A stretch of DNA of 46,316 nucleotides, from contig JAIEOM010000027.1 in the NCBI GenBank assembly GCA_019750455.1, positions 1 through 46,316 on the forward strand. Reading direction: 5' to 3'. Shown here in pieces: positions 1 through 46,316 of the stretch; positions within the stretch are counted from its first letter, which is position 1; every line of letters starts with the position of its first letter. The translations under genes and the position numbers were made by a program. The notes beneath the pieces were generated by a model. The model did not search any database. It was not told the origin of the DNA and was given only the letters and a program-made list of their open reading frames with translations. Source of the DNA: Sphingomonadales bacterium (GTDB lineage Bacteria > Pseudomonadota > Alphaproteobacteria > Sphingomonadales > Sphingomonadaceae).

Positions 1-381
1 GACCGGCTGGCGGGCGCCTATCCGTGGCGGTCCGTCATCAAGGCGGGCGGCAGGCTCGCCTTCGGTTCGGATTCGCCGGTCGAGCCTGCTGACCCGTGGG
101 CTGGCATGGCCGCCGCAATCAGTCGCACCGATGCCAGCGGCCAGCCCTTCGGCGGATGGTTCCCCGAAGAAACAGTCAGCCGCGAACAGGCGCTGGCAGG
201 GTTCACCGCCGATGCCGCCTATGCGGGATTTGCCGAGGGCCGGTTCGGCCGTCTGCTGCCCGGCGAACGCGCCGATTTCATCCTCGTCGACCGCGATCCG
301 CTGTTCGCCTCGCCCGAAGGCTTGCGCGAGACGAAAGTGTTGCAGGTGTGGATCGGCGGCGTGAAAGTGCGCGGGGAGTAA
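1..381 (+). CDS. YtcJ-like amidohydrolase, C-terminal fragment (5' truncated)
   Basis: The frame is open from the first base and ends at a TAA at 379-381, giving about 126 C-terminal residues of a longer protein. It reads AFGSDSPVEPADPWAGM near the left edge, then GFAEGRFGRLLPGERADFILVDRDP and a terminal KVLQVWIGGVKV stretch. A GSD(S/A)P..P..P motif followed by G.L..G..ADFI.LD.DP is the hallmark of the Amidohydro_3 (YtcJ) metal-dependent hydrolases, where the Asp of GSD is a metal or catalytic residue and the tail returns to the small beta-sandwich domain. Substrate cannot be told from this fragment. Its stop codon directly abuts the stop codon of convergent tatC, with no base between them, so there is no room for a conventional terminator between the two genes. 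Confidence 0.85.
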   Translation, partial: DRLAGAYPWRSVIKAGGRLAFGSDSPVEPADPWAGMAAAISRTDASGQPFGGWFPEETVSREQALAGFTADAAYAGFAEGRFGRLLPGERADFILVDRDPLFASPEGLRETKVLQVWIGGVKVRGE

Positions 382-1194
382 TTACTCCGCCGCCGCCTTC
401 TCTGCCGCGAGTTCCGCCTCGCGCGCGGCCTTGTCCGCGGCGACGGCCTTCTCCTGGAAGCGCATCAGCAGCAGCGAGGCTTCGAACAGCAGCCACAGCG
501 GCACCGCCAGCACGATCTGGGAACCCGGATCGGGCGGAGTCACGATCGCGGCGATCACGAAGATCACCACGATCACGTAGCGCCGCGCCGCGACCATCTG
601 CGCGCGGCTGACAATCCCCGCACGGTGCAGCAGCAGCAGCAGCACAGGCAGCAGGAAGGTCAGCCCGAAAGCGAGGATGAACTGCATCACCAAGCTGAGG
701 TAATCGCCCGCGCTCGGCAGAGCCTGGACGTTCATTCCGCCGGTCAGCCCGCCGAAGCCGAGGAAGAACGTGAAGGCCACCGGCATGACCACGAAATAGG
801 CCAGCGAGGCACCCGCCGCGAACAGCACCGGCGTGGCGAACAGGAAGGGCAGAAACGCCTTCTTCTCGCGCGCATAGAGCCCCGGGGCGACAAAGGCCCA
901 CAGCTGGTTGGCGATCACCGGAAAGCTCACCATGAAGCCCGCAAACAAGGCGACCTTCAGCTCGACGAAGAAGACTTCGGGCAGCTTGGTGAAGATCAGC
1001 TGGCCCTGCCCTTCAGGAAAGGCATCCTTGAGCGGCTGGATCAGAATGCCGAGGATCGCGTCGGCGAAATAAAGGCACACCGCAAAGCCAACCCCCAGCG
1101 CCAGCAGCGCCCGGATCACGCGGGTGCGCAGTTCGATAAGATGATCGAGCAGCGGCGCGCGGGTCTCGTCGAGGTCGTCGACCTTGAACATCAT
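382..1194 (-). CDS. tatC: Sec-independent protein translocase TatC
   Basis: This 270-residue protein is the polytopic core of the twin-arginine translocase, which binds the RR signal peptide of folded exported proteins together with TatB in the inner membrane. The N-terminus (DETRAPLLDHLIELRTRVI) matches the conserved TatC opening with the LxxHLxELR motif, followed by several long hydrophobic segments consistent with six membrane spans, including FVAPGLYAREKKAFLPF and a VIVVIFVIAAIVTPPDP segment typical of the family. The tail after about residue 240 is Ala/Glu/Lys-rich and probably cytoplasmic. The ATG at 1194 overlaps the tatB stop as ATGA, so translation is probably coupled; a second ATG follows immediately and could also serve. 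It is the last gene of the argS-to-tatC run and converges on the amidohydrolase. Confidence 0.97.
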   Translation of the reverse strand: MMFKVDDLDETRAPLLDHLIELRTRVIRALLALGVGFAVCLYFADAILGILIQPLKDAFPEGQGQLIFTKLPEVFFVELKVALFAGFMVSFPVIANQLWAFVAPGLYAREKKAFLPFLFATPVLFAAGASLAYFVVMPVAFTFFLGFGGLTGGMNVQALPSAGDYLSLVMQFILAFGLTFLLPVLLLLLHRAGIVSRAQMVAARRYVIVVIFVIAAIVTPPDPGSQIVLAVPLWLLFEASLLLMRFQEKAVAADKAAREAELAAEKAAAE

Positions 1195-1595
1195 TCGCCC
1201 CCCTTGGCGAGCGGAAGGGGCGGCGGCGCATTGGCATCGCCTGCTTCGGCCGGGGCGGCAGGGGCCTCGGCGGCGGGCGTTTGCGCGGGCGGCAGGGGCG
1301 GCGCTTCTACGGGCGGCGGCCCTGTCATCACCGGCGCGCCGGCTTCAGCCTCGGTCAGGGCAGCGGAGCGGCGCATGATTTCCTCGTTCTGCGCCTTCCA
1401 CTTCTTCTCCATTTCCTCCAGCTCGGCCTCGCGCACCATGGTGTCGATGCCGCTGCGAAAATGGGCCGAGATGCGCCGCATCTTGCCAATCCAGCGGCCT
1501 GCGGTGCGCATGGCGAGTGGCAGGTCTTTCGGCCCGATCACCACTACGGCGACAATCAGGATGACCAGCAGCTCTCCGGCGCCGATATCGAACAT
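1191..1595 (-). CDS. tatB: Sec-independent protein translocase TatB
   Basis: A 134-residue protein with one N-terminal membrane helix (MFDIGAGELLVILIVAVVVIGP), the invariant E8 and the G-P hinge (residues 21-22), then a charged amphipathic helix (KDLPLAMRTAGRWIGKMRR) and a long Glu/Lys-rich helical stretch. The MFDIG start and the GPKDLP turn separate TatB from TatA. The C-terminal third is Pro/Ala-rich and probably disordered. TatB forms the substrate-receptor complex with TatC. It lies 39 bases after tatA and its stop overlaps the tatC start by four bases, so the three Tat subunits form one transcriptional unit. Confidence 0.96.
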   Translation of the reverse strand: MFDIGAGELLVILIVAVVVIGPKDLPLAMRTAGRWIGKMRRISAHFRSGIDTMVREAELEEMEKKWKAQNEEIMRRSAALTEAEAGAPVMTGPPPVEAPPLPPAQTPAAEAPAAPAEAGDANAPPPLPLAKGGE

Positions 1596-1634
1596 GGTGG
1601 GTGCGTCTCAGCCGCCGGGGTCAGGGGCGGGCGA

Positions 1635-1874
1635 TCAGGCGCCGGTGCTGTCGGACTTGTCAGCCGACGCCGGAGCCGGCGTTTCCACTGGCGGAGCAGG
1701 CGGCTCGATCCGGGCGGCCTTCGCGGCGGTATCCTCGGTCTCGTTGAGGCCCTTCTTGAAGCTGGAAATGCCCTTGCCGAAATCGCCCATCATCTCGGCG
1801 ATCCGGCCGCGACCGAACAGGATCAGCACAATCAGGAGAACGATCACCCAGTGCCAAATCGACGAAAAACCCAT
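1635..1874 (-). CDS. tatA: Sec-independent protein translocase TatA
   Basis: A 79-residue protein. The ATG at 1874 gives [29 protein letters not shown], the canonical TatA start: a short periplasmic N-tip with the SIWHW motif, one membrane helix, the FG hinge, then an amphipathic helix ending in FKKGL. A longer open frame upstream is ignored because the family begins here and an AGGAG element sits about eight bases before this ATG. The tail (from about residue 45) is Pro/Ala-rich and acidic. TatA oligomerises to form the translocation element. Gene order tatA-tatB-tatC on the minus strand is standard. Confidence 0.96.
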
Positions 1875-1982
1875 TGTCTCAACTCCTGAACCGCGGCGGG
1901 CGCGTGGGGGTGCCGCATGGCCGGGCTGCAAACCCGGCGTTCGATAGGGGCCCATTTAGGCCAGCCGCGCGCGAATTGCGAG

Positions 1983-2606
1983 TCAGTCCGCCAGATTCTC
2001 GTCGTCGCCGATGGCGCTTTCGTCTGCCTCGTCAGGCTCGAAACGCATGGCTGCCTCCATCGCCTCGTCTACGGGATCGAGCAGGCCCGCTGCGCGCAAT
2101 TCATCGATGCCGGGCAGGTCGCGGCGGCTGGCGAGGCCGAAGTGGTCGAGGAAATCGGGGGTTGTGGCATAGATCACCGGGCGGCCGGGCACCTCGCGGC
2201 GGCCCGCAGGCCTGATCCAGCCCGCCTCCATCAGCACATCCAGCGTCCCCGCGCTGGTCTGCACCCCGCGGATCGACTCGATTTCGGCGCGGCTGACAGG
2301 TTCATGATAGGCGATGATCGCCAGCACTTCGGTGGCCGCGCGGCTTAGGCGTCGCACCTGCTCCTTCTCGCGTCGCAGAAGGTGGGCGAGATCGGGCGCG
2401 GTCTCGAAATGCCAGCGCCCGCCACGTTCGACCAGATGCACCCCGCGCGCGCGGTAGCGGGCCTCCAGCAGGCCCAGCGCCTCGCGCACGTCGCCAAGTG
2501 CCAGACCGCCGAGATGCCCGGCGAGCGCCTCGACGCTCATCGGTGCCTCGGCCGCGAACAGGGTCGCTTCGACCGCCCGTTCGAGAGTGCCGGGCTCTTC
2601 GCTCAT
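1983..2606 (-). CDS. scpB: Segregation and condensation protein B
   Basis: A 207-residue ScpB. It starts MSEEPGTLERAVEATLFAAEAPMS, the usual first winged-helix domain, and carries the second winged-helix hallmark LAIIAYHEPVSRAEIESIRGV (about residues 93-113), followed by GRPVIYATTPDFLDHFGL, the conserved end of the domain. The acidic tail rich in Asp and Glu is typical of alphaproteobacterial members. ScpB dimers join ScpA and the SMC ATPase to form the bacterial condensin that compacts and segregates the chromosome. Its ATG overlaps the scpA stop as ATGA. The longer frame fused in front of it belongs to sequence inside scpA and is not real. A gap of 108 bases separates it from tatA. Confidence 0.95.
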   Translation of the reverse strand: MSEEPGTLERAVEATLFAAEAPMSVEALAGHLGGLALGDVREALGLLEARYRARGVHLVERGGRWHFETAPDLAHLLRREKEQVRRLSRAATEVLAIIAYHEPVSRAEIESIRGVQTSAGTLDVLMEAGWIRPAGRREVPGRPVIYATTPDFLDHFGLASRRDLPGIDELRAAGLLDPVDEAMEAAMRFEPDEADESAIGDDENLAD

Positions 2607-3400
2607 GCGCCGAGACCCTGGGCTGCATCCTTCAGGCGGCGGATGCGCAAGGGGGCAAAGGCCCCGTCCTGCTCCAGCTCCGCCTTGCCGCGCTTGGTCA
2701 GCTCCAGCGCGGCAACGAAGCTGGAGGCGAGCGCCGAACGCTTCAGCGCGGGCGACGCGTGAGGCGGCAGGAAGTCGCGGATTTCCATCCATTCCAGCGT
2801 CACACCGAGCATCGAGGAGACCCGCTCCAGCGCGGAATCGAGCGTCATCACCGGCCGGTTCGCCACGTGGTAGATGCGCGGCGCGGTGCGCGCCTTGACC
2901 TGACCATAGGCCTGAATGAGCGTAAACAGGTCGCTGCGCCACACGGTCTTGCGGTCGGTGCGCAGCCCCTCCGGCGCGCCGCGCAGAAAGACATCGCGCC
3001 CGATCCGGTCGCGGCCCATCAGCCGCGCCGCCGCCTCGCGCATCGCGCCGAGACGCTGGAGGCGCAGTTGCAGCCTGAGCGCCAGTTCCTCCGGCGAGGG
3101 GTCCTCCTGCTCGGCCTTGGGCAGCAGCATCGCCGACTTGAGGTAAGCCAGCCACGCCGCCATCACGAGGTAATCGGCGGCCAGTTCCAGCTTCATCGCC
3201 CCGGCACGCTCGATGTAGTTCAGGTACTGGTCGACCAGCGCAAGGATCGAGATCTGCCTCAGATCGACCTTCTGCCGCCGCGCCAGATCGAGCAGCAGAT
3301 CGAGCGGACCTTCCCAGCCATCGAGTTCAAGGTAGAGCGCATCCGCGTCCGGTCGCCCGGCGTCGGGTGCGAACATGAAAGGCTGGTCTGGCGCGTTCAT
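2603..3400 (-). CDS. scpA: Segregation and condensation protein A (kleisin)
   Basis: A 265-residue ScpA. The family signature is near the N-terminus: LELDGWEGPLDLLLDLARRQKVDLRQISI, then the LVDQYLNYIE and ADYLVMAAWLAYLKSAMLLP helices that contact the SMC head. The kleisin bridges the SMC heads and carries the ScpB dimer. The C-terminal part is the winged-helix that binds the second head. Start and stop overlap nagZ and scpB respectively by four bases (ATGA), so nagZ-scpA-scpB are likely translated from one mRNA by coupling. Confidence 0.95.
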   Translation of the reverse strand: MNAPDQPFMFAPDAGRPDADALYLELDGWEGPLDLLLDLARRQKVDLRQISILALVDQYLNYIERAGAMKLELAADYLVMAAWLAYLKSAMLLPKAEQEDPSPEELALRLQLRLQRLGAMREAAARLMGRDRIGRDVFLRGAPEGLRTDRKTVWRSDLFTLIQAYGQVKARTAPRIYHVANRPVMTLDSALERVSSMLGVTLEWMEIRDFLPPHASPALKRSALASSFVAALELTKRGKAELEQDGAFAPLRIRRLKDAAQGLGA

Positions 3401-4419
3401 GCAGGCGTTCCGCCCAGCGCCAGCAGCGCATCGCGTTTGGCCAGAAGATCGGCGGCTTGCGCAGGGATCGCGTCAGCAACGCGTGTCCCCGCCAGCGCCC
3501 GGTCGAGCCGCGCGGCGGTGGCTTCCGACACGGCAGGCAGCACGTCGCAGATGCCCTGCATGTCGTCCATCTTCGCCCAGCAATTGAGGATGATGTCGCA
3601 GCCGGCCGCATGGGCGCGGGCGGCGCGATCGGGGATGGACCCGCCGAGCGCCTCCATATCGATATCGTCGGTCAGCAGCAGGCCGTCGAAGTCGATGCTG
3701 CCCCGGATCACGTCGCGGATCACGGTTTCGGACAGGGTGGCGGGGTTCTCCGCATCCCAGGCGGTGAAGACAAGGTGCCCCGTCATGCCGATAAGTGCAT
3801 GATTCAATGTACGAAACGGAGCGAGATCATCCTCCAGTTCGCCGGGGGTCGCGGTGACTGTCGGGAGCGCCTTGTGGGTGTCGACATCGGTGCGGCCGTG
3901 GCCGGGCATGTGCTTGACACAGCCGGTGACGCCGCCAGCCGCCAGCCCTTCGAGCACCGCGCGGCCGATCGCGGCGACCTGCATCGGGTCGCTGCCGAAG
4001 GCGCGGTCGCCGATCACGTCATGCGCGCCGGGCACACGCAGGTCAAGCGGGGGGTGGTAATCGACCGTGATGCCCATTGCCGACAGTTCCAGCGCCATCG
4101 CGGTGGCATTGGCGCGGGCCGCCTCGATCGCGCTGGCGGGAGCGATTTCATACAGCCTCTCAAAGGCTTGACTCGCGGGATAGCCCGCCCAGTGCGGCGG
4201 GCGCAGGCGCGCGACGCGGCCGCCTTCCTGATCGATCGAGACCAGCAGCCGATCGCGCCCGTGGATCGCCCGCAGGTCATCGGTCAGAGCGCGCAATTGC
4301 TCCGGATCGATGCAGTTGCGACCGAACAGGATGTAGCCCGCCGGATCGCAATCGCGGAAGAAAGCGCGCTCGTCTGCGGTCAGGACGGGGCCGGAAAGGC
4401 CGAAAATCGCCGGAATCAT
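3397..4419 (-). CDS. nagZ: Beta-N-acetylhexosaminidase, GH3 family
   Basis: A 340-residue cytoplasmic NagZ that removes GlcNAc from 1,6-anhydro-muropeptides during peptidoglycan recycling. The N-terminus (IPAIFGLSGPVLTADERAFF) and the SIDQEGGRVARLRPP segment are family features. The conserved active-site loop reads KHMPGHGRTDVDTHKALP, carrying the catalytic His of the Asp-His dyad, and the nucleophile Asp lies in LLTDDIDMEALGG. No signal peptide is present, in line with a cytosolic enzyme. In alphaproteobacteria nagZ commonly lies between a SPOR-domain gene and scpA, as here. The gap to the upstream SPOR gene holds an inverted repeat (4472-4491). Confidence 0.95.
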   Translation of the reverse strand: MIPAIFGLSGPVLTADERAFFRDCDPAGYILFGRNCIDPEQLRALTDDLRAIHGRDRLLVSIDQEGGRVARLRPPHWAGYPASQAFERLYEIAPASAIEAARANATAMALELSAMGITVDYHPPLDLRVPGAHDVIGDRAFGSDPMQVAAIGRAVLEGLAAGGVTGCVKHMPGHGRTDVDTHKALPTVTATPGELEDDLAPFRTLNHALIGMTGHLVFTAWDAENPATLSETVIRDVIRGSIDFDGLLLTDDIDMEALGGSIPDRAARAHAAGCDIILNCWAKMDDMQGICDVLPAVSEATAARLDRALAGTRVADAIPAQAADLLAKRDALLALGGTPA

Positions 4420-4471
4420 GGCCCCAAAGTCGCACTCAAAGGGGGGTCTAGCAAGGGCTGGAGGGGGTCAA

Positions 4472-4491
4472 GGCAGGGTCTGGACCCTGCC
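4472..4491. repeat. Perfect inverted repeat between SPOR gene and nagZ
   Basis: Arms GGCAGGGTC and GACCCTGCC are separated by two bases. It lies just downstream of the SPOR-domain stop on the minus strand but has no T-run after it, so it is a weak terminator at best. The same GGGTC/GACCC theme recurs at 7048-7068 and 21979-21993, so it may be one form of a small dispersed palindrome. Confidence 0.6.
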
Positions 4492-4500
4492 AATCCCCAC

Positions 4501-5214
4501 CTATTTCACCTGACAATCGACCCCGTCGGCCTTCAGCGCCCGGCACAGGCTCTCCGCCTCGGCGCGACTGCCGGTCACGGCCTGCAAGCGATAGACCGTG
4601 CCGATATCGACCTTGCCCTCGACGATCCGGTACTTCACGCCGGACAGCTTGTCGGTGCGGCGCTGCGCATCGACCCAGCCCTGCTCGGCGCGGGCACGGG
4701 TGCCATAGGCGGCGAGCTGGACACCGGTGCCGGGGACCGGCGCGGCGCTGGGCGTTGCGGCGGGCACAGGCTTGGTTGCCGCAGCAGAGGGCGCCGCAGA
4801 AGGCTGGGCGACAGGCTTTGCGCCCTGCGTTCCGGAAGGGAGCGGCGCATCGGCGACCACGGCGGGGCGCGATCCGCCCTCGCCCACCACCGGAGCGACG
4901 CTGCCGGTGCCGTCGAAGGTCTTGCCGCCCGGATCATCGGGGCGCTGCTTGATCGGGCCTTCGGGCGCGGCGATCACACTGCCATCGGCCACCGCCTCGC
5001 TCGTCGCCGCGCGGTTCGAGACCCACCACACGCCGCCGACCACCACGCCGAGCAGCGCCACCAGCCCTGCGGCAAACAGCATGATCTGGCTGGTGTCGAT
5101 GCCGCCCGCGTCTTCATCTTCCTCTTCGGATTCAAGCCACGGCAGGCTGTCGGTATTGGCAAGCCCCAGCTCGCCGTCCGCGTCGTTCAGCTCTTCATAT
5201 TCCGCATCGACCAT
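4501..5214 (-). CDS. Membrane-anchored SPOR-domain protein
   Basis: A 237-residue bitopic protein: an acidic cytoplasmic N-terminus (residues 1-43), one membrane helix (about 44-66, IMLFAAGLVALLGVVVGGVW), a long Pro/Ala/Gly-rich periplasmic linker and a C-terminal SPOR domain (about the last 75 residues, starting VQLAAYGTRARAEQGW and ending CQVK). SPOR domains bind denuded glycan strands at the division septum, so a role in cell division or peptidoglycan remodelling is likely. I chose the ATG at 5214, which follows the argS stop by 31 bases; an upstream in-frame start would overlap the argS coding end. The low-complexity linker is normal for the family. Which named SPOR protein this corresponds to is unclear. 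Confidence 0.9.
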   Translation of the reverse strand: MVDAEYEELNDADGELGLANTDSLPWLESEEEDEDAGGIDTSQIMLFAAGLVALLGVVVGGVWWVSNRAATSEAVADGSVIAAPEGPIKQRPDDPGGKTFDGTGSVAPVVGEGGSRPAVVADAPLPSGTQGAKPVAQPSAAPSAAATKPVPAATPSAAPVPGTGVQLAAYGTRARAEQGWVDAQRRTDKLSGVKYRIVEGKVDIGTVYRLQAVTGSRAEAESLCRALKADGVDCQVK

Positions 5215-5245
5215 CACGAATTCCGTGTCCCCCGAAAGGCGCGCC

Positions 5246-6994
5246 TTACATGCTCTCGACCGCCTCGACGCCGAGGACGCCAAGGCCGCCGCGGATCACT
5301 TGCCCGATCGCGGCGGCGAGGAAAAGCCTTGCCGCCGTCAGCTGCGCATCCTGTTCCACGATGAACCGCTTTTCGGGCCGGTCATTACCAAGGTTCCAGT
5401 AGGAATGGAGGTCGGCCGCCAGATCATAGAGATAGAAGGCGATCCGGTGCGGTTCGCGCGCGCGCGCGGCCAGTTCGATCTCGCGCGGGAACTGCGCGGC
5501 GCGGGCGACCAGCGCCAGCTCCTCCGCCCCGAGCCGGTCCAGCGCGGCATCGGAGGGCGTCAGGCCCATGTCCGCCGCCTTGCGCAGCGTCGAGCGGATG
5601 CGCGCGTGGGCATATTGCACATAGAAGACCGGATTGTCCTTGGACGCTTCGACCACCTTGTCGAAATCGAAGTCCATCTGCGCATCGGGCTTGCGGGCCA
5701 GCATGGTGAAGCGCACCACGTCCTTGCCGACCATCTCGACGACATCGGCGAGCGTCACGAAGTTGCCCGCGCGCTTCGACATCTTGAACGGCTGACCGCC
5801 CTTCATCAGCTGCACCATCTGGACGAGCTTGACCTCGAAGGGCTTGGGCGATGCGCCGTCAGCACTGGTCAGCGCGGCGACCGCGGCCTTGATCCGCTTG
5901 ACGGTGCCGGCATGGTCGGCGCCCCAGATATCGACCAGCGCATCGGCGGTCTGCGCCTTCTGGAAGTGGTAGGCGAGGTCCGCGCCGAAATAGGTCCACG
6001 CGCCGTTCGACTTCTTGATCGGGCGATCCTGATCGTCCCCGAACTTGGTCGAGCGGAACAGCGGGAGCGAGACCGGCTCCCAGTCTTCCGGCGGAGCCTT
6101 GCCCTTGGGGGCTTCGAGCACGCCGTCATAGACGAGGTCATGTTCGCGCAGCCATTGCTCCGCCGCATCGACCTTGCCCGAGGCTTGCAGTTCAGCCTCG
6201 GAGGAGAACAGGTCATGCTGGATGCCGAGGGTCGCGAGATCCTCACGGATCATGTCCATCATCGCCGCAACCGCGCGGGTGCGGAACAGGACCAGCCATT
6301 CGGCTTCCGGCGCGGCAGCATAGGTGTCGCCGAACTCGGCGGCGAGCGCCTGCCCCACCGGCACCAGATAGTCGCCCGGGTAAAGGCCTTCGGGGATGGC
6401 GATTTCCTCACCCAGCGCCTCGCGGTAACGCATGTGCACCGAGCGGGCGAGCACATCGACCTGCGCGCCCGCATCGTTGACGTAATATTCCTTGATGACC
6501 TTGTGGCCCGCGAATTCGAGCAGGCCCGCCAGCGCATCGCCCACCACCGCGCCGCGGCAGTGGCCCATATGCATGGGGCCGGTGGGATTGGCCGAGACAT
6601 ATTCGACGTTGACCGTCTTGCCCCCGCCCATCGCAGAGCGGCCATAGTCATTGCCCAGCTCGGCGATAGCGCGCAATTCGGCGAGCCAAGCATCCGGGGC
6701 GAGGCGCAGGTTGATGAAACCCGGCCCGGCGATATCGGCGCTGGTGATGCCGGGGTGCGCGGCGAGCTTGCCCGTGATCGCCTCGGCCAGCGCGCGCGGG
6801 TTGAGGCCGGCAGGCTTGGCGAGCACCATCGCCGCGTTCGTCGCCAGATCGCCGTGCGATGCATCACGCGGCGGTTCGAGCGTGACGTTGGCGAAGCTGG
6901 TGCCCGCAGGCAGCGTGCCCTCGGTGACCAGTTCGGTCAGCACGCTTTCGATCAGCGCAGTGTGGGCGGCGTAGAGGGTGTTCGTGGCGGTCAT
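5246..6994 (-). CDS. argS: Arginyl-tRNA synthetase
   Basis: A 582-residue class I synthetase that charges tRNA-Arg. The HIGH signature appears as HMGH (142-145) within NPTGPMHMGHCRGA, and the KMSKR loop is intact (404-408). The N-terminal Add1 tRNA-binding domain (about 1-110) and the C-terminal DALR anticodon-binding domain (from about 460) are both present. Start ATG at 6994 gives MTATNTLYAAH; the frame continues upstream into sequence that contains a dispersed palindrome and is not coding. argS is the first gene of the minus-strand argS-SPOR-nagZ-scpAB-tatABC run, so the 224-base region before it (6995-7218) may carry the promoter, but I see no clear -35/-10 pair. Confidence 0.97.
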   Translation of the reverse strand: MTATNTLYAAHTALIESVLTELVTEGTLPAGTSFANVTLEPPRDASHGDLATNAAMVLAKPAGLNPRALAEAITGKLAAHPGITSADIAGPGFINLRLAPDAWLAELRAIAELGNDYGRSAMGGGKTVNVEYVSANPTGPMHMGHCRGAVVGDALAGLLEFAGHKVIKEYYVNDAGAQVDVLARSVHMRYREALGEEIAIPEGLYPGDYLVPVGQALAAEFGDTYAAAPEAEWLVLFRTRAVAAMMDMIREDLATLGIQHDLFSSEAELQASGKVDAAEQWLREHDLVYDGVLEAPKGKAPPEDWEPVSLPLFRSTKFGDDQDRPIKKSNGAWTYFGADLAYHFQKAQTADALVDIWGADHAGTVKRIKAAVAALTSADGASPKPFEVKLVQMVQLMKGGQPFKMSKRAGNFVTLADVVEMVGKDVVRFTMLARKPDAQMDFDFDKVVEASKDNPVFYVQYAHARIRSTLRKAADMGLTPSDAALDRLGAEELALVARAAQFPREIELAARAREPHRIAFYLYDLAADLHSYWNLGNDRPEKRFIVEQDAQLTAARLFLAAAIGQVIRGGLGVLGVEAVESM

Positions 6995-7047
6995 CGGTTT
7001 CTCGTGCGGTCTGCGCGGAATGTCGCGCGTGCAAGATAGGAAGCTGG

Positions 7048-7068
7048 GTCCCGGGTCAAGCCCGGGAC
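7048..7068. repeat. Palindromic repeat GTCCCGGG-TCAAG-CCCGGGAC
   Basis: A perfect 8-bp-arm inverted repeat with a 5-base spacer, between argS and the lipoprotein gene. From general familiarity, this style of palindrome (GGGTCCCGGGTCAAGCCCGG) recurs in intergenic regions of alphaproteobacterial genomes, particularly sphingomonads. Two further perfect hairpins follow in the same gap: 7114-7130 (CGACGCC-AAA-GGCGTCG) and 7192-7213 (CGCGGGCGC-GGAG-GCGCCCGCG). The last lies just past the lipoprotein stop on the minus strand and could end that transcript, although no T-run follows. Confidence 0.7.
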
Positions 7069-7218
7069 GGGGGAGGAAGGGACATAAACGAAACGCAGCG
7101 TGTGGCGATGTTTCGACGCCAAAGGCGTCGCAAGCGCACGCGCGCGAGCCGCAGGTGCCCCGAAGCGGAGCGAAGGGAACAGCACCGAGGACGCGGGCGC
7201 GGAGGCGCCCGCGCAACG

Positions 7219-7872
7219 TCAACGCGTCGCGTTGTACTTCAGCTGCGCCTCGGTCAGCTGGAAGCCGACCAGCATTTCGAAGCGGGTGCGCGCGATCGCG
7301 GCCTTCACTTCGGGATCGGCAAGCGGATCGAGCGCCGCTTCGGTATCGCCTGCGCGTCGTCGCTTCGTGATCTTCTCGCGGATTTCCTCGGGAAGCGCGG
7401 CATCGGCGCGGTTGACATAGGCGCCCGCCCGGGCGGTGCCCTGGGCCCGCTCCTGCCCGTCGGCGAAGGTCACGCTGACCGTGCCGATCCGCTTGGAGAC
7501 CACCGCGCTGCCGCCGCGCACCACGGTGACGAAGTACGGCAGTTCCACCGTCCGCGCCCCGCGCGTGTCTGTGCGGCGCGCGTTCACGGTGAAGCTCGCT
7601 TCGGAATAGATCCGGTCGGCGGCACTATCGTTGCATTCGGCGCGCAGATTGGTCATCGCCGCGCTCACATCGAGGCTGGCGACGGTGGTGTCCGCGGGGT
7701 TGCGGAAGACGGTGACATCGCCGGTGTAATCGGGGATGCCGACCGCCGGGCACAGGGTCAGCACGCTGGCAATGCCGACGCCCTGATCGATCACCAGCTC
7801 GCCCTCGTTCGAGCAAGCGGACAGCGCCGCCACGGCGGAAACAGCAAACAGGGCGCGTGCGCGAAGCTTCAT
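7219..7872 (-). CDS. Putative lipoprotein of unknown function
   Basis: A 217-residue protein with a type II signal peptide: MKLRARALFAVSAVAALSAC, with lipobox L-S-A-C and Cys20 as the predicted lipidated residue. The mature part begins SNEGELVIDQGVGIASVLTLCPAVGIP and is mainly beta-prone, with a charged helical C-terminal stretch (EEIREKITKRRRAGDTEAALDPLADPEVKAAIARTRFEMLVG). Residues after the lipobox are not Asp at +2, so outer-membrane sorting is possible. It is divergent from ispH (72 bases apart). I recognise no specific family; a conserved alphaproteobacterial lipoprotein is the best description. The ATG at 7872 was chosen because it directly precedes the signal peptide. Confidence 0.85.
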   Translation of the reverse strand: MKLRARALFAVSAVAALSACSNEGELVIDQGVGIASVLTLCPAVGIPDYTGDVTVFRNPADTTVASLDVSAAMTNLRAECNDSAADRIYSEASFTVNARRTDTRGARTVELPYFVTVVRGGSAVVSKRIGTVSVTFADGQERAQGTARAGAYVNRADAALPEEIREKITKRRRAGDTEAALDPLADPEVKAAIARTRFEMLVGFQLTEAQLKYNATR

Positions 7873-7944
7873 CAAAGCCGTCCTCGAATTAAACGATCCC
7901 GTGCGCCCTAGCGAGGACGTGCGGCTTGCGCTAGAGGGGAGGAC

Positions 7945-8934
7945 ATGAACGCGCCCTTTCCCGCTGCCGATGCTCCCGCCACCGACCAAGCTTCGGGGCT
8001 GCCGCCCCTCAACCTGCTGATCGCCGCCCCGCGCGGCTTTTGCGCCGGGGTCGACCGCGCGATCGAGATCGTCGAGAAGGCGCTCGAACGCTATGGCGCG
8101 CCGGTCTATGTCCGGCACGAGATCGTCCACAACAAATACGTGGTCGAAGGGCTGAAGGCCAAGGGCGCGATCTTCGTCAAGGAACTGAACGAGGTGCCCG
8201 ATGATGCGCCGGTGGTGTTCAGCGCCCACGGCGTGCCCAAAGCGGTCCCCGCGGAAGCCAAGCGCCGCCAGCTGCTCTATGTCGATGCCACCTGCCCGCT
8301 GGTCAGCAAGATCCACCGTCAGGCCGAACGCCAGATCGAAAAGGGCCGTCACATCATCTTCATCGGCCACGAAGGCCACCCCGAGGTGATCGGCACCATG
8401 GGTCAGGTGGAGCCCGGGCAGATGACGCTGGTCGAAACCATCGAGGACGTGGACAAGCTGCCCTTCGATTCCGACGAGGAACTGGCCTACCTTACCCAGA
8501 CCACCCTGTCGGTGGACGACACGCGCGAGGTGATCCAGGCGCTGGAATGGCGCTATCCCAACATCCTCGGGCCGAAGGCGGAAGACATCTGCTATGCGAC
8601 CTCCAACCGTCAGGCGGCGGTCAAGGAATTGGCGCACGACTGCGATCTGGTGCTGGTGATCGGCGCGCCGAATTCCTCGAACTCGCTGCGCCTGGTCGAG
8701 GTGTCGGAACGGCTCGGGACACCCGCCAAGCTGATCCAGCGCGCCTCCGAAATCGACTTCGCCTGGCTTGAGGGCGTGGAGACGCTCGGCCTGACGGCGG
8801 GGGCATCGGCGCCTGAAATCCTTGTGCGCGAGGTCGTCGCGGCGCTGCAACAGCACCGCACGATCCACGAAAAGGAAATCACCGCCACTGTCGAGAAGAT
8901 GGTGTTCAAGCTGCCCCGCCAGCTGACCGAATAG
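7945..8934 (+). CDS. ispH: 4-hydroxy-3-methylbut-2-enyl diphosphate reductase
   Basis: A 329-residue IspH (LytB), the last enzyme of the MEP isoprenoid pathway, reducing HMBPP to IPP and DMAPP with a [4Fe-4S] cluster. The three cluster-binding cysteines are in [19 protein letters not shown] and [11 protein letters not shown]. The catalytic EGHPE loop is in [16 protein letters not shown], and SAHGVP and GAPNSSNS are also present. The first about 20 residues are a variable Ala/Pro-rich extension. A GAGGGGAGGA ribosome site lies just before the ATG. It starts an ispH-thrB-rnhA set that is common in alphaproteobacteria. Confidence 0.97.
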
Positions 8935-8948
8935 CGCGCGGCAGGGCA

Positions 8949-9920
8949 ATGGCGGTCTACACCCACCTCGGCGCGGAGGATCTCGCCCGGCTGATCGGCG
9001 AATATGACGTGGGCGGGCTGGTGATGGCCAAGGGCATCGCCGAGGGCGTGTCCAATTCCAACTGGCTGGTCGAGACGACCGGCTCGGCAGGGTCGGGGAC
9101 GCGCTTCATCCTGACGCTCTACGAGCGGCGGATCGACTATGCGGATCTGCCCTATTTCCTCGGGCTGCTCGATCATCTCGCGGCCAAAGGCTGCCCGGTG
9201 CCGCGCACCATGCACGACCGCAGCGGAGCATCGTGGCGCATGGTCGAAGGCAAGGCGGCGGCGCTGATCGAGTTCCTGCCCGGCGTTTCCCCCACCCGCC
9301 CCACCCCCGCACAGGCGCGCGCCATCGGCGCGGTGCTGGCGAACCTGCACCTTGCCGCGGCGGATTTCCCGCAGACCCGCGCCAATGCGATGGATTTTGC
9401 CGCGAGCGCCGCGATTCTCGCCCAATGCGGCCCGGCGCCGCTGGCGACGATCGATCCTCAGCTTCCCGCGATGCTCGCCCATGCACAGGCCGCCGCCGCG
9501 CTTGACCTTTCGGCCCTGCCCCGGTCCCAGACCCACACCGATCTGTTCCCCGACAACGTGTTGATGCTCGGCGACCGGGTGACGGGGCTGATCGATTTCT
9601 ACTTCGCCTGCACCGGTCCGATGGTGCTCGATCTGGCGGTGACCCATGCGGCGTGGTGCTTCGATGCGCAGAACGCCTACCGCAGCGATTGCGGGGCGGC
9701 TCTGATCGAGGGGTATCAGTCCGTCCGCCGGCTGACGCCCGAAGAGCGCGCGCTGTTCCCCGAGGTTGCCAAGGGCGCCGCCTTGCGCTTCGTCGCCTCC
9801 CGCGCCGAGGACTGGCTGGATACGCCCGACGATGCCCTCGTCACCCGCAAGGACCCGATGCAATTCGCGCGGCGCTGGCATTTTTACCACGACCACGGCG
9901 CGGCCCTGCTTGCAGGCTGA
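8949..9920 (+). CDS. thrB: Homoserine kinase (aminoglycoside-phosphotransferase fold)
   Basis: A 323-residue kinase of the APH/choline-kinase fold rather than the GHMP fold; alphaproteobacteria use this type II ThrB to phosphorylate L-homoserine on the way to threonine. Visible features are the N-terminal [12 protein letters not shown] nucleotide-binding strand-loop, the catalytic loop [12 protein letters not shown] (Brenner-type HxDxxxxN) and the metal-binding [11 protein letters not shown]. It follows ispH by 14 bases and precedes rnhA by 25, so the three are probably co-transcribed. Confidence 0.93.
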
Positions 9921-9945
9921 GGCTCCGCCCGCCAAAGCCACGCGC

Positions 9946-10404
9946 ATGAAACAGGTCGACATCTTCACCGACGGTGCCTGCAAGGGCAATCCGGGCCCGG
10001 GCGGCTGGGCCGCGATCCTGCGCAGCGGCGGTCACGAGAAGGAGCTGGTCGGCGGCGAGCCCGAGACGACCAACAACCGGATGGAGATGACCGCGGTGCT
10101 GCGCGGCCTCACCGCGCTGAAGGAGCCCTGCACCGTCACCGTCCACACCGACAGCCGCTATGTCATCGACGGGATGACCCAGTGGATTTTCGGCTGGCAG
10201 AAGCGCGGCTGGGTGAATGCGGCGAAAAAGCCCGTCGCCAACGAGGACCTGTGGCGCGAGCTGATCGCGGCGGTGCGGCCGCACAAGGTGTCATGGGAAT
10301 GGGTCAAGGGGCACTCCGGCCACCCCGAAAACGAACGCTGCGACGTGTTGGCGAGCGAGGAAGCGGCGCGGCAGGCGGATCCCAAGTCGACCTTCAAGCA
10401 CTAG
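9946..10404 (+). CDS. rnhA: Ribonuclease HI
   Basis: A 152-residue RNase HI that cleaves RNA in RNA-DNA hybrids. All four catalytic carboxylates are visible: Asp9 in [12 protein letters not shown], Glu47 in NNRMEMTAV, Asp69 in [11 protein letters not shown] and Asp133 in ENERCDVLA; the His of KGHSGHPEN is also present. The basic handle-like segment ([21 protein letters not shown]) is retained. The ATG at 9946 fits family length; a longer in-frame extension overlaps thrB and is rejected. Confidence 0.97.
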
Positions 10405-10413
10405 GCGCTGTTT

Positions 10414-10517
10414 TCGTCGTTGCGAGCGAAGCGAAGCAATCCATAGCCGGACCGCGCCACAGGCGGACAGGGCGCGTGATGGATTGCTTCGTCGCCTTCG
10501 GCTCCTCGCAATGACGA
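10414..10517. repeat. 104-bp imperfect palindromic interspersed repeat
   Basis: The ends TCGTCGTTGCGAG and CTCGCAATGACGA are inverted copies with one mismatch, and the next blocks GAAGCAATCCAT and ATGGATTGCTTCG are also inverted, leaving a short GC-rich centre. From general familiarity, sequences reading CGTCATTGCGAGGAGC...GAAGCAATCC are a widespread mobile palindromic element in alphaproteobacterial intergenic DNA. It fills most of the gap between rnhA and the convergent DUF1508 gene and would fold into a long hairpin in RNA, so it may also act as a transcription boundary. Confidence 0.85.
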
Positions 10518-10526
10518 GGGAAGAAC

Positions 10527-10703
10527 TCAGCTGTTATCTTCGACTTCCGCACCGGGGCCGTTCTTCTTGATCGAATCGATCGCGTTCTGCGCGCTCGCCT
10601 TGCTCGAATAGCCCTGGGTCGAGAACATCACTTCCGAATTGTACTTGAAGCGCACGCGGAACTCGCCGGCGTTGTCCTTGTAGATCTCGAACTTGTGAGC
10701 CAT
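10527..10703 (-). CDS. DUF1508 (YegP-type) small protein
   Basis: A 58-residue protein consisting of a single DUF1508 unit: MAHKFEIYKDNAGEFRVRFKYNSEVMF followed by STQGYSSKASAQNAIDSIKKN. The pattern F.I.KD..G.FR.R.K..N.E....S.GY..K..A...I.S.K is characteristic. E. coli YegP has two tandem units; this is the one-unit form. Biochemical function is not established; some family members are stress-related. The ATG at 10703 has an AGGAGA element about nine bases upstream. It is 61 bases downstream of the FAD oxidoreductase and may be read separately. Confidence 0.9.
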   Translation of the reverse strand: MAHKFEIYKDNAGEFRVRFKYNSEVMFSTQGYSSKASAQNAIDSIKKNGPGAEVEDNS

Positions 10704-10764
10704 CGGTATTCTCTCCTGAGTGGTTAATCCACGTAAGGGAAATGCCAGATGCCAGCGGGCTTGC

Positions 10765-11874
10765 CTAGGCCGATTGTAATGTCTGGGCGAAACGCGCGGG
10801 GGCATAGGCGGCCGCGTCGATGCCCGCCGTCATCGCGTCCGCCCCCTGCCCTAGCAGCGCCTGCGCGCCCAGCCGTGCGGCGGCAGGGGCGGTCTGGATG
10901 CCGAAACCGCCCTGCCCGGCAAACCAGAAAAAGCCATCGGCTTCGGGCGCGAAACCATAGACCGGCATCCGGTCGGGGGCGAAGCTTCTGAGGCCCGCCC
11001 AGCGCCGCTCGACCGCCTCGATCTGCCAGTCGGTAACATTCTGGAAGCGGTCGATGGCGATGGCGACATCGAGCTCTTCGGGCGCAGCGTCGCAGGGATC
11101 GGACGGCACCTCGTCATGCGGCGAGAGCCAGAGGCGGCCCGCGTCCGGCTTGAAATAGAAGCTGCCGCCCACGTCGATGACCAGTGGCAGATCGGCGGGC
11201 GCCGCGGGTGCGACTCGCAGCACGGCGACGGTGCGGCGGAAGGGCGCGATGCCGATGGGGCGCGCGCCCGCAAGCCGCGCGATGTCATCCGCCCACGCGC
11301 CTGCCGCGTTCACAAGGGTCGCTGCCTGCCAGATCTCGCCGCGCTCAGACGTGATCCTCCACACGCCTTCCGCACGCGCAAGCCCGCTCACCCGCGCGCG
11401 GGTGGCCATCGTCACGCCCTGCCGCCGCGCCTCGGCCAGATAATGCTGATGCAGCCCTGCCACGTCGATATCCGCGCAGGCGGGCTGGTAAAGCGCCTCG
11501 CTCCATTCCGGGCGGATATGCGGCACATGATCGGCCAGCGCCGCGCGCGAGAGCGGGGCGATCTGCACCCCTGTCCCGTCATAGCTGGCGCGGAATTGCG
11601 CCATCGCCGCTCTGTCCTCGCCGCGGCCGATGTAAAGCGCACCGCGCGGGGTGAGAAAACCGTGTTGGCCCAGATAGCTGCCCGAAGCGCGGGTCAGTGG
11701 CACCACGCCGGGGCCGCCATAACATTCCTCCCAGAACGCCGCAGAGCGCCCCGTGGCGTGATAGCCCGGCGCGTCCTCGGCCTCGAGCAGCAGGACGCGG
11801 GCGTGGGGGGCAAGCTCGGCAGCAAGGCTCGCGCCCGCCATGCCGGCGCCGATCACGGCAATATCGTGGATCAT
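10765..11874 (-). CDS. FAD-dependent D-amino-acid dehydrogenase-like oxidoreductase (DauA-like)
   Basis: A 369-residue DAO-fold flavoprotein. The dinucleotide-binding start IAVIGAGMAGASLAAELAPH contains GxGxxG (Gly9, Gly11, Gly14), and the E-A-E strand end (LLLEAEDAPGYHATGRSAAFWEECYG) carries the GYH.TGRSA motif typical of the D-arginine dehydrogenase DauA. The C-terminal GQGGFGIQTAPAAARLGAQALLG is the second FAD contact. DauA-like enzymes deaminate D-amino acids to 2-oxo acids and pass electrons to the respiratory chain; the substrate here is not determined. Its ATG overlaps the stop of the hydrolase gene as ATGA, so the pair is translated together. Confidence 0.85.
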   Translation of the reverse strand: MIHDIAVIGAGMAGASLAAELAPHARVLLLEAEDAPGYHATGRSAAFWEECYGGPGVVPLTRASGSYLGQHGFLTPRGALYIGRGEDRAAMAQFRASYDGTGVQIAPLSRAALADHVPHIRPEWSEALYQPACADIDVAGLHQHYLAEARRQGVTMATRARVSGLARAEGVWRITSERGEIWQAATLVNAAGAWADDIARLAGARPIGIAPFRRTVAVLRVAPAAPADLPLVIDVGGSFYFKPDAGRLWLSPHDEVPSDPCDAAPEELDVAIAIDRFQNVTDWQIEAVERRWAGLRSFAPDRMPVYGFAPEADGFFWFAGQGGFGIQTAPAAARLGAQALLGQGADAMTAGIDAAAYAPARFAQTLQSA

Positions 11875-12848
11875 GGCGCCGATGAACCGGGGGGCGCGGC
11901 CCTGTCGAGGAACCCGGCAATCCGCGCCATGATGGGTCCGCGCACCGCATCCACCTCGCGCAGCACCTCGTGATGGGCCTCCTCGCCCAGCGCCATGATT
12001 TCGCCCTTGGGCAGACGGCGCGCGGCGGCGAGGTTGGCGGGATGGCTGACCAGCTTGTCGGACGCGGTCGAGATGATCAGCACCGGCACGTCCACGCCCT
12101 CCAGCGCGCCGCGGGCCTCAAGCCGGATCCACGAGGCATAGGCACGCTCGACCCAGCGCCAGCTGGCCGGGCCCATCACCAGCTGCGGGCGGTGTTCGCG
12201 CCACCAGCCCTCGTCGGCGTAGCGTTCGGGATCATGGGTGAGCAGGTTCGCGCGGCCCACGGGCAGCTCGCCCGGCTTCTCGCTCCATTTCCACGCCTGC
12301 CGCATCGGATCGCCGACCTTGCACATCAGCTGCGCAACGCGGTGGAGCATGCCGAGCGGCAACGGCGGGCCGCTCATGCCGGTCATCGGCGCGCTCAGCA
12401 CCACCGCATCGGGCCTTACCCGCTGCGCCACGAGCGCGCGGAGTACGATATGCCCGCCCATCGAATGCGCGGCGAGCACGTGCGGCCCCGGTGTTTCGGC
12501 AACCCACCGCTCCCACAGCAGGGCGAGGTCATCGATCCAGATGCCGAAATCCTCGACATGTCCGGTCACCGCATCCTTGCCGAGCCGCCCCGATCCGGCC
12601 TGCCCGCGCCAGTCCGAGGCCGTCACCCGCCACCCGGCGCGGTGCCATTCCTCCAGCGCTTCTAGATACTTCTCGTAGAAATCGCCGCGGCCGGGGAAGA
12701 AGAGGATCGATCCGCGGGCAGGCGATGCCGCGCCCGGCCAGTCGATACGGCGGATCACGTGGCCATCGGCAGCCGCCCAGGTGCTCTCCCGCGCTTCGGC
12801 GGGGATCGCCCGGCGGTCGATCACGGCGTCACTCACCGCAATGTTCAT
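11871..12848 (-). CDS. Alpha/beta hydrolase, PldB / monoglyceride-lipase type
   Basis: A 325-residue serine hydrolase. The oxyanion strand-turn ILFFPGRGDFYEKYLEALEEWH, the WRGQAGSGR segment and the nucleophile elbow AAHSMGGH (Ser129) match the serine-aminopeptidase S33 / lysophospholipase L2 group. The acid (IISTASDKLVS) and the His (GEEAHHEVLREVD) complete the triad. No signal peptide is seen. The ATG at 12848 was chosen because the upstream in-frame stretch overlaps the divergent pilus promoter region and does not look coding. It is coupled to the downstream flavoprotein by an ATGA overlap; a shared pathway is possible but not shown. Confidence 0.85.
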   Translation of the reverse strand: MNIAVSDAVIDRRAIPAEARESTWAAADGHVIRRIDWPGAASPARGSILFFPGRGDFYEKYLEALEEWHRAGWRVTASDWRGQAGSGRLGKDAVTGHVEDFGIWIDDLALLWERWVAETPGPHVLAAHSMGGHIVLRALVAQRVRPDAVVLSAPMTGMSGPPLPLGMLHRVAQLMCKVGDPMRQAWKWSEKPGELPVGRANLLTHDPERYADEGWWREHRPQLVMGPASWRWVERAYASWIRLEARGALEGVDVPVLIISTASDKLVSHPANLAAARRLPKGEIMALGEEAHHEVLREVDAVRGPIMARIAGFLDRAAPPGSSAP

Positions 12849-12981
12849 CGGTCCCTCCCGCAAAACGCGGACTGCGCGCCGCCAATCGTGGTTACTATTT
12901 GGTAAGTCATAATCTGTAGCAGGTGTCCCAATGAAGGACGGCCGACGCGTGGTGCGCGGCCTTGCCGGGGGCACGAAGTCG

Positions 12982-13467
12982 ATGAACACCATTTCCTACG
13001 GTCTGCTGATCGCCTTGGCAATTGCGCTGCTGGTGGCCGCATTCACGGATATCCGCCGCCGCCAGATCGACAACTGGCTGAACCTTGCCATCGCGTTGGC
13101 GGCGCCCGCCTTCTGGTGGTCGCAGGGGCTTTCGCTGTGGCCCGATGTCGCGCTGCAACTGGGCATGGCTGTGGGGGCCTTCGCGATTCTTGCCGCGCTG
13201 TTCGCGATGAAGGTGATGGGCGGGGGCGATGTGAAGCTGCTGACTGCGCTCGCGCTGTGGATTCCGTTCTACGAATACATGCAACTGCTGCTGATCATGT
13301 CGATCGCCGGGGGCATCCTGACCGTGATGCTGGTGTTCTGGCACGTCGCCCGCCGCCAGCGCGATCGCATCGCCGTGCCCTATGGCGTGGCGATTGCGGT
13401 GGGCGGTCTTTGGACGCTGGCGATCAATTATCTGCCTGAGGGGGCGATCGCGTCTGTCACCGCATAA
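12982..13467 (+). CDS. cpaA: Prepilin peptidase CpaA/TadV
   Basis: A 161-residue multi-span membrane aspartyl protease that cleaves Flp-type prepilins. Both catalytic aspartates are visible: Asp23 in AAFTDIRRRQIDNWLN and Asp83 in MKVMGGGDVKLLTAL (the GxGD motif). It lacks the N-terminal methylase domain of PilD, as expected for the Tad type. I chose the ATG at 12982 so the protein begins at its first membrane helix; an in-frame ATG at 12931 would add a 17-residue basic extension and cannot be excluded. It starts the cpa/tad operon and is divergent from the hydrolase gene. Confidence 0.92.
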   Translation: MNTISYGLLIALAIALLVAAFTDIRRRQIDNWLNLAIALAAPAFWWSQGLSLWPDVALQLGMAVGAFAILAALFAMKVMGGGDVKLLTALALWIPFYEYMQLLLIMSIAGGILTVMLVFWHVARRQRDRIAVPYGVAIAVGGLWTLAINYLPEGAIASVTA

Positions 13468-13556
13468 CCCGATTTTAACCAGTCAGGACTTACGCAGTGA
13501 AACCATACCTGCCCGCTAACCAATCTAAGGGCGATTACGAGGGGGCTATTTGAGCC

Positions 13557-14675
13557 ATGGATAGGAAGAAACTGGTTCTGCTGCTCGGCGCGCTGATCAT
13601 CGCGATCGGGACGGCTTTCGCCGCTCGCAGCATCTTCGCCGGAGGCGCCGCCCCCGATGCCGATGCTGCATCTGTGCCCACCGGGCCGCGCGTGCTGGTT
13701 GCCAAACGGGCACTGACCGCGGGCACCATCATCACCGCCGATGCGCTGGCCTTCCAGCCCTGGCCCAAGGAGCTGGTGCAGGACGCCTACTTCATCGACG
13801 GCGAGGCCGACATGAACAAGCTGCTCGGCACGGTCGTGCGCTATCCGGTGACCGCCGGCGAGCCGGTCACGCAGGGCTCGCTTGTCGCGCCGGGCGACCG
13901 CGGCTTCCTTGCAGCGGCTCTCGGGCCGGGCATGCGCGCCGTGACGGTGCCGGTTTCGGCAACCACCGGTGTGGCAGGTTTCGTCTTCGCCGGTGACCGC
14001 GTCGATCTGGTGCTGACCCAGCAGATCGAGGGCGCCGACCAATCCGCCCCGCTCAAGACCGCGGAAACCGTGCTGCGCAACCTGCGCGTGCTGGCAACCG
14101 ACCAGGCAGTCGAGAAGAAGGTGGACGAGAACGGCAAGACCGAAGTCACCGAATTCCGCACGGTCACGCTCGAAGTGACGCCCAAGATCGCGGAAAAGAT
14201 CGCGGTGGCCCAGACGATCGGCACCATCAGCCTTGCGCTGCGCTCGATCGCCGACAGCCAGTCGGAACTGGAACGCGCTGTGGCTGCTGGCGACATCCAG
14301 ATCCCCGAAGGCGCTACGCCGGAACAGGAAGAGCGTCTGCTCAAGGCCGCGATGGCACGCCCGATCGACAAGGGCACGACCTTCGTGACCGGCGGCGATG
14401 TGTCGCGCTTCCAGCGCACCACCGTGCCGCCCAAGGCTGCCCCGCAGGCCTATTCTGCTCCGGCAGCAGCTCCGGCTGCGGCTCCGGCCGGCGGCAGCGG
14501 CAACGCGGCGCCCGCCTACAAGGGTCCGAGCGTCCGCGTCACCCGCGGCAAGGAAACCACCGAAACGCCCGTCAGCACCAAGGCCGCTGTCGGTTCAATG
14601 GTCTCGAGCCAGGCCAATGGCGTGCGCCGCGCCGGGCAGACCCTGCCCGCCGCCGGTGCCACGCTGGTATTCTGA
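13557..14675 (+). CDS. cpaB: Flp pilus assembly protein CpaB/RcpC
   Basis: A 372-residue periplasmic protein with a signal-anchor (MDRKKLVLLLGALIIAIGTAFAARSIF), then a SAF-like domain (PRVLVAKRALTAGTIITADALAFQPWP) and the RcpC/CpaB domain that follows it, LGPGMRAVTVPVSATTGVAGFVFAGDRVDLVLT. The C-terminal about 80 residues are Ala/Pro/Gly-rich and probably flexible. CpaB supports the secretin in the Tad machine and its SAF fold suggests peptidoglycan or glycan contact. A GAGGGGG element lies upstream of the ATG, after an 89-base gap from cpaA. Confidence 0.93.
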   Translation: MDRKKLVLLLGALIIAIGTAFAARSIFAGGAAPDADAASVPTGPRVLVAKRALTAGTIITADALAFQPWPKELVQDAYFIDGEADMNKLLGTVVRYPVTAGEPVTQGSLVAPGDRGFLAAALGPGMRAVTVPVSATTGVAGFVFAGDRVDLVLTQQIEGADQSAPLKTAETVLRNLRVLATDQAVEKKVDENGKTEVTEFRTVTLEVTPKIAEKIAVAQTIGTISLALRSIADSQSELERAVAAGDIQIPEGATPEQEERLLKAAMARPIDKGTTFVTGGDVSRFQRTTVPPKAAPQAYSAPAAAPAAAPAGGSGNAAPAYKGPSVRVTRGKETTETPVSTKAAVGSMVSSQANGVRRAGQTLPAAGATLVF

Positions 14676-14719
14676 AAGAGACCGTGACCATGTCGATCAA
14701 GCCCGAGGGGGGGAAACCC

Positions 14720-16369
14720 ATGACACGCAAGTTCAAGCTGAAGCTGCTGGTGGCCGCAATGGCTGCGGCCCCGATGGCGGCAATGCCGGCCACGACCGCG
14801 ACCGCCCAGCAGGTCGTCCGTCCCTCGCAGGAGATTGTCCTGTCGATCGGCAAGGGCGAACTGGTGACTGTGCCCGGCAGCATGGCCGATGTCTTCGTCG
14901 CCAACGAGGAAGTCGCCGATGTGCAGGTGAAGTCGCAGCGCCAGCTGTATGTCTTCGGTAAGGCGGGAGGCGAGACCACGATCTACGCCAGCAACGAACG
15001 CGGCGACGTGATCTTTTCGGCCAACATCCGCGTCGGATCGAACATCGGCAGCATCGACCAGATGCTCGCCATGGCGATGCCCGATGCCAAGGTGAGCGTG
15101 TCGACGATGGGGGCCAACACCGTGCTGCTGACCGGCACCGTGGGCGCCCCTGAAGATGCCGCCGAGGCCGAGCGTCTGGTGCAGGCCTTCCTCGGCAAGG
15201 AAGCCAATGTCATCAGCCGCCTGCGCACCGCGACACCGCTTCAGGTCAACCTTCAGGTCAAGATCGCCGAAGTGAACCGCAGCCTGCTGCGCAGCATCGG
15301 TGGCAACCTCCAGAGCTTCGACACCACCGGCGGATTCCGCTTCGGTGTCGGCACCGGATCGCGGCAGATCGTCACCGGCGAATACGGCCTTGGCGGGCCC
15401 TTCGCCACCGGCAACGGGATCACCAACCCGTCCATCACCGTGCCCGTGATCGGCGCCAACGGCCTGCCGGTGTTTGCCGAAGACGGCACGCCGGTGACCC
15501 GCGAAATCATCGGCACCGGGGTCAACAGCAACAACGGCACCACCCTTTCGGGCCTTGGCCGCCTGTTCGGCATGGACATGCTGGGCGCGCTCGACCTGTC
15601 GGAGCGTCTGGGCCTGGTGACGACCATCACCGAACCCAACCTCACCGCGCTGTCGGGTGAAACCGCGACCTTCCTTGCGGGCGGCGAATTCCCGATCCCG
15701 TTGGCGCAGGGCCTTGGTCAGGTGACGGTGCAGTTCCGCCAGTTCGGTGTCAGCCTTGCCTACACCCCGACCGTGCTTTCGAACGGCCGCATCTCGATGC
15801 GCGTGCGTCCGGAAGTGTCGGAGCTTTCGACCAATGGCGCGATCACGCTGAACGGCTTCCAGGTGCCCTCGATCACCACCCGCCGCACCGAAACCACGGT
15901 GGAGCTGGGTTCGGGTCAGAGCTTCATGATCGCCGGGCTGATGAGCGCCAACGCGCAGAACCTGCTCGACAAGGCGCCGGGCCTGGGTGACGTGCCGATC
16001 CTCGGCAACCTGTTCCGCAGCCGCGAGTTCCGCAAGGGCGAAACCGAACTGGTGATCATCGTCACCCCCTATCTGGTGAAGCCGGTGGACGCCAAGGACA
16101 TCAAGCTGCCGACCGACGGCTACCGTTCGGCCAACGAGTTCCAGCAGCTGCTCGGCTACCGCGACAATGCCGGCGTTTCGGGCGAACAGCGCCCGATGCC
16201 GACCGCCGCCCAGCCCGATGCTCCCGCGCCCAAGGTGAGCGCCGCCGATCCGGCCGCGATCATCCCTGCCGCGCCGCAGCAGCCGCGCAGCGCCGAGAAG
16301 AAGTCCCGCCGTCCCGAACGCGCCGCGAAGGCTGATGCCGCCGCTGCCGCTCCGGGCTTCAGCCTCTAA
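14720..16369 (+). CDS. cpaC: Flp pilus secretin CpaC/RcpA
   Basis: A 549-residue outer-membrane secretin for the Tad pilus. The ATG at 14720 gives a Sec signal peptide (MTRKFKLKLLVAAMAAAPMAAMPATTATAQQ), preceded by a G-run ribosome site; in-frame starts at 14690 (ATG) and 14684 (GTG) would only add a short leader. Then comes the pilus and BON-like N-terminal domain (EIVLSIGKGELVTVPG, VFVANEEVADVQV, VLLTGTVGAPEDAAEAERLV) and the secretin core with ALSGETATFLAGGEFPIP, VQFRQFGVSLAYTP and GETELVIIVTPYLVKPV. The last about 80 residues are Ala/Pro-rich. Position 15 bases before cpaD fits co-expression. Confidence 0.94.
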   Translation: MTRKFKLKLLVAAMAAAPMAAMPATTATAQQVVRPSQEIVLSIGKGELVTVPGSMADVFVANEEVADVQVKSQRQLYVFGKAGGETTIYASNERGDVIFSANIRVGSNIGSIDQMLAMAMPDAKVSVSTMGANTVLLTGTVGAPEDAAEAERLVQAFLGKEANVISRLRTATPLQVNLQVKIAEVNRSLLRSIGGNLQSFDTTGGFRFGVGTGSRQIVTGEYGLGGPFATGNGITNPSITVPVIGANGLPVFAEDGTPVTREIIGTGVNSNNGTTLSGLGRLFGMDMLGALDLSERLGLVTTITEPNLTALSGETATFLAGGEFPIPLAQGLGQVTVQFRQFGVSLAYTPTVLSNGRISMRVRPEVSELSTNGAITLNGFQVPSITTRRTETTVELGSGQSFMIAGLMSANAQNLLDKAPGLGDVPILGNLFRSREFRKGETELVIIVTPYLVKPVDAKDIKLPTDGYRSANEFQQLLGYRDNAGVSGEQRPMPTAAQPDAPAPKVSAADPAAIIPAAPQQPRSAEKKSRRPERAAKADAAAAAPGFSL

Positions 16370-16388
16370 CACGAGAAAGGTGCCTCAG

Positions 16389-17072
16389 ATGCCGAATGCA
16401 CGATCGAACCGGCTGGCCCGCGTGCCTGCCCTCACTCTCGCGCTGACGCTCGGCCTTGGCCTTGCGGGTTGTGGCGGGATGCCGACCAACACTTCGCTCT
16501 ACAGCGTCAAGCAGCCGGTGGTGGAACGCACCAACATGGTGCTGGATGTCAACACGAGCCCTTCGGGTCTCCCGATCTCGGAACAGCAGCGCCTCAACGG
16601 CTGGTTCCAGACGATGGACCTGCGTTACGGTGACCGTATCGCGATCGAGAACCCCGGGCAGAACCCGGCGGTGGCAGGCGCGATCCGCGATCTGGCGGCG
16701 CGGTACGGGCTGATGATCAGCGACACCGCCCCGGTTACCGCGGGCTATCTCCAGCCGGGCCAGGCACGCGTGGTCATCACGCGATCGACTGCCAGCGTGC
16801 CGGGCTGCCCCGACTGGTCGGCCAAATCGGACATGAACTACAACAACGGCACGAGCCCCGGTTTCGGCTGCGCGATCAACAGCAACCTCGCTGCGATGGT
16901 CGCCGATCCGCAGGATCTGCTGGAAGGCAAGAAGGGCTCGGGCGAGACGGTCATCGCGACCTCGAGCAAGGCAATCTCGACCTATCGCGAGATGGAACCG
17001 ACCGGCAAGGGCGGGCTGATGGAAGCCGGCCAGGCCGGTGGCGGCGGTGGTAACGGCGGAGGAGGTAACTAA
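16389..17072 (+). CDS. cpaD: Flp pilus lipoprotein CpaD
   Basis: A 227-residue CpaD. A type II signal peptide ends in a lipobox (LGLGLAGCGG), so the protein is probably an outer-membrane lipoprotein that assists the CpaC secretin. The mature part carries the family features VKQPVVERTNMVLDV, IAIENPGQNPAVAGAIRDLAARYG and the Cys-rich ASVPGCPDWSAKSDMNYNN...GFGCAINSNLAAMVADPQDLL. The C-terminus is a Gly-rich tail. The ATG at 16389 has a GAAAGG site; three bases separate its stop from cpaE. Confidence 0.92.
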   Translation: MPNARSNRLARVPALTLALTLGLGLAGCGGMPTNTSLYSVKQPVVERTNMVLDVNTSPSGLPISEQQRLNGWFQTMDLRYGDRIAIENPGQNPAVAGAIRDLAARYGLMISDTAPVTAGYLQPGQARVVITRSTASVPGCPDWSAKSDMNYNNGTSPGFGCAINSNLAAMVADPQDLLEGKKGSGETVIATSSKAISTYREMEPTGKGGLMEAGQAGGGGGNGGGGN

Positions 17073-17075
17073 GCC

Positions 17076-18356
17076 ATGAATGCTCCCTGGAAATCCGGTA
17101 TCCCCGGCAACCGCGACCCCTTCTCGGCCTATATCTGCGACGACAATGCGCTGGACGTGATCCGTCCGGTGGTCATCGAACTCGGCTGGGCCCCGGAAAA
17201 GTGCAACAAGGGCGGCCTGCGCAATGCGGTGCAATCGCTCTCGGTCAGCGCCTCGCCGGCGATCCTCGTGGTCGACCTGTCGGAAAGCGGCGACCCGCTG
17301 AACGACATCAACGCGCTTGCCGAAGTGTGCGAGCCCGGCACAGTGGTGATCGCCATCGGTCAGGTGAACGATGTGCGCCTGTACCGCGACCTGCTGGCCA
17401 GCGGCATCCATGACTATCTGCTCAAGCCGCTTTCGCCGCAGCAGGTGCATGATGCGCTCAACCAGGCGCTGGCGGTGTTCATGAGCCCCAAGGCGGGCGA
17501 TGCCGATGCGGCCAAGCGCCACATCTCGACCGCCGTCGTGGGGACCCGCGGAGGCGTGGGCGCTTCGACCCTCGCCACCTCGCTCGCATGGCTGTTCAGC
17601 GAGGCGCACCGCGCGCCGACCGCGCTGCTCGATCTGGATGTCCATTTCGGCACCGGCGCGCTGGCGCTCGACCTCGAGCCGGGCCGCGGCCTGACGGACG
17701 CGATCGAGAACCCGAGCCGTATCGACCCGCTGTTCATCGAACGTGCGATGGTGCGGGCGGGCGACAACCTGTCGATCCTGTCGGCGGAAGCGCCGATCAA
17801 CCAGCCGCTGATGACCGATGGTTCGGCCTTCGTGCAGCTGGAGGATGAATTCCGGCAGGCCTTCGAGATGACGGTCATCGATCTGCCGCGCAACATGCTC
17901 ATCAATTTCCCGCAGCTGCTGGCTGACGTGAACCTGGTGCTGCTGACCTGCGAGCTGACCCTCGCCTCGGCGCGTGACACGATCCGGATCCTGTCGTGGC
18001 TGAAGACCAACGCGGCCCACGCGCACCCGATGATCGTCGCCAACAAGGTTCAGCCGAGCATGGCCGAGATCAGCAAGGCCGATTTCGAGGCCTCGATCGA
18101 ACGCAAGGTCGATTTCGTGGTGCCTTACGACATCAAGGCGGCGTCCAACGCGGCGAAGCTGGGTCAGGTGTTCGTCGATGCCAACCGTTCGAGCAAGGCG
18201 ACCGCGGCGATCCGCCAGATCGCCGAGCGCGTGATGGGCGTCAGCACCGACGACATGGCCGTGACGGGAGGCGAGAAGAAGTCGCTGCTCGGCAACTTCG
18301 ACATAAAGTCGCTGCTGCCGAAGAAGGCCAAGGGCGAGCCCCAGGCCGCGGAGTAA
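17076..18356 (+). CDS. cpaE: Pilus assembly ATPase-like protein CpaE/TadZ
   Basis: A 426-residue CpaE with a response-regulator-like receiver domain at the N-terminus (about 15-135; degenerate, with IHDYLLKPLSPQQVHDAL) and a MinD/ParA-type P-loop domain. The deviant Walker A reads GTRGGVGAST at residues 156-165, with Arg158 at the position of the usual signature Lys, as is common in CpaE. TALLDLDVHFGTGALALDL is the Walker A' /switch region and VIDLPRN corresponds to Walker B. TadZ proteins place the pilus machine at a cell pole. Confidence 0.92.
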   Translation: MNAPWKSGIPGNRDPFSAYICDDNALDVIRPVVIELGWAPEKCNKGGLRNAVQSLSVSASPAILVVDLSESGDPLNDINALAEVCEPGTVVIAIGQVNDVRLYRDLLASGIHDYLLKPLSPQQVHDALNQALAVFMSPKAGDADAAKRHISTAVVGTRGGVGASTLATSLAWLFSEAHRAPTALLDLDVHFGTGALALDLEPGRGLTDAIENPSRIDPLFIERAMVRAGDNLSILSAEAPINQPLMTDGSAFVQLEDEFRQAFEMTVIDLPRNMLINFPQLLADVNLVLLTCELTLASARDTIRILSWLKTNAAHAHPMIVANKVQPSMAEISKADFEASIERKVDFVVPYDIKAASNAAKLGQVFVDANRSSKATAAIRQIAERVMGVSTDDMAVTGGEKKSLLGNFDIKSLLPKKAKGEPQAAE

Positions 18357-18464
18357 GGGCGTTTCTGCCGGGGGCGGCGATGCGCCCTCCCCGGCGGCAA
18401 CCCGGTTGAAAGGGGGCCCGCTGCACATGCGGCGCGGCCGAGGAACGAGGCAGGAAACGACGGC

Positions 18465-19436
18465 ATGGACTTCTTCCAAACCCTGCTGATCACGCTGGTG
18501 ATCTTCGGCGTGCTGGTCATGGGCTATGCCCTGATTGCCGGCTCGGGCGTCGCAAAGGCCCAGAAGCGCCGCATGGAGGCGCTGCGCCTGCGCCATTCCG
18601 AAAGCCTCGATGCGAAGGTTGAATCCCAGTTCAAGCGCGCTCTGGCAGCCCGCAAGCCCAAGGCCTACAAGGTCGCAGGCTCGGGATCGCGGATCGACGC
18701 GCTGGCGATGCGTCTCAACCGCACCGGCAAAAACTGGACGGTGACGCAGTATCTCTACGCCTCGATCGGGCTTGGTCTGGGCATCGCGGTGCTGATCTTC
18801 ATCTTCAGCCGCGCGCCCCTGCTGTCGCTTGGCGTGGGCCTGTTCATCGGCGCCGGCCTGCCGCACATGGTGGTCGGCCGCCTCATCAACAAGCGCACCA
18901 ATGCCTTCGTCACCAAGTTCCCGGACGGGATCGAGCTGCTCGTGCGCGGTCTGCGCTCGGGTCTGCCGGTGACCGAGACGCTCCAGATCGTCTCGACCGA
19001 AGTGCCCGGCCCCGTGGGCTACGAATTCAAGTCGGTGATCGACCGCATCAAGGTCGGCAAGACCATGGAGGACGCCCTCCAGGACACCGCCGACAAGCTC
19101 GGCATTGCCGAATTCAACTTCTTCACCATCACGCTGGCGATCCAGCGCGAGACCGGCGGCAACCTCGCCGAGACGCTGTCGAACCTTGCCGACGTGCTGC
19201 GCAAGCGCGCGCAGATGAAGCTGAAGATCCGGGCGATGAGCTCCGAATCCAAGGCATCGGCCTACATCGTCGGCGCGCTGCCCTTCCTCGTGTTCTTCGC
19301 GATCCTCTACATCAACCCGGATTACATGATGACCTTCTTCACCGATGATCGTCTGATCGTCGCCGGGTTGGGCGCGGGCTGCTGGATGGGCATCGGCGTG
19401 TTCATCATGGCCAAGATGGTCAACTTCGAGATCTGA
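18465..19436 (+). CDS. tadB: Tad inner-membrane platform protein TadB
   Basis: A 323-residue polytopic protein with one N-terminal helix, a pair of helices (about 100-140) and a C-terminal helix pair around a cytoplasmic T2SSF (GspF-like) domain. Family features include FPDGIELLVRGLRSGLPVTETLQ and FFTITLAIQRETGGNLAETLSNLADVLRKR. It forms the inner-membrane base with TadC and normally works with the ATPase CpaF/TadA. That gene is absent from its usual place directly upstream: the 108-base gap after cpaE has no coding capacity for it. Confidence 0.93.
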   Translation: MDFFQTLLITLVIFGVLVMGYALIAGSGVAKAQKRRMEALRLRHSESLDAKVESQFKRALAARKPKAYKVAGSGSRIDALAMRLNRTGKNWTVTQYLYASIGLGLGIAVLIFIFSRAPLLSLGVGLFIGAGLPHMVVGRLINKRTNAFVTKFPDGIELLVRGLRSGLPVTETLQIVSTEVPGPVGYEFKSVIDRIKVGKTMEDALQDTADKLGIAEFNFFTITLAIQRETGGNLAETLSNLADVLRKRAQMKLKIRAMSSESKASAYIVGALPFLVFFAILYINPDYMMTFFTDDRLIVAGLGAGCWMGIGVFIMAKMVNFEI

Positions 19437-19454
19437 CGGGCGGGGAACAGGCAC

Positions 19455-20465
19455 ATGATCGAACAACCCACCGGCCCGACCCTGCTCGGCTTCGACGTTA
19501 TCCTCGTCGGCACCGTGCTTGTCGGCCTCGCCGCCTTCGCCGCGATGCTGGCCGTCTATGCGGCGGTCACGATCCGCGACCCGATGGCACGGCGCGTCAA
19601 GGCGCTGGAGGCGCGGCGTGAACAGCTCAAGGCGGGGATCGTCACCTCGGCCAGCAAGAAGCGCACCAGCCTGGTGCGCCGCACCGACACGACCGACAAG
19701 GTCAAGAGCAGCCTCGACAAGCTGAACGTCCTTCAGGACAGCCAGATCAAGATCATCCAGCAGAAGCTGGCATACGCGGGCTACCGCAACAAGGAACTGG
19801 CGGTCCTGATCATCGGCGCGCGTGCGATTGCGCCGCTGGTGATTGGCGGGTTGATGGGCGTGCTGCTCTACGTCGTCGAATTCTGGCCCGACTGGGGCCC
19901 GATGACCCGGCTGGGTGCCTTCGCGATGTCGGTGTTCCTGTCCTACAAGGGCCCGGAACTCTACCTCAGCAACAAGGCGACCAAGCGCACCAAGGAAATC
20001 CAGAAGGGCCTTCCCGACGCGCTCGATCTGCTGGTGATCTGCGCCGAGGCCGGTCTGACCGTCGACGCCGCCTTCAACCGCGTCGCCAAGGAACTGGGCC
20101 GCGCCTATCCCGAGCTGGGTGATGAATTCGCCCTGACCGCGATCGAGCTTTCGTTCCTCAACGAACGGCGCATGGCGTTCAACAACCTGGCCTACCGCGT
20201 CAATCTGGAAGCGGTGAAGGGCGTGGTGACGACCATGATCCAGACCGAACGCTACGGCACCCCGCTCGCCTCCGCGCTGCGCGTGCTCTCGGCCGAATTC
20301 CGCAACGAGCGCATGATGCGCGCCGAGGAAAAGGCCGCGCGTCTGCCCGCGATCATGACCGTGCCGCTGATCGTGTTCATTCTTCCCACGTTGTTCGTGG
20401 TCATTCTCGGCCCGGCGGCCTGTTCGATCTCGGACAACCTCGTGAACAACAATCCCGCCGGCTAG
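19455..20465 (+). CDS. tadC: Tad inner-membrane platform protein TadC
   Basis: A 336-residue TadB/TadC paralogue with a T2SSF domain. It has an N-terminal membrane helix (VILVGTVLVGLAAFAAMLAVYAAV), a central helix pair and the motif KGLPDALDLLVICAEAGLTVDAAFNRVAKEL, plus the ERMMRAEEKAARLPAIMTVPLIVFILPTLFVVILGPA end that is typical of TadC. It is 18 bases downstream of tadB and is the last gene before a strong terminator (20496-20533). Confidence 0.93.
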   Translation: MIEQPTGPTLLGFDVILVGTVLVGLAAFAAMLAVYAAVTIRDPMARRVKALEARREQLKAGIVTSASKKRTSLVRRTDTTDKVKSSLDKLNVLQDSQIKIIQQKLAYAGYRNKELAVLIIGARAIAPLVIGGLMGVLLYVVEFWPDWGPMTRLGAFAMSVFLSYKGPELYLSNKATKRTKEIQKGLPDALDLLVICAEAGLTVDAAFNRVAKELGRAYPELGDEFALTAIELSFLNERRMAFNNLAYRVNLEAVKGVVTTMIQTERYGTPLASALRVLSAEFRNERMMRAEEKAARLPAIMTVPLIVFILPTLFVVILGPAACSISDNLVNNNPAG

Positions 20466-20495
20466 CGGGCGGGTTCCGGATCGGGACCGGACGGG

Positions 20496-20533
20496 GGCCG
20501 GAGCGGGGGGAAACCTTCGCTCCGGCCTTTTCC
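20496..20533 (+). terminator. Rho-independent terminator of the cpa/tad operon
   Basis: Stem GGCCGGAGCG (20496-20505) pairs perfectly with CGCTCCGGCC (20518-20527), followed by TTTTCCGTTT. It sits between tadC and the convergent MarR gene. Confidence 0.85.
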
Positions 20534-20536
20534 GTT

Positions 20537-21010
20537 TCAGCCCTCGGCCAACTGCATCGCCCGCTCGCGCAGGCCCGAAAGCAGACGGCGCAGCAGAGCC
20601 TCCTCATCGGGGGCGAGGCCATCGAGCAGATCGGCCTCGGTCGCGCGGGCCAGCGGCATGACCTCGGCGTGGATCGCCCTGCCCTCCGCCGTCAGCGCCA
20701 GCAGGTGCGAGCGGCCATCGCCGGGATTGGGCACGCGGGCGATCAGCCCCCGTTCCTCCAGCACCTTGACCGCGCGGTTGACCGCGACCTTGTCCATTAC
20801 CGTCGCCGCGGTCAGCCCGCGCTGGGTCATGGGGCCGCCCGCGCCTGAACCTTCCGGGCCGCTGTCACCCAGCACCGCCATCACCCGCCATTCGGGGATC
20901 TTGAGCGCGAACCGCTTGCGATACCGCTCGGCGATCAGGCTGCTGACCGCGTTGGAGGTGACGGACAGCTGGTAAGGCAGGAACCCTGCCAGCTCGCCTT
21001 CCTCACTCAT
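20537..21010 (-). CDS. MarR-family transcriptional regulator
   Basis: A 157-residue winged-helix regulator. The N-terminal helix pair includes LPYQLSVTSNAVSSLIAERYRKRFALKIPEWRVMAVLG, the recognition helix region is GLTAATVMDKVAVNRAVKVLEERGLIAR and the wing is VPNPGDGRSHLLALT, all in MarR order. The ATG at 21010 overlaps the enoyl-CoA hydratase stop by eight bases, so it is expressed from the same mRNA. MarR proteins next to acyl-CoA genes often sense a CoA thioester or aromatic acid and repress their own operon; that role is an inference here. The insertion SGPEGSGAGGPMTQR before the recognition helices is longer than usual. Confidence 0.9.
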   Translation of the reverse strand: MSEEGELAGFLPYQLSVTSNAVSSLIAERYRKRFALKIPEWRVMAVLGDSGPEGSGAGGPMTQRGLTAATVMDKVAVNRAVKVLEERGLIARVPNPGDGRSHLLALTAEGRAIHAEVMPLARATEADLLDGLAPDEEALLRRLLSGLRERAMQLAEG

Positions 21011-21875
21011 AAGGGCGCGCGTCCCACCAGGGGTAGAAATCGGGCATGTCGGCGCTGACCTTGCCGGGATACATCGCCTTGCGCTTTTCGAGGAAGCTGG
21101 CGATCCCTTCCTTGGCATCGGCCCCGCGACTGAGGCGATAGATCGCGCGGCTGTCGATCTTGTGCGCTTCCATCGGGTGATCGGCGCTGGCCAGCCGCCA
21201 CATCATCGCCCGGGTCATGGCAACCGAAATGGCCGATGTGTTGTCGGCGATCTCCCGCGCCAGCGATTGCGCCGCGTGGAGCAGGTCCTGCGGCGCGTGG
21301 ATGGAACGCACGAGGCCGCCCGCCTTCGCCTCCTCGGCATCGAAGATGCGGCCGGTGTAGCACCATTCCAACGCCTGCTGGATGCCGACAAGGCGCGGCA
21401 GGAACCAGCTCGATGCCGCCTCCGGCACGATCCCGCGCCGGGCAAAGACGAAGCCGTAACGCGCGGTGCTGCTGGCAAGGCGGATGTCCATGGCCAGCTG
21501 CATCGTCGCCCCCACGCCCACCGCCACGCCGTTGCAGGCGGAGATCAGCGGCTTTTTCGATTCAAACAGCCGCAGCGTCAGCAGGCCGCCGCCGTCGCGG
21601 ACCTTGGGGTCGGACAGGTCGGCAACCTCGGTCGGGTCGGAGAACACCTGCCCGCCCCCTTCCGGCGTCAGGTCCGCGCCCGCGCAGAACGCCCGCTCGC
21701 CGCTGCCGGTGAAGATCACCGCGCGCACGGCATCGTCGGCGTCGATATCGTCCATCGCCGCCATGATCTCCTGCCCCATGGTGCGGGTATAGGCGTTCAT
21801 CTTGTCGGGGCGGTTGAGGGTGATGGTGGCAATGCCATCGGCCTTGGTGACGATGATCTGGGTGTACTGGGTCAT
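21003..21875 (-). CDS. Enoyl-CoA hydratase/isomerase (crotonase) family protein
   Basis: A 290-residue crotonase. The start IIVTKADGIATITLNRPDKMNAYT, the oxyanion-hole strand RAFCAGADL (around residues 61-69) and the second oxyanion Gly in NGVAVGVGATMQLAMDIRLAS are all in place. Glu152 in RRGIVPEAASSWFLPRLVG occupies the position of the catalytic Glu164 of rat crotonase, so hydratase activity is likely. Length is slightly above the typical 260. It lies upstream of the MarR gene and downstream of a terminator-like hairpin, so it may have its own promoter rather than depend on the thiolase-dehydrogenase unit. Confidence 0.9.
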   Translation of the reverse strand: MTQYTQIIVTKADGIATITLNRPDKMNAYTRTMGQEIMAAMDDIDADDAVRAVIFTGSGERAFCAGADLTPEGGGQVFSDPTEVADLSDPKVRDGGGLLTLRLFESKKPLISACNGVAVGVGATMQLAMDIRLASSTARYGFVFARRGIVPEAASSWFLPRLVGIQQALEWCYTGRIFDAEEAKAGGLVRSIHAPQDLLHAAQSLAREIADNTSAISVAMTRAMMWRLASADHPMEAHKIDSRAIYRLSRGADAKEGIASFLEKRKAMYPGKVSADMPDFYPWWDARPYE

Positions 21876-21920
21876 GGAAAATCCCTCTCCTTTGCCGCCT
21901 GTGATGCCATGCCTTGAGCA

Positions 21921-21946
21921 AAAGAAAACCCCCGCAAAAGCGAGGG
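21921..21946 (-). terminator. Rho-independent terminator after the short-chain dehydrogenase
   Basis: On the minus strand the RNA reads CCCTCGC-TTTT-GCGGGGG (one G-U pair) followed directly by TTTTCTTT. It would end transcripts coming from the dehydrogenase before they reach the enoyl-CoA hydratase. Confidence 0.8.
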
Positions 21947-21978
21947 CTTCCCTTGCGGCGGTCCAGAGCGGTCCTGAT

Positions 21979-22020
21979 CGGGGTCAGACCCCGTCCAGCC
22001 CCCCTCTAGACCCCGTCCAG
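21979..22020. repeat. GGGTC palindrome and 13-bp direct repeat beside parS
   Basis: CGGGGTC-A-GACCCCG at 21979-21993 is a perfect inverted repeat, and AGACCCCGTCCAG occurs twice as a direct repeat (21986-21998 and 22008-22020). They lie 17 bases from the parS site. The palindrome resembles the GGGTC/GACCC hairpin at 4472-4491. Confidence 0.65.
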
Positions 22021-22036
22021 ACCCGCTTTGCCGGCG

Positions 22037-22052
22037 GGTTTCACGTGAAACA
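22037..22052. other. parS: parS-like ParB-binding centromere site
   Basis: The 16 bases at this position contain the perfect 14-bp palindrome GTTTCACGTGAAAC and match the conserved bacterial parS consensus TGTTTCACGTGAAACA at 15 of 16 positions (only the first base differs). ParB binds such sites as a dimer and spreads to form the partition complex. It lies in the gap between the dehydrogenase stop and the terminator, six bases past the stop codon. The parAB genes are not in the window. A second copy was not found here on either strand. Confidence 0.88.
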
Positions 22053-22057
22053 TTCGC

Positions 22058-22843
22058 TCAGCGCGGGGCCATGCGAATAGCGCCGTCAAGGCGGACGTCC
22101 TCACCGTTGAAGTAGCCGGTCTCGATCATGGTCATGGCGAGCTTGGCATATTCCACCGGCATGCCGAGACGCTTGGGGAACGGCACAGAAGCGGCCAGCG
22201 CATCGCGCACATTCTGCGGTGCAGCGGCGAGCAGCGGGGTGTCGAAGATGCCCGGCAGGATGGTGTTGACGCGGATGCCCTCGTTCATGAGGTCACGCGC
22301 GATCGGCAGGGTCATGCCGATAACGCCCGCCTTCGAAGCGGAGTAGGCCGCCTGGCCGATCTGGCCGTCTTCCCCGGCAACCGAAGCAGTGTTGACGATC
22401 GCCCCGCGCTCACCGAACTCGTCGAGCGGATCGAGGGTCATCATGCCCGCCGCCGACTTGGCGATGCAGCGGAAGGTGCCGATCAGGTTGACCTGAATGA
22501 CGAAATCGAAGGCCGAGATGGGGAAGTGCTTGATCGAGCCATCTTCCTTGCTGCGGCTGGCGGTCTTGATCGCGTTGCCGATCCCGGCGCAGTTGACCAG
22601 AATGCGCTCCTGCCCGTGGGCGGCGCGGGCCTTGGCGAAACCGGCGTCGACGTCCTCGTCCTTGGTCACGTTGACCAGGCAGAACACGCCGCCGATTTCC
22701 GCGGCAAGCGCTTCGCCCTTCTCGGCGTTCATGTCGAAGATCGCGACCTTCGCGCCCTTGGCCGCCAGCGCGCGGGCAGTCGCCGCGCCGAGGCCCGAGG
22801 CACCGCCGGTGACGACGGCGGGGGTATTGGCTGAAACTTCCAT
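22058..22843 (-). CDS. Short-chain dehydrogenase, 3-hydroxyacyl-CoA dehydrogenase type 2-like
   Basis: A 261-residue classical SDR. The cofactor motif TGGASGLG spans residues 12-19, Asp37 after the second strand ([10 protein letters not shown]) indicates NAD preference, NCAG is at 84-87, and the catalytic triad is Ser154, Tyr167 and Lys171 (YSASK). The stretch [38 protein letters not shown] closely resembles HSD17B10-type 3-hydroxyacyl-CoA dehydrogenases. Placed 26 bases after the thiolase, it likely supplies the L-3-hydroxyacyl-CoA oxidation step for the same pathway. Confidence 0.9.
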
Positions 22844-22869
22844 TGCTTAGTCCTCTCAGTGGGGGTTGT

Positions 22870-24042
22870 TCAGAGCGCCTCGATGATCGTGACGTTGGCG
22901 ACACCGCCACCTTCGCACATCGTCTGGAGGCCGTATTTCTTGCCGTGACGGCGCAGGGCGTGAACGAGGGTCGCCATCAGCTTGGTGCCGCTCGCCCCCA
23001 GCGGGTGGCCGAGCGAAATCGCGCCGCCGTGGACATTGAGCTTGTCCGGATCCGCCCCGGTGTGCTTGAGCCACGCCAGCGGAACGCTCGCGAAGGCCTC
23101 GTTCACTTCGTACAGATCGATGTCGGCCATCGTCAGGCCCGCACGCTGCAACGCCTTGTCGGTGGCGAACAGCGGCTCTTCGAGCATGATCACCGGATCG
23201 CCCGCCGTGACGGTCAGATTGTGGATCCGGGCCAGCGGGGTGAGGCCATGGGCCTTCAGCGCCGCTTCCGAAACCACCAGCACCGCCGAAGAACCGTCGC
23301 AGATCTGGCTGGCCGAGGCCGCCGTCAGCGCGCCATCGGGGCTGATCAGCTTGACCCCCGCAATGCCTTCCAGCGTCGCATCGAACCGGATGCCTTCATC
23401 GATGGTGTGGAGCTGTTCGCCATCGGGCGTTTCGATGGTCACCGGCACAATCTCCCGCTCGAAGGCGCCAGCCTGCGTAGCGGCAATCGCCTTCTGGTGG
23501 CTGGACAGCGCGAAGTGATCGAGATCGTCCTTGGTGAAGCCGTGCTTCTTCACGATCATCTCGGCGCCCATGAACTGGCTGAACTGGATGCCGGGATACT
23601 TCGCCTGAAGCTCTGGAGACATGTAGTGGCCGAGCCCTTCCTTCATGTGCAGCGTGGCGTTGGAGCCCATCGGCACGCGGCTCATGCTTTCCACGCCGCT
23701 GGCGATCACCACATCCTGCACGCCGCTCATCACCGCCTGCGCGGCGAACTGGATCGCCTGCTGGCTGGAGCCGCACTGGCGGTCGATGGTCACGGCGGGG
23801 GTCGACTGCGGCAGCAGCTTGCTGGCCAGCACGCCCATGCGCCCGACCTGCATCGCCTGTTCGCCCGCCTGGGTGACGCAGCCGGTCACCACATCGTCGA
23901 TCGCCTGGGGATCGATGCCCGACCGCTCGACAATCGCGTCCAGCGACTTGGCCAGCAGGTCAACCGGGTGAACCCCGGCCAGACGCCCGCCACGACGGCC
24001 GCCTGCGGTGCGGACGGCTTCGACAATATAGGCTGTGGTCAT
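22870..24042 (-). CDS. Acetyl-CoA acyltransferase (thiolase)
   Basis: A 390-residue thiolase. The nucleophilic Cys90 lies in VTIDRQCGSSQQAIQFAA, the catalytic His346 in ISLGHPLGASGT and the second Cys376 in TMCEGGGVANVTIIE, where most thiolases have C.GGGQG. The HGGAI segment before the His motif is also present. Degradative thiolases cleave 3-oxoacyl-CoA to acetyl-CoA and a shortened acyl-CoA. The ATG at 24042 has a GAGGAGA site; an in-frame extension beyond it is rejected because it crosses likely promoter DNA. It is the first gene of a thiolase-dehydrogenase pair and is divergent from receptor 1. Confidence 0.93.
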   Translation of the reverse strand: MTTAYIVEAVRTAGGRRGGRLAGVHPVDLLAKSLDAIVERSGIDPQAIDDVVTGCVTQAGEQAMQVGRMGVLASKLLPQSTPAVTIDRQCGSSQQAIQFAAQAVMSGVQDVVIASGVESMSRVPMGSNATLHMKEGLGHYMSPELQAKYPGIQFSQFMGAEMIVKKHGFTKDDLDHFALSSHQKAIAATQAGAFEREIVPVTIETPDGEQLHTIDEGIRFDATLEGIAGVKLISPDGALTAASASQICDGSSAVLVVSEAALKAHGLTPLARIHNLTVTAGDPVIMLEEPLFATDKALQRAGLTMADIDLYEVNEAFASVPLAWLKHTGADPDKLNVHGGAISLGHPLGASGTKLMATLVHALRRHGKKYGLQTMCEGGGVANVTIIEAL

Positions 24043-24151
24043 GAAACTCTCCTCTCTCTCGGCGCCCTGGCAGGGCGGGAGCGGGGCAAACCAGTTGCGC
24101 TTCGCCACTCGCTTGGCGCATCGCCTATTGAAGCGAGTGCCCCAAATCAAG

Positions 24152-24166
24152 CGATCAAAATGATCG
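24152..24166. promoter_or_regulatory. Inverted repeat upstream of the thiolase gene, candidate operator
   Basis: CGATCA-AAA-TGATCG is a perfect short inverted repeat about 110 bases before the thiolase start, in the 341-base divergent region 24043-24383. A position near the thiolase promoter and the acyl-CoA gene context suggest a regulator site, but nothing identifies the protein. Apart from this, the receptor motif at 24204-24222 and the receptor ribosome site, I see no other element in this gap. Confidence 0.35.
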
Positions 24167-24203
24167 GTCATTCGTCGCAGCCTTGCAACGCCCCACCTTC
24201 AGA

Positions 24204-24222
24204 CTGTTGCAGATATAATACA
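24204..24222 (+). promoter_or_regulatory. TTGCAGAT-N5-ACA motif with embedded TATAAT, upstream of receptor 1
   Basis: The sequence CTGTTGCAGATATAATACA contains a perfect TATAAT (24214-24219) and the motif TTGCAGAT-N5-ACA, 177 bases before the receptor ATG. The same motif occurs twice upstream of receptor 2 (37206-37224 and, on the other strand, 37253-37268); the second of these sits 181 bases before that receptor and also shares an upstream CTTCAG-N5. No good -35 accompanies the TATAAT, which would suit an activator-dependent promoter. Role is inferred. Confidence 0.5.
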
Positions 24223-24383
24223 TCGGCGGCGCAAAGCATTGCTGCGGGGTGACGTTGAATTGCACCGGTCTGCCGCTTGGCGCATGGCCGAGGTTCGGAG
24301 GGGGCTGTCTGGCGTTTACGTCAGGCACCCTTGACGTTTGAAGTGTCACATGACCCGGTCAAACCTAGAGGAGGACGACCACA

Positions 24384-27300
24384 ATGAAGAAGCACACGCT
24401 TCTCAAAGCCGGTGCGGCAACTGCCGTCATCGCGCTCACGATCGGTGCCCCTGCCTATGCGCAGGATGCCGACGTAACCACTGATACCGCCGCAGAAAGC
24501 GAAGATGTCGGACAGGCGATTGTCGTCACCGGTACCCGCCTGCGTTCGCCTAACCTTGAATCGGCCACCCCGGTCACCGTCGTGACCGCCGAGGAATTCG
24601 CTCTGACGGGCACCACCCGCGTCGAAGACCTCATCAACTCGCTCCCGCAGGTCTTCGCAGGCCAGGGCGGCGCCATCTCGAACGGCGCGACCGGGACTGC
24701 GACCCTCAACCTGCGCGGACTCGGTGCCGAGCGTACGCTGGTGCTGGTCAATGGCCGTCGCCTGATGCCCGGCACGCCGAGCACCTCGGCTGCCGACATC
24801 AACGCCATCCCCGCCGCGCTGATCGAGCGTGTTGACGTGCTGACCGGCGGTGCTTCGTCGGTGTACGGTGCCGACGCGGTCGCCGGCGTTGTCAACTTCG
24901 TGCTCGACACCGACTTCGAAGGCTTCAAGATCAACGCCAACTACGGCGTCTACAACCACAACAACCGTTCGGGCCGCGACATTCGTGAAGCGCTCACCGC
25001 CCGCAACTTCGGCTTCCCGACCGGCAGCGTCACCGATGGCGGAACCTTCGACGGCACCATCGCCTTCGGCAGCAGCTTCGACGACGGCCGTGGCCGTGTC
25101 ACCGCCTATGCCGGTTACCGCAAGATCGACCCCGTGCTCCAGGCCCGCCGCGATTACTCGGCGTGCGCCCTGCAAGCCACTTCGCTGGCTTCGGTGACCG
25201 CTGGTGGCCGTGCCTACAACTGCGGCGGTTCGGCGACCTCGGCGACCGGGACCGTGTTCTACAACGAAGGCATTGGCGCCGACTTCACCTCGACCCTTGC
25301 ACAGTTCGGCCCCAACCGCACCCTGCTGCCCGGCACCACGCCGTTCAACTTCGGCCCGCTGAACTACTTCCAGCGCCCGGACGAGCGTTACACCGCCGGC
25401 GTGTTCGCGGATTACGAAATCTCGAGCGCGATCAAGCCGTACATGGAGTTCATGTTCATGGACGACCGCACGGTCGCCCAGATCGCTCCGTCGGGTAACT
25501 TCGGCAACACCCTGTCGATCAACTGCGACAACCCGCTGCTCTCGCCCGCCCAGCGCGGCGAGCTGTGCAACGCCGGCAACCTGCTGGTCAGCCCGCTGCC
25601 GGGTAACGCCTTCATCGTCACCGGCAACGTTGCCGCCGAAAACGCTGCCCGCACGGCACGCAACATCGGCGAACCGCTGCTGCCGACCACCCCGTTCGGC
25701 TTCATCGATCCGCTGACCGGCACCACCTACAACCGTGCCTTCGCGCAGATCCTGCGTCGCAACGTCGAAGGGGGCGGCCGTCAGGACGATCTCCAGCACG
25801 TGAGCTATCGCGCCGTTGTCGGTGTGAAGGGCGATCTGTCGCCGGCTTGGTCGTATGACGCCTTCTACCAGTATGGCCGTAACAACTACGCGCAGACCTA
25901 CCTTAACGACTTCTCGGTGCAGCGCCTCGGCCGTGCCCTCGATGTCGTCACCGGTCCGGGCGGCACGCCCGTCTGCCGTTCGACGCTCGACGGTTCGGAT
26001 CCGAACTGCGTGCCGTGGGACATCTTCTCGCCGGGCACCGTGGCGCCCAGCGCGGCATCGGTTGCCTACCTCTCCACGCCGGGCTTCTCGCGCGGCATCG
26101 TGAGCCAGCAGGTCGCCAACGCGTTCCTGTCGGGCTCGCTGGGTGAGTACGGGCTGAAGACCCCCTGGTCGGACCAGGGTGTCGACATCGTGCTCGGTGC
26201 CGAATACCGCAAGGAAAAGCTCGAGTTCAACTCGGACGTGGCGTTCAGCACCGGCGATCTCGCCGGTCAGGGTGCCCCGACGCTTCCGGTTGCCGGCAGC
26301 TTTGACGTGAAGGAATTCTTCACCGAAGTGCGTATCCCGATCGCGCAGGACAGCTGGGTGGAAGACTTCACCGTCACCGCCGGCTACCGCTATTCGGACT
26401 ACAGCACGGGTGTGAACACCGACACCTACAAGATCGAAGCCGAACTGGCTCCGGTTCGCGACATCCGCATCCGCGGGGGTTACAACCGGGCCGTGCGCGC
26501 GCCGACCATCCAGGATCTGTTCGCGCCGAACCGCGTCGCGCTTGACGGCTCGACCGATCCTTGCGCGGGCTTCGTGATCGGTTCGGGCGGCTCGGGCCGT
26601 GCGGGCGATCCGGGCTGCGTTGCCCAGGGCCTGACCGTCGGTCAGTTCGTGGCTCCCAACCCGGCCGAGCAGTACAACGGCTTCGTTGGCGGCAACGTCA
26701 ACCTCCAGCCGGAAATCGCCGACACCTACACCGTCGGTGCCGTGCTGACCCCGACCTTCCTGCCGGGCTTCACTGCCAGCGTCGATTACTTCAACATCAA
26801 GGTTGAAGGCGCCATCGGCGGCATCGGGGCCGACCTGATCGTCCAGCAGTGCACGGATACTTCGGATCCGTTCTTCTGCGGCCTCGTTGACCGCGATCCC
26901 TCGGGCTCGCTGTGGCGTTCGCCGGCTGGCTTCGTGGTGAACCTGCCGCAGAACATCGGCTCGCTGACCACCTCGGGTATCGACGGGCAGATCAACTACA
27001 ACCGCGAAATAGGTGATGTCGGGACGTTGACGCTCAACTTCATCGGCACCTGGCTCGACAGCCTGTCGTCGAATGCCGGCGTTCCGGGCGCTCCCGATGT
27101 GGAGTGCGTGGGGCTGTACGGCAACCTGTGCGGCACGCCGAATCCGGAATGGCGCCATCAGGCCCGTCTCGGTTTCAACATGCGTAACGGGATCGGTGCG
27201 TCGGTGCGCTGGCGTTACTTCGACAGCGTCGTGTTCGATGGCCTGTCGGCGACCACCCAGCCGGGTATCCGGGGCTTCGATGCGGTCAACTACTTCGACC

Positions 27301-27488
27301 TCACGCTGACCTATGACGCAGGGGACAACTTCAACTTCGTCCTCGGCGCCAATAACGTCTTCGACAAGGCACCGCCGGTCACCGGCTCGCAGGCTTGCCC
27401 GGCGGGTTCGTGCAACGGCAACGTCTTTGCGCAGGTGTACGACTCGCTGGGTCGCTACGTCTTCGCCGGCGTGACGCTTGATTTCTAA
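24384..27488 (+). CDS. TonB-dependent outer-membrane receptor 1
   Basis: A 1034-residue TBDR. A Sec signal peptide ends at AYA-QD (residue 26). A TonB-box-like IVVTG (about 46-50) is followed by the plug domain with LVLVNGRRLMPG (120-130), INAIPAALIERVDVLTGG and ASSVYGADAVAGVVNFVL (157-174), then a large 22-strand barrel ending in VFAGVTLDF, with the terminal Phe required for barrel assembly. Several Cys pairs fall in predicted extracellular loops. Strong AGGAGG at 24369-24374. No N-terminal signalling domain is present, so it is not a FecA-type transducer. It precedes the oxygenase-sulfotransferase operon, separated by a terminator. Ligand unknown. Confidence 0.95.
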   Translation: MKKHTLLKAGAATAVIALTIGAPAYAQDADVTTDTAAESEDVGQAIVVTGTRLRSPNLESATPVTVVTAEEFALTGTTRVEDLINSLPQVFAGQGGAISNGATGTATLNLRGLGAERTLVLVNGRRLMPGTPSTSAADINAIPAALIERVDVLTGGASSVYGADAVAGVVNFVLDTDFEGFKINANYGVYNHNNRSGRDIREALTARNFGFPTGSVTDGGTFDGTIAFGSSFDDGRGRVTAYAGYRKIDPVLQARRDYSACALQATSLASVTAGGRAYNCGGSATSATGTVFYNEGIGADFTSTLAQFGPNRTLLPGTTPFNFGPLNYFQRPDERYTAGVFADYEISSAIKPYMEFMFMDDRTVAQIAPSGNFGNTLSINCDNPLLSPAQRGELCNAGNLLVSPLPGNAFIVTGNVAAENAARTARNIGEPLLPTTPFGFIDPLTGTTYNRAFAQILRRNVEGGGRQDDLQHVSYRAVVGVKGDLSPAWSYDAFYQYGRNNYAQTYLNDFSVQRLGRALDVVTGPGGTPVCRSTLDGSDPNCVPWDIFSPGTVAPSAASVAYLSTPGFSRGIVSQQVANAFLSGSLGEYGLKTPWSDQGVDIVLGAEYRKEKLEFNSDVAFSTGDLAGQGAPTLPVAGSFDVKEFFTEVRIPIAQDSWVEDFTVTAGYRYSDYSTGVNTDTYKIEAELAPVRDIRIRGGYNRAVRAPTIQDLFAPNRVALDGSTDPCAGFVIGSGGSGRAGDPGCVAQGLTVGQFVAPNPAEQYNGFVGGNVNLQPEIADTYTVGAVLTPTFLPGFTASVDYFNIKVEGAIGGIGADLIVQQCTDTSDPFFCGLVDRDPSGSLWRSPAGFVVNLPQNIGSLTTSGIDGQINYNREIGDVGTLTLNFIGTWLDSLSSNAGVPGAPDVECVGLYGNLCGTPNPEWRHQARLGFNMRNGIGASVRWRYFDSVVFDGLSATTQPGIRGFDAVNYFDLTLTYDAGDNFNFVLGANNVFDKAPPVTGSQACPAGSCNGNVFAQVYDSLGRYVFAGVTLDF

Positions 27489-27510
27489 GCGTCCACTTCG
27501 ATAGACACGG

Positions 27511-27542
27511 AATGGCGGGCCGAAAGGTCCGCCATTTTCGTT
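27511..27542 (+). terminator. Terminator hairpin with GAAA tetraloop after receptor 1
   Basis: AATGGCGGGCC pairs with GGTCCGCCATT (one G-U) around a GAAA loop, followed by TTCGTTT. It lies between receptor 1 and the first oxygenase gene, so it would set the ratio of receptor to enzymes if the operon is read through. Confidence 0.85.
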
Positions 27543-27558
27543 TGAGGACTGTGTTCAG

Positions 27559-29082
27559 GTGCAAGCCGCCGAAGCCTCCGACAGGATCGCCCGCTTCCCC
27601 ATCCACGACCCGGCTGCTGCGCTGGGCGCGGGGCTGGCGCTGATCAATGGCGACCGGGCCGAAGCCGTGATCCCCCTCGCCCGCCGCCTGACCGAAGCCC
27701 ATCCGCGCAGCGCGCAAGCCCACCAGCTGCTCGGCCTTGCCGCAAGGGCCGCAACCGACAGCCTGACCGCCTGCGAAGCCTTTGCCGCTGCCGCCGCCCT
27801 CGCCCCGCGCGACGCGCTGATCGCCCATTCCTTTGCCCGCACCACTCTTGAGGCCGGCCGCCCCGCCGCCGCATTTTTCGCCGCCGCCGCCGCGCTTGCG
27901 CCGCAGGACGGCAGCGTCATCCTCGGCCATGCCGCCGCACTGTTCCATGAAGGCCGCGCAGGCGAAGCCATCGCCCGGCTCGAAACAATGCTCGCCGCCC
28001 ACCCGCTGTGGCTTGACGGGCACCGCAGCCTTGCCGCCCTGCGCGGGCAGATGGGCGAAAACCCGCTCGCCAACATCGCCGCTGCGCTCGATCGCAACCC
28101 TCGCTCGCCCGAGCTTCACCATCTCGCCATCGCCATCGCGCTTCAGGCCCGCGACCTGCCGCGCGCCGAGGCCGCTGTGCAAGCAGCGCGTGCCGCGCTG
28201 GGCGATGCGGCATGGCTCAGCCTCAACGCCGGGCACATCGCATCGGAAAGCGGTGCGATTGCGGATGCCGACACCTATTTCGCAGCCGCCGGAGCGTCCG
28301 CCGATCCGGGTGCGGCGTGGATGCACGCCCGCCACCTGATCCGCGCCGCCCGGCCCGAGGCTGCCGCGGCCCTGCTCGAACCGATGCTCGGCCAGCCGGG
28401 GGCACATGCCCTGTGGCCTTACCTCTCGCTCGCGTGGCGCATGACGGGAGACGACCGGGCGCAGTGGCTGGAAGGCGATCCGCGCCTCGTCGGGGTCTAC
28501 GATATAGGCTTGCCGGCTGAAGACCTCGCCGCGCTCGCCCAGCACCTTCGCGGCCTGCACCTTGCCAAGGCCGCGCCGCTCGACCAGTCGGTGCGCGGTG
28601 GCACGCAGACCGACGGCAATCTGCTGCTGCGCGCCGAGCCTGCGATCCGCGACCTCAAGGCGCGCCTGCTCGCGATCGTCGCACAGCATGTCGCGCAGCT
28701 CCCCGAAGCCGATCCTGCGCACCCCACCCTCCCCGCCCGCCGCGTGCCGCAGCGCATCGCCGGATCGTGGTCGGTGCGGCTGACCGGCGCAGGCTTCCAC
28801 ACTGATCATGTCCATCCGCAAGGCTGGTTCAGTTCCGCCCTCTACCTCGCCCTGCCAGAGACCCTCGGACGCGGAGAGGCCGATCACGCCGGCTGGCTCA
28901 GCCTTGGCGAGGCGCGCGAACTGGTGCCGGGCCTTGCGCCCTATCGCCTTGTCGAGCCCCGTCAGGGCCGCCTCGTGCTGTTCCCCTCAACCATGTGGCA
29001 TGGTACGCGCCCCTTCACCGCAGGCGAGCGGCTGACCATTGCTTTCGACATCGCCCGCCCCCGACAGGACATTGCCCCATGA
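27559..29082 (+). CDS. TPR protein with C-terminal 2OG-Fe(II) oxygenase domain, copy 1
   Basis: A 507-residue cytoplasmic protein starting at GTG 27559 (GAGGA ten bases upstream). About the first 300 residues are Ala-rich TPR-like helical repeats (for example AHQLLGLAARAATDSLTACEAFAAAAALAPRD). A linker motif AWRMTGDDRAQWLEGDPRLV leads to QSVRGGTQTDGNLLLRAEP and a putative 2OG-FeII_Oxy_5-type domain: SWSVRLTGAGFHTDHVHPQG with candidate metal ligands His417 and His419, and FPSTMWHGTRPF with His481, then RLTIAFD where the Arg may bind 2-oxoglutarate. The HxH arrangement differs from the classic HxD. It is a clear paralogue of the gene at 32317. Its stop overlaps the sulfotransferase start as ATGA. 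Substrate unknown; hydroxylation of a protein or peptide side chain is an inference. Confidence 0.85.
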   Translation: MQAAEASDRIARFPIHDPAAALGAGLALINGDRAEAVIPLARRLTEAHPRSAQAHQLLGLAARAATDSLTACEAFAAAAALAPRDALIAHSFARTTLEAGRPAAAFFAAAAALAPQDGSVILGHAAALFHEGRAGEAIARLETMLAAHPLWLDGHRSLAALRGQMGENPLANIAAALDRNPRSPELHHLAIAIALQARDLPRAEAAVQAARAALGDAAWLSLNAGHIASESGAIADADTYFAAAGASADPGAAWMHARHLIRAARPEAAAALLEPMLGQPGAHALWPYLSLAWRMTGDDRAQWLEGDPRLVGVYDIGLPAEDLAALAQHLRGLHLAKAAPLDQSVRGGTQTDGNLLLRAEPAIRDLKARLLAIVAQHVAQLPEADPAHPTLPARRVPQRIAGSWSVRLTGAGFHTDHVHPQGWFSSALYLALPETLGRGEADHAGWLSLGEARELVPGLAPYRLVEPRQGRLVLFPSTMWHGTRPFTAGERLTIAFDIARPRQDIAP

Positions 29083-30953
29083 CCCAGCCCACCACCGCGT
29101 CCTCAGCCCTTGACGAGGCGATCCGTTTGCGGCGCGCGGGCAATGCAGCGGGTGCGCTGGCGCTGGCCGAAAAGCATGCTGCCCCGACCGATGCCGGCGC
29201 GCCATTCCTTGCCATCGCCGGCCTTGCCGCGCTGGAACTGGGCGATGGTCCGCGCGCCCTCGCCCACCTCGAACCCCTTGCCCGGATGCGCCCCGGGGAC
29301 ACCGATATCCGCGAGGATTACGCCCGGGCGCTTCTGGCTGCGGGGCGCGAGGATGATGCGTTGGCGCTGTCTGCCGGGTCGCCGGTTCCCGGCCTTGCCC
29401 GGATCGAGGCATGGATCTGCCAGCAGCGCGGGCACCTGCGCGAGGCGGTGGCGGCCTATGCCCGGGTGCTGACCGCAGAACCGCAGGACGCCGCAAGCTG
29501 GAACAATCTCGGCAATATCCACGCCTCGTTCGGCCGCTTCGATGCGGCAATTGCGGCCTTCGAACACGCCATCACCCACATGCCGGACGAGCCGGGCATG
29601 TATCTCAATCTGGCCGATGTGCTGCGCCGCGCCGACATCGGCCACGCGCGGCTCAAGGTGGCGCGCGATGCCGCAGTCATCGCGCCCGATAACCGAGCGG
29701 TTCAGACCGAACTTGCCATGGCGCTCGCCCATAACGAGGAGCTGGACGAGGCGATTGCCGTGCTGGAAGCGGCGGTGGCAAAGTGGCCCGAATTCGGCGA
29801 ATCCCACATCGAACTCGGGCGGCTCTACGAAGCGACCAACCGCACCGACGCTCTGGCCGCGTTCCTCGCCAGTCTCGAGCCTGCTTCCTGCCCGCCGGAA
29901 GTCGCTTTTCTCCACGCCTGGCTTGCCCAGCGCGAGGGGCGTTTCGAAGACGCCGCGCGCCATGCCGAAGCGATCCCCGCCACCATCAACCCGATCCGCC
30001 GCGAGGCGCTGATCGGCAACATCGCCGAACGCCTCGGCGATGCCCCGCGCGCCTTTGCCGCATTCGAGGCGATGAATGCCGCTTCCATGGCAGAGGCCCC
30101 GCCGCGCTCCGGTCCGACCTATCGCGAAGGGCTGGAGGCGGACCTTGCCCGCTGGACGCCGGATTGGGCCGCCCGCTGGACCCCGCCTGCCGCCGCTACC
30201 GGAGGTGCGCCGCGTGATCCGGTGTTCCTCGTCGGCTTCCCGCGCTCGGGCACGACGCTACTCGATACCATGCTGATGGGCCTTGCCGATCTGTGCGTGC
30301 TGGAAGAGCGGCCCATGATCGCCGAAGTGGCGCGGGTGGCCGGTGACGCGGATATTGCCAACCTCACCCCGCCGCAGATCGCGTCCCTGCGCGATGCCTA
30401 TTTTGCCGCCGCCCGCAGGCATGGCTGGGACGGGGCACGCTGGCTGGTCGACAAGCACCCGCTCAACATGGCGCGCGTGCCGTTGATCCTGCGCCTGTTC
30501 CCGCAGGCCCGCTTCATCCTCGCCGAGCGCCACCCGGCCGATGCGGTGCTGAGCTGCTTCATGGCGAATTTCACGCTGAACCACGCGATGCGCAGCTTCA
30601 CCGACCTTCAGGAAGCAGCGTTGACCTATGATGCCGCCTTCCGTGCCTGGCACCGCGCCGTCGAGCTGTTCGCCCCCTCCGCCCACGCCGTGCGCTACGA
30701 AAGGCTGGTCGAGGACCCGCGCGCCGAGTTGCAGCCGCTGGTGGAATGGCTCGGGCTTGGCTGGGACGAACGGCTCCTCTCCCACGAGGAAACCGCCCGC
30801 ACCCGAACCCGCGTGCGCACCGCCAGCTATGCGCAGATCGGCGAAAAGCTCTACACCCGCGCGCGGGGGCGCTGGCAGCGTTACCGCGATCAGCTCGCGC
30901 CAGTCTTGCCGATCCTTGCACCCTGGGCCGAACGCATGGGCTATGCCGACTGA
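29079..30953 (+). CDS. TPR-containing sulfotransferase
   Basis: A 624-residue protein. About residues 9-340 are TPR units, the clearest being AAYARVLTAEPQDAASWNNLGNIHASFGRFDAAIAAFEHAI. The C-terminal about 250 residues are a PAPS-dependent sulfotransferase: the 5'-phosphosulfate loop GFPRSGTTLLDTML starts at Gly386, RHPADAVLSCF carries the 3'-phosphate-binding Arg and Ser, and YERLVEDP ends the core. No signal peptide, so sulfation would occur in the cytoplasm, where PAPS is found. Related TPR-sulfotransferases are common in alphaproteobacteria but their acceptors are mostly unknown. The ATG at 29079 overlaps the oxygenase stop, so the two are translationally coupled. Confidence 0.9.
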   Translation: MTQPTTASSALDEAIRLRRAGNAAGALALAEKHAAPTDAGAPFLAIAGLAALELGDGPRALAHLEPLARMRPGDTDIREDYARALLAAGREDDALALSAGSPVPGLARIEAWICQQRGHLREAVAAYARVLTAEPQDAASWNNLGNIHASFGRFDAAIAAFEHAITHMPDEPGMYLNLADVLRRADIGHARLKVARDAAVIAPDNRAVQTELAMALAHNEELDEAIAVLEAAVAKWPEFGESHIELGRLYEATNRTDALAAFLASLEPASCPPEVAFLHAWLAQREGRFEDAARHAEAIPATINPIRREALIGNIAERLGDAPRAFAAFEAMNAASMAEAPPRSGPTYREGLEADLARWTPDWAARWTPPAAATGGAPRDPVFLVGFPRSGTTLLDTMLMGLADLCVLEERPMIAEVARVAGDADIANLTPPQIASLRDAYFAAARRHGWDGARWLVDKHPLNMARVPLILRLFPQARFILAERHPADAVLSCFMANFTLNHAMRSFTDLQEAALTYDAAFRAWHRAVELFAPSAHAVRYERLVEDPRAELQPLVEWLGLGWDERLLSHEETARTRTRVRTASYAQIGEKLYTRARGRWQRYRDQLAPVLPILAPWAERMGYAD

Positions 30954-31032
30954 TGATCATGCGAGGGTTTGCCACGATGCGCTTGCAGGCGTAATCAGAG
31001 CCCCGGACGATATCCGAGGGGAGATGACCGCG

Positions 31033-31572
31033 ATGAACCGTATGACTGTCGCCGCCGCGATGCTGGCTACCCTCACCGCCGCACCGCTCGCCGCTGCGGC
31101 CGATGACAAGCCCGAAAGCGCCTACATCAAGGGCTTGCGCGATTGTCAGGCCAAGACCGATCCCGCTGAACGCCTCGCCTGCTATGACAGTGCGGTCGCG
31201 GCGATGGTGGCCGCCAGCAGCGAGGGCGAGGTGCGGGTCGTCGACCGCGAGGAAGTGCGCCAGACGCGGCGCAAGCTGTTCGGCTTTTCGCTACCCGATC
31301 TCGGCATCTTCGGCGGCAAGGACGACAAGGACGATCCGAAGCAGGCCGAGGAATTCACGACGCTCCAGACCACCATCGCAGGCGTCCGCACGATCAATGG
31401 CAAGTATGTCCTTACCACCGCCGAGGGCGCACAGTGGCAGCTTGACGAGATGCCCGCACGCCTGATGAAGCCCAAGGTCGGGCAGCCGCTGGAAATCAAG
31501 GCCGGCGCGCTCAGCAGCTATTTCCTGCGCATCAACGGTCAGGGCGGGGTCAAGGGGCGGCGGGTGCAGTGA
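31033..31572 (+). CDS. Small exported protein, family with RINGQ-GVKGRRV tail, copy 1
   Basis: A 179-residue protein with a Sec signal peptide (MNRMTVAAAMLATLTAAPLAAA-AD). The mature N-terminus has two Cys (38 and 50) in LRDCQAKTDPAERLACYD, a C...RL.CYD pattern also seen in other periplasmic proteins, then VVDREEVRQTRRKLFG (69-84), a charged Asp/Lys segment, and an OB- or beta-barrel-like end YVLTTAEGAQWQLDE...SYFLRINGQGGVKGRRV. It shares these blocks with the protein at 37366. I chose the ATG at 31033, nine bases after GAGGGGAG; in-frame ATGs at 31024 and 31042 are alternatives. It lies between the sulfotransferase and an oxygenase. No function is known to me. Confidence 0.85.
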   Translation: MNRMTVAAAMLATLTAAPLAAAADDKPESAYIKGLRDCQAKTDPAERLACYDSAVAAMVAASSEGEVRVVDREEVRQTRRKLFGFSLPDLGIFGGKDDKDDPKQAEEFTTLQTTIAGVRTINGKYVLTTAEGAQWQLDEMPARLMKPKVGQPLEIKAGALSSYFLRINGQGGVKGRRVQ

Positions 31573-31588
31573 GACTGGGTTGGCAGGC

Positions 31589-32320
31589 GTGAAGACCCTC
31601 TTCGCAATCAATCCCGCGCTCGATATCGCAGCGCACGCTGCCCGCTTTGCCGCGACGGGGCGTGTGCAACTGCGCGATGTGCTGACGCCGGATAGCGCGG
31701 CAGAGCTCCAGATGGTGCTGGCGCGCGGGACCGACTGGGGCATGGCTGTAGGCGCGGGTGCGGCCAAGCCGGAAAGCTTCAGCAGCGCGAGAACCCGCAC
31801 GCCGCAAGGCCAGCAAGCCTTGCGCGATGCCTCCCGCAACGCCGAACAGCATTCCGCACGCGGTGAATATGGCTTCCGCTTTGCCCATTACCCGATCCTC
31901 GAAGCGATGCGCGAAGGCCGGGATCCGGGGGGGCCGCACGAGATCCTGCTCGAACACCTCAATGCACCGGCGTTTCTCGACTTGGTGCGCGCGGTGACCG
32001 GAATCGGGGCGCTGTGCAAAGCCGACGGGCAGGCGACCCTCTACGGCCCCAGTCACTATCTCGGCCACCACAATGACAGCCACGTCGCCGAAGGCTGGGA
32101 GGTCGCCTATGTGCTGAACCTCGCCCGGGACGACTGGCACCCGGATTGGGGCGGCTATCTGCTGTTTCTGGACGAAGAAGGCGACGTCATTGAAGGCTTC
32201 CGCCCGCGGTTCAACGCGCTGAACCTGTTCCGCGTGCCGCAGCCTCATCTGGTCAGCTATGTGCCCCCCTTTGCTCCGGTCGGCCGGATGGCGGTGACCG
32301 GCTGGCTGCGCAATCGATGA
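31589..32320 (+). CDS. Prolyl-4-hydroxylase-like 2OG-Fe(II) oxygenase
   Basis: A 243-residue double-stranded beta-helix dioxygenase. With GTG 31589 as start (MKTLFAINPALD) the metal triad is His161 and Asp163 in GHHNDSHVAEGWEVAYVLNL, and His220 in VPQPHLVSYVPP; Arg233 (GRMAVTGWLR) is placed to hold 2-oxoglutarate. WHPDWGGYLLFLDEEGDV is the typical P4H strand-turn. A TTG at 31580 would add three residues. It stops inside the ATG of the next gene (ATGA). Alone the family hydroxylates prolyl or aspartyl residues in proteins, or small molecules; here it is one of three oxygenases in one operon. Confidence 0.87.
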   Translation: MKTLFAINPALDIAAHAARFAATGRVQLRDVLTPDSAAELQMVLARGTDWGMAVGAGAAKPESFSSARTRTPQGQQALRDASRNAEQHSARGEYGFRFAHYPILEAMREGRDPGGPHEILLEHLNAPAFLDLVRAVTGIGALCKADGQATLYGPSHYLGHHNDSHVAEGWEVAYVLNLARDDWHPDWGGYLLFLDEEGDVIEGFRPRFNALNLFRVPQPHLVSYVPPFAPVGRMAVTGWLRNR

Positions 32321-34008
32321 ACGGCGTGGCAAGCGGCGCACAGGCCGCCGCGATGCAGGCGAGCCAGCTTGCCGCGCAGGGACGCGATGCCGAGGCTGCC
32401 GCCGCCTATGACCGCGCGCTGGCGGACTTCCCGAAGGAGCCACGGCTCGCCAACAGTGCTGGCAATTTCCACTTCAAGGCCGGGCGCCTGACCCGCGCTC
32501 TGGCGCTGTTCGAACAGGCATTGACGCTCGCACCGGACCTTGTCGAGGCTGCGATCAATGCGGCGATCACGCTGGGCCGGCTCGGCCAGCCCGCCCGCGC
32601 GGTCGCCCTGCTCGCCCCTCTCGCGAGGATAGCGCAGGGCAATGCCGCCTATTGGCGGACCCGTGCCGATAACGAGCGACAGGCCGGACAATACCGCGAG
32701 GCCGCGGACAGTCTGGCGCGCGCGGCAGCGCTTGACCCGGCCGGGCCGCACACTGCCCGCAGCCGCGCTCGCCTTGCGCTCGAACGCAGCGCCCCGGACG
32801 CGGTTGCGCTGATCGAGACCGCACTGACCCTCAACCGCGGCGACCCCAACCTGTTGTACGATTATGCGCAGGCCCTTTCCGTCGAAGGACGGATCAGCGA
32901 GGCGCTGGAGTGCACCACCACCCTCGTGACTCATGTCCCGGGGTGGACCGACGGACTGAAGCTCCACGCCGAACTGCGCTGGGCCGGCGGTGATCGGGCG
33001 CGCTTTGCCGACCACTTCGAGAGCGTGACCGCGTTACAGGGCGCCGGACCCGCAGCGTGGCGGGCGTGGTGCGACGTGCTCGACGGTGTCGACCGCCATG
33101 CCGAAAGCGCCGCCGTGCTTGCCCGTGCGCGGGCGATCTGGCCGCAAGACGCCGACCTCGCGCTCGCACAGGCGGTGGCATTGTGCGAGGCGGGACAGGC
33201 AGGTGACGCGCAAGAACTGCTCGACGAATTCGCCGCGCAGACGGGGCCCGACTGGATGATCGCGCGCGGACGCAATGCCCTGCGGCTTGGCGATCCGCAG
33301 CGCGCCGAGGCGGCCCTCGATCAAGCGCGCGCCGCCCGGCCCGGGGATGTCGCGGCCTGGGCGCTCAGCGATCTGGCATGGCGGATGACAGGTGACGCAC
33401 GGCACGAATGGCTGCACGGGCAACCGGGACTCGTGCGGCAGATTGCCATGCCGCTCGGTACCGACGAACGCGAGGCGATCACTGGGCTTCTGGCCCGTCT
33501 CCACGCTCACACGGCCATGCCGATCGGGCAATCGGTCAAGCAGGGCAGCCAGACCAAGGGCGCGCTCTTTGCCCGCGCCGAGCCGGAATTGGCACGACTG
33601 GAAGCGGCGCTTTACGAAGCGATGGCGGATTATCGCGCCGGTCTCCCTCCCGCTGATCCCACGCACCCTTTGCTGGCTCGCAGGGATGAGCCCTGGGCGA
33701 TCAACGGTAGCTGGTCGATCCTGCTCGATGGCGAAGGGCATCACGCAGCACATATTCATCCGCGGGGACTTTTGTCCTCTGCCAGCTACTGGCTGGTGCC
33801 CGAAGAGGTAGATGCGCCCGGTGAGGCCGGATGGCTTGAACTCGGCAACCCGCCACCGGGGCTCGCAGAAGGCCTGAGCAGCCTCCACACGGTGCGGCCC
33901 GCAGAGGGCACGCTGGTGCTGTTTCCGAGCACGCTGTTCCACGGCACGCGCCCGATCAGCCGCGGTCGCCGCATGACTGTCGCCTTCGACGTCACCGCGC
34001 GCGCCTGA
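32317..34008 (+). CDS. TPR protein with C-terminal 2OG-Fe(II) oxygenase domain, copy 2
   Basis: A 563-residue paralogue of the protein at 27559. TPR helices fill about residues 9-340 (for example EPRLANSAGNFHFKAGRLTRALALFEQAL). Then come ALSDLAWRMTGDARHEWLHG, QSVKQGSQTKGALFARAEP and the catalytic domain SWSILLDGEGHHAAHIHPRG with His479 and His481, LFPSTLFHGTRPISRG with His542, and RMTVAFD. The Asp present in copy 1 between the first two His residues is Ala here, supporting HxH plus a distal His as the conserved metal set. Start ATG overlaps the previous stop. It closes the operon ahead of a strong bidirectional terminator. Confidence 0.85.
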   Translation: MNGVASGAQAAAMQASQLAAQGRDAEAAAAYDRALADFPKEPRLANSAGNFHFKAGRLTRALALFEQALTLAPDLVEAAINAAITLGRLGQPARAVALLAPLARIAQGNAAYWRTRADNERQAGQYREAADSLARAAALDPAGPHTARSRARLALERSAPDAVALIETALTLNRGDPNLLYDYAQALSVEGRISEALECTTTLVTHVPGWTDGLKLHAELRWAGGDRARFADHFESVTALQGAGPAAWRAWCDVLDGVDRHAESAAVLARARAIWPQDADLALAQAVALCEAGQAGDAQELLDEFAAQTGPDWMIARGRNALRLGDPQRAEAALDQARAARPGDVAAWALSDLAWRMTGDARHEWLHGQPGLVRQIAMPLGTDEREAITGLLARLHAHTAMPIGQSVKQGSQTKGALFARAEPELARLEAALYEAMADYRAGLPPADPTHPLLARRDEPWAINGSWSILLDGEGHHAAHIHPRGLLSSASYWLVPEEVDAPGEAGWLELGNPPPGLAEGLSSLHTVRPAEGTLVLFPSTLFHGTRPISRGRRMTVAFDVTARA

Positions 34009-34056
34009 CGTTCGGGCTGGGCCGGTCCCCGCTTCGCTTCCACCACCGCAAAAGGA

Positions 34057-34094
34057 AAGGGGCGGCGGATCGCCTGATCCGCCGCCCCTTCCTG
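34057..34094. terminator. Bidirectional terminator between convergent oxygenase and receptor 2
   Basis: A perfect 15-bp stem (34057-34071 with 34076-34090) around a GCCT loop. T-rich flanks exist on both sides: CCTGTTT after the plus-strand arm and TTTCCTTTT after the minus-strand arm. It serves both the plus-strand operon and the minus-strand receptor. Confidence 0.9.
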
Positions 34095-34114
34095 TTTGTC
34101 GCTTCTGATCGGGA

Positions 34115-37087
34115 TCAGAACGTGAAGTTCACACCCACGAAGAAGTCGCGGCCGAGCACGTCGAAGAAGCTCGGCAGGGTGTTGCCCTGTTCGGCCTGCG
34201 CACCGAGAACCGGCGGCTGCTTGTCGAACAGGTTGTTGACGCCCGCGTTGATCGACATGCGCTCGTCCACATCGAAGCCCAGAGCGAGGTCGAAGTAGTT
34301 CCAGGCACCGATCGAACGCAGCGGCAGGGCATTGTTCGGGATACGGTCGTTGCCGCTGAAGGTGTTCTGGACACGGAAGTCTTCCGTGGCCCCTTCATAG
34401 CGCCAGCGAACCGAAGCCGTCAGCGGGCCCTGATCGTAGGTCACGCGGAAGTTGTGACGGTAGTCGGGGAGACCGTAGGTGCCTTCGACGATGTTTTCGC
34501 GAAGCGGCAGCAGCGCCACAGGAGTGTTGCGATACTTGTCGAGCCAGGTGGCCAGGAACATGAACGACAGGTCGCCCTTGAACAGCGGCACCGAGTAATC
34601 GATCTGAACGTCGACGCCCGCGGTTTCCAGCTTACCGACGTTGTCCTGAACCAGCGACGGGTTGAGACCGCCCGAGTTCAGGCCGAGTGCGCCGGTGCCG
34701 GTGTTGCGCTTGCCCGCGAAGATCGTGCACGCCGGATCCTGCAGGTTCCGGACGGTGTTGAAGCACAGCGAGAGCGCGCTGCCGAGGCCGCCCAGACGGG
34801 TGTTGATCGTGTCTTCAACAGTGATGTTGAAGTAGTCGACCGCGATGTTCAGGCGCGGCACGAAAGCCGGCTGAATCACCACACCAGCGGTGTAGGTGTC
34901 GGAAGTTTCTTCACCCACATCCGGGTTGCCGCCGAAGTCGGCCTGGATCTGCGCGTTGGGCTGCACGGCGCGGGTGAACACGGCAGCCGCCGGCACGCCC
35001 GAAGCGATACAGAAGTCACGCAGAGCCTGGGTACGTTCGGCCACAGGACCGCGGTCCGAACACGGATCGGTCGCCTGCGGGAAGCCGGTCGACGCACCGC
35101 CGAACAGATCCTGCACGTTGGGCGCACGCACCGCGCGCGAGTACATGCCGCGGAAACGGACGCCGCGCACCGGAGCGAATTCGCCGCCGACGTTGTAGGT
35201 CCAGGTCCCGCCGACGCGCTCGAGCGAGTAGTCCGAGTAACGGAACGCACCGGTGAATTCCAGCGCGTGGACAAAGCCCTCCTCGATCACCGGGACGCGG
35301 ACTTCGCCGAAGACTTCCTTCACGTCGTAGCCGCCCTTGGTCGGCAGACCGGCGTTGAAGCCCAGCACGTCGCCCGAGGCGAGGAAGGTGTCGGGGATGA
35401 ACTCCGAGTTCATCTCGCGATATTCACCGCCGAACGCGAAGCCGATGTCATCCGCACCCAGACCGAGGTTGAACAGGGTGCCGCTAACCGTGGCAACCGC
35501 GTTCTTCATGTCCGAGGTGGTGATGTTGGTCGCCTGGATGGCGAGGTAGCGCAGCGCCGCCGGATCGGCGAGGCCGGTCCCGAAAACGTTCAGCGGCACA
35601 CAGCCCGCGGCACGAGCCGTGGCATCAACGCAGCGCAGCTGGGTGGTGCTGCCGGGCACGAATTCAACGGTCAGCGCGTTGCGGAAACGGCTGGCCGAGA
35701 TGTTGCCCTGCTGGATGTTGGTGTTGGTCGTGCGCGAGTACGAGTAGTACGCATCGAAGTTGATGTTGTCGGTGATCCCGCCGCGAATCCCGCCAAGAAC
35801 GCGGAAGGCTTCACGGTTGAAGTCCGAGTTGCGGCTGCCGATGTCGTTGAAGCGGAAGTTGACCTGGGTCTGGCGGTACAGCGGGTTCCCGAGGGTCGCA
35901 CCAGCCGTGGTGCTCACCGGGTTCTGGTTGAGCAGTGCGCGGGTCTGGTCATCGAAGAACGGGCTGTTGACAAACAGCGGAGCCGAAATGCCGGCCGGAG
36001 TCGGCGCGAGTTCGGTTGCCACGTCGTTGCGCACGAACGAGACTTCCGAATAGGCTTCGATGCCGTCGGTGAACTCGTAGTGGCCATAGGCGCCGAGCAG
36101 GTAACGTTCCTGCGGGAGCTGCAGGTAGTTATCGGGCGCAAAGTTGTAGAGGTCGGCCGGATCCTGGAACAGGCGCGAACCGCCGCCAGTCGGGTTGAAA
36201 ATGTAGGTCGACTGCGCGCCGGTCGGGCCGGCGTTGAAAGTGCCGGTCGGCGTGGTCGCCGAACCCTGCGGCACGAAGCCGAGCTCACCGCCACGGGCGA
36301 TACAGGTGCCTACAGCGATACCGCTCGGGAACGGCGTGCCGATGTCACCGCGGCCCGTGCTGCCCGGAACGATACAGCCGTCGCCAGCAGCACGCTCGGA
36401 GAACACGCGCGCGTCCTGGAACACCGGATCACGACGGGTGTAGTTGGCGAACATGGTCACCGCACCGCGGCCGTCGTCGAAGGCCGAGCCGATGGCGGCG
36501 TTGAACTGGTAGCGCGCAGCATCGCCGCGGCCGGTCAGCGAGTAGCTGCCGCCGAGTTCAAGACCTTCGATGTCGCGCAGCTTGAAGTTGACGACACCGG
36601 CGATCGCGTCCGAACCGTAGACGGCCGAGGCGCCGCCGGTCGAGACTTCGACGCCGCCCAGCAAGAACTGCGGGATGGTGTTGAGGTCGACGATCTGGTT
36701 GGTATCATAGAACATCCAGCGGCGGCCATTGACCAGCACCAGAGTGCGGGTGGCGCCCAGGTTGCGCAGGTTCAGCGTAACCGCGCCGTTGCCAGGGTTG
36801 TTCGAGAAGCCGGTGATGCCGGGAAGGACCTGCGGCAGGGTGTTAAGCACCTGCTCAACGTTGACGGCACCCGTAAGACGGAATTCTTCGGGCGAAACGA
36901 CCGTGACCGGGCTCGTCGAGTTCAGATCGGTGCGCTGAATGCGCGAACCGGTAACGACGATGGCGGGCGTTTCACTGGTTTCGGCAGCCGAAGTCGTGAC
37001 TTCGTCCTGGGCGAACGCCGGCGTGGCGAACATGGCGCCAGCCATGATCGTCCCGGCGAGCAGCGATGCTTTCTGGAAGCGTTGCAT
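34115..37087 (-). CDS. TonB-dependent outer-membrane receptor 2
   Basis: A 990-residue TBDR. Signal peptide to AFA-QD (residue 26), TonB-box-like AIVVTGSR (42-49), plug motifs RTLVLVNGRRWMFYD, TIPQFLLGGVEVSTGG and ASAVYGSDAIAGVVNFKL, and a barrel ending FFVGVNFTF. A RYSDYSLERVGGTWTYNVGGEFAPVRGVRFRG segment is the usual mid-barrel strand block. It shares domain plan and many motifs with receptor 1. ATG 37087 has an AAAGGGGA site; a longer upstream frame is rejected because the signal peptide begins here. It is divergent from the small exported protein gene at 37366 and carries the TTGCAGAT-N5-ACA motif upstream. Confidence 0.95.
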   Translation of the reverse strand: MQRFQKASLLAGTIMAGAMFATPAFAQDEVTTSAAETSETPAIVVTGSRIQRTDLNSTSPVTVVSPEEFRLTGAVNVEQVLNTLPQVLPGITGFSNNPGNGAVTLNLRNLGATRTLVLVNGRRWMFYDTNQIVDLNTIPQFLLGGVEVSTGGASAVYGSDAIAGVVNFKLRDIEGLELGGSYSLTGRGDAARYQFNAAIGSAFDDGRGAVTMFANYTRRDPVFQDARVFSERAAGDGCIVPGSTGRGDIGTPFPSGIAVGTCIARGGELGFVPQGSATTPTGTFNAGPTGAQSTYIFNPTGGGSRLFQDPADLYNFAPDNYLQLPQERYLLGAYGHYEFTDGIEAYSEVSFVRNDVATELAPTPAGISAPLFVNSPFFDDQTRALLNQNPVSTTAGATLGNPLYRQTQVNFRFNDIGSRNSDFNREAFRVLGGIRGGITDNINFDAYYSYSRTTNTNIQQGNISASRFRNALTVEFVPGSTTQLRCVDATARAAGCVPLNVFGTGLADPAALRYLAIQATNITTSDMKNAVATVSGTLFNLGLGADDIGFAFGGEYREMNSEFIPDTFLASGDVLGFNAGLPTKGGYDVKEVFGEVRVPVIEEGFVHALEFTGAFRYSDYSLERVGGTWTYNVGGEFAPVRGVRFRGMYSRAVRAPNVQDLFGGASTGFPQATDPCSDRGPVAERTQALRDFCIASGVPAAAVFTRAVQPNAQIQADFGGNPDVGEETSDTYTAGVVIQPAFVPRLNIAVDYFNITVEDTINTRLGGLGSALSLCFNTVRNLQDPACTIFAGKRNTGTGALGLNSGGLNPSLVQDNVGKLETAGVDVQIDYSVPLFKGDLSFMFLATWLDKYRNTPVALLPLRENIVEGTYGLPDYRHNFRVTYDQGPLTASVRWRYEGATEDFRVQNTFSGNDRIPNNALPLRSIGAWNYFDLALGFDVDERMSINAGVNNLFDKQPPVLGAQAEQGNTLPSFFDVLGRDFFVGVNFTF

Positions 37088-37205
37088 TTGCGGGTCCCCT
37101 TTCAGCACGCGGACGAAATGTCCACGGAGTAAGACGCGCCGCTTAAGACAATCGGCTTCCCGCCTGCAATCGGCAGCTTGCGGTGTGGTGACGCTTGAAG
37201 CCACC

Positions 37206-37224
37206 CTGTTGCAGATCGGTTACA
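37206..37224 (+). promoter_or_regulatory. TTGCAGAT-N5-ACA motif, site B, in receptor 2 / small-protein divergent region
   Basis: CTGTTGCAGAT-CGGTT-ACA, identical to the site upstream of receptor 1 at all positions except the five-base spacer. It sits on the plus strand, facing the small exported protein gene. Confidence 0.5.
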
Positions 37225-37252
37225 CTGCACGGCGGCACCGAGGTCGGAGTGG

Positions 37253-37268
37253 TGTGACATATCTGCAA
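37253..37268 (-). promoter_or_regulatory. TTGCAGAT-N5-ACA motif, site C, upstream of receptor 2
   Basis: On the minus strand it reads TTGCAGAT-ATGTC-ACA, 181 bases before the receptor 2 ATG, with CTTCAG-N5 just before TGCAGATAT exactly as in the receptor 1 region. A partial fourth copy (TTGCAGAT only) is at 37302-37309. Confidence 0.5.
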
Positions 37269-37365
37269 AGGCCTGAAGATACACGCTGATCGTGTGAAAG
37301 CTTGCAGATAGCGCCCTGCCTGATCGCGTGATACGGGGTATCCCGGCCCTTCAAGGAGAGTGCAC

Positions 37366-37938
37366 ATGACCGATAGCCACAAGCACGCCCCGCCCGCGCG
37401 GCGCATCCGGTGGGGGGCAGCCGCAGCTGCTGGCCTTACGCTCGTCGGCGGTGCAGCCGTGCTTGCGCAGCAGGCAGGCTGGCCCGGCTCGGCGCGCCTT
37501 GTCGACGACCTGCGCGCCTGCCGCGGAGTTGCGGCAGTGGACGCGCGCGCAGCGTGTTACGATTCGCATGTCGGCACCCTGATCGGTGCGGTCGAAGCGG
37601 GTGATGTGCGCCTTGTCGATCGGGAGGAGGTCCGCAAGACCCGTCGCCAGCTGTTCGGCCTGGCTCTTCCGGAGACCGAACTGCTGAAAGCCGACGAGAA
37701 GGAGAAGGCGGAGGAATCAACCGAACTGTTCGAAACGACGATCGCCAGCAGCCGCCAGACCGCTTCGAACAGCTGGCGCATCACCACCGCAGAAGGTGCG
37801 GTTTGGGAGATCAACAATCCGCCCCGCAAGATTGCGCCCGCCGCCGGGGACAAGTTGACCTTCAAGAAAGCATCGCTCGGATACTACTTCATCCGCATCA
37901 ACGGCCAGATCGGGGTCAAGGGCCGGCGGGTGATGTGA
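37366..37938 (+). CDS. Small exported protein, family with RINGQ-GVKGRRV tail, copy 2
   Basis: A 190-residue paralogue of the protein at 31033. It has an uncleaved anchor or signal (RRIRWGAAAAAGLTLVGGAAVLAQQ, about 12-36) instead of a short signal peptide, two Cys (52 and 64) in LRACRGVAAVDARAACYD, then VDREEVRKTRRQLFG (84-98), a Lys/Glu-rich segment, and ITTAEGAVWEIN...YYFIRINGQIGVKGRRV. ATG 37366 has AAGGAG seven bases before it; a GTG at 37360 is too close to that site. It is divergent from receptor 2 and converges on the S9 peptidase. Function unknown. Confidence 0.85.
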   Translation: MTDSHKHAPPARRIRWGAAAAAGLTLVGGAAVLAQQAGWPGSARLVDDLRACRGVAAVDARAACYDSHVGTLIGAVEAGDVRLVDREEVRKTRRQLFGLALPETELLKADEKEKAEESTELFETTIASSRQTASNSWRITTAEGAVWEINNPPRKIAPAAGDKLTFKKASLGYYFIRINGQIGVKGRRVM

Positions 37939-37966
37939 CAGCTTCCCGTCGTACGGGGGCATGAGA

Positions 37967-38003
37967 AAGGGCGCGGCCATCGCTGGCCGCGCCCTTCTTC
38001 TTT
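37967..38003. terminator. Bidirectional terminator between small protein and S9 peptidase
   Basis: A perfect 13-bp stem (AAGGGCGCGGCCA with TGGCCGCGCCCTT) around TCGC, followed by CTTCTTT on the plus strand; the opposite arm is followed by TCTC on the minus strand and is weaker in that direction. Confidence 0.88.
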
Positions 38004-38020
38004 ACCGGTGACGCCGTACT

Positions 38021-40039
38021 CTACAGACCGCCCGGGCCGCAGTCATTGGCGAGATAATCGAGCATCTTGGTGTAGAACTGCTGCTGGTGGCTATACATTA
38101 GCGTCACGTAGAAGTGGTCGGCATCCTCGAGCGTGATGAACTCGCCGGTTTTGCCGAGGGATTCGAACTTCTTCTTGTAGTCCGCGAAGTGGTAATAGAG
38201 CACGCGGCTATCGTCTTCCGGATGCACCATCAGCAGCGGGATGTTGACCTTGTCGACATTGGCATAAGGGTTGAAGCCCTTGGTCACGCCGCGCCCCTGG
38301 AACCATTCATCGATCGCCTTGGGCGTGCCCGGACCGATAACGTCGCGATACCACACTTCGGGGCGCGACACGGCCGCACCGGCAATTGCGCACTGGTAGA
38401 TATTGTCCTCGCGCGCGGCAGCAACCAGTGCTGCATAGCCGCCATAGGACCAGCCGAACATCGCAATCCGGTCGGGATCGGCAAGACCCTGCTCGACGAG
38501 GTAAAGCGCCCCGTCGTCCTTGTCGTCCTGCATCTTGTAGCCGTGCTCGTTATGCCCGGCATCGAAGTGCTTCTTACCGAAGCCCACCGTCATGCGGTAT
38601 TCGGGCTGGAGCACCATGTAGCCGGCATTGGCGAGCAGCTGGCCCCACTCGTCATAATCGACCACTTCCGATACCGCCGGGCCGCCATGCGGCATGACGA
38701 TCAGCGGGAACGGCCCCTTGCCCTTGGGCATGGTGACGTAGCCCGGGATCATCATCCCGTCGCGCGCCTTGTAACGGATATACTTCACATCCGAGAGCTG
38801 ATCGGGGTTGATCAGCGGATTGCGGCTGCCCAGTTTCGCGAGCTGCCCATCCTTGACCAGCCAGAACGAGCCAGGATCACGCGGTCCCGAGTTGTTGACG
38901 ATCATCCGCCGCCCATCGCGCGAACGGCTGGTGATGTTGAGGTTGTGCGCGTGCGGGATCTGCTGCTGGAGAGCCTCGTAGAGCGCCTTCTCATCCTCGT
39001 CGAACCAATGCCGTTCCCACTTGGCCCCCGGGTATTCGGCATAGGCAAGCTTCCCGTTGCCCGGAATCGAGTGGAAGCCCGCGCGCAGCACATCCGCGTC
39101 TTCGGCCTGGAACAGCTTCTTTCCGAACTGCCCGGTGTCGAAGTTGAACTCCCACAGCGCAGCCTTGTCCTCGCCGTTCAGCGCGTCGATGATGTAGCCG
39201 ATCGAGGGGTTGTCCGGATCAAAGCCGGCAAGGCCCTGAAAACCGCCGATGAAGCGGTAGAGGTTTTCCATCGAGTCCTGGTCATAGACTGGACCGAACT
39301 GGGTCCAGCTACCGTCCCCCGGCTTGCGGTAATAGGTCTTGATGGTGTTGTCGGTATCCTGCCCGATCGCAAAGCGCGGGTTGCCCTTGTTGTCGAAGGT
39401 GACGTTGCCGTATTTGCGCGTGCCCTTGAGGATCAGCGCCTGCGCACCGGTGGTCAGATCAAGCTTATAGAAATCGCGCGGGCGGAAGGCAGCAAGCGGA
39501 TCGCCGCCGGGGCCGCCGGTCACCGAGTTGCCCTGGGCGATGACGATCTTGTCCGGCTCGTCCGGCAGCAGCGTCACCACGCTGAAGCTTCCGCGGATCT
39601 GCTGAAACTTGTTCTTTTCCAGATTGTAGAAATAGGACGCGAAATTGCGCGTGTTTTCTTCCTGACTCTTCACGCTTTCGCGGACCTGCTGCCAGGCGTT
39701 GCCGAAAATCAGATTGTCGCTGATCCAGCGCGCGTTGAGGATCTCCATCGGATCGGCGGCGAGCCGGCGCAGCGGCTTCGACAGATCGTCGGTGGCGTAG
39801 ATCTCGAGGATGTATTCACCCTCGCGGCTCTCGACCTTGCGCACCAGCAAGTGCTTGCCATCGGGCGAGAGCTGGACCTGATCGACCACATCGCGCAGCG
39901 CCCAGACGTCGATCGGAACCGTACCGGCGGACTGCGCGCGTGCGGCCTGTGCCAGAGTTGGCGCGGGCGCTGCGGTCGCAAGGCCGAGGGCGGAAGCGCC
40001 GGCAAGTGCGGCGGTGAGCGAGGCTTTGATGAGTTTCAT
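38021..40039 (-). CDS. Exported S9-family prolyl-oligopeptidase-type peptidase
   Basis: A 672-residue serine peptidase with a signal peptide (MKLIKASLTAALAGASALGLATAAPAPTLAQA). Residues to about 400 form a beta-propeller-like region (VDQVQLSPDGKHLLVRKVES, RWISDNLIFGN). The C-terminal alpha/beta-hydrolase domain starts near LIVMPHGGPAVSEV and has Ser531 in FGWSYGGYAAL, Asp610 in HPEDDSRV and His642 in EDADHFYVT, a complete S9 triad. Such enzymes trim short peptides in the periplasm. It lies directly downstream of receptor 3 on the same strand, with a terminator between. It could process what a receptor imports; that link is inferred. ATG 40039 begins the signal peptide. Confidence 0.92.
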   Translation of the reverse strand: MKLIKASLTAALAGASALGLATAAPAPTLAQAARAQSAGTVPIDVWALRDVVDQVQLSPDGKHLLVRKVESREGEYILEIYATDDLSKPLRRLAADPMEILNARWISDNLIFGNAWQQVRESVKSQEENTRNFASYFYNLEKNKFQQIRGSFSVVTLLPDEPDKIVIAQGNSVTGGPGGDPLAAFRPRDFYKLDLTTGAQALILKGTRKYGNVTFDNKGNPRFAIGQDTDNTIKTYYRKPGDGSWTQFGPVYDQDSMENLYRFIGGFQGLAGFDPDNPSIGYIIDALNGEDKAALWEFNFDTGQFGKKLFQAEDADVLRAGFHSIPGNGKLAYAEYPGAKWERHWFDEDEKALYEALQQQIPHAHNLNITSRSRDGRRMIVNNSGPRDPGSFWLVKDGQLAKLGSRNPLINPDQLSDVKYIRYKARDGMMIPGYVTMPKGKGPFPLIVMPHGGPAVSEVVDYDEWGQLLANAGYMVLQPEYRMTVGFGKKHFDAGHNEHGYKMQDDKDDGALYLVEQGLADPDRIAMFGWSYGGYAALVAAAREDNIYQCAIAGAAVSRPEVWYRDVIGPGTPKAIDEWFQGRGVTKGFNPYANVDKVNIPLLMVHPEDDSRVLYYHFADYKKKFESLGKTGEFITLEDADHFYVTLMYSHQQQFYTKMLDYLANDCGPGGL

Positions 40040-40137
40040 GATCCGTGCATTCCCGAGGACACAGGGTTGAACCGAACAGTGGACACCTCGTGACGGCACC
40101 AGGGGAGGCGCCGGCGAACTGCCACGGCACTAAACGA

Positions 40138-40177
40138 AAAATGCGGCCTCTCGGCAAGTGCCGGGAGGCCGCATTTT
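40138..40177. terminator. Strong bidirectional terminator between receptor 3 and S9 peptidase
   Basis: An 18-bp stem (40138-40155 with 40160-40177, one G-T wobble) around AAGT, with terminal A/T runs so that a U-run follows in either direction. The receptor transcript on the minus strand ends in TTTTTCGTTT. Confidence 0.9.
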
Positions 40178-40202
40178 CAAATTGCTTCAGGTCATTCGCG
40201 GA

Positions 40203-43200
40203 TCAGAAGCGATACAGCACCTGACCGAAGAACTCGCGGCCATTCAGGTCGTAGCCGTTCCCGATCGGAATGTTGTTGACCTGAAGGATGCCCGCACGGT
40301 TCGAAACGCGCGGCGGCGGCGTGTCGAAGATGTTGCGGACGCCGAGGATCAGACGGAGATCGCCATTGTCCCAGCGCACCGAGGTGGTGTGCTCGAAGTA
40401 CTCGTCGGTCGTGCCGACCGGGCGGCAGAACACCCCGTCACCGGCAACCACGCCATTGGCCGAACCGCGACCCAGACAGGTCGGCGAGAAGGCCGGAACG
40501 CCGCCAGCCGGCCCGCGCGAGAAGGCATCACCGAAAGTGACGCGGTCACGGTAGGGTATACCAAGCGAGTTCGAGTTACCGATCGCGTCGATGTAGCGCA
40601 CCTGATAGGTGAAGAGGAAATCCTCCCAACGCGCACCGAAGGTCGCAAGACCCGTCCAGTCCGGGAAGCCGAAGCGGTCGGTGAAGTTCGTCGTGACGAA
40701 GGTATCGACACCGGTCCGCTGGATGTTCGACCGCTCGATCAGGTGGTTGGCCTGAAGGTTGAGCGACAGGTCGATCGTCTCGCCGCCAAGGGTGAGCGGG
40801 TAACCGAAGCTCGAGTTGAGGTCGATACCCCGCACCGATTCCTGGTCGCGGTTGAGGAAGCCGGCCTGCACGCCGCTGATCAGGCGACGATCACTCGCAT
40901 CGATCTCGATACGGTCGCAGAATTCGCTGCGGGCCGAATCTTCACGAAGGAAGCAATCGTTGACGATGAACTGACCCGAAGGCTCGACGATCGCGCCCTT
41001 GATCTTGATGTCGTAGTAATTGAAGTTGAACGCGAAGCGGAAACCGCTGGCCCAATCTTCCTCGAACGCGAAACCGGCCGTGATCGAACGCGAGGTTTCC
41101 GCCTCGATGTCGAGCGAACCGCCCTGGGTGATTTCGCCGCTCACCGACGAAATCGTGTTCAGGCCTTGCGAGTCGATACCGACGCGGGTCGGATCGCGGT
41201 TCTCGCGGCGGCAGTTGTCGAGGACGAAGGTCTCGCGCTGGTCGAGCGAGGCATCATAGGCCCCGTTGACGAAGGCGGCATCAGGCACCGCGCAGGGGTC
41301 GAACAGGGTAGTGAAGCCCGACTGGCCACGCAGGAAGTTCTCGCGCAGGTTCGGCGCACGGAACGAGGTGCCGTAGCTGAACTTGAACAGCAGCGGAGCC
41401 ACCGGACGCCAGCCGCCCTTCAGCGAGAAGGTGCCGTTGGTGCCGTAGAACTCTTCGTCGGTTAGACGGCCCGAGATGTTGACCGAGAGTTCCTCGACCA
41501 GAGTCTCGCCCGCCATCAGCGGAACGTCGATTTCGCCGAACATTTCGCGGATCCACTTGGAACCCGAAGCACCGCCATCGGCGAAGAAGCCGAACAGCAG
41601 ACCGTTCGAGGCAATGAAGCTCGGATTCGAGTCGATCGAGTCCTCGCGCCATTCACCACCGAGCGACACCCCGACAGGGCCGGCCGGAAGCTCGAACAGG
41701 TCGCCGGTGACATAGCCCGACAGCATCACCTGCTCGTAGGTCGTCGAGAAGCTGCGGTTGTCGAACAGGTAGTCGCGCTCCGCCTGAGTGGCGAAGTTAC
41801 CGACCGCCCCGGTCATCACGCTCGGCGCGAAGAGGTTCACGGGCACGCAGCCCCCGGTCAGACCCGGCGCGGCAGCGTTCGGGTTGGCGAGGCCTGCGGT
41901 GTTGCACTCGCCGATGAACAGCGGATCGCCACGGAAGATGTCGATGGCATCGTTGTAATCGTCGGCAATGCCGTCACCGTCGTTGTCGAACACGCCGTCA
42001 CCGTCGAAATCGGCGGTCGGGTCGATACCGAGGGCCAGAGCGAGACGGTCCTCACGGATACCGAAGCGCGAGGAACGGCCTTCGGAACGCGAGTAGGTCC
42101 CGGCCAGTTCGAAGGTCCAGCTCGAACCGATGAACGGCAGGTCGCCGCGCACACCGAGCACGCCGCGATACTGTTCCTGCACAACGCTGAAGTTGTCACG
42201 GTCGCCGAGGATCGAAACGATCGGAAGGGTTGGCAGGTCGAAACCGGACGACAGGCGACCGGCGCGACCGAAGTTGGCCTGCCCCGGGTTGAGGCGCTGG
42301 AACGAGTTGTCCAGTGCACGGCAGTCAACGCCGTTGGCGTTTGTGGTGAAGTTACATGGGTTGAAACGGTTCGCCGCCGGCACCGACGGGAAGATCTGGG
42401 GCAGGCCCGAACCCGTGTTGTTGATTTCAGCGCGGGTATAGGCCGCTTCGAAGAACGGGGTGATGTTGGCGTCGCCCGGGAAGGTGTATTCACCGTAGGC
42501 GAAGACGTTGATCAGCTCCTGACCCGAAACGATCGTGCGATCGAGTTCTTCAGGGCTGGCATTGGTGTTGACGTTCTGGAAGTCGACGTCACGAATGCCA
42601 TCGCCGTTTACGTCGATTTCGCGGCCGAAAGCGTCAGTGTTTTCAGCCCAGGGGAACGGGCGACCGGTGCGCGGATCGAGCGGGAAGTTGGCGATGTTGC
42701 CGTTGGCCGGGAAGTAAACCGAGCCGAAGCGGGTATAGGGCTGGAAGATGCGGCCACCGATGTTGGTGACGACGCACTCGCTTTCCGAAACGCCGATCAG
42801 GTTGTTCGAACGCGAACGCACGAGGGCGTTACCCGAAATGCCGAGCTGGTAGATGTTGCCGTTGGCATCTTCTTCCAGGTTGGTCAGACAGCCACGCAGG
42901 AAGTCACGGTCACGCAGCTTCCATTCTTCGCGGACCTGGTATTCGGCACCGATGCCGAACACGGCGCGGTCGGTGTTGAAACCCCATGCGGCGGAGATGG
43001 TGTAATCTTCGCCCTGACCCTGCGGGTTGACGTCGCCGACAGCCTGCACTTCGAGACCGTCGAAGTCCTTGCGCAGAATGACGTTGACCACACCCGCGAC
43101 CGCGTCCGAACCGTAGATCGACGAAGCGCCGTCGGTCAGGATGTCGAAGCGGTCGACCAGCGTACCCGGAATGAGGTTGATCGACGGGCTGGTCGGCGCA

Positions 43201-43652
43201 CCTTCCACGCCCGAGGGCGAGAGGCGGCGGCCATTGACCAGCAGCAGCGTGCGGCTGGCATCGAGGCCGCGCAGGTTGATGGTCTGCGAACCCGGACCGT
43301 TGTCGAGCACGAAGCCGTTGAAGGTCGCGTCAATCTGCGTACCGGCGGCAGCGGTCGAACGCTGCAGGATCTGCGCGGGGTCGAACGCGCCGACAGCCTG
43401 TTGGTTTTCGGTGGTCAGCACCTGAAGCGGCGAGATCGACGAGTAGGTGTCGCGCACGATGCGCGAGCCGGTGACCACGATGGCGCCCTGTTCGGTACGA
43501 CCCTTCGCGTCGGTCGCGACGTCGACCTTCTCTTCTTCTTCCTGCGCACCCTCTGCGGCGTCCTGCGCGTAGGCCGGACCTGCGATCGCAAAGGTCAGCG
43601 CCGAGGCCGAGAAAGCCAGAGCCTTGATCGAATTGCTGTGAAATTTCTTCAT
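40203..43652 (-). CDS. TonB-dependent outer-membrane receptor 3 with Ca-type DxDxDG loops
   Basis: A 1149-residue TBDR, larger than its two neighbours. Signal peptide to AYA-QD (residue 29), TonB-box-like AIVVTGSR (57-64), plug motifs RTLLLVNGRRLSPSG, LIPGTLVDRFDILTDG and ASSIYGSDAVAGVVNVIL, and a C-terminal EFFGQVLYRF. Two segments are unusual: DVNGDGIRDVDF (347-358) and DFDGDGVFDNDGDGIADD with YND after it (548-568), which match calcium-binding EF-hand/thrombospondin-3-like loops and probably lie in extracellular loops. ATG 43652 has a GGAG site. The TTGCAGAT motif was not found upstream, so its regulation may differ from receptors 1 and 2. Ligand unknown. Confidence 0.95.
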   Translation of the reverse strand: MKKFHSNSIKALAFSASALTFAIAGPAYAQDAAEGAQEEEEKVDVATDAKGRTEQGAIVVTGSRIVRDTYSSISPLQVLTTENQQAVGAFDPAQILQRSTAAAGTQIDATFNGFVLDNGPGSQTINLRGLDASRTLLLVNGRRLSPSGVEGAPTSPSINLIPGTLVDRFDILTDGASSIYGSDAVAGVVNVILRKDFDGLEVQAVGDVNPQGQGEDYTISAAWGFNTDRAVFGIGAEYQVREEWKLRDRDFLRGCLTNLEEDANGNIYQLGISGNALVRSRSNNLIGVSESECVVTNIGGRIFQPYTRFGSVYFPANGNIANFPLDPRTGRPFPWAENTDAFGREIDVNGDGIRDVDFQNVNTNASPEELDRTIVSGQELINVFAYGEYTFPGDANITPFFEAAYTRAEINNTGSGLPQIFPSVPAANRFNPCNFTTNANGVDCRALDNSFQRLNPGQANFGRAGRLSSGFDLPTLPIVSILGDRDNFSVVQEQYRGVLGVRGDLPFIGSSWTFELAGTYSRSEGRSSRFGIREDRLALALGIDPTADFDGDGVFDNDGDGIADDYNDAIDIFRGDPLFIGECNTAGLANPNAAAPGLTGGCVPVNLFAPSVMTGAVGNFATQAERDYLFDNRSFSTTYEQVMLSGYVTGDLFELPAGPVGVSLGGEWREDSIDSNPSFIASNGLLFGFFADGGASGSKWIREMFGEIDVPLMAGETLVEELSVNISGRLTDEEFYGTNGTFSLKGGWRPVAPLLFKFSYGTSFRAPNLRENFLRGQSGFTTLFDPCAVPDAAFVNGAYDASLDQRETFVLDNCRRENRDPTRVGIDSQGLNTISSVSGEITQGGSLDIEAETSRSITAGFAFEEDWASGFRFAFNFNYYDIKIKGAIVEPSGQFIVNDCFLREDSARSEFCDRIEIDASDRRLISGVQAGFLNRDQESVRGIDLNSSFGYPLTLGGETIDLSLNLQANHLIERSNIQRTGVDTFVTTNFTDRFGFPDWTGLATFGARWEDFLFTYQVRYIDAIGNSNSLGIPYRDRVTFGDAFSRGPAGGVPAFSPTCLGRGSANGVVAGDGVFCRPVGTTDEYFEHTTSVRWDNGDLRLILGVRNIFDTPPPRVSNRAGILQVNNIPIGNGYDLNGREFFGQVLYRF

Positions 43653-43885
43653 GGTCACTCCAGTTGCCCAAACCGGAGACACAACGGCAATCAGCATGCA
43701 CCGTCACAAGATTGCCCCATGTGACAGACGCAGGCCAGAATGATTGCCTAGTTAAGTCCCCGCTGTGACCGTTTTGTGCATTGGCGAAACTTTCGTGTCA
43801 AGGCGCGTGCCCGGAAAACAGAAATTTGTCGGGGCGTGTTGCGTTAATCCCACATTCAGCGACGAGTGAAGGAAACTTGCGCAAC

Positions 43886-43904
43886 AAAGCTACAATGCAG
43901 CTTT
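43886..43904. repeat. Short inverted repeat AAAGCT-N7-AGCTTT in the clpB-receptor 3 gap
   Basis: Six-base perfect arms in an AT-richer stretch, next to the predicted start of the receptor 3 transcript. It could be an operator or a 5'-leader hairpin. Confidence 0.35.
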
Positions 43905-43908
43905 ATGA

Positions 43909-43938
43909 ATATTAAAAGATAGGGCGACCTGCACGCAA
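43909..43938 (-). promoter_or_regulatory. Candidate promoter for receptor 3
   Basis: On the minus strand, TTGCGT (43938-43933) and TAATAT (43914-43909) are 18 bases apart, which would give a leader of about 250 bases. A second -35-like TTGACA lies at 43801-43796 without a good -10. The rest of the 354-base gap 43653-44006 shows no open frame or RNA gene. Confidence 0.35.
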
Positions 43939-43985
43939 CAAACCGCCCCACAGCCCTGATACAACGTTTGGCTGATATATTATTG

Positions 43986-44006
43986 CGCGGCGCCCGAAGG
44001 CCCGCG
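43986..44006 (-). terminator. Hairpin directly after clpB
   Basis: Arms CGCGG-C-GCC and GGC-CCGCG (one bulged base) around CGAA on the plus strand (UUCG on the clpB mRNA), starting at the base next to the clpB stop, then CAATAATATATC. The tail is A/T-rich but not a true U-run. Confidence 0.5.
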
Positions 44007-46316
44007 TTAGCGAATCGTCATCGCCAGTCTGCCGTCGCCTTCATCGATGGCCAACGTGCTTCCGTCAGGCAATCGGCCTTCAAGCAGCATCTCTGCCAGC
44101 GGGTCCTGCAGGTAGCGCTGCACCGCGCGCTTGAGCGGCCGAGCTCCGTAGACCGGATCATAGCCGACCCGCCCGAGCCAGCGCAGCGCCGCATCGGTCA
44201 GATGAAGCGTGATCTTGCGGTCCGCCAGCAGTTTCTGGACGCGCTTCACCTGAATATCCACGATCGGCGCCATGTGTTCCTGCCCGAGGCGATGGAACAG
44301 GATGATCTCATCGAGGCGGTTCAGAAACTCGGGCCGGAAATGCCCGCGCACCACGTCCATCACGTCCTTCTCGACCGTGGCGACCTCCGCCCCGTCGGGC
44401 AGGTTGGCGAGATACTGGCTGCCGAGGTTGCTGGTGAGGATGATCAGCGTATTGCTGAAGTCGACCACCCGGCCCTGCCCGTCGGTGAGGCGTCCGTCGT
44501 CGAGCACCTGCAGCAGCACGTTGAAGACGTCCGAATGCGCCTTCTCGACCTCGTCGAACAGCACCACCTGATAGGGGCGGCGGCGCACGGCTTCGGTCAG
44601 CACCCCGCCCTCTTCGTAGCCGACATAGCCCGGAGGCGCGCCGATCAGGCGGGCGACGGCGTGCTTCTCCATGAACTCGCTCATATCGATCCGCACCATC
44701 GCGCTGTCATCGTCGAACAGGAACCCGGCGAGCGCCTTGGTCAGCTCGGTCTTGCCCACACCAGTGGGGCCGAGGAACAGGAACGAGCCCAAGGGCCGCC
44801 CCGGATCCTGCAATCCGGCGCGCGCACGGCGCACCGCCTTCGACACGGCCTCGATGGCCTGCGACTGGCCGATGACGCGCTTGCCGAGAATTTGCTCCAT
44901 CTGGAGCAGCTTCTCGCGCTCGCCTTCCATCATCTTGTCGACCGGAACGCCGGTCCAACGGCTGACCACGCCGGCGATGTCTCCCTCGGTCACCTCCTCG
45001 CGCAGCATCGCGTTGGCGGCCTGGCCCTGCGCTTCAGAGAGCTGCTTTTCGAGCTCGGGAATCCGCCCGTAAGACAGCTCACCCGCCTTCGCCAGGTCAC
45101 CCTCGCGTTGGGCCTGCTCCAGCTCAAGACGCGCTGCGTCGAGCGCTTCCTTGATCTTGCCTTCCGCCGCGATCTTGTCGCGCTCGTTCTGCCAGCGGGT
45201 CGTGAGTTCGGCCGATTGCTGTTCGAGATTGGCAAGGTCTTCGCGCAGCGTGACCAGCCGGTCCTTGGAGTTCTGGTCGGTCTCCTTTTGGAGCGCCTGC
45301 TCTTCGATCTTGAGCTGGATGATCTTGCGGTCGAGCGCTTCGATCTCCTCGGGCTTGCTCTCCACCTCCATGCGGATGCGGCTCGCGGCCTCGTCCATCA
45401 GGTCGATCGCCTTGTCGGGGAGGAAGCGGTTCTGGATGTAGCGGTCCGACAGCTTCGCCGCCGCCACAATGGCGCCGTCGGTGATGCGCACGCCGTGATG
45501 CAGTTCGTACTTGTCCTTGATGCCGCGCAGGATCGAGATCGTGTCCTCGACGGTCGGCTCGGCAATGAACACCGGCTGGAACCGCCGCTGTAATGCGGGG
45601 TCCTTCTCGACGTATTTCTGGTATTCATCGAGCGTGGTCGCGCCGATGCAGTGAAGCTCGCCACGCGACAGGGCGGGCTTGAGCAGGTTCGAGGCATCCA
45701 TCGAGCCTTCCGAAGCTCCAGCCCCGATCAGGGTGTGCATCTCGTCGATGAACAGGATGATCTGCCCCTCGGCATGCTTGACCTCGTCGAGCACGGACTT
45801 GAGCCGTTCCTCGAACTCGCCGCGATACTTCGCGCCCGCGATCAGCGCGCCCATGTCGAGCGACATAAGCGTGCGGCCCTTGAGGCTGTCGGGCACGTCG
45901 CCATTGGCGATCCGCAGCGCGAGGCCTTCGGCAATCGCGGTCTTGCCGGTGCCGGGCTCGCCGATCAGGGCAGGGTTGTTCTTGGTGCGGCGGGCGAGGA
46001 TCTGGATGGTGCGGCGGATTTCCTCGTCGCGGCCGATTACCGGGTCGAGCTTGCCCTCGCGCGCGGCCTTGGTGAGGTCGCGGGCGAATTTCTCCATCGC
46101 GTCATAGGTGCTTTCGGCCCCCGCGCTGTCCGCGCGCTTGCCGCCGCGCAGCTGTTCGATGGCGGTGTTGAGCGACTGCGGCGTGACCCCCGCGGCCTTC
46201 ATCGCCTCGCCAGCGGCGCCTTGCGACATAGCCAGCGCGGTGAGCATCCGCTCGACCGTCACGTAGCTGTCGCCCGCCTTGTCGGCGAGTTGTTCGGCTT
46301 GGTCGAGCAGGCGCAC
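44007..46316 (-). CDS. clpB: ATP-dependent chaperone ClpB (5' end outside the window)
   Basis: The 769 visible residues run from the second half of the N-domain to the true C-terminus; about 90 residues are beyond the right edge, and the first codon seen (GTG) is internal. NBD1 has Walker [14 protein letters not shown] and Walker [16 protein letters not shown]. The middle coiled coil (about 310-430 of the visible part) includes [28 protein letters not shown], which separates ClpB from ClpA/ClpC. NBD2 has [15 protein letters not shown] and [15 protein letters not shown] with sensor-2 region [17 protein letters not shown]. With DnaKJ it dissolves aggregates after heat stress. Confidence 0.97.

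Follow-up and report, generated by a model that had tools for sequence, protein, structure and literature searches.

The window, by which we mean the whole 46,316-nucleotide stretch of DNA that was analysed, comes from an Erythrobacter-like host and carries the following genes between positions 24384 and 43652:

24384..27488, plus strand: TBDR1, a TonB-dependent receptor (Plug and barrel) heading the enzyme operon (PF07715, 4e-23; PF00593, 5e-23)
27559..29082, plus strand: OG1, TPR and 2OG-Fe(II) oxygenase (PF13759, E 3e-19; AF2 model)
29079..30953, plus strand: ST, TPR and sulfotransferase, protein-tyrosine-sulfotransferase-like (PF13469, E 7e-34)
31033..31572, plus strand: SM1, small exported protein (C38 and C50 invariant; modelled as helices, then a small beta barrel)
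31580..32320, plus strand: P4H-like 2OG oxygenase, start possibly GTG at 31589 (PF13661, 3e-15; PF13640, 5e-11)
32317..34008, plus strand: OG2, second TPR and 2OG oxygenase, of the subtype paired with TBDR2 (PF13759, E 8e-16)
34115..~37087, minus strand: TBDR2, convergent with OG2, likely start Met at 37087 (PF00593, 9e-29; PF07715, 8e-20)
37366..37938, plus strand: SM2, paralogue of SM1 (by comparison with it), divergent from TBDR2
38021..~40039, minus strand: S9 (prolyl-oligopeptidase family) peptidase, exported (PF00326, 7.5e-32; acylaminoacyl-peptidase and DPP4 relatives)
40203..43652, minus strand: TBDR3, sharing the strand of the S9 peptidase and lying upstream of it (PF07715, 1.2e-13; PF00593, 1.7e-13)

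The analysis bore out the gene list of the sequence-only reading (three receptors, one TPR-sulfotransferase, three oxygenases of which two are TPR-2OG and one P4H-like, an S9 peptidase and two related small exported proteins), and Pfam profiles matched none of the remaining scanned reading frames of the stretch, frames below 80 aa being checked in the gaps alone. Export of SM1, SM2, S9 and the receptors was read by eye from their N-termini, and no signal peptide was seen by eye on the enzymes, OG1 included. ATGA overlaps join OG1 to ST and the P4H-like gene to OG2, and the intergenic gaps are 70 bp between TBDR1 and OG1, 79 bp between ST and SM1, and 7 bp between SM1 and the P4H-like gene. The sequence-only reading listed two receptors with this operon; TBDR2 faces OG2 from the minus strand, so TBDR1 alone heads it; S9 and TBDR3 form a separate pair on the minus strand.

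The region had also been taken for a single 19-kb system, a reading that we dropped because its modules are found apart in relatives. In Erythrobacter donghaensis (locus L086) TBDR1-OG1-ST-SM1 is followed directly by S9 and TBDR3, while in loci L082, L083 and L162 P4H-OG2 faces TBDR2 with no ST match in the 7-9 kb read upstream. The window consists of adjacent modules: TBDR1-OG1-ST-SM1, P4H-OG2 facing TBDR2, and the S9-TBDR3 pair.

The host genome has 39 Plug matches and just two PF13759 matches and two SM homologues, and both PF13759 matches and both SM homologues fall in this stretch, a co-location that exceeds chance. It had been proposed that finding the enzymes mostly away from receptor genes in related genomes would count against a link between them; in fact a TonB-dependent receptor (TBDR) lies within 5 kb of the TPR-2OG gene in 69 of 74 loci, whereas only 3 of 39 random regions of 19 kb contain one (Fisher p 1e-20), although the loci share ancestry and themselves served to build the TBDR profiles, so that these counts are not independent. 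The Plug density of the window's genome predicts 17% of loci near a TBDR. The 74 are those of 100 TPR-2OG loci whose flanks extend 5 kb in each direction, and 15 of the 26 left out for want of full 5-kb flanks also have a TBDR within 5 kb; the control comprised 39 of 40 random regions, some overlapping one another and one (L193) overlapping a TPR-2OG locus, scanned with the same TBDR profiles, which distant TBDRs may escape. Outside the order, a TBDR stands within 5 kb in all five TPR-2OG loci among the matches listed (G282 twice, G268, G153 and G238); TPR-only matches dominated this phylum scan with the TPR-2OG profile (196 of 199 genomes), and the rows kept were those whose match reaches the end of the oxygenase part.

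The loci without a TBDR within 5 kb (5/74) were L065, L066, L068, L155 and L158. An S9-like gene lies directly upstream of the TPR-2OG gene in L066 and L068, L065 has an S9-like gene and a TBDR edge fragment more than 6 kb off, and L155 and L158 have a dnaJ-like frame (by eye). In L208, L215, L240 and L241, receptors belonging to this broad class have no such enzyme nearby, and in the stretches read no receptor profile match accompanies the AspH and the second ST that the genome itself encodes. Pairing of receptors with protein-modifying-type enzymes recurs across many related bacteria. Among the papers listed by a full-text literature search, with subscription journals and preprints outside its scope, none was presented as describing these enzymes acting on TBDRs or being paired with them, and the portions seen of PMC11337851 and PMC4110880 hold nothing on receptor-enzyme pairing.

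The pairing extends to subtype. Of 82 OG-receptor pairs 70 agree in subtype, whereas shuffling gave 48 at most, and in L080, L085 and L087, the last from Porphyrobacter sp. SLTP, both subtypes share a locus, each adjoining its own receptor; against this, both OG subtypes surround a single TBDR2-class receptor in L113. Layout follows class: the TBDR is upstream on the same strand in 31 of 33 class 1 loci and upstream in 14 of 18 of the halogenase class, and convergent in 25 of 31 class 2 loci, so that the class 2 enzyme and its receptor do not form one operon. The genes are co-inherited within the genus: in a scan of 41 genomes, TBDR1 at >=83% identity is held by six, including the window's, with OG1 adjoining in 6/6, and its orthologues (83-91%) adjoin both OG1 and ST in all five other genus genomes that hold them.

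In the AF2 model of OG1 (pLDDT 93.3), a TPR superhelix like that of OGT is combined with a 2OG oxygenase fold of the prolyl-hydroxylase type, among the matches listed by VIA-align. In that listing the oxygenase part resembles 2rg4/3bvc, the P. putida P4H (EF-Tu entry included) and PHD2 with its HIF peptide, and human-type AspH is not among the 50 structure matches listed, an absence that carries no weight. The TPR parts of the enzymes have O-GlcNAc transferase among their top matches by sequence as well as by structure, but its catalytic domain differs and the match reflects repeat geometry only. The iron triad of OG1 and OG2, placed by eye, is H417, H419 and H481 in 22/22 aligned sequences, an HxH in contrast to the usual HxD of the P. 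putida P4H and PHD2, and given that no carboxylate occupies the D position these enzymes are not classed as canonical P4Hs; the P4H-like protein has HxD...H...R (by eye). A search of OG1 and OG2 for the Asp_Arg_Hydrox domain PF05118 gave none at E 0.1, and PF13759 instead. They share the TPR and 2OG oxygenase architecture with AspH and secretory-pathway TPR hydroxylases but, unlike AspH, belong to PF13759, are presumably cytoplasmic, and are receptor-linked. AspH-family proteins do occur in sister loci, where the TPR-AspH matches solved AspH across the oxygenase domain (E 2.6e-24).

The likeness of the oxygenase fold to PHD2 and to the P. putida P4H solved with EF-Tu would also suit sensors of oxygen, iron or 2-oxoglutarate that modify a cytoplasmic regulator of receptor expression. 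We regard this as very unlikely, given that subtype matching with the receptor exceeds what a sensor needs and that no recurrent regulator was found in TBDR1- or TBDR2-type loci among the neighbour clusters examined, which are part of all clusters.

For the ST domain, TPST1 and TPST2 are the nearest solved sulfotransferases (E 2e-12 to 2e-11) and CurM the next (5e-5), placing it closer to the TPSTs than to the others. Its PRSGTT motif, Glu-Glu and active-region Lys align with the TPSTs; we take the first to be the PAPS-binding loop and the Glu and Lys to be the catalytic residues in a TPST-type alignment. On these comparisons ST resembles a protein-tyrosine sulfotransferase, a candidate activity, although unlike TPST1 and TPST2 it is bacterial, fused to TPRs, and to the eye free of a signal or membrane anchor. 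The RaxST/RaxX sulfated-peptide system, in which bacteria sulfate tyrosine in an exported polypeptide, may be a comparable case. A TPST-like ST, OGT-like TPRs and a P4H/PHD2-like fold make the enzymes look directed at protein, and by eye they lack signal peptides, both in line with the earlier suggestion of a protein or peptide substrate in the cytoplasm.

That suggestion had been coupled to another, that hydroxylation creates the sulfate acceptor. TPST-like enzymes are not known to require prior hydroxylation. Of the 100 TPR-2OG loci, 64 have no ST closer than 6 kb (46 among the 74 with full flanks), and its place can be taken by AspH or a halogenase. Because the enzyme combinations vary in this way, hydroxylation followed by sulfation is no general rule.

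Sucrose/fructan-type operons carry, behind a TBDR and a flavin halogenase, enzymes of a sister group within this TPR-2OG family, 16 of 18 such halogenase-type loci having at least one of GH32, GH36, GH68, LacI, MFS and ROK. A sucrose-type locus of this order occurs in Novosphingobium, and its ligand is probably a sugar. The window shares the TPR-2OG family with these sugar-uptake loci but, unlike them, has no sugar gene or halogenase, and no catabolic, regulator and transporter genes beside a receptor, among the frames scanned at 24384-43652. These operons bear on the proposal that the substrate is an imported ligand, a peptide that would enter via the receptor, be trimmed by S9, and be hydroxylated and sulfated by the cytoplasmic enzymes. 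Such a route would fit the S9 gene adjoining a receptor in the window, L082, L086 and L207, the S9-like gene directly upstream in two of the five receptor-less TPR-2OG loci, and enzymes that by eye lack signal peptides. The occurrence of the same family in operons whose other genes suggest sucrose or fructan use nevertheless makes an imported ligand an unlikely substrate; moreover, the S9-TBDR3 module is separable, and the scanned frames at 24384-43652 include no recognised inner-membrane transporter.

SM1 and SM2 are paralogues (49%), and a Foldseek search with the modelled SM fold found nothing down to a cut-off of E 0.001; across 59 SM sequences Asp52 is invariant and Pro88 nearly so, and there is no invariant Tyr. 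Under a strict score cut that keeps out antisense shadow frames, 44 of the 100 TPR-2OG loci, including 38 of the 74 with full flanks, have an SM gene no more than 8 kb away, and 30 of the 48 SM frames concerned are divergent from a TBDR at most 2 kb off. This proximity, and the presence of two SM genes in the window, might point to SM1 and SM2 as exported partners that are modified in the cytoplasm and then secreted beside the receptor. We give that proposal little credence: half of the SM loci away from known TPR-2OG genes (10/20) show no TBDR and no TPR-2OG over the stretch read, a purD-xseA-M23-SM site recurs, SM is absent from 18/18 halogenase-type loci, and the family offers no invariant tyrosine. 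The same ten TBDR-less loci speak against the small exported proteins being dedicated parts of the system, as had been supposed. One of the ten, L218, has a P4H-like match.

No precursor peptide gene was recognised, and operon gaps of at most 79 bp leave no space for one. Wider gaps outside it do hold short frames (52 in eight gaps, several of them conserved, yet on both strands), and these match relatives, as they might if a ribosomal peptide were modified, secreted and re-imported by the receptors in the manner of a peptide signal or metallophore. Table 2 of PMC10040529, in the part seen, gives sulfotransferases and an aspartyl hydroxylase cluster numbers nearly consecutive with those of lasso genes in related genera, adjacency being unstated there, and the window's own genome has a lasso-like cluster on a different contig. 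Even so, we consider such a peptide highly improbable, as no lasso-family match was found among the window proteins scanned and the short-frame matches fall on both strands and in overlapping frames, resembling conserved regulatory DNA. S9 was considered as the lasso isopeptidase AtxE2 and rejected, scoring 42.8 bits against the NF033523 cut-off of 400.

Given that the receptor-enzyme pairing recurs, chemical modification of the receptors may precede their arrival at the cell surface. Our preferred reading, held tentatively and at somewhat less than an even chance, is that the window contains receptor-linked protein-modification modules in which cytoplasmic TPR enzymes modify a protein ahead of its secretion, either the receptor or an exported partner. 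Each module would comprise a TBDR and TPR-guided cytoplasmic enzymes, namely a subtype-matched TPR-2OG hydroxylase with or without a TPST-like TPR enzyme, the sulfotransferase being joined or replaced in relatives by a TPR-AspH or a flavin halogenase. Before export, the TPR superhelix would bind a polypeptide in extended form, for which the neighbouring receptor is the likeliest candidate and another exported partner a less likely one, and the catalytic domain would hydroxylate (2OG enzymes) or sulfate (ST) a few side chains; once exported, these could tune ligand binding at the surface, folding or gating. Alongside the observed gene content, adjacency, subtype matching, co-inheritance and protein-type folds, modification of the receptor by these enzymes is the step that we infer.

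In animals, TPST and AspH modify secreted and surface proteins. Passages of PMC6817910 describe AspH acting on such animal proteins, and hydroxylating protein only when it has its TPR. By extension, and with greater reserve, bacteria may possess a pre-export pathway of receptor maturation in which TPR hydroxylases (PF13759, AspH), a TPST-like ST and flavin halogenase are interchangeable and have coevolved with receptors; by analogy, and no more confidently, it could be the bacterial counterpart of sulfation and hydroxylation of animal surface proteins. If so, receptors that number dozens per such genome, as the Plug count here illustrates, and whose ligands are mostly unknown, would carry modifications missed by sequence-based prediction and by expression in E. 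coli; orphan PF13759 TPR-oxygenases, TPR-sulfotransferases and receptor-linked halogenases would gain substrates; and bacterial protein hydroxylation and tyrosine sulfation would become testable in one simple locus. Whatever the substrate, the pairing is a strong and specific lead. Comparison of receptor columns identified no modified residue or receptor site, and none of the columns was tied to the presence of AspH; 24, three Tyr among them, were tied to the presence of ST, an association confounded by descent.

The open reading frames and families that the sequence-only reading had described between 24384 and 43652 were found at the same positions, in a region laid out as follows.

22870-24171, flank of the region: thiolase
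+ strand, first: TBDR1, TonB-dependent receptor (TBDR)
+ strand, second, 27559-29082: OG1, TPR plus PF13759 2OG-Fe(II) oxygenase (TPR-2OG)
+ strand, third: ST, TPR plus protein-tyrosine-sulfotransferase-like protein
+ strand, fourth: SM1, small exported protein (SM)
+ strand, fifth: P4H-like (PF13661) 2OG oxygenase
+ strand, sixth: OG2, second TPR-2OG
44007 on, flank of the region: Clp ATPase

ATGA overlaps join OG1 to ST and P4H to OG2, OG2 lies tail to tail with the second receptor (TBDR2), the SM1 paralogue SM2 is divergent from TBDR2, and the exported S9 peptidase and TBDR3 form a pair on the minus strand. Plug hits number 39 in the genome (3.06 Mb in 289 contigs); of PF13759 proteins and of SM proteins it has only two each, and all four fall within this stretch. 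The thiolase-TBDR1 gap (24172-24383) is conserved on both strands in relatives and is perhaps regulatory DNA. In OG1 the sequence H417-x-H419 apparently lacks the carboxylate with which the usual HxD motif binds iron, as do 22/22 aligned PF13759 TPR-oxygenases. Tad-type pilus genes (CpaB, secretin, CpaD, ParA-like, two T2SSF) occupy 13557-20462.

We assembled 100 TPR-2OG loci, 20 from the order scan, chosen by length of open frame and to cover different genera, with no regard to their neighbours, and the best 80 named loci among the matches listed in a profile search of genome contigs. With TBDR profiles built from these same loci, 84 showed a receptor at a distance of 5 kb or less; of the 74 whose sequence extends at least 5 kb to either side, 69 did so, versus 3 of 39 random 19-kb regions sampled across ten of the genomes (17% is expected from the Plug-hit density of the window's genome), which upholds the earlier proposal that the enzymes are tied to receptor genes. 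Outside the order, all five further TPR-2OG loci, which were not used for the profiles, likewise had a TBDR within 5 kb. The profile search gave no TBDR within 5 kb in five of the 74 (L065, L066, L068, L155, L158). In two of these an S9-like peptidase gene (L066, 6480-8747; L068, 5690-7804) lies directly upstream of the receptor-less TPR-2OG. The two Parasphingopyxis loci (L155, 9914-11197; L158, 9908-11203) have a shorter TPR-2OG behind a frame that looks dnaJ-like by eye, in L158 together with a dnaK-like one, and the receptor profiles match nothing close by.

The trees of both proteins were compared for 82 pairs, each TPR-2OG being taken with its nearest receptor within 3.5 kb. Pairwise distances, which still contain species relatedness, were correlated overall (Mantel r 0.44; highest of 999 shuffles 0.22), in class 1, that of OG1/TBDR1 (r 0.63, 0/999 shuffles as high), in class 2, that of OG2/TBDR2 (0.46, 0/999), and in the halogenase class (0.49, 1/999). 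Subtypes agreed in 70 pairs (shuffle maximum 48), and at least one of the 12 mismatches (L076) stems from the nearest-receptor rule, the operon's own receptor lying beyond ST. Both subtypes are present in L080, L085 and L087, each adjoining its own receptor; in L113 both surround a single TBDR2-class receptor. Layout also follows class: the receptor is upstream on the same strand in 31/33 class 1 pairs, convergent with the TPR-2OG in 25/31 of class 2, and upstream on the same strand across a 1.1 to 1.6 kb gap, occupied by the halogenase, in 14/18 of the halogenase class. Of 41 genomes in the genus, six, counting that of the window, have a TBDR1 at 83% identity or more, and OG1 and ST adjoin it in all six; a seventh OG1 starts at base 13 of its contig (G367), G366 has a 54% TBDR1 with ST and without OG1, and seven more distant TBDR1-like matches (37-38%) adjoin a TPR-2OG in four cases and not in three.

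The neighbouring receptor, as the constant partner and the one matched in subtype, would be the favoured substrate, if one steps from pairing to substrate. Most likely the TPR superhelix would hold an unfolded, export-bound polypeptide in the cytoplasm, the compartment that offers 2-oxoglutarate and PAPS, for hydroxylation or sulfation by the catalytic domain. Twenty-four receptor columns are linked to ST, three of them Tyr, which proves nothing. Every protein family in the window's modules is already known (NCBI names ST a 'tetratricopeptide repeat-containing sulfotransferase family protein'), and TBDR loci that carry accessory enzymes, to which the pairing belongs, are a known kind. We found no description of it in the full-text literature searched, subscription journals and preprints being outside that scope; a receptor as substrate would, if true, be categorically new.

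The enzymes near the 100 loci bear on an alternative, that the imported ligand is modified: ST in 36, TPR-AspH in 25, flavin (tryptophan) halogenase in 18 and P4H-like in 14. None of ST, AspH and SM is in range of the halogenase loci, 16/18 of which have one or more of GH32, GH36, GH68, LacI, MFS and ROK genes, families suggestive of a sucrose/fructan-type uptake operon. A single TPR-2OG family thus works with receptors that very likely take up different ligands, and this speaks against modification of the ligand. Six loci with TBDR-halogenase-TPR-2OG inside such operons (L117, L119, L121, L129, L132, L141) offer a ready model for the role of receptor-linked halogenases. The genome's own AspH-family gene (L232, G000:C286, 7395-8564) has a methyltransferase and a dihydrolipoamide-dehydrogenase-like gene as neighbours, and the 17.5 kb read there gave no match to the receptor profiles.

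SM occurs in 44 of the 100 loci by a strict count, and homologues are present in 84/147 order-scan genomes, mostly one per genome and many weak. Among 20 SM loci fetched as lying away from TPR-2OG (one, L207, turned out to have it), a TBDR was present in the stretch read in 10 and absent in 10, and a setting purD-xseA-M23-SM recurs (M23 by family match; the first two genes we take from their sequence to be purD and xseA). SM therefore often adjoins these receptors yet is independent of them. The first module, TBDR1-OG1-ST-SM1, occurs without P4H-OG2 in L089-L092, though another receptor follows; the second comprises P4H-OG2, TBDR2 and SM. In L082 and L207 this second module is followed by S9 and a receptor, and in L087 by the start of S9. 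In the window the two modules are joined.

A small precursor peptide may be encoded in the gaps outside the operon, since short frames there are partly conserved, on both strands, among the matches listed. Elsewhere the genome carries a lasso-peptide-like cluster (L233, G000:C194, 2306-8632) of asparagine synthase, Transglut_core3 B2 protein, ABC transporter and BBP2_2 porin genes.
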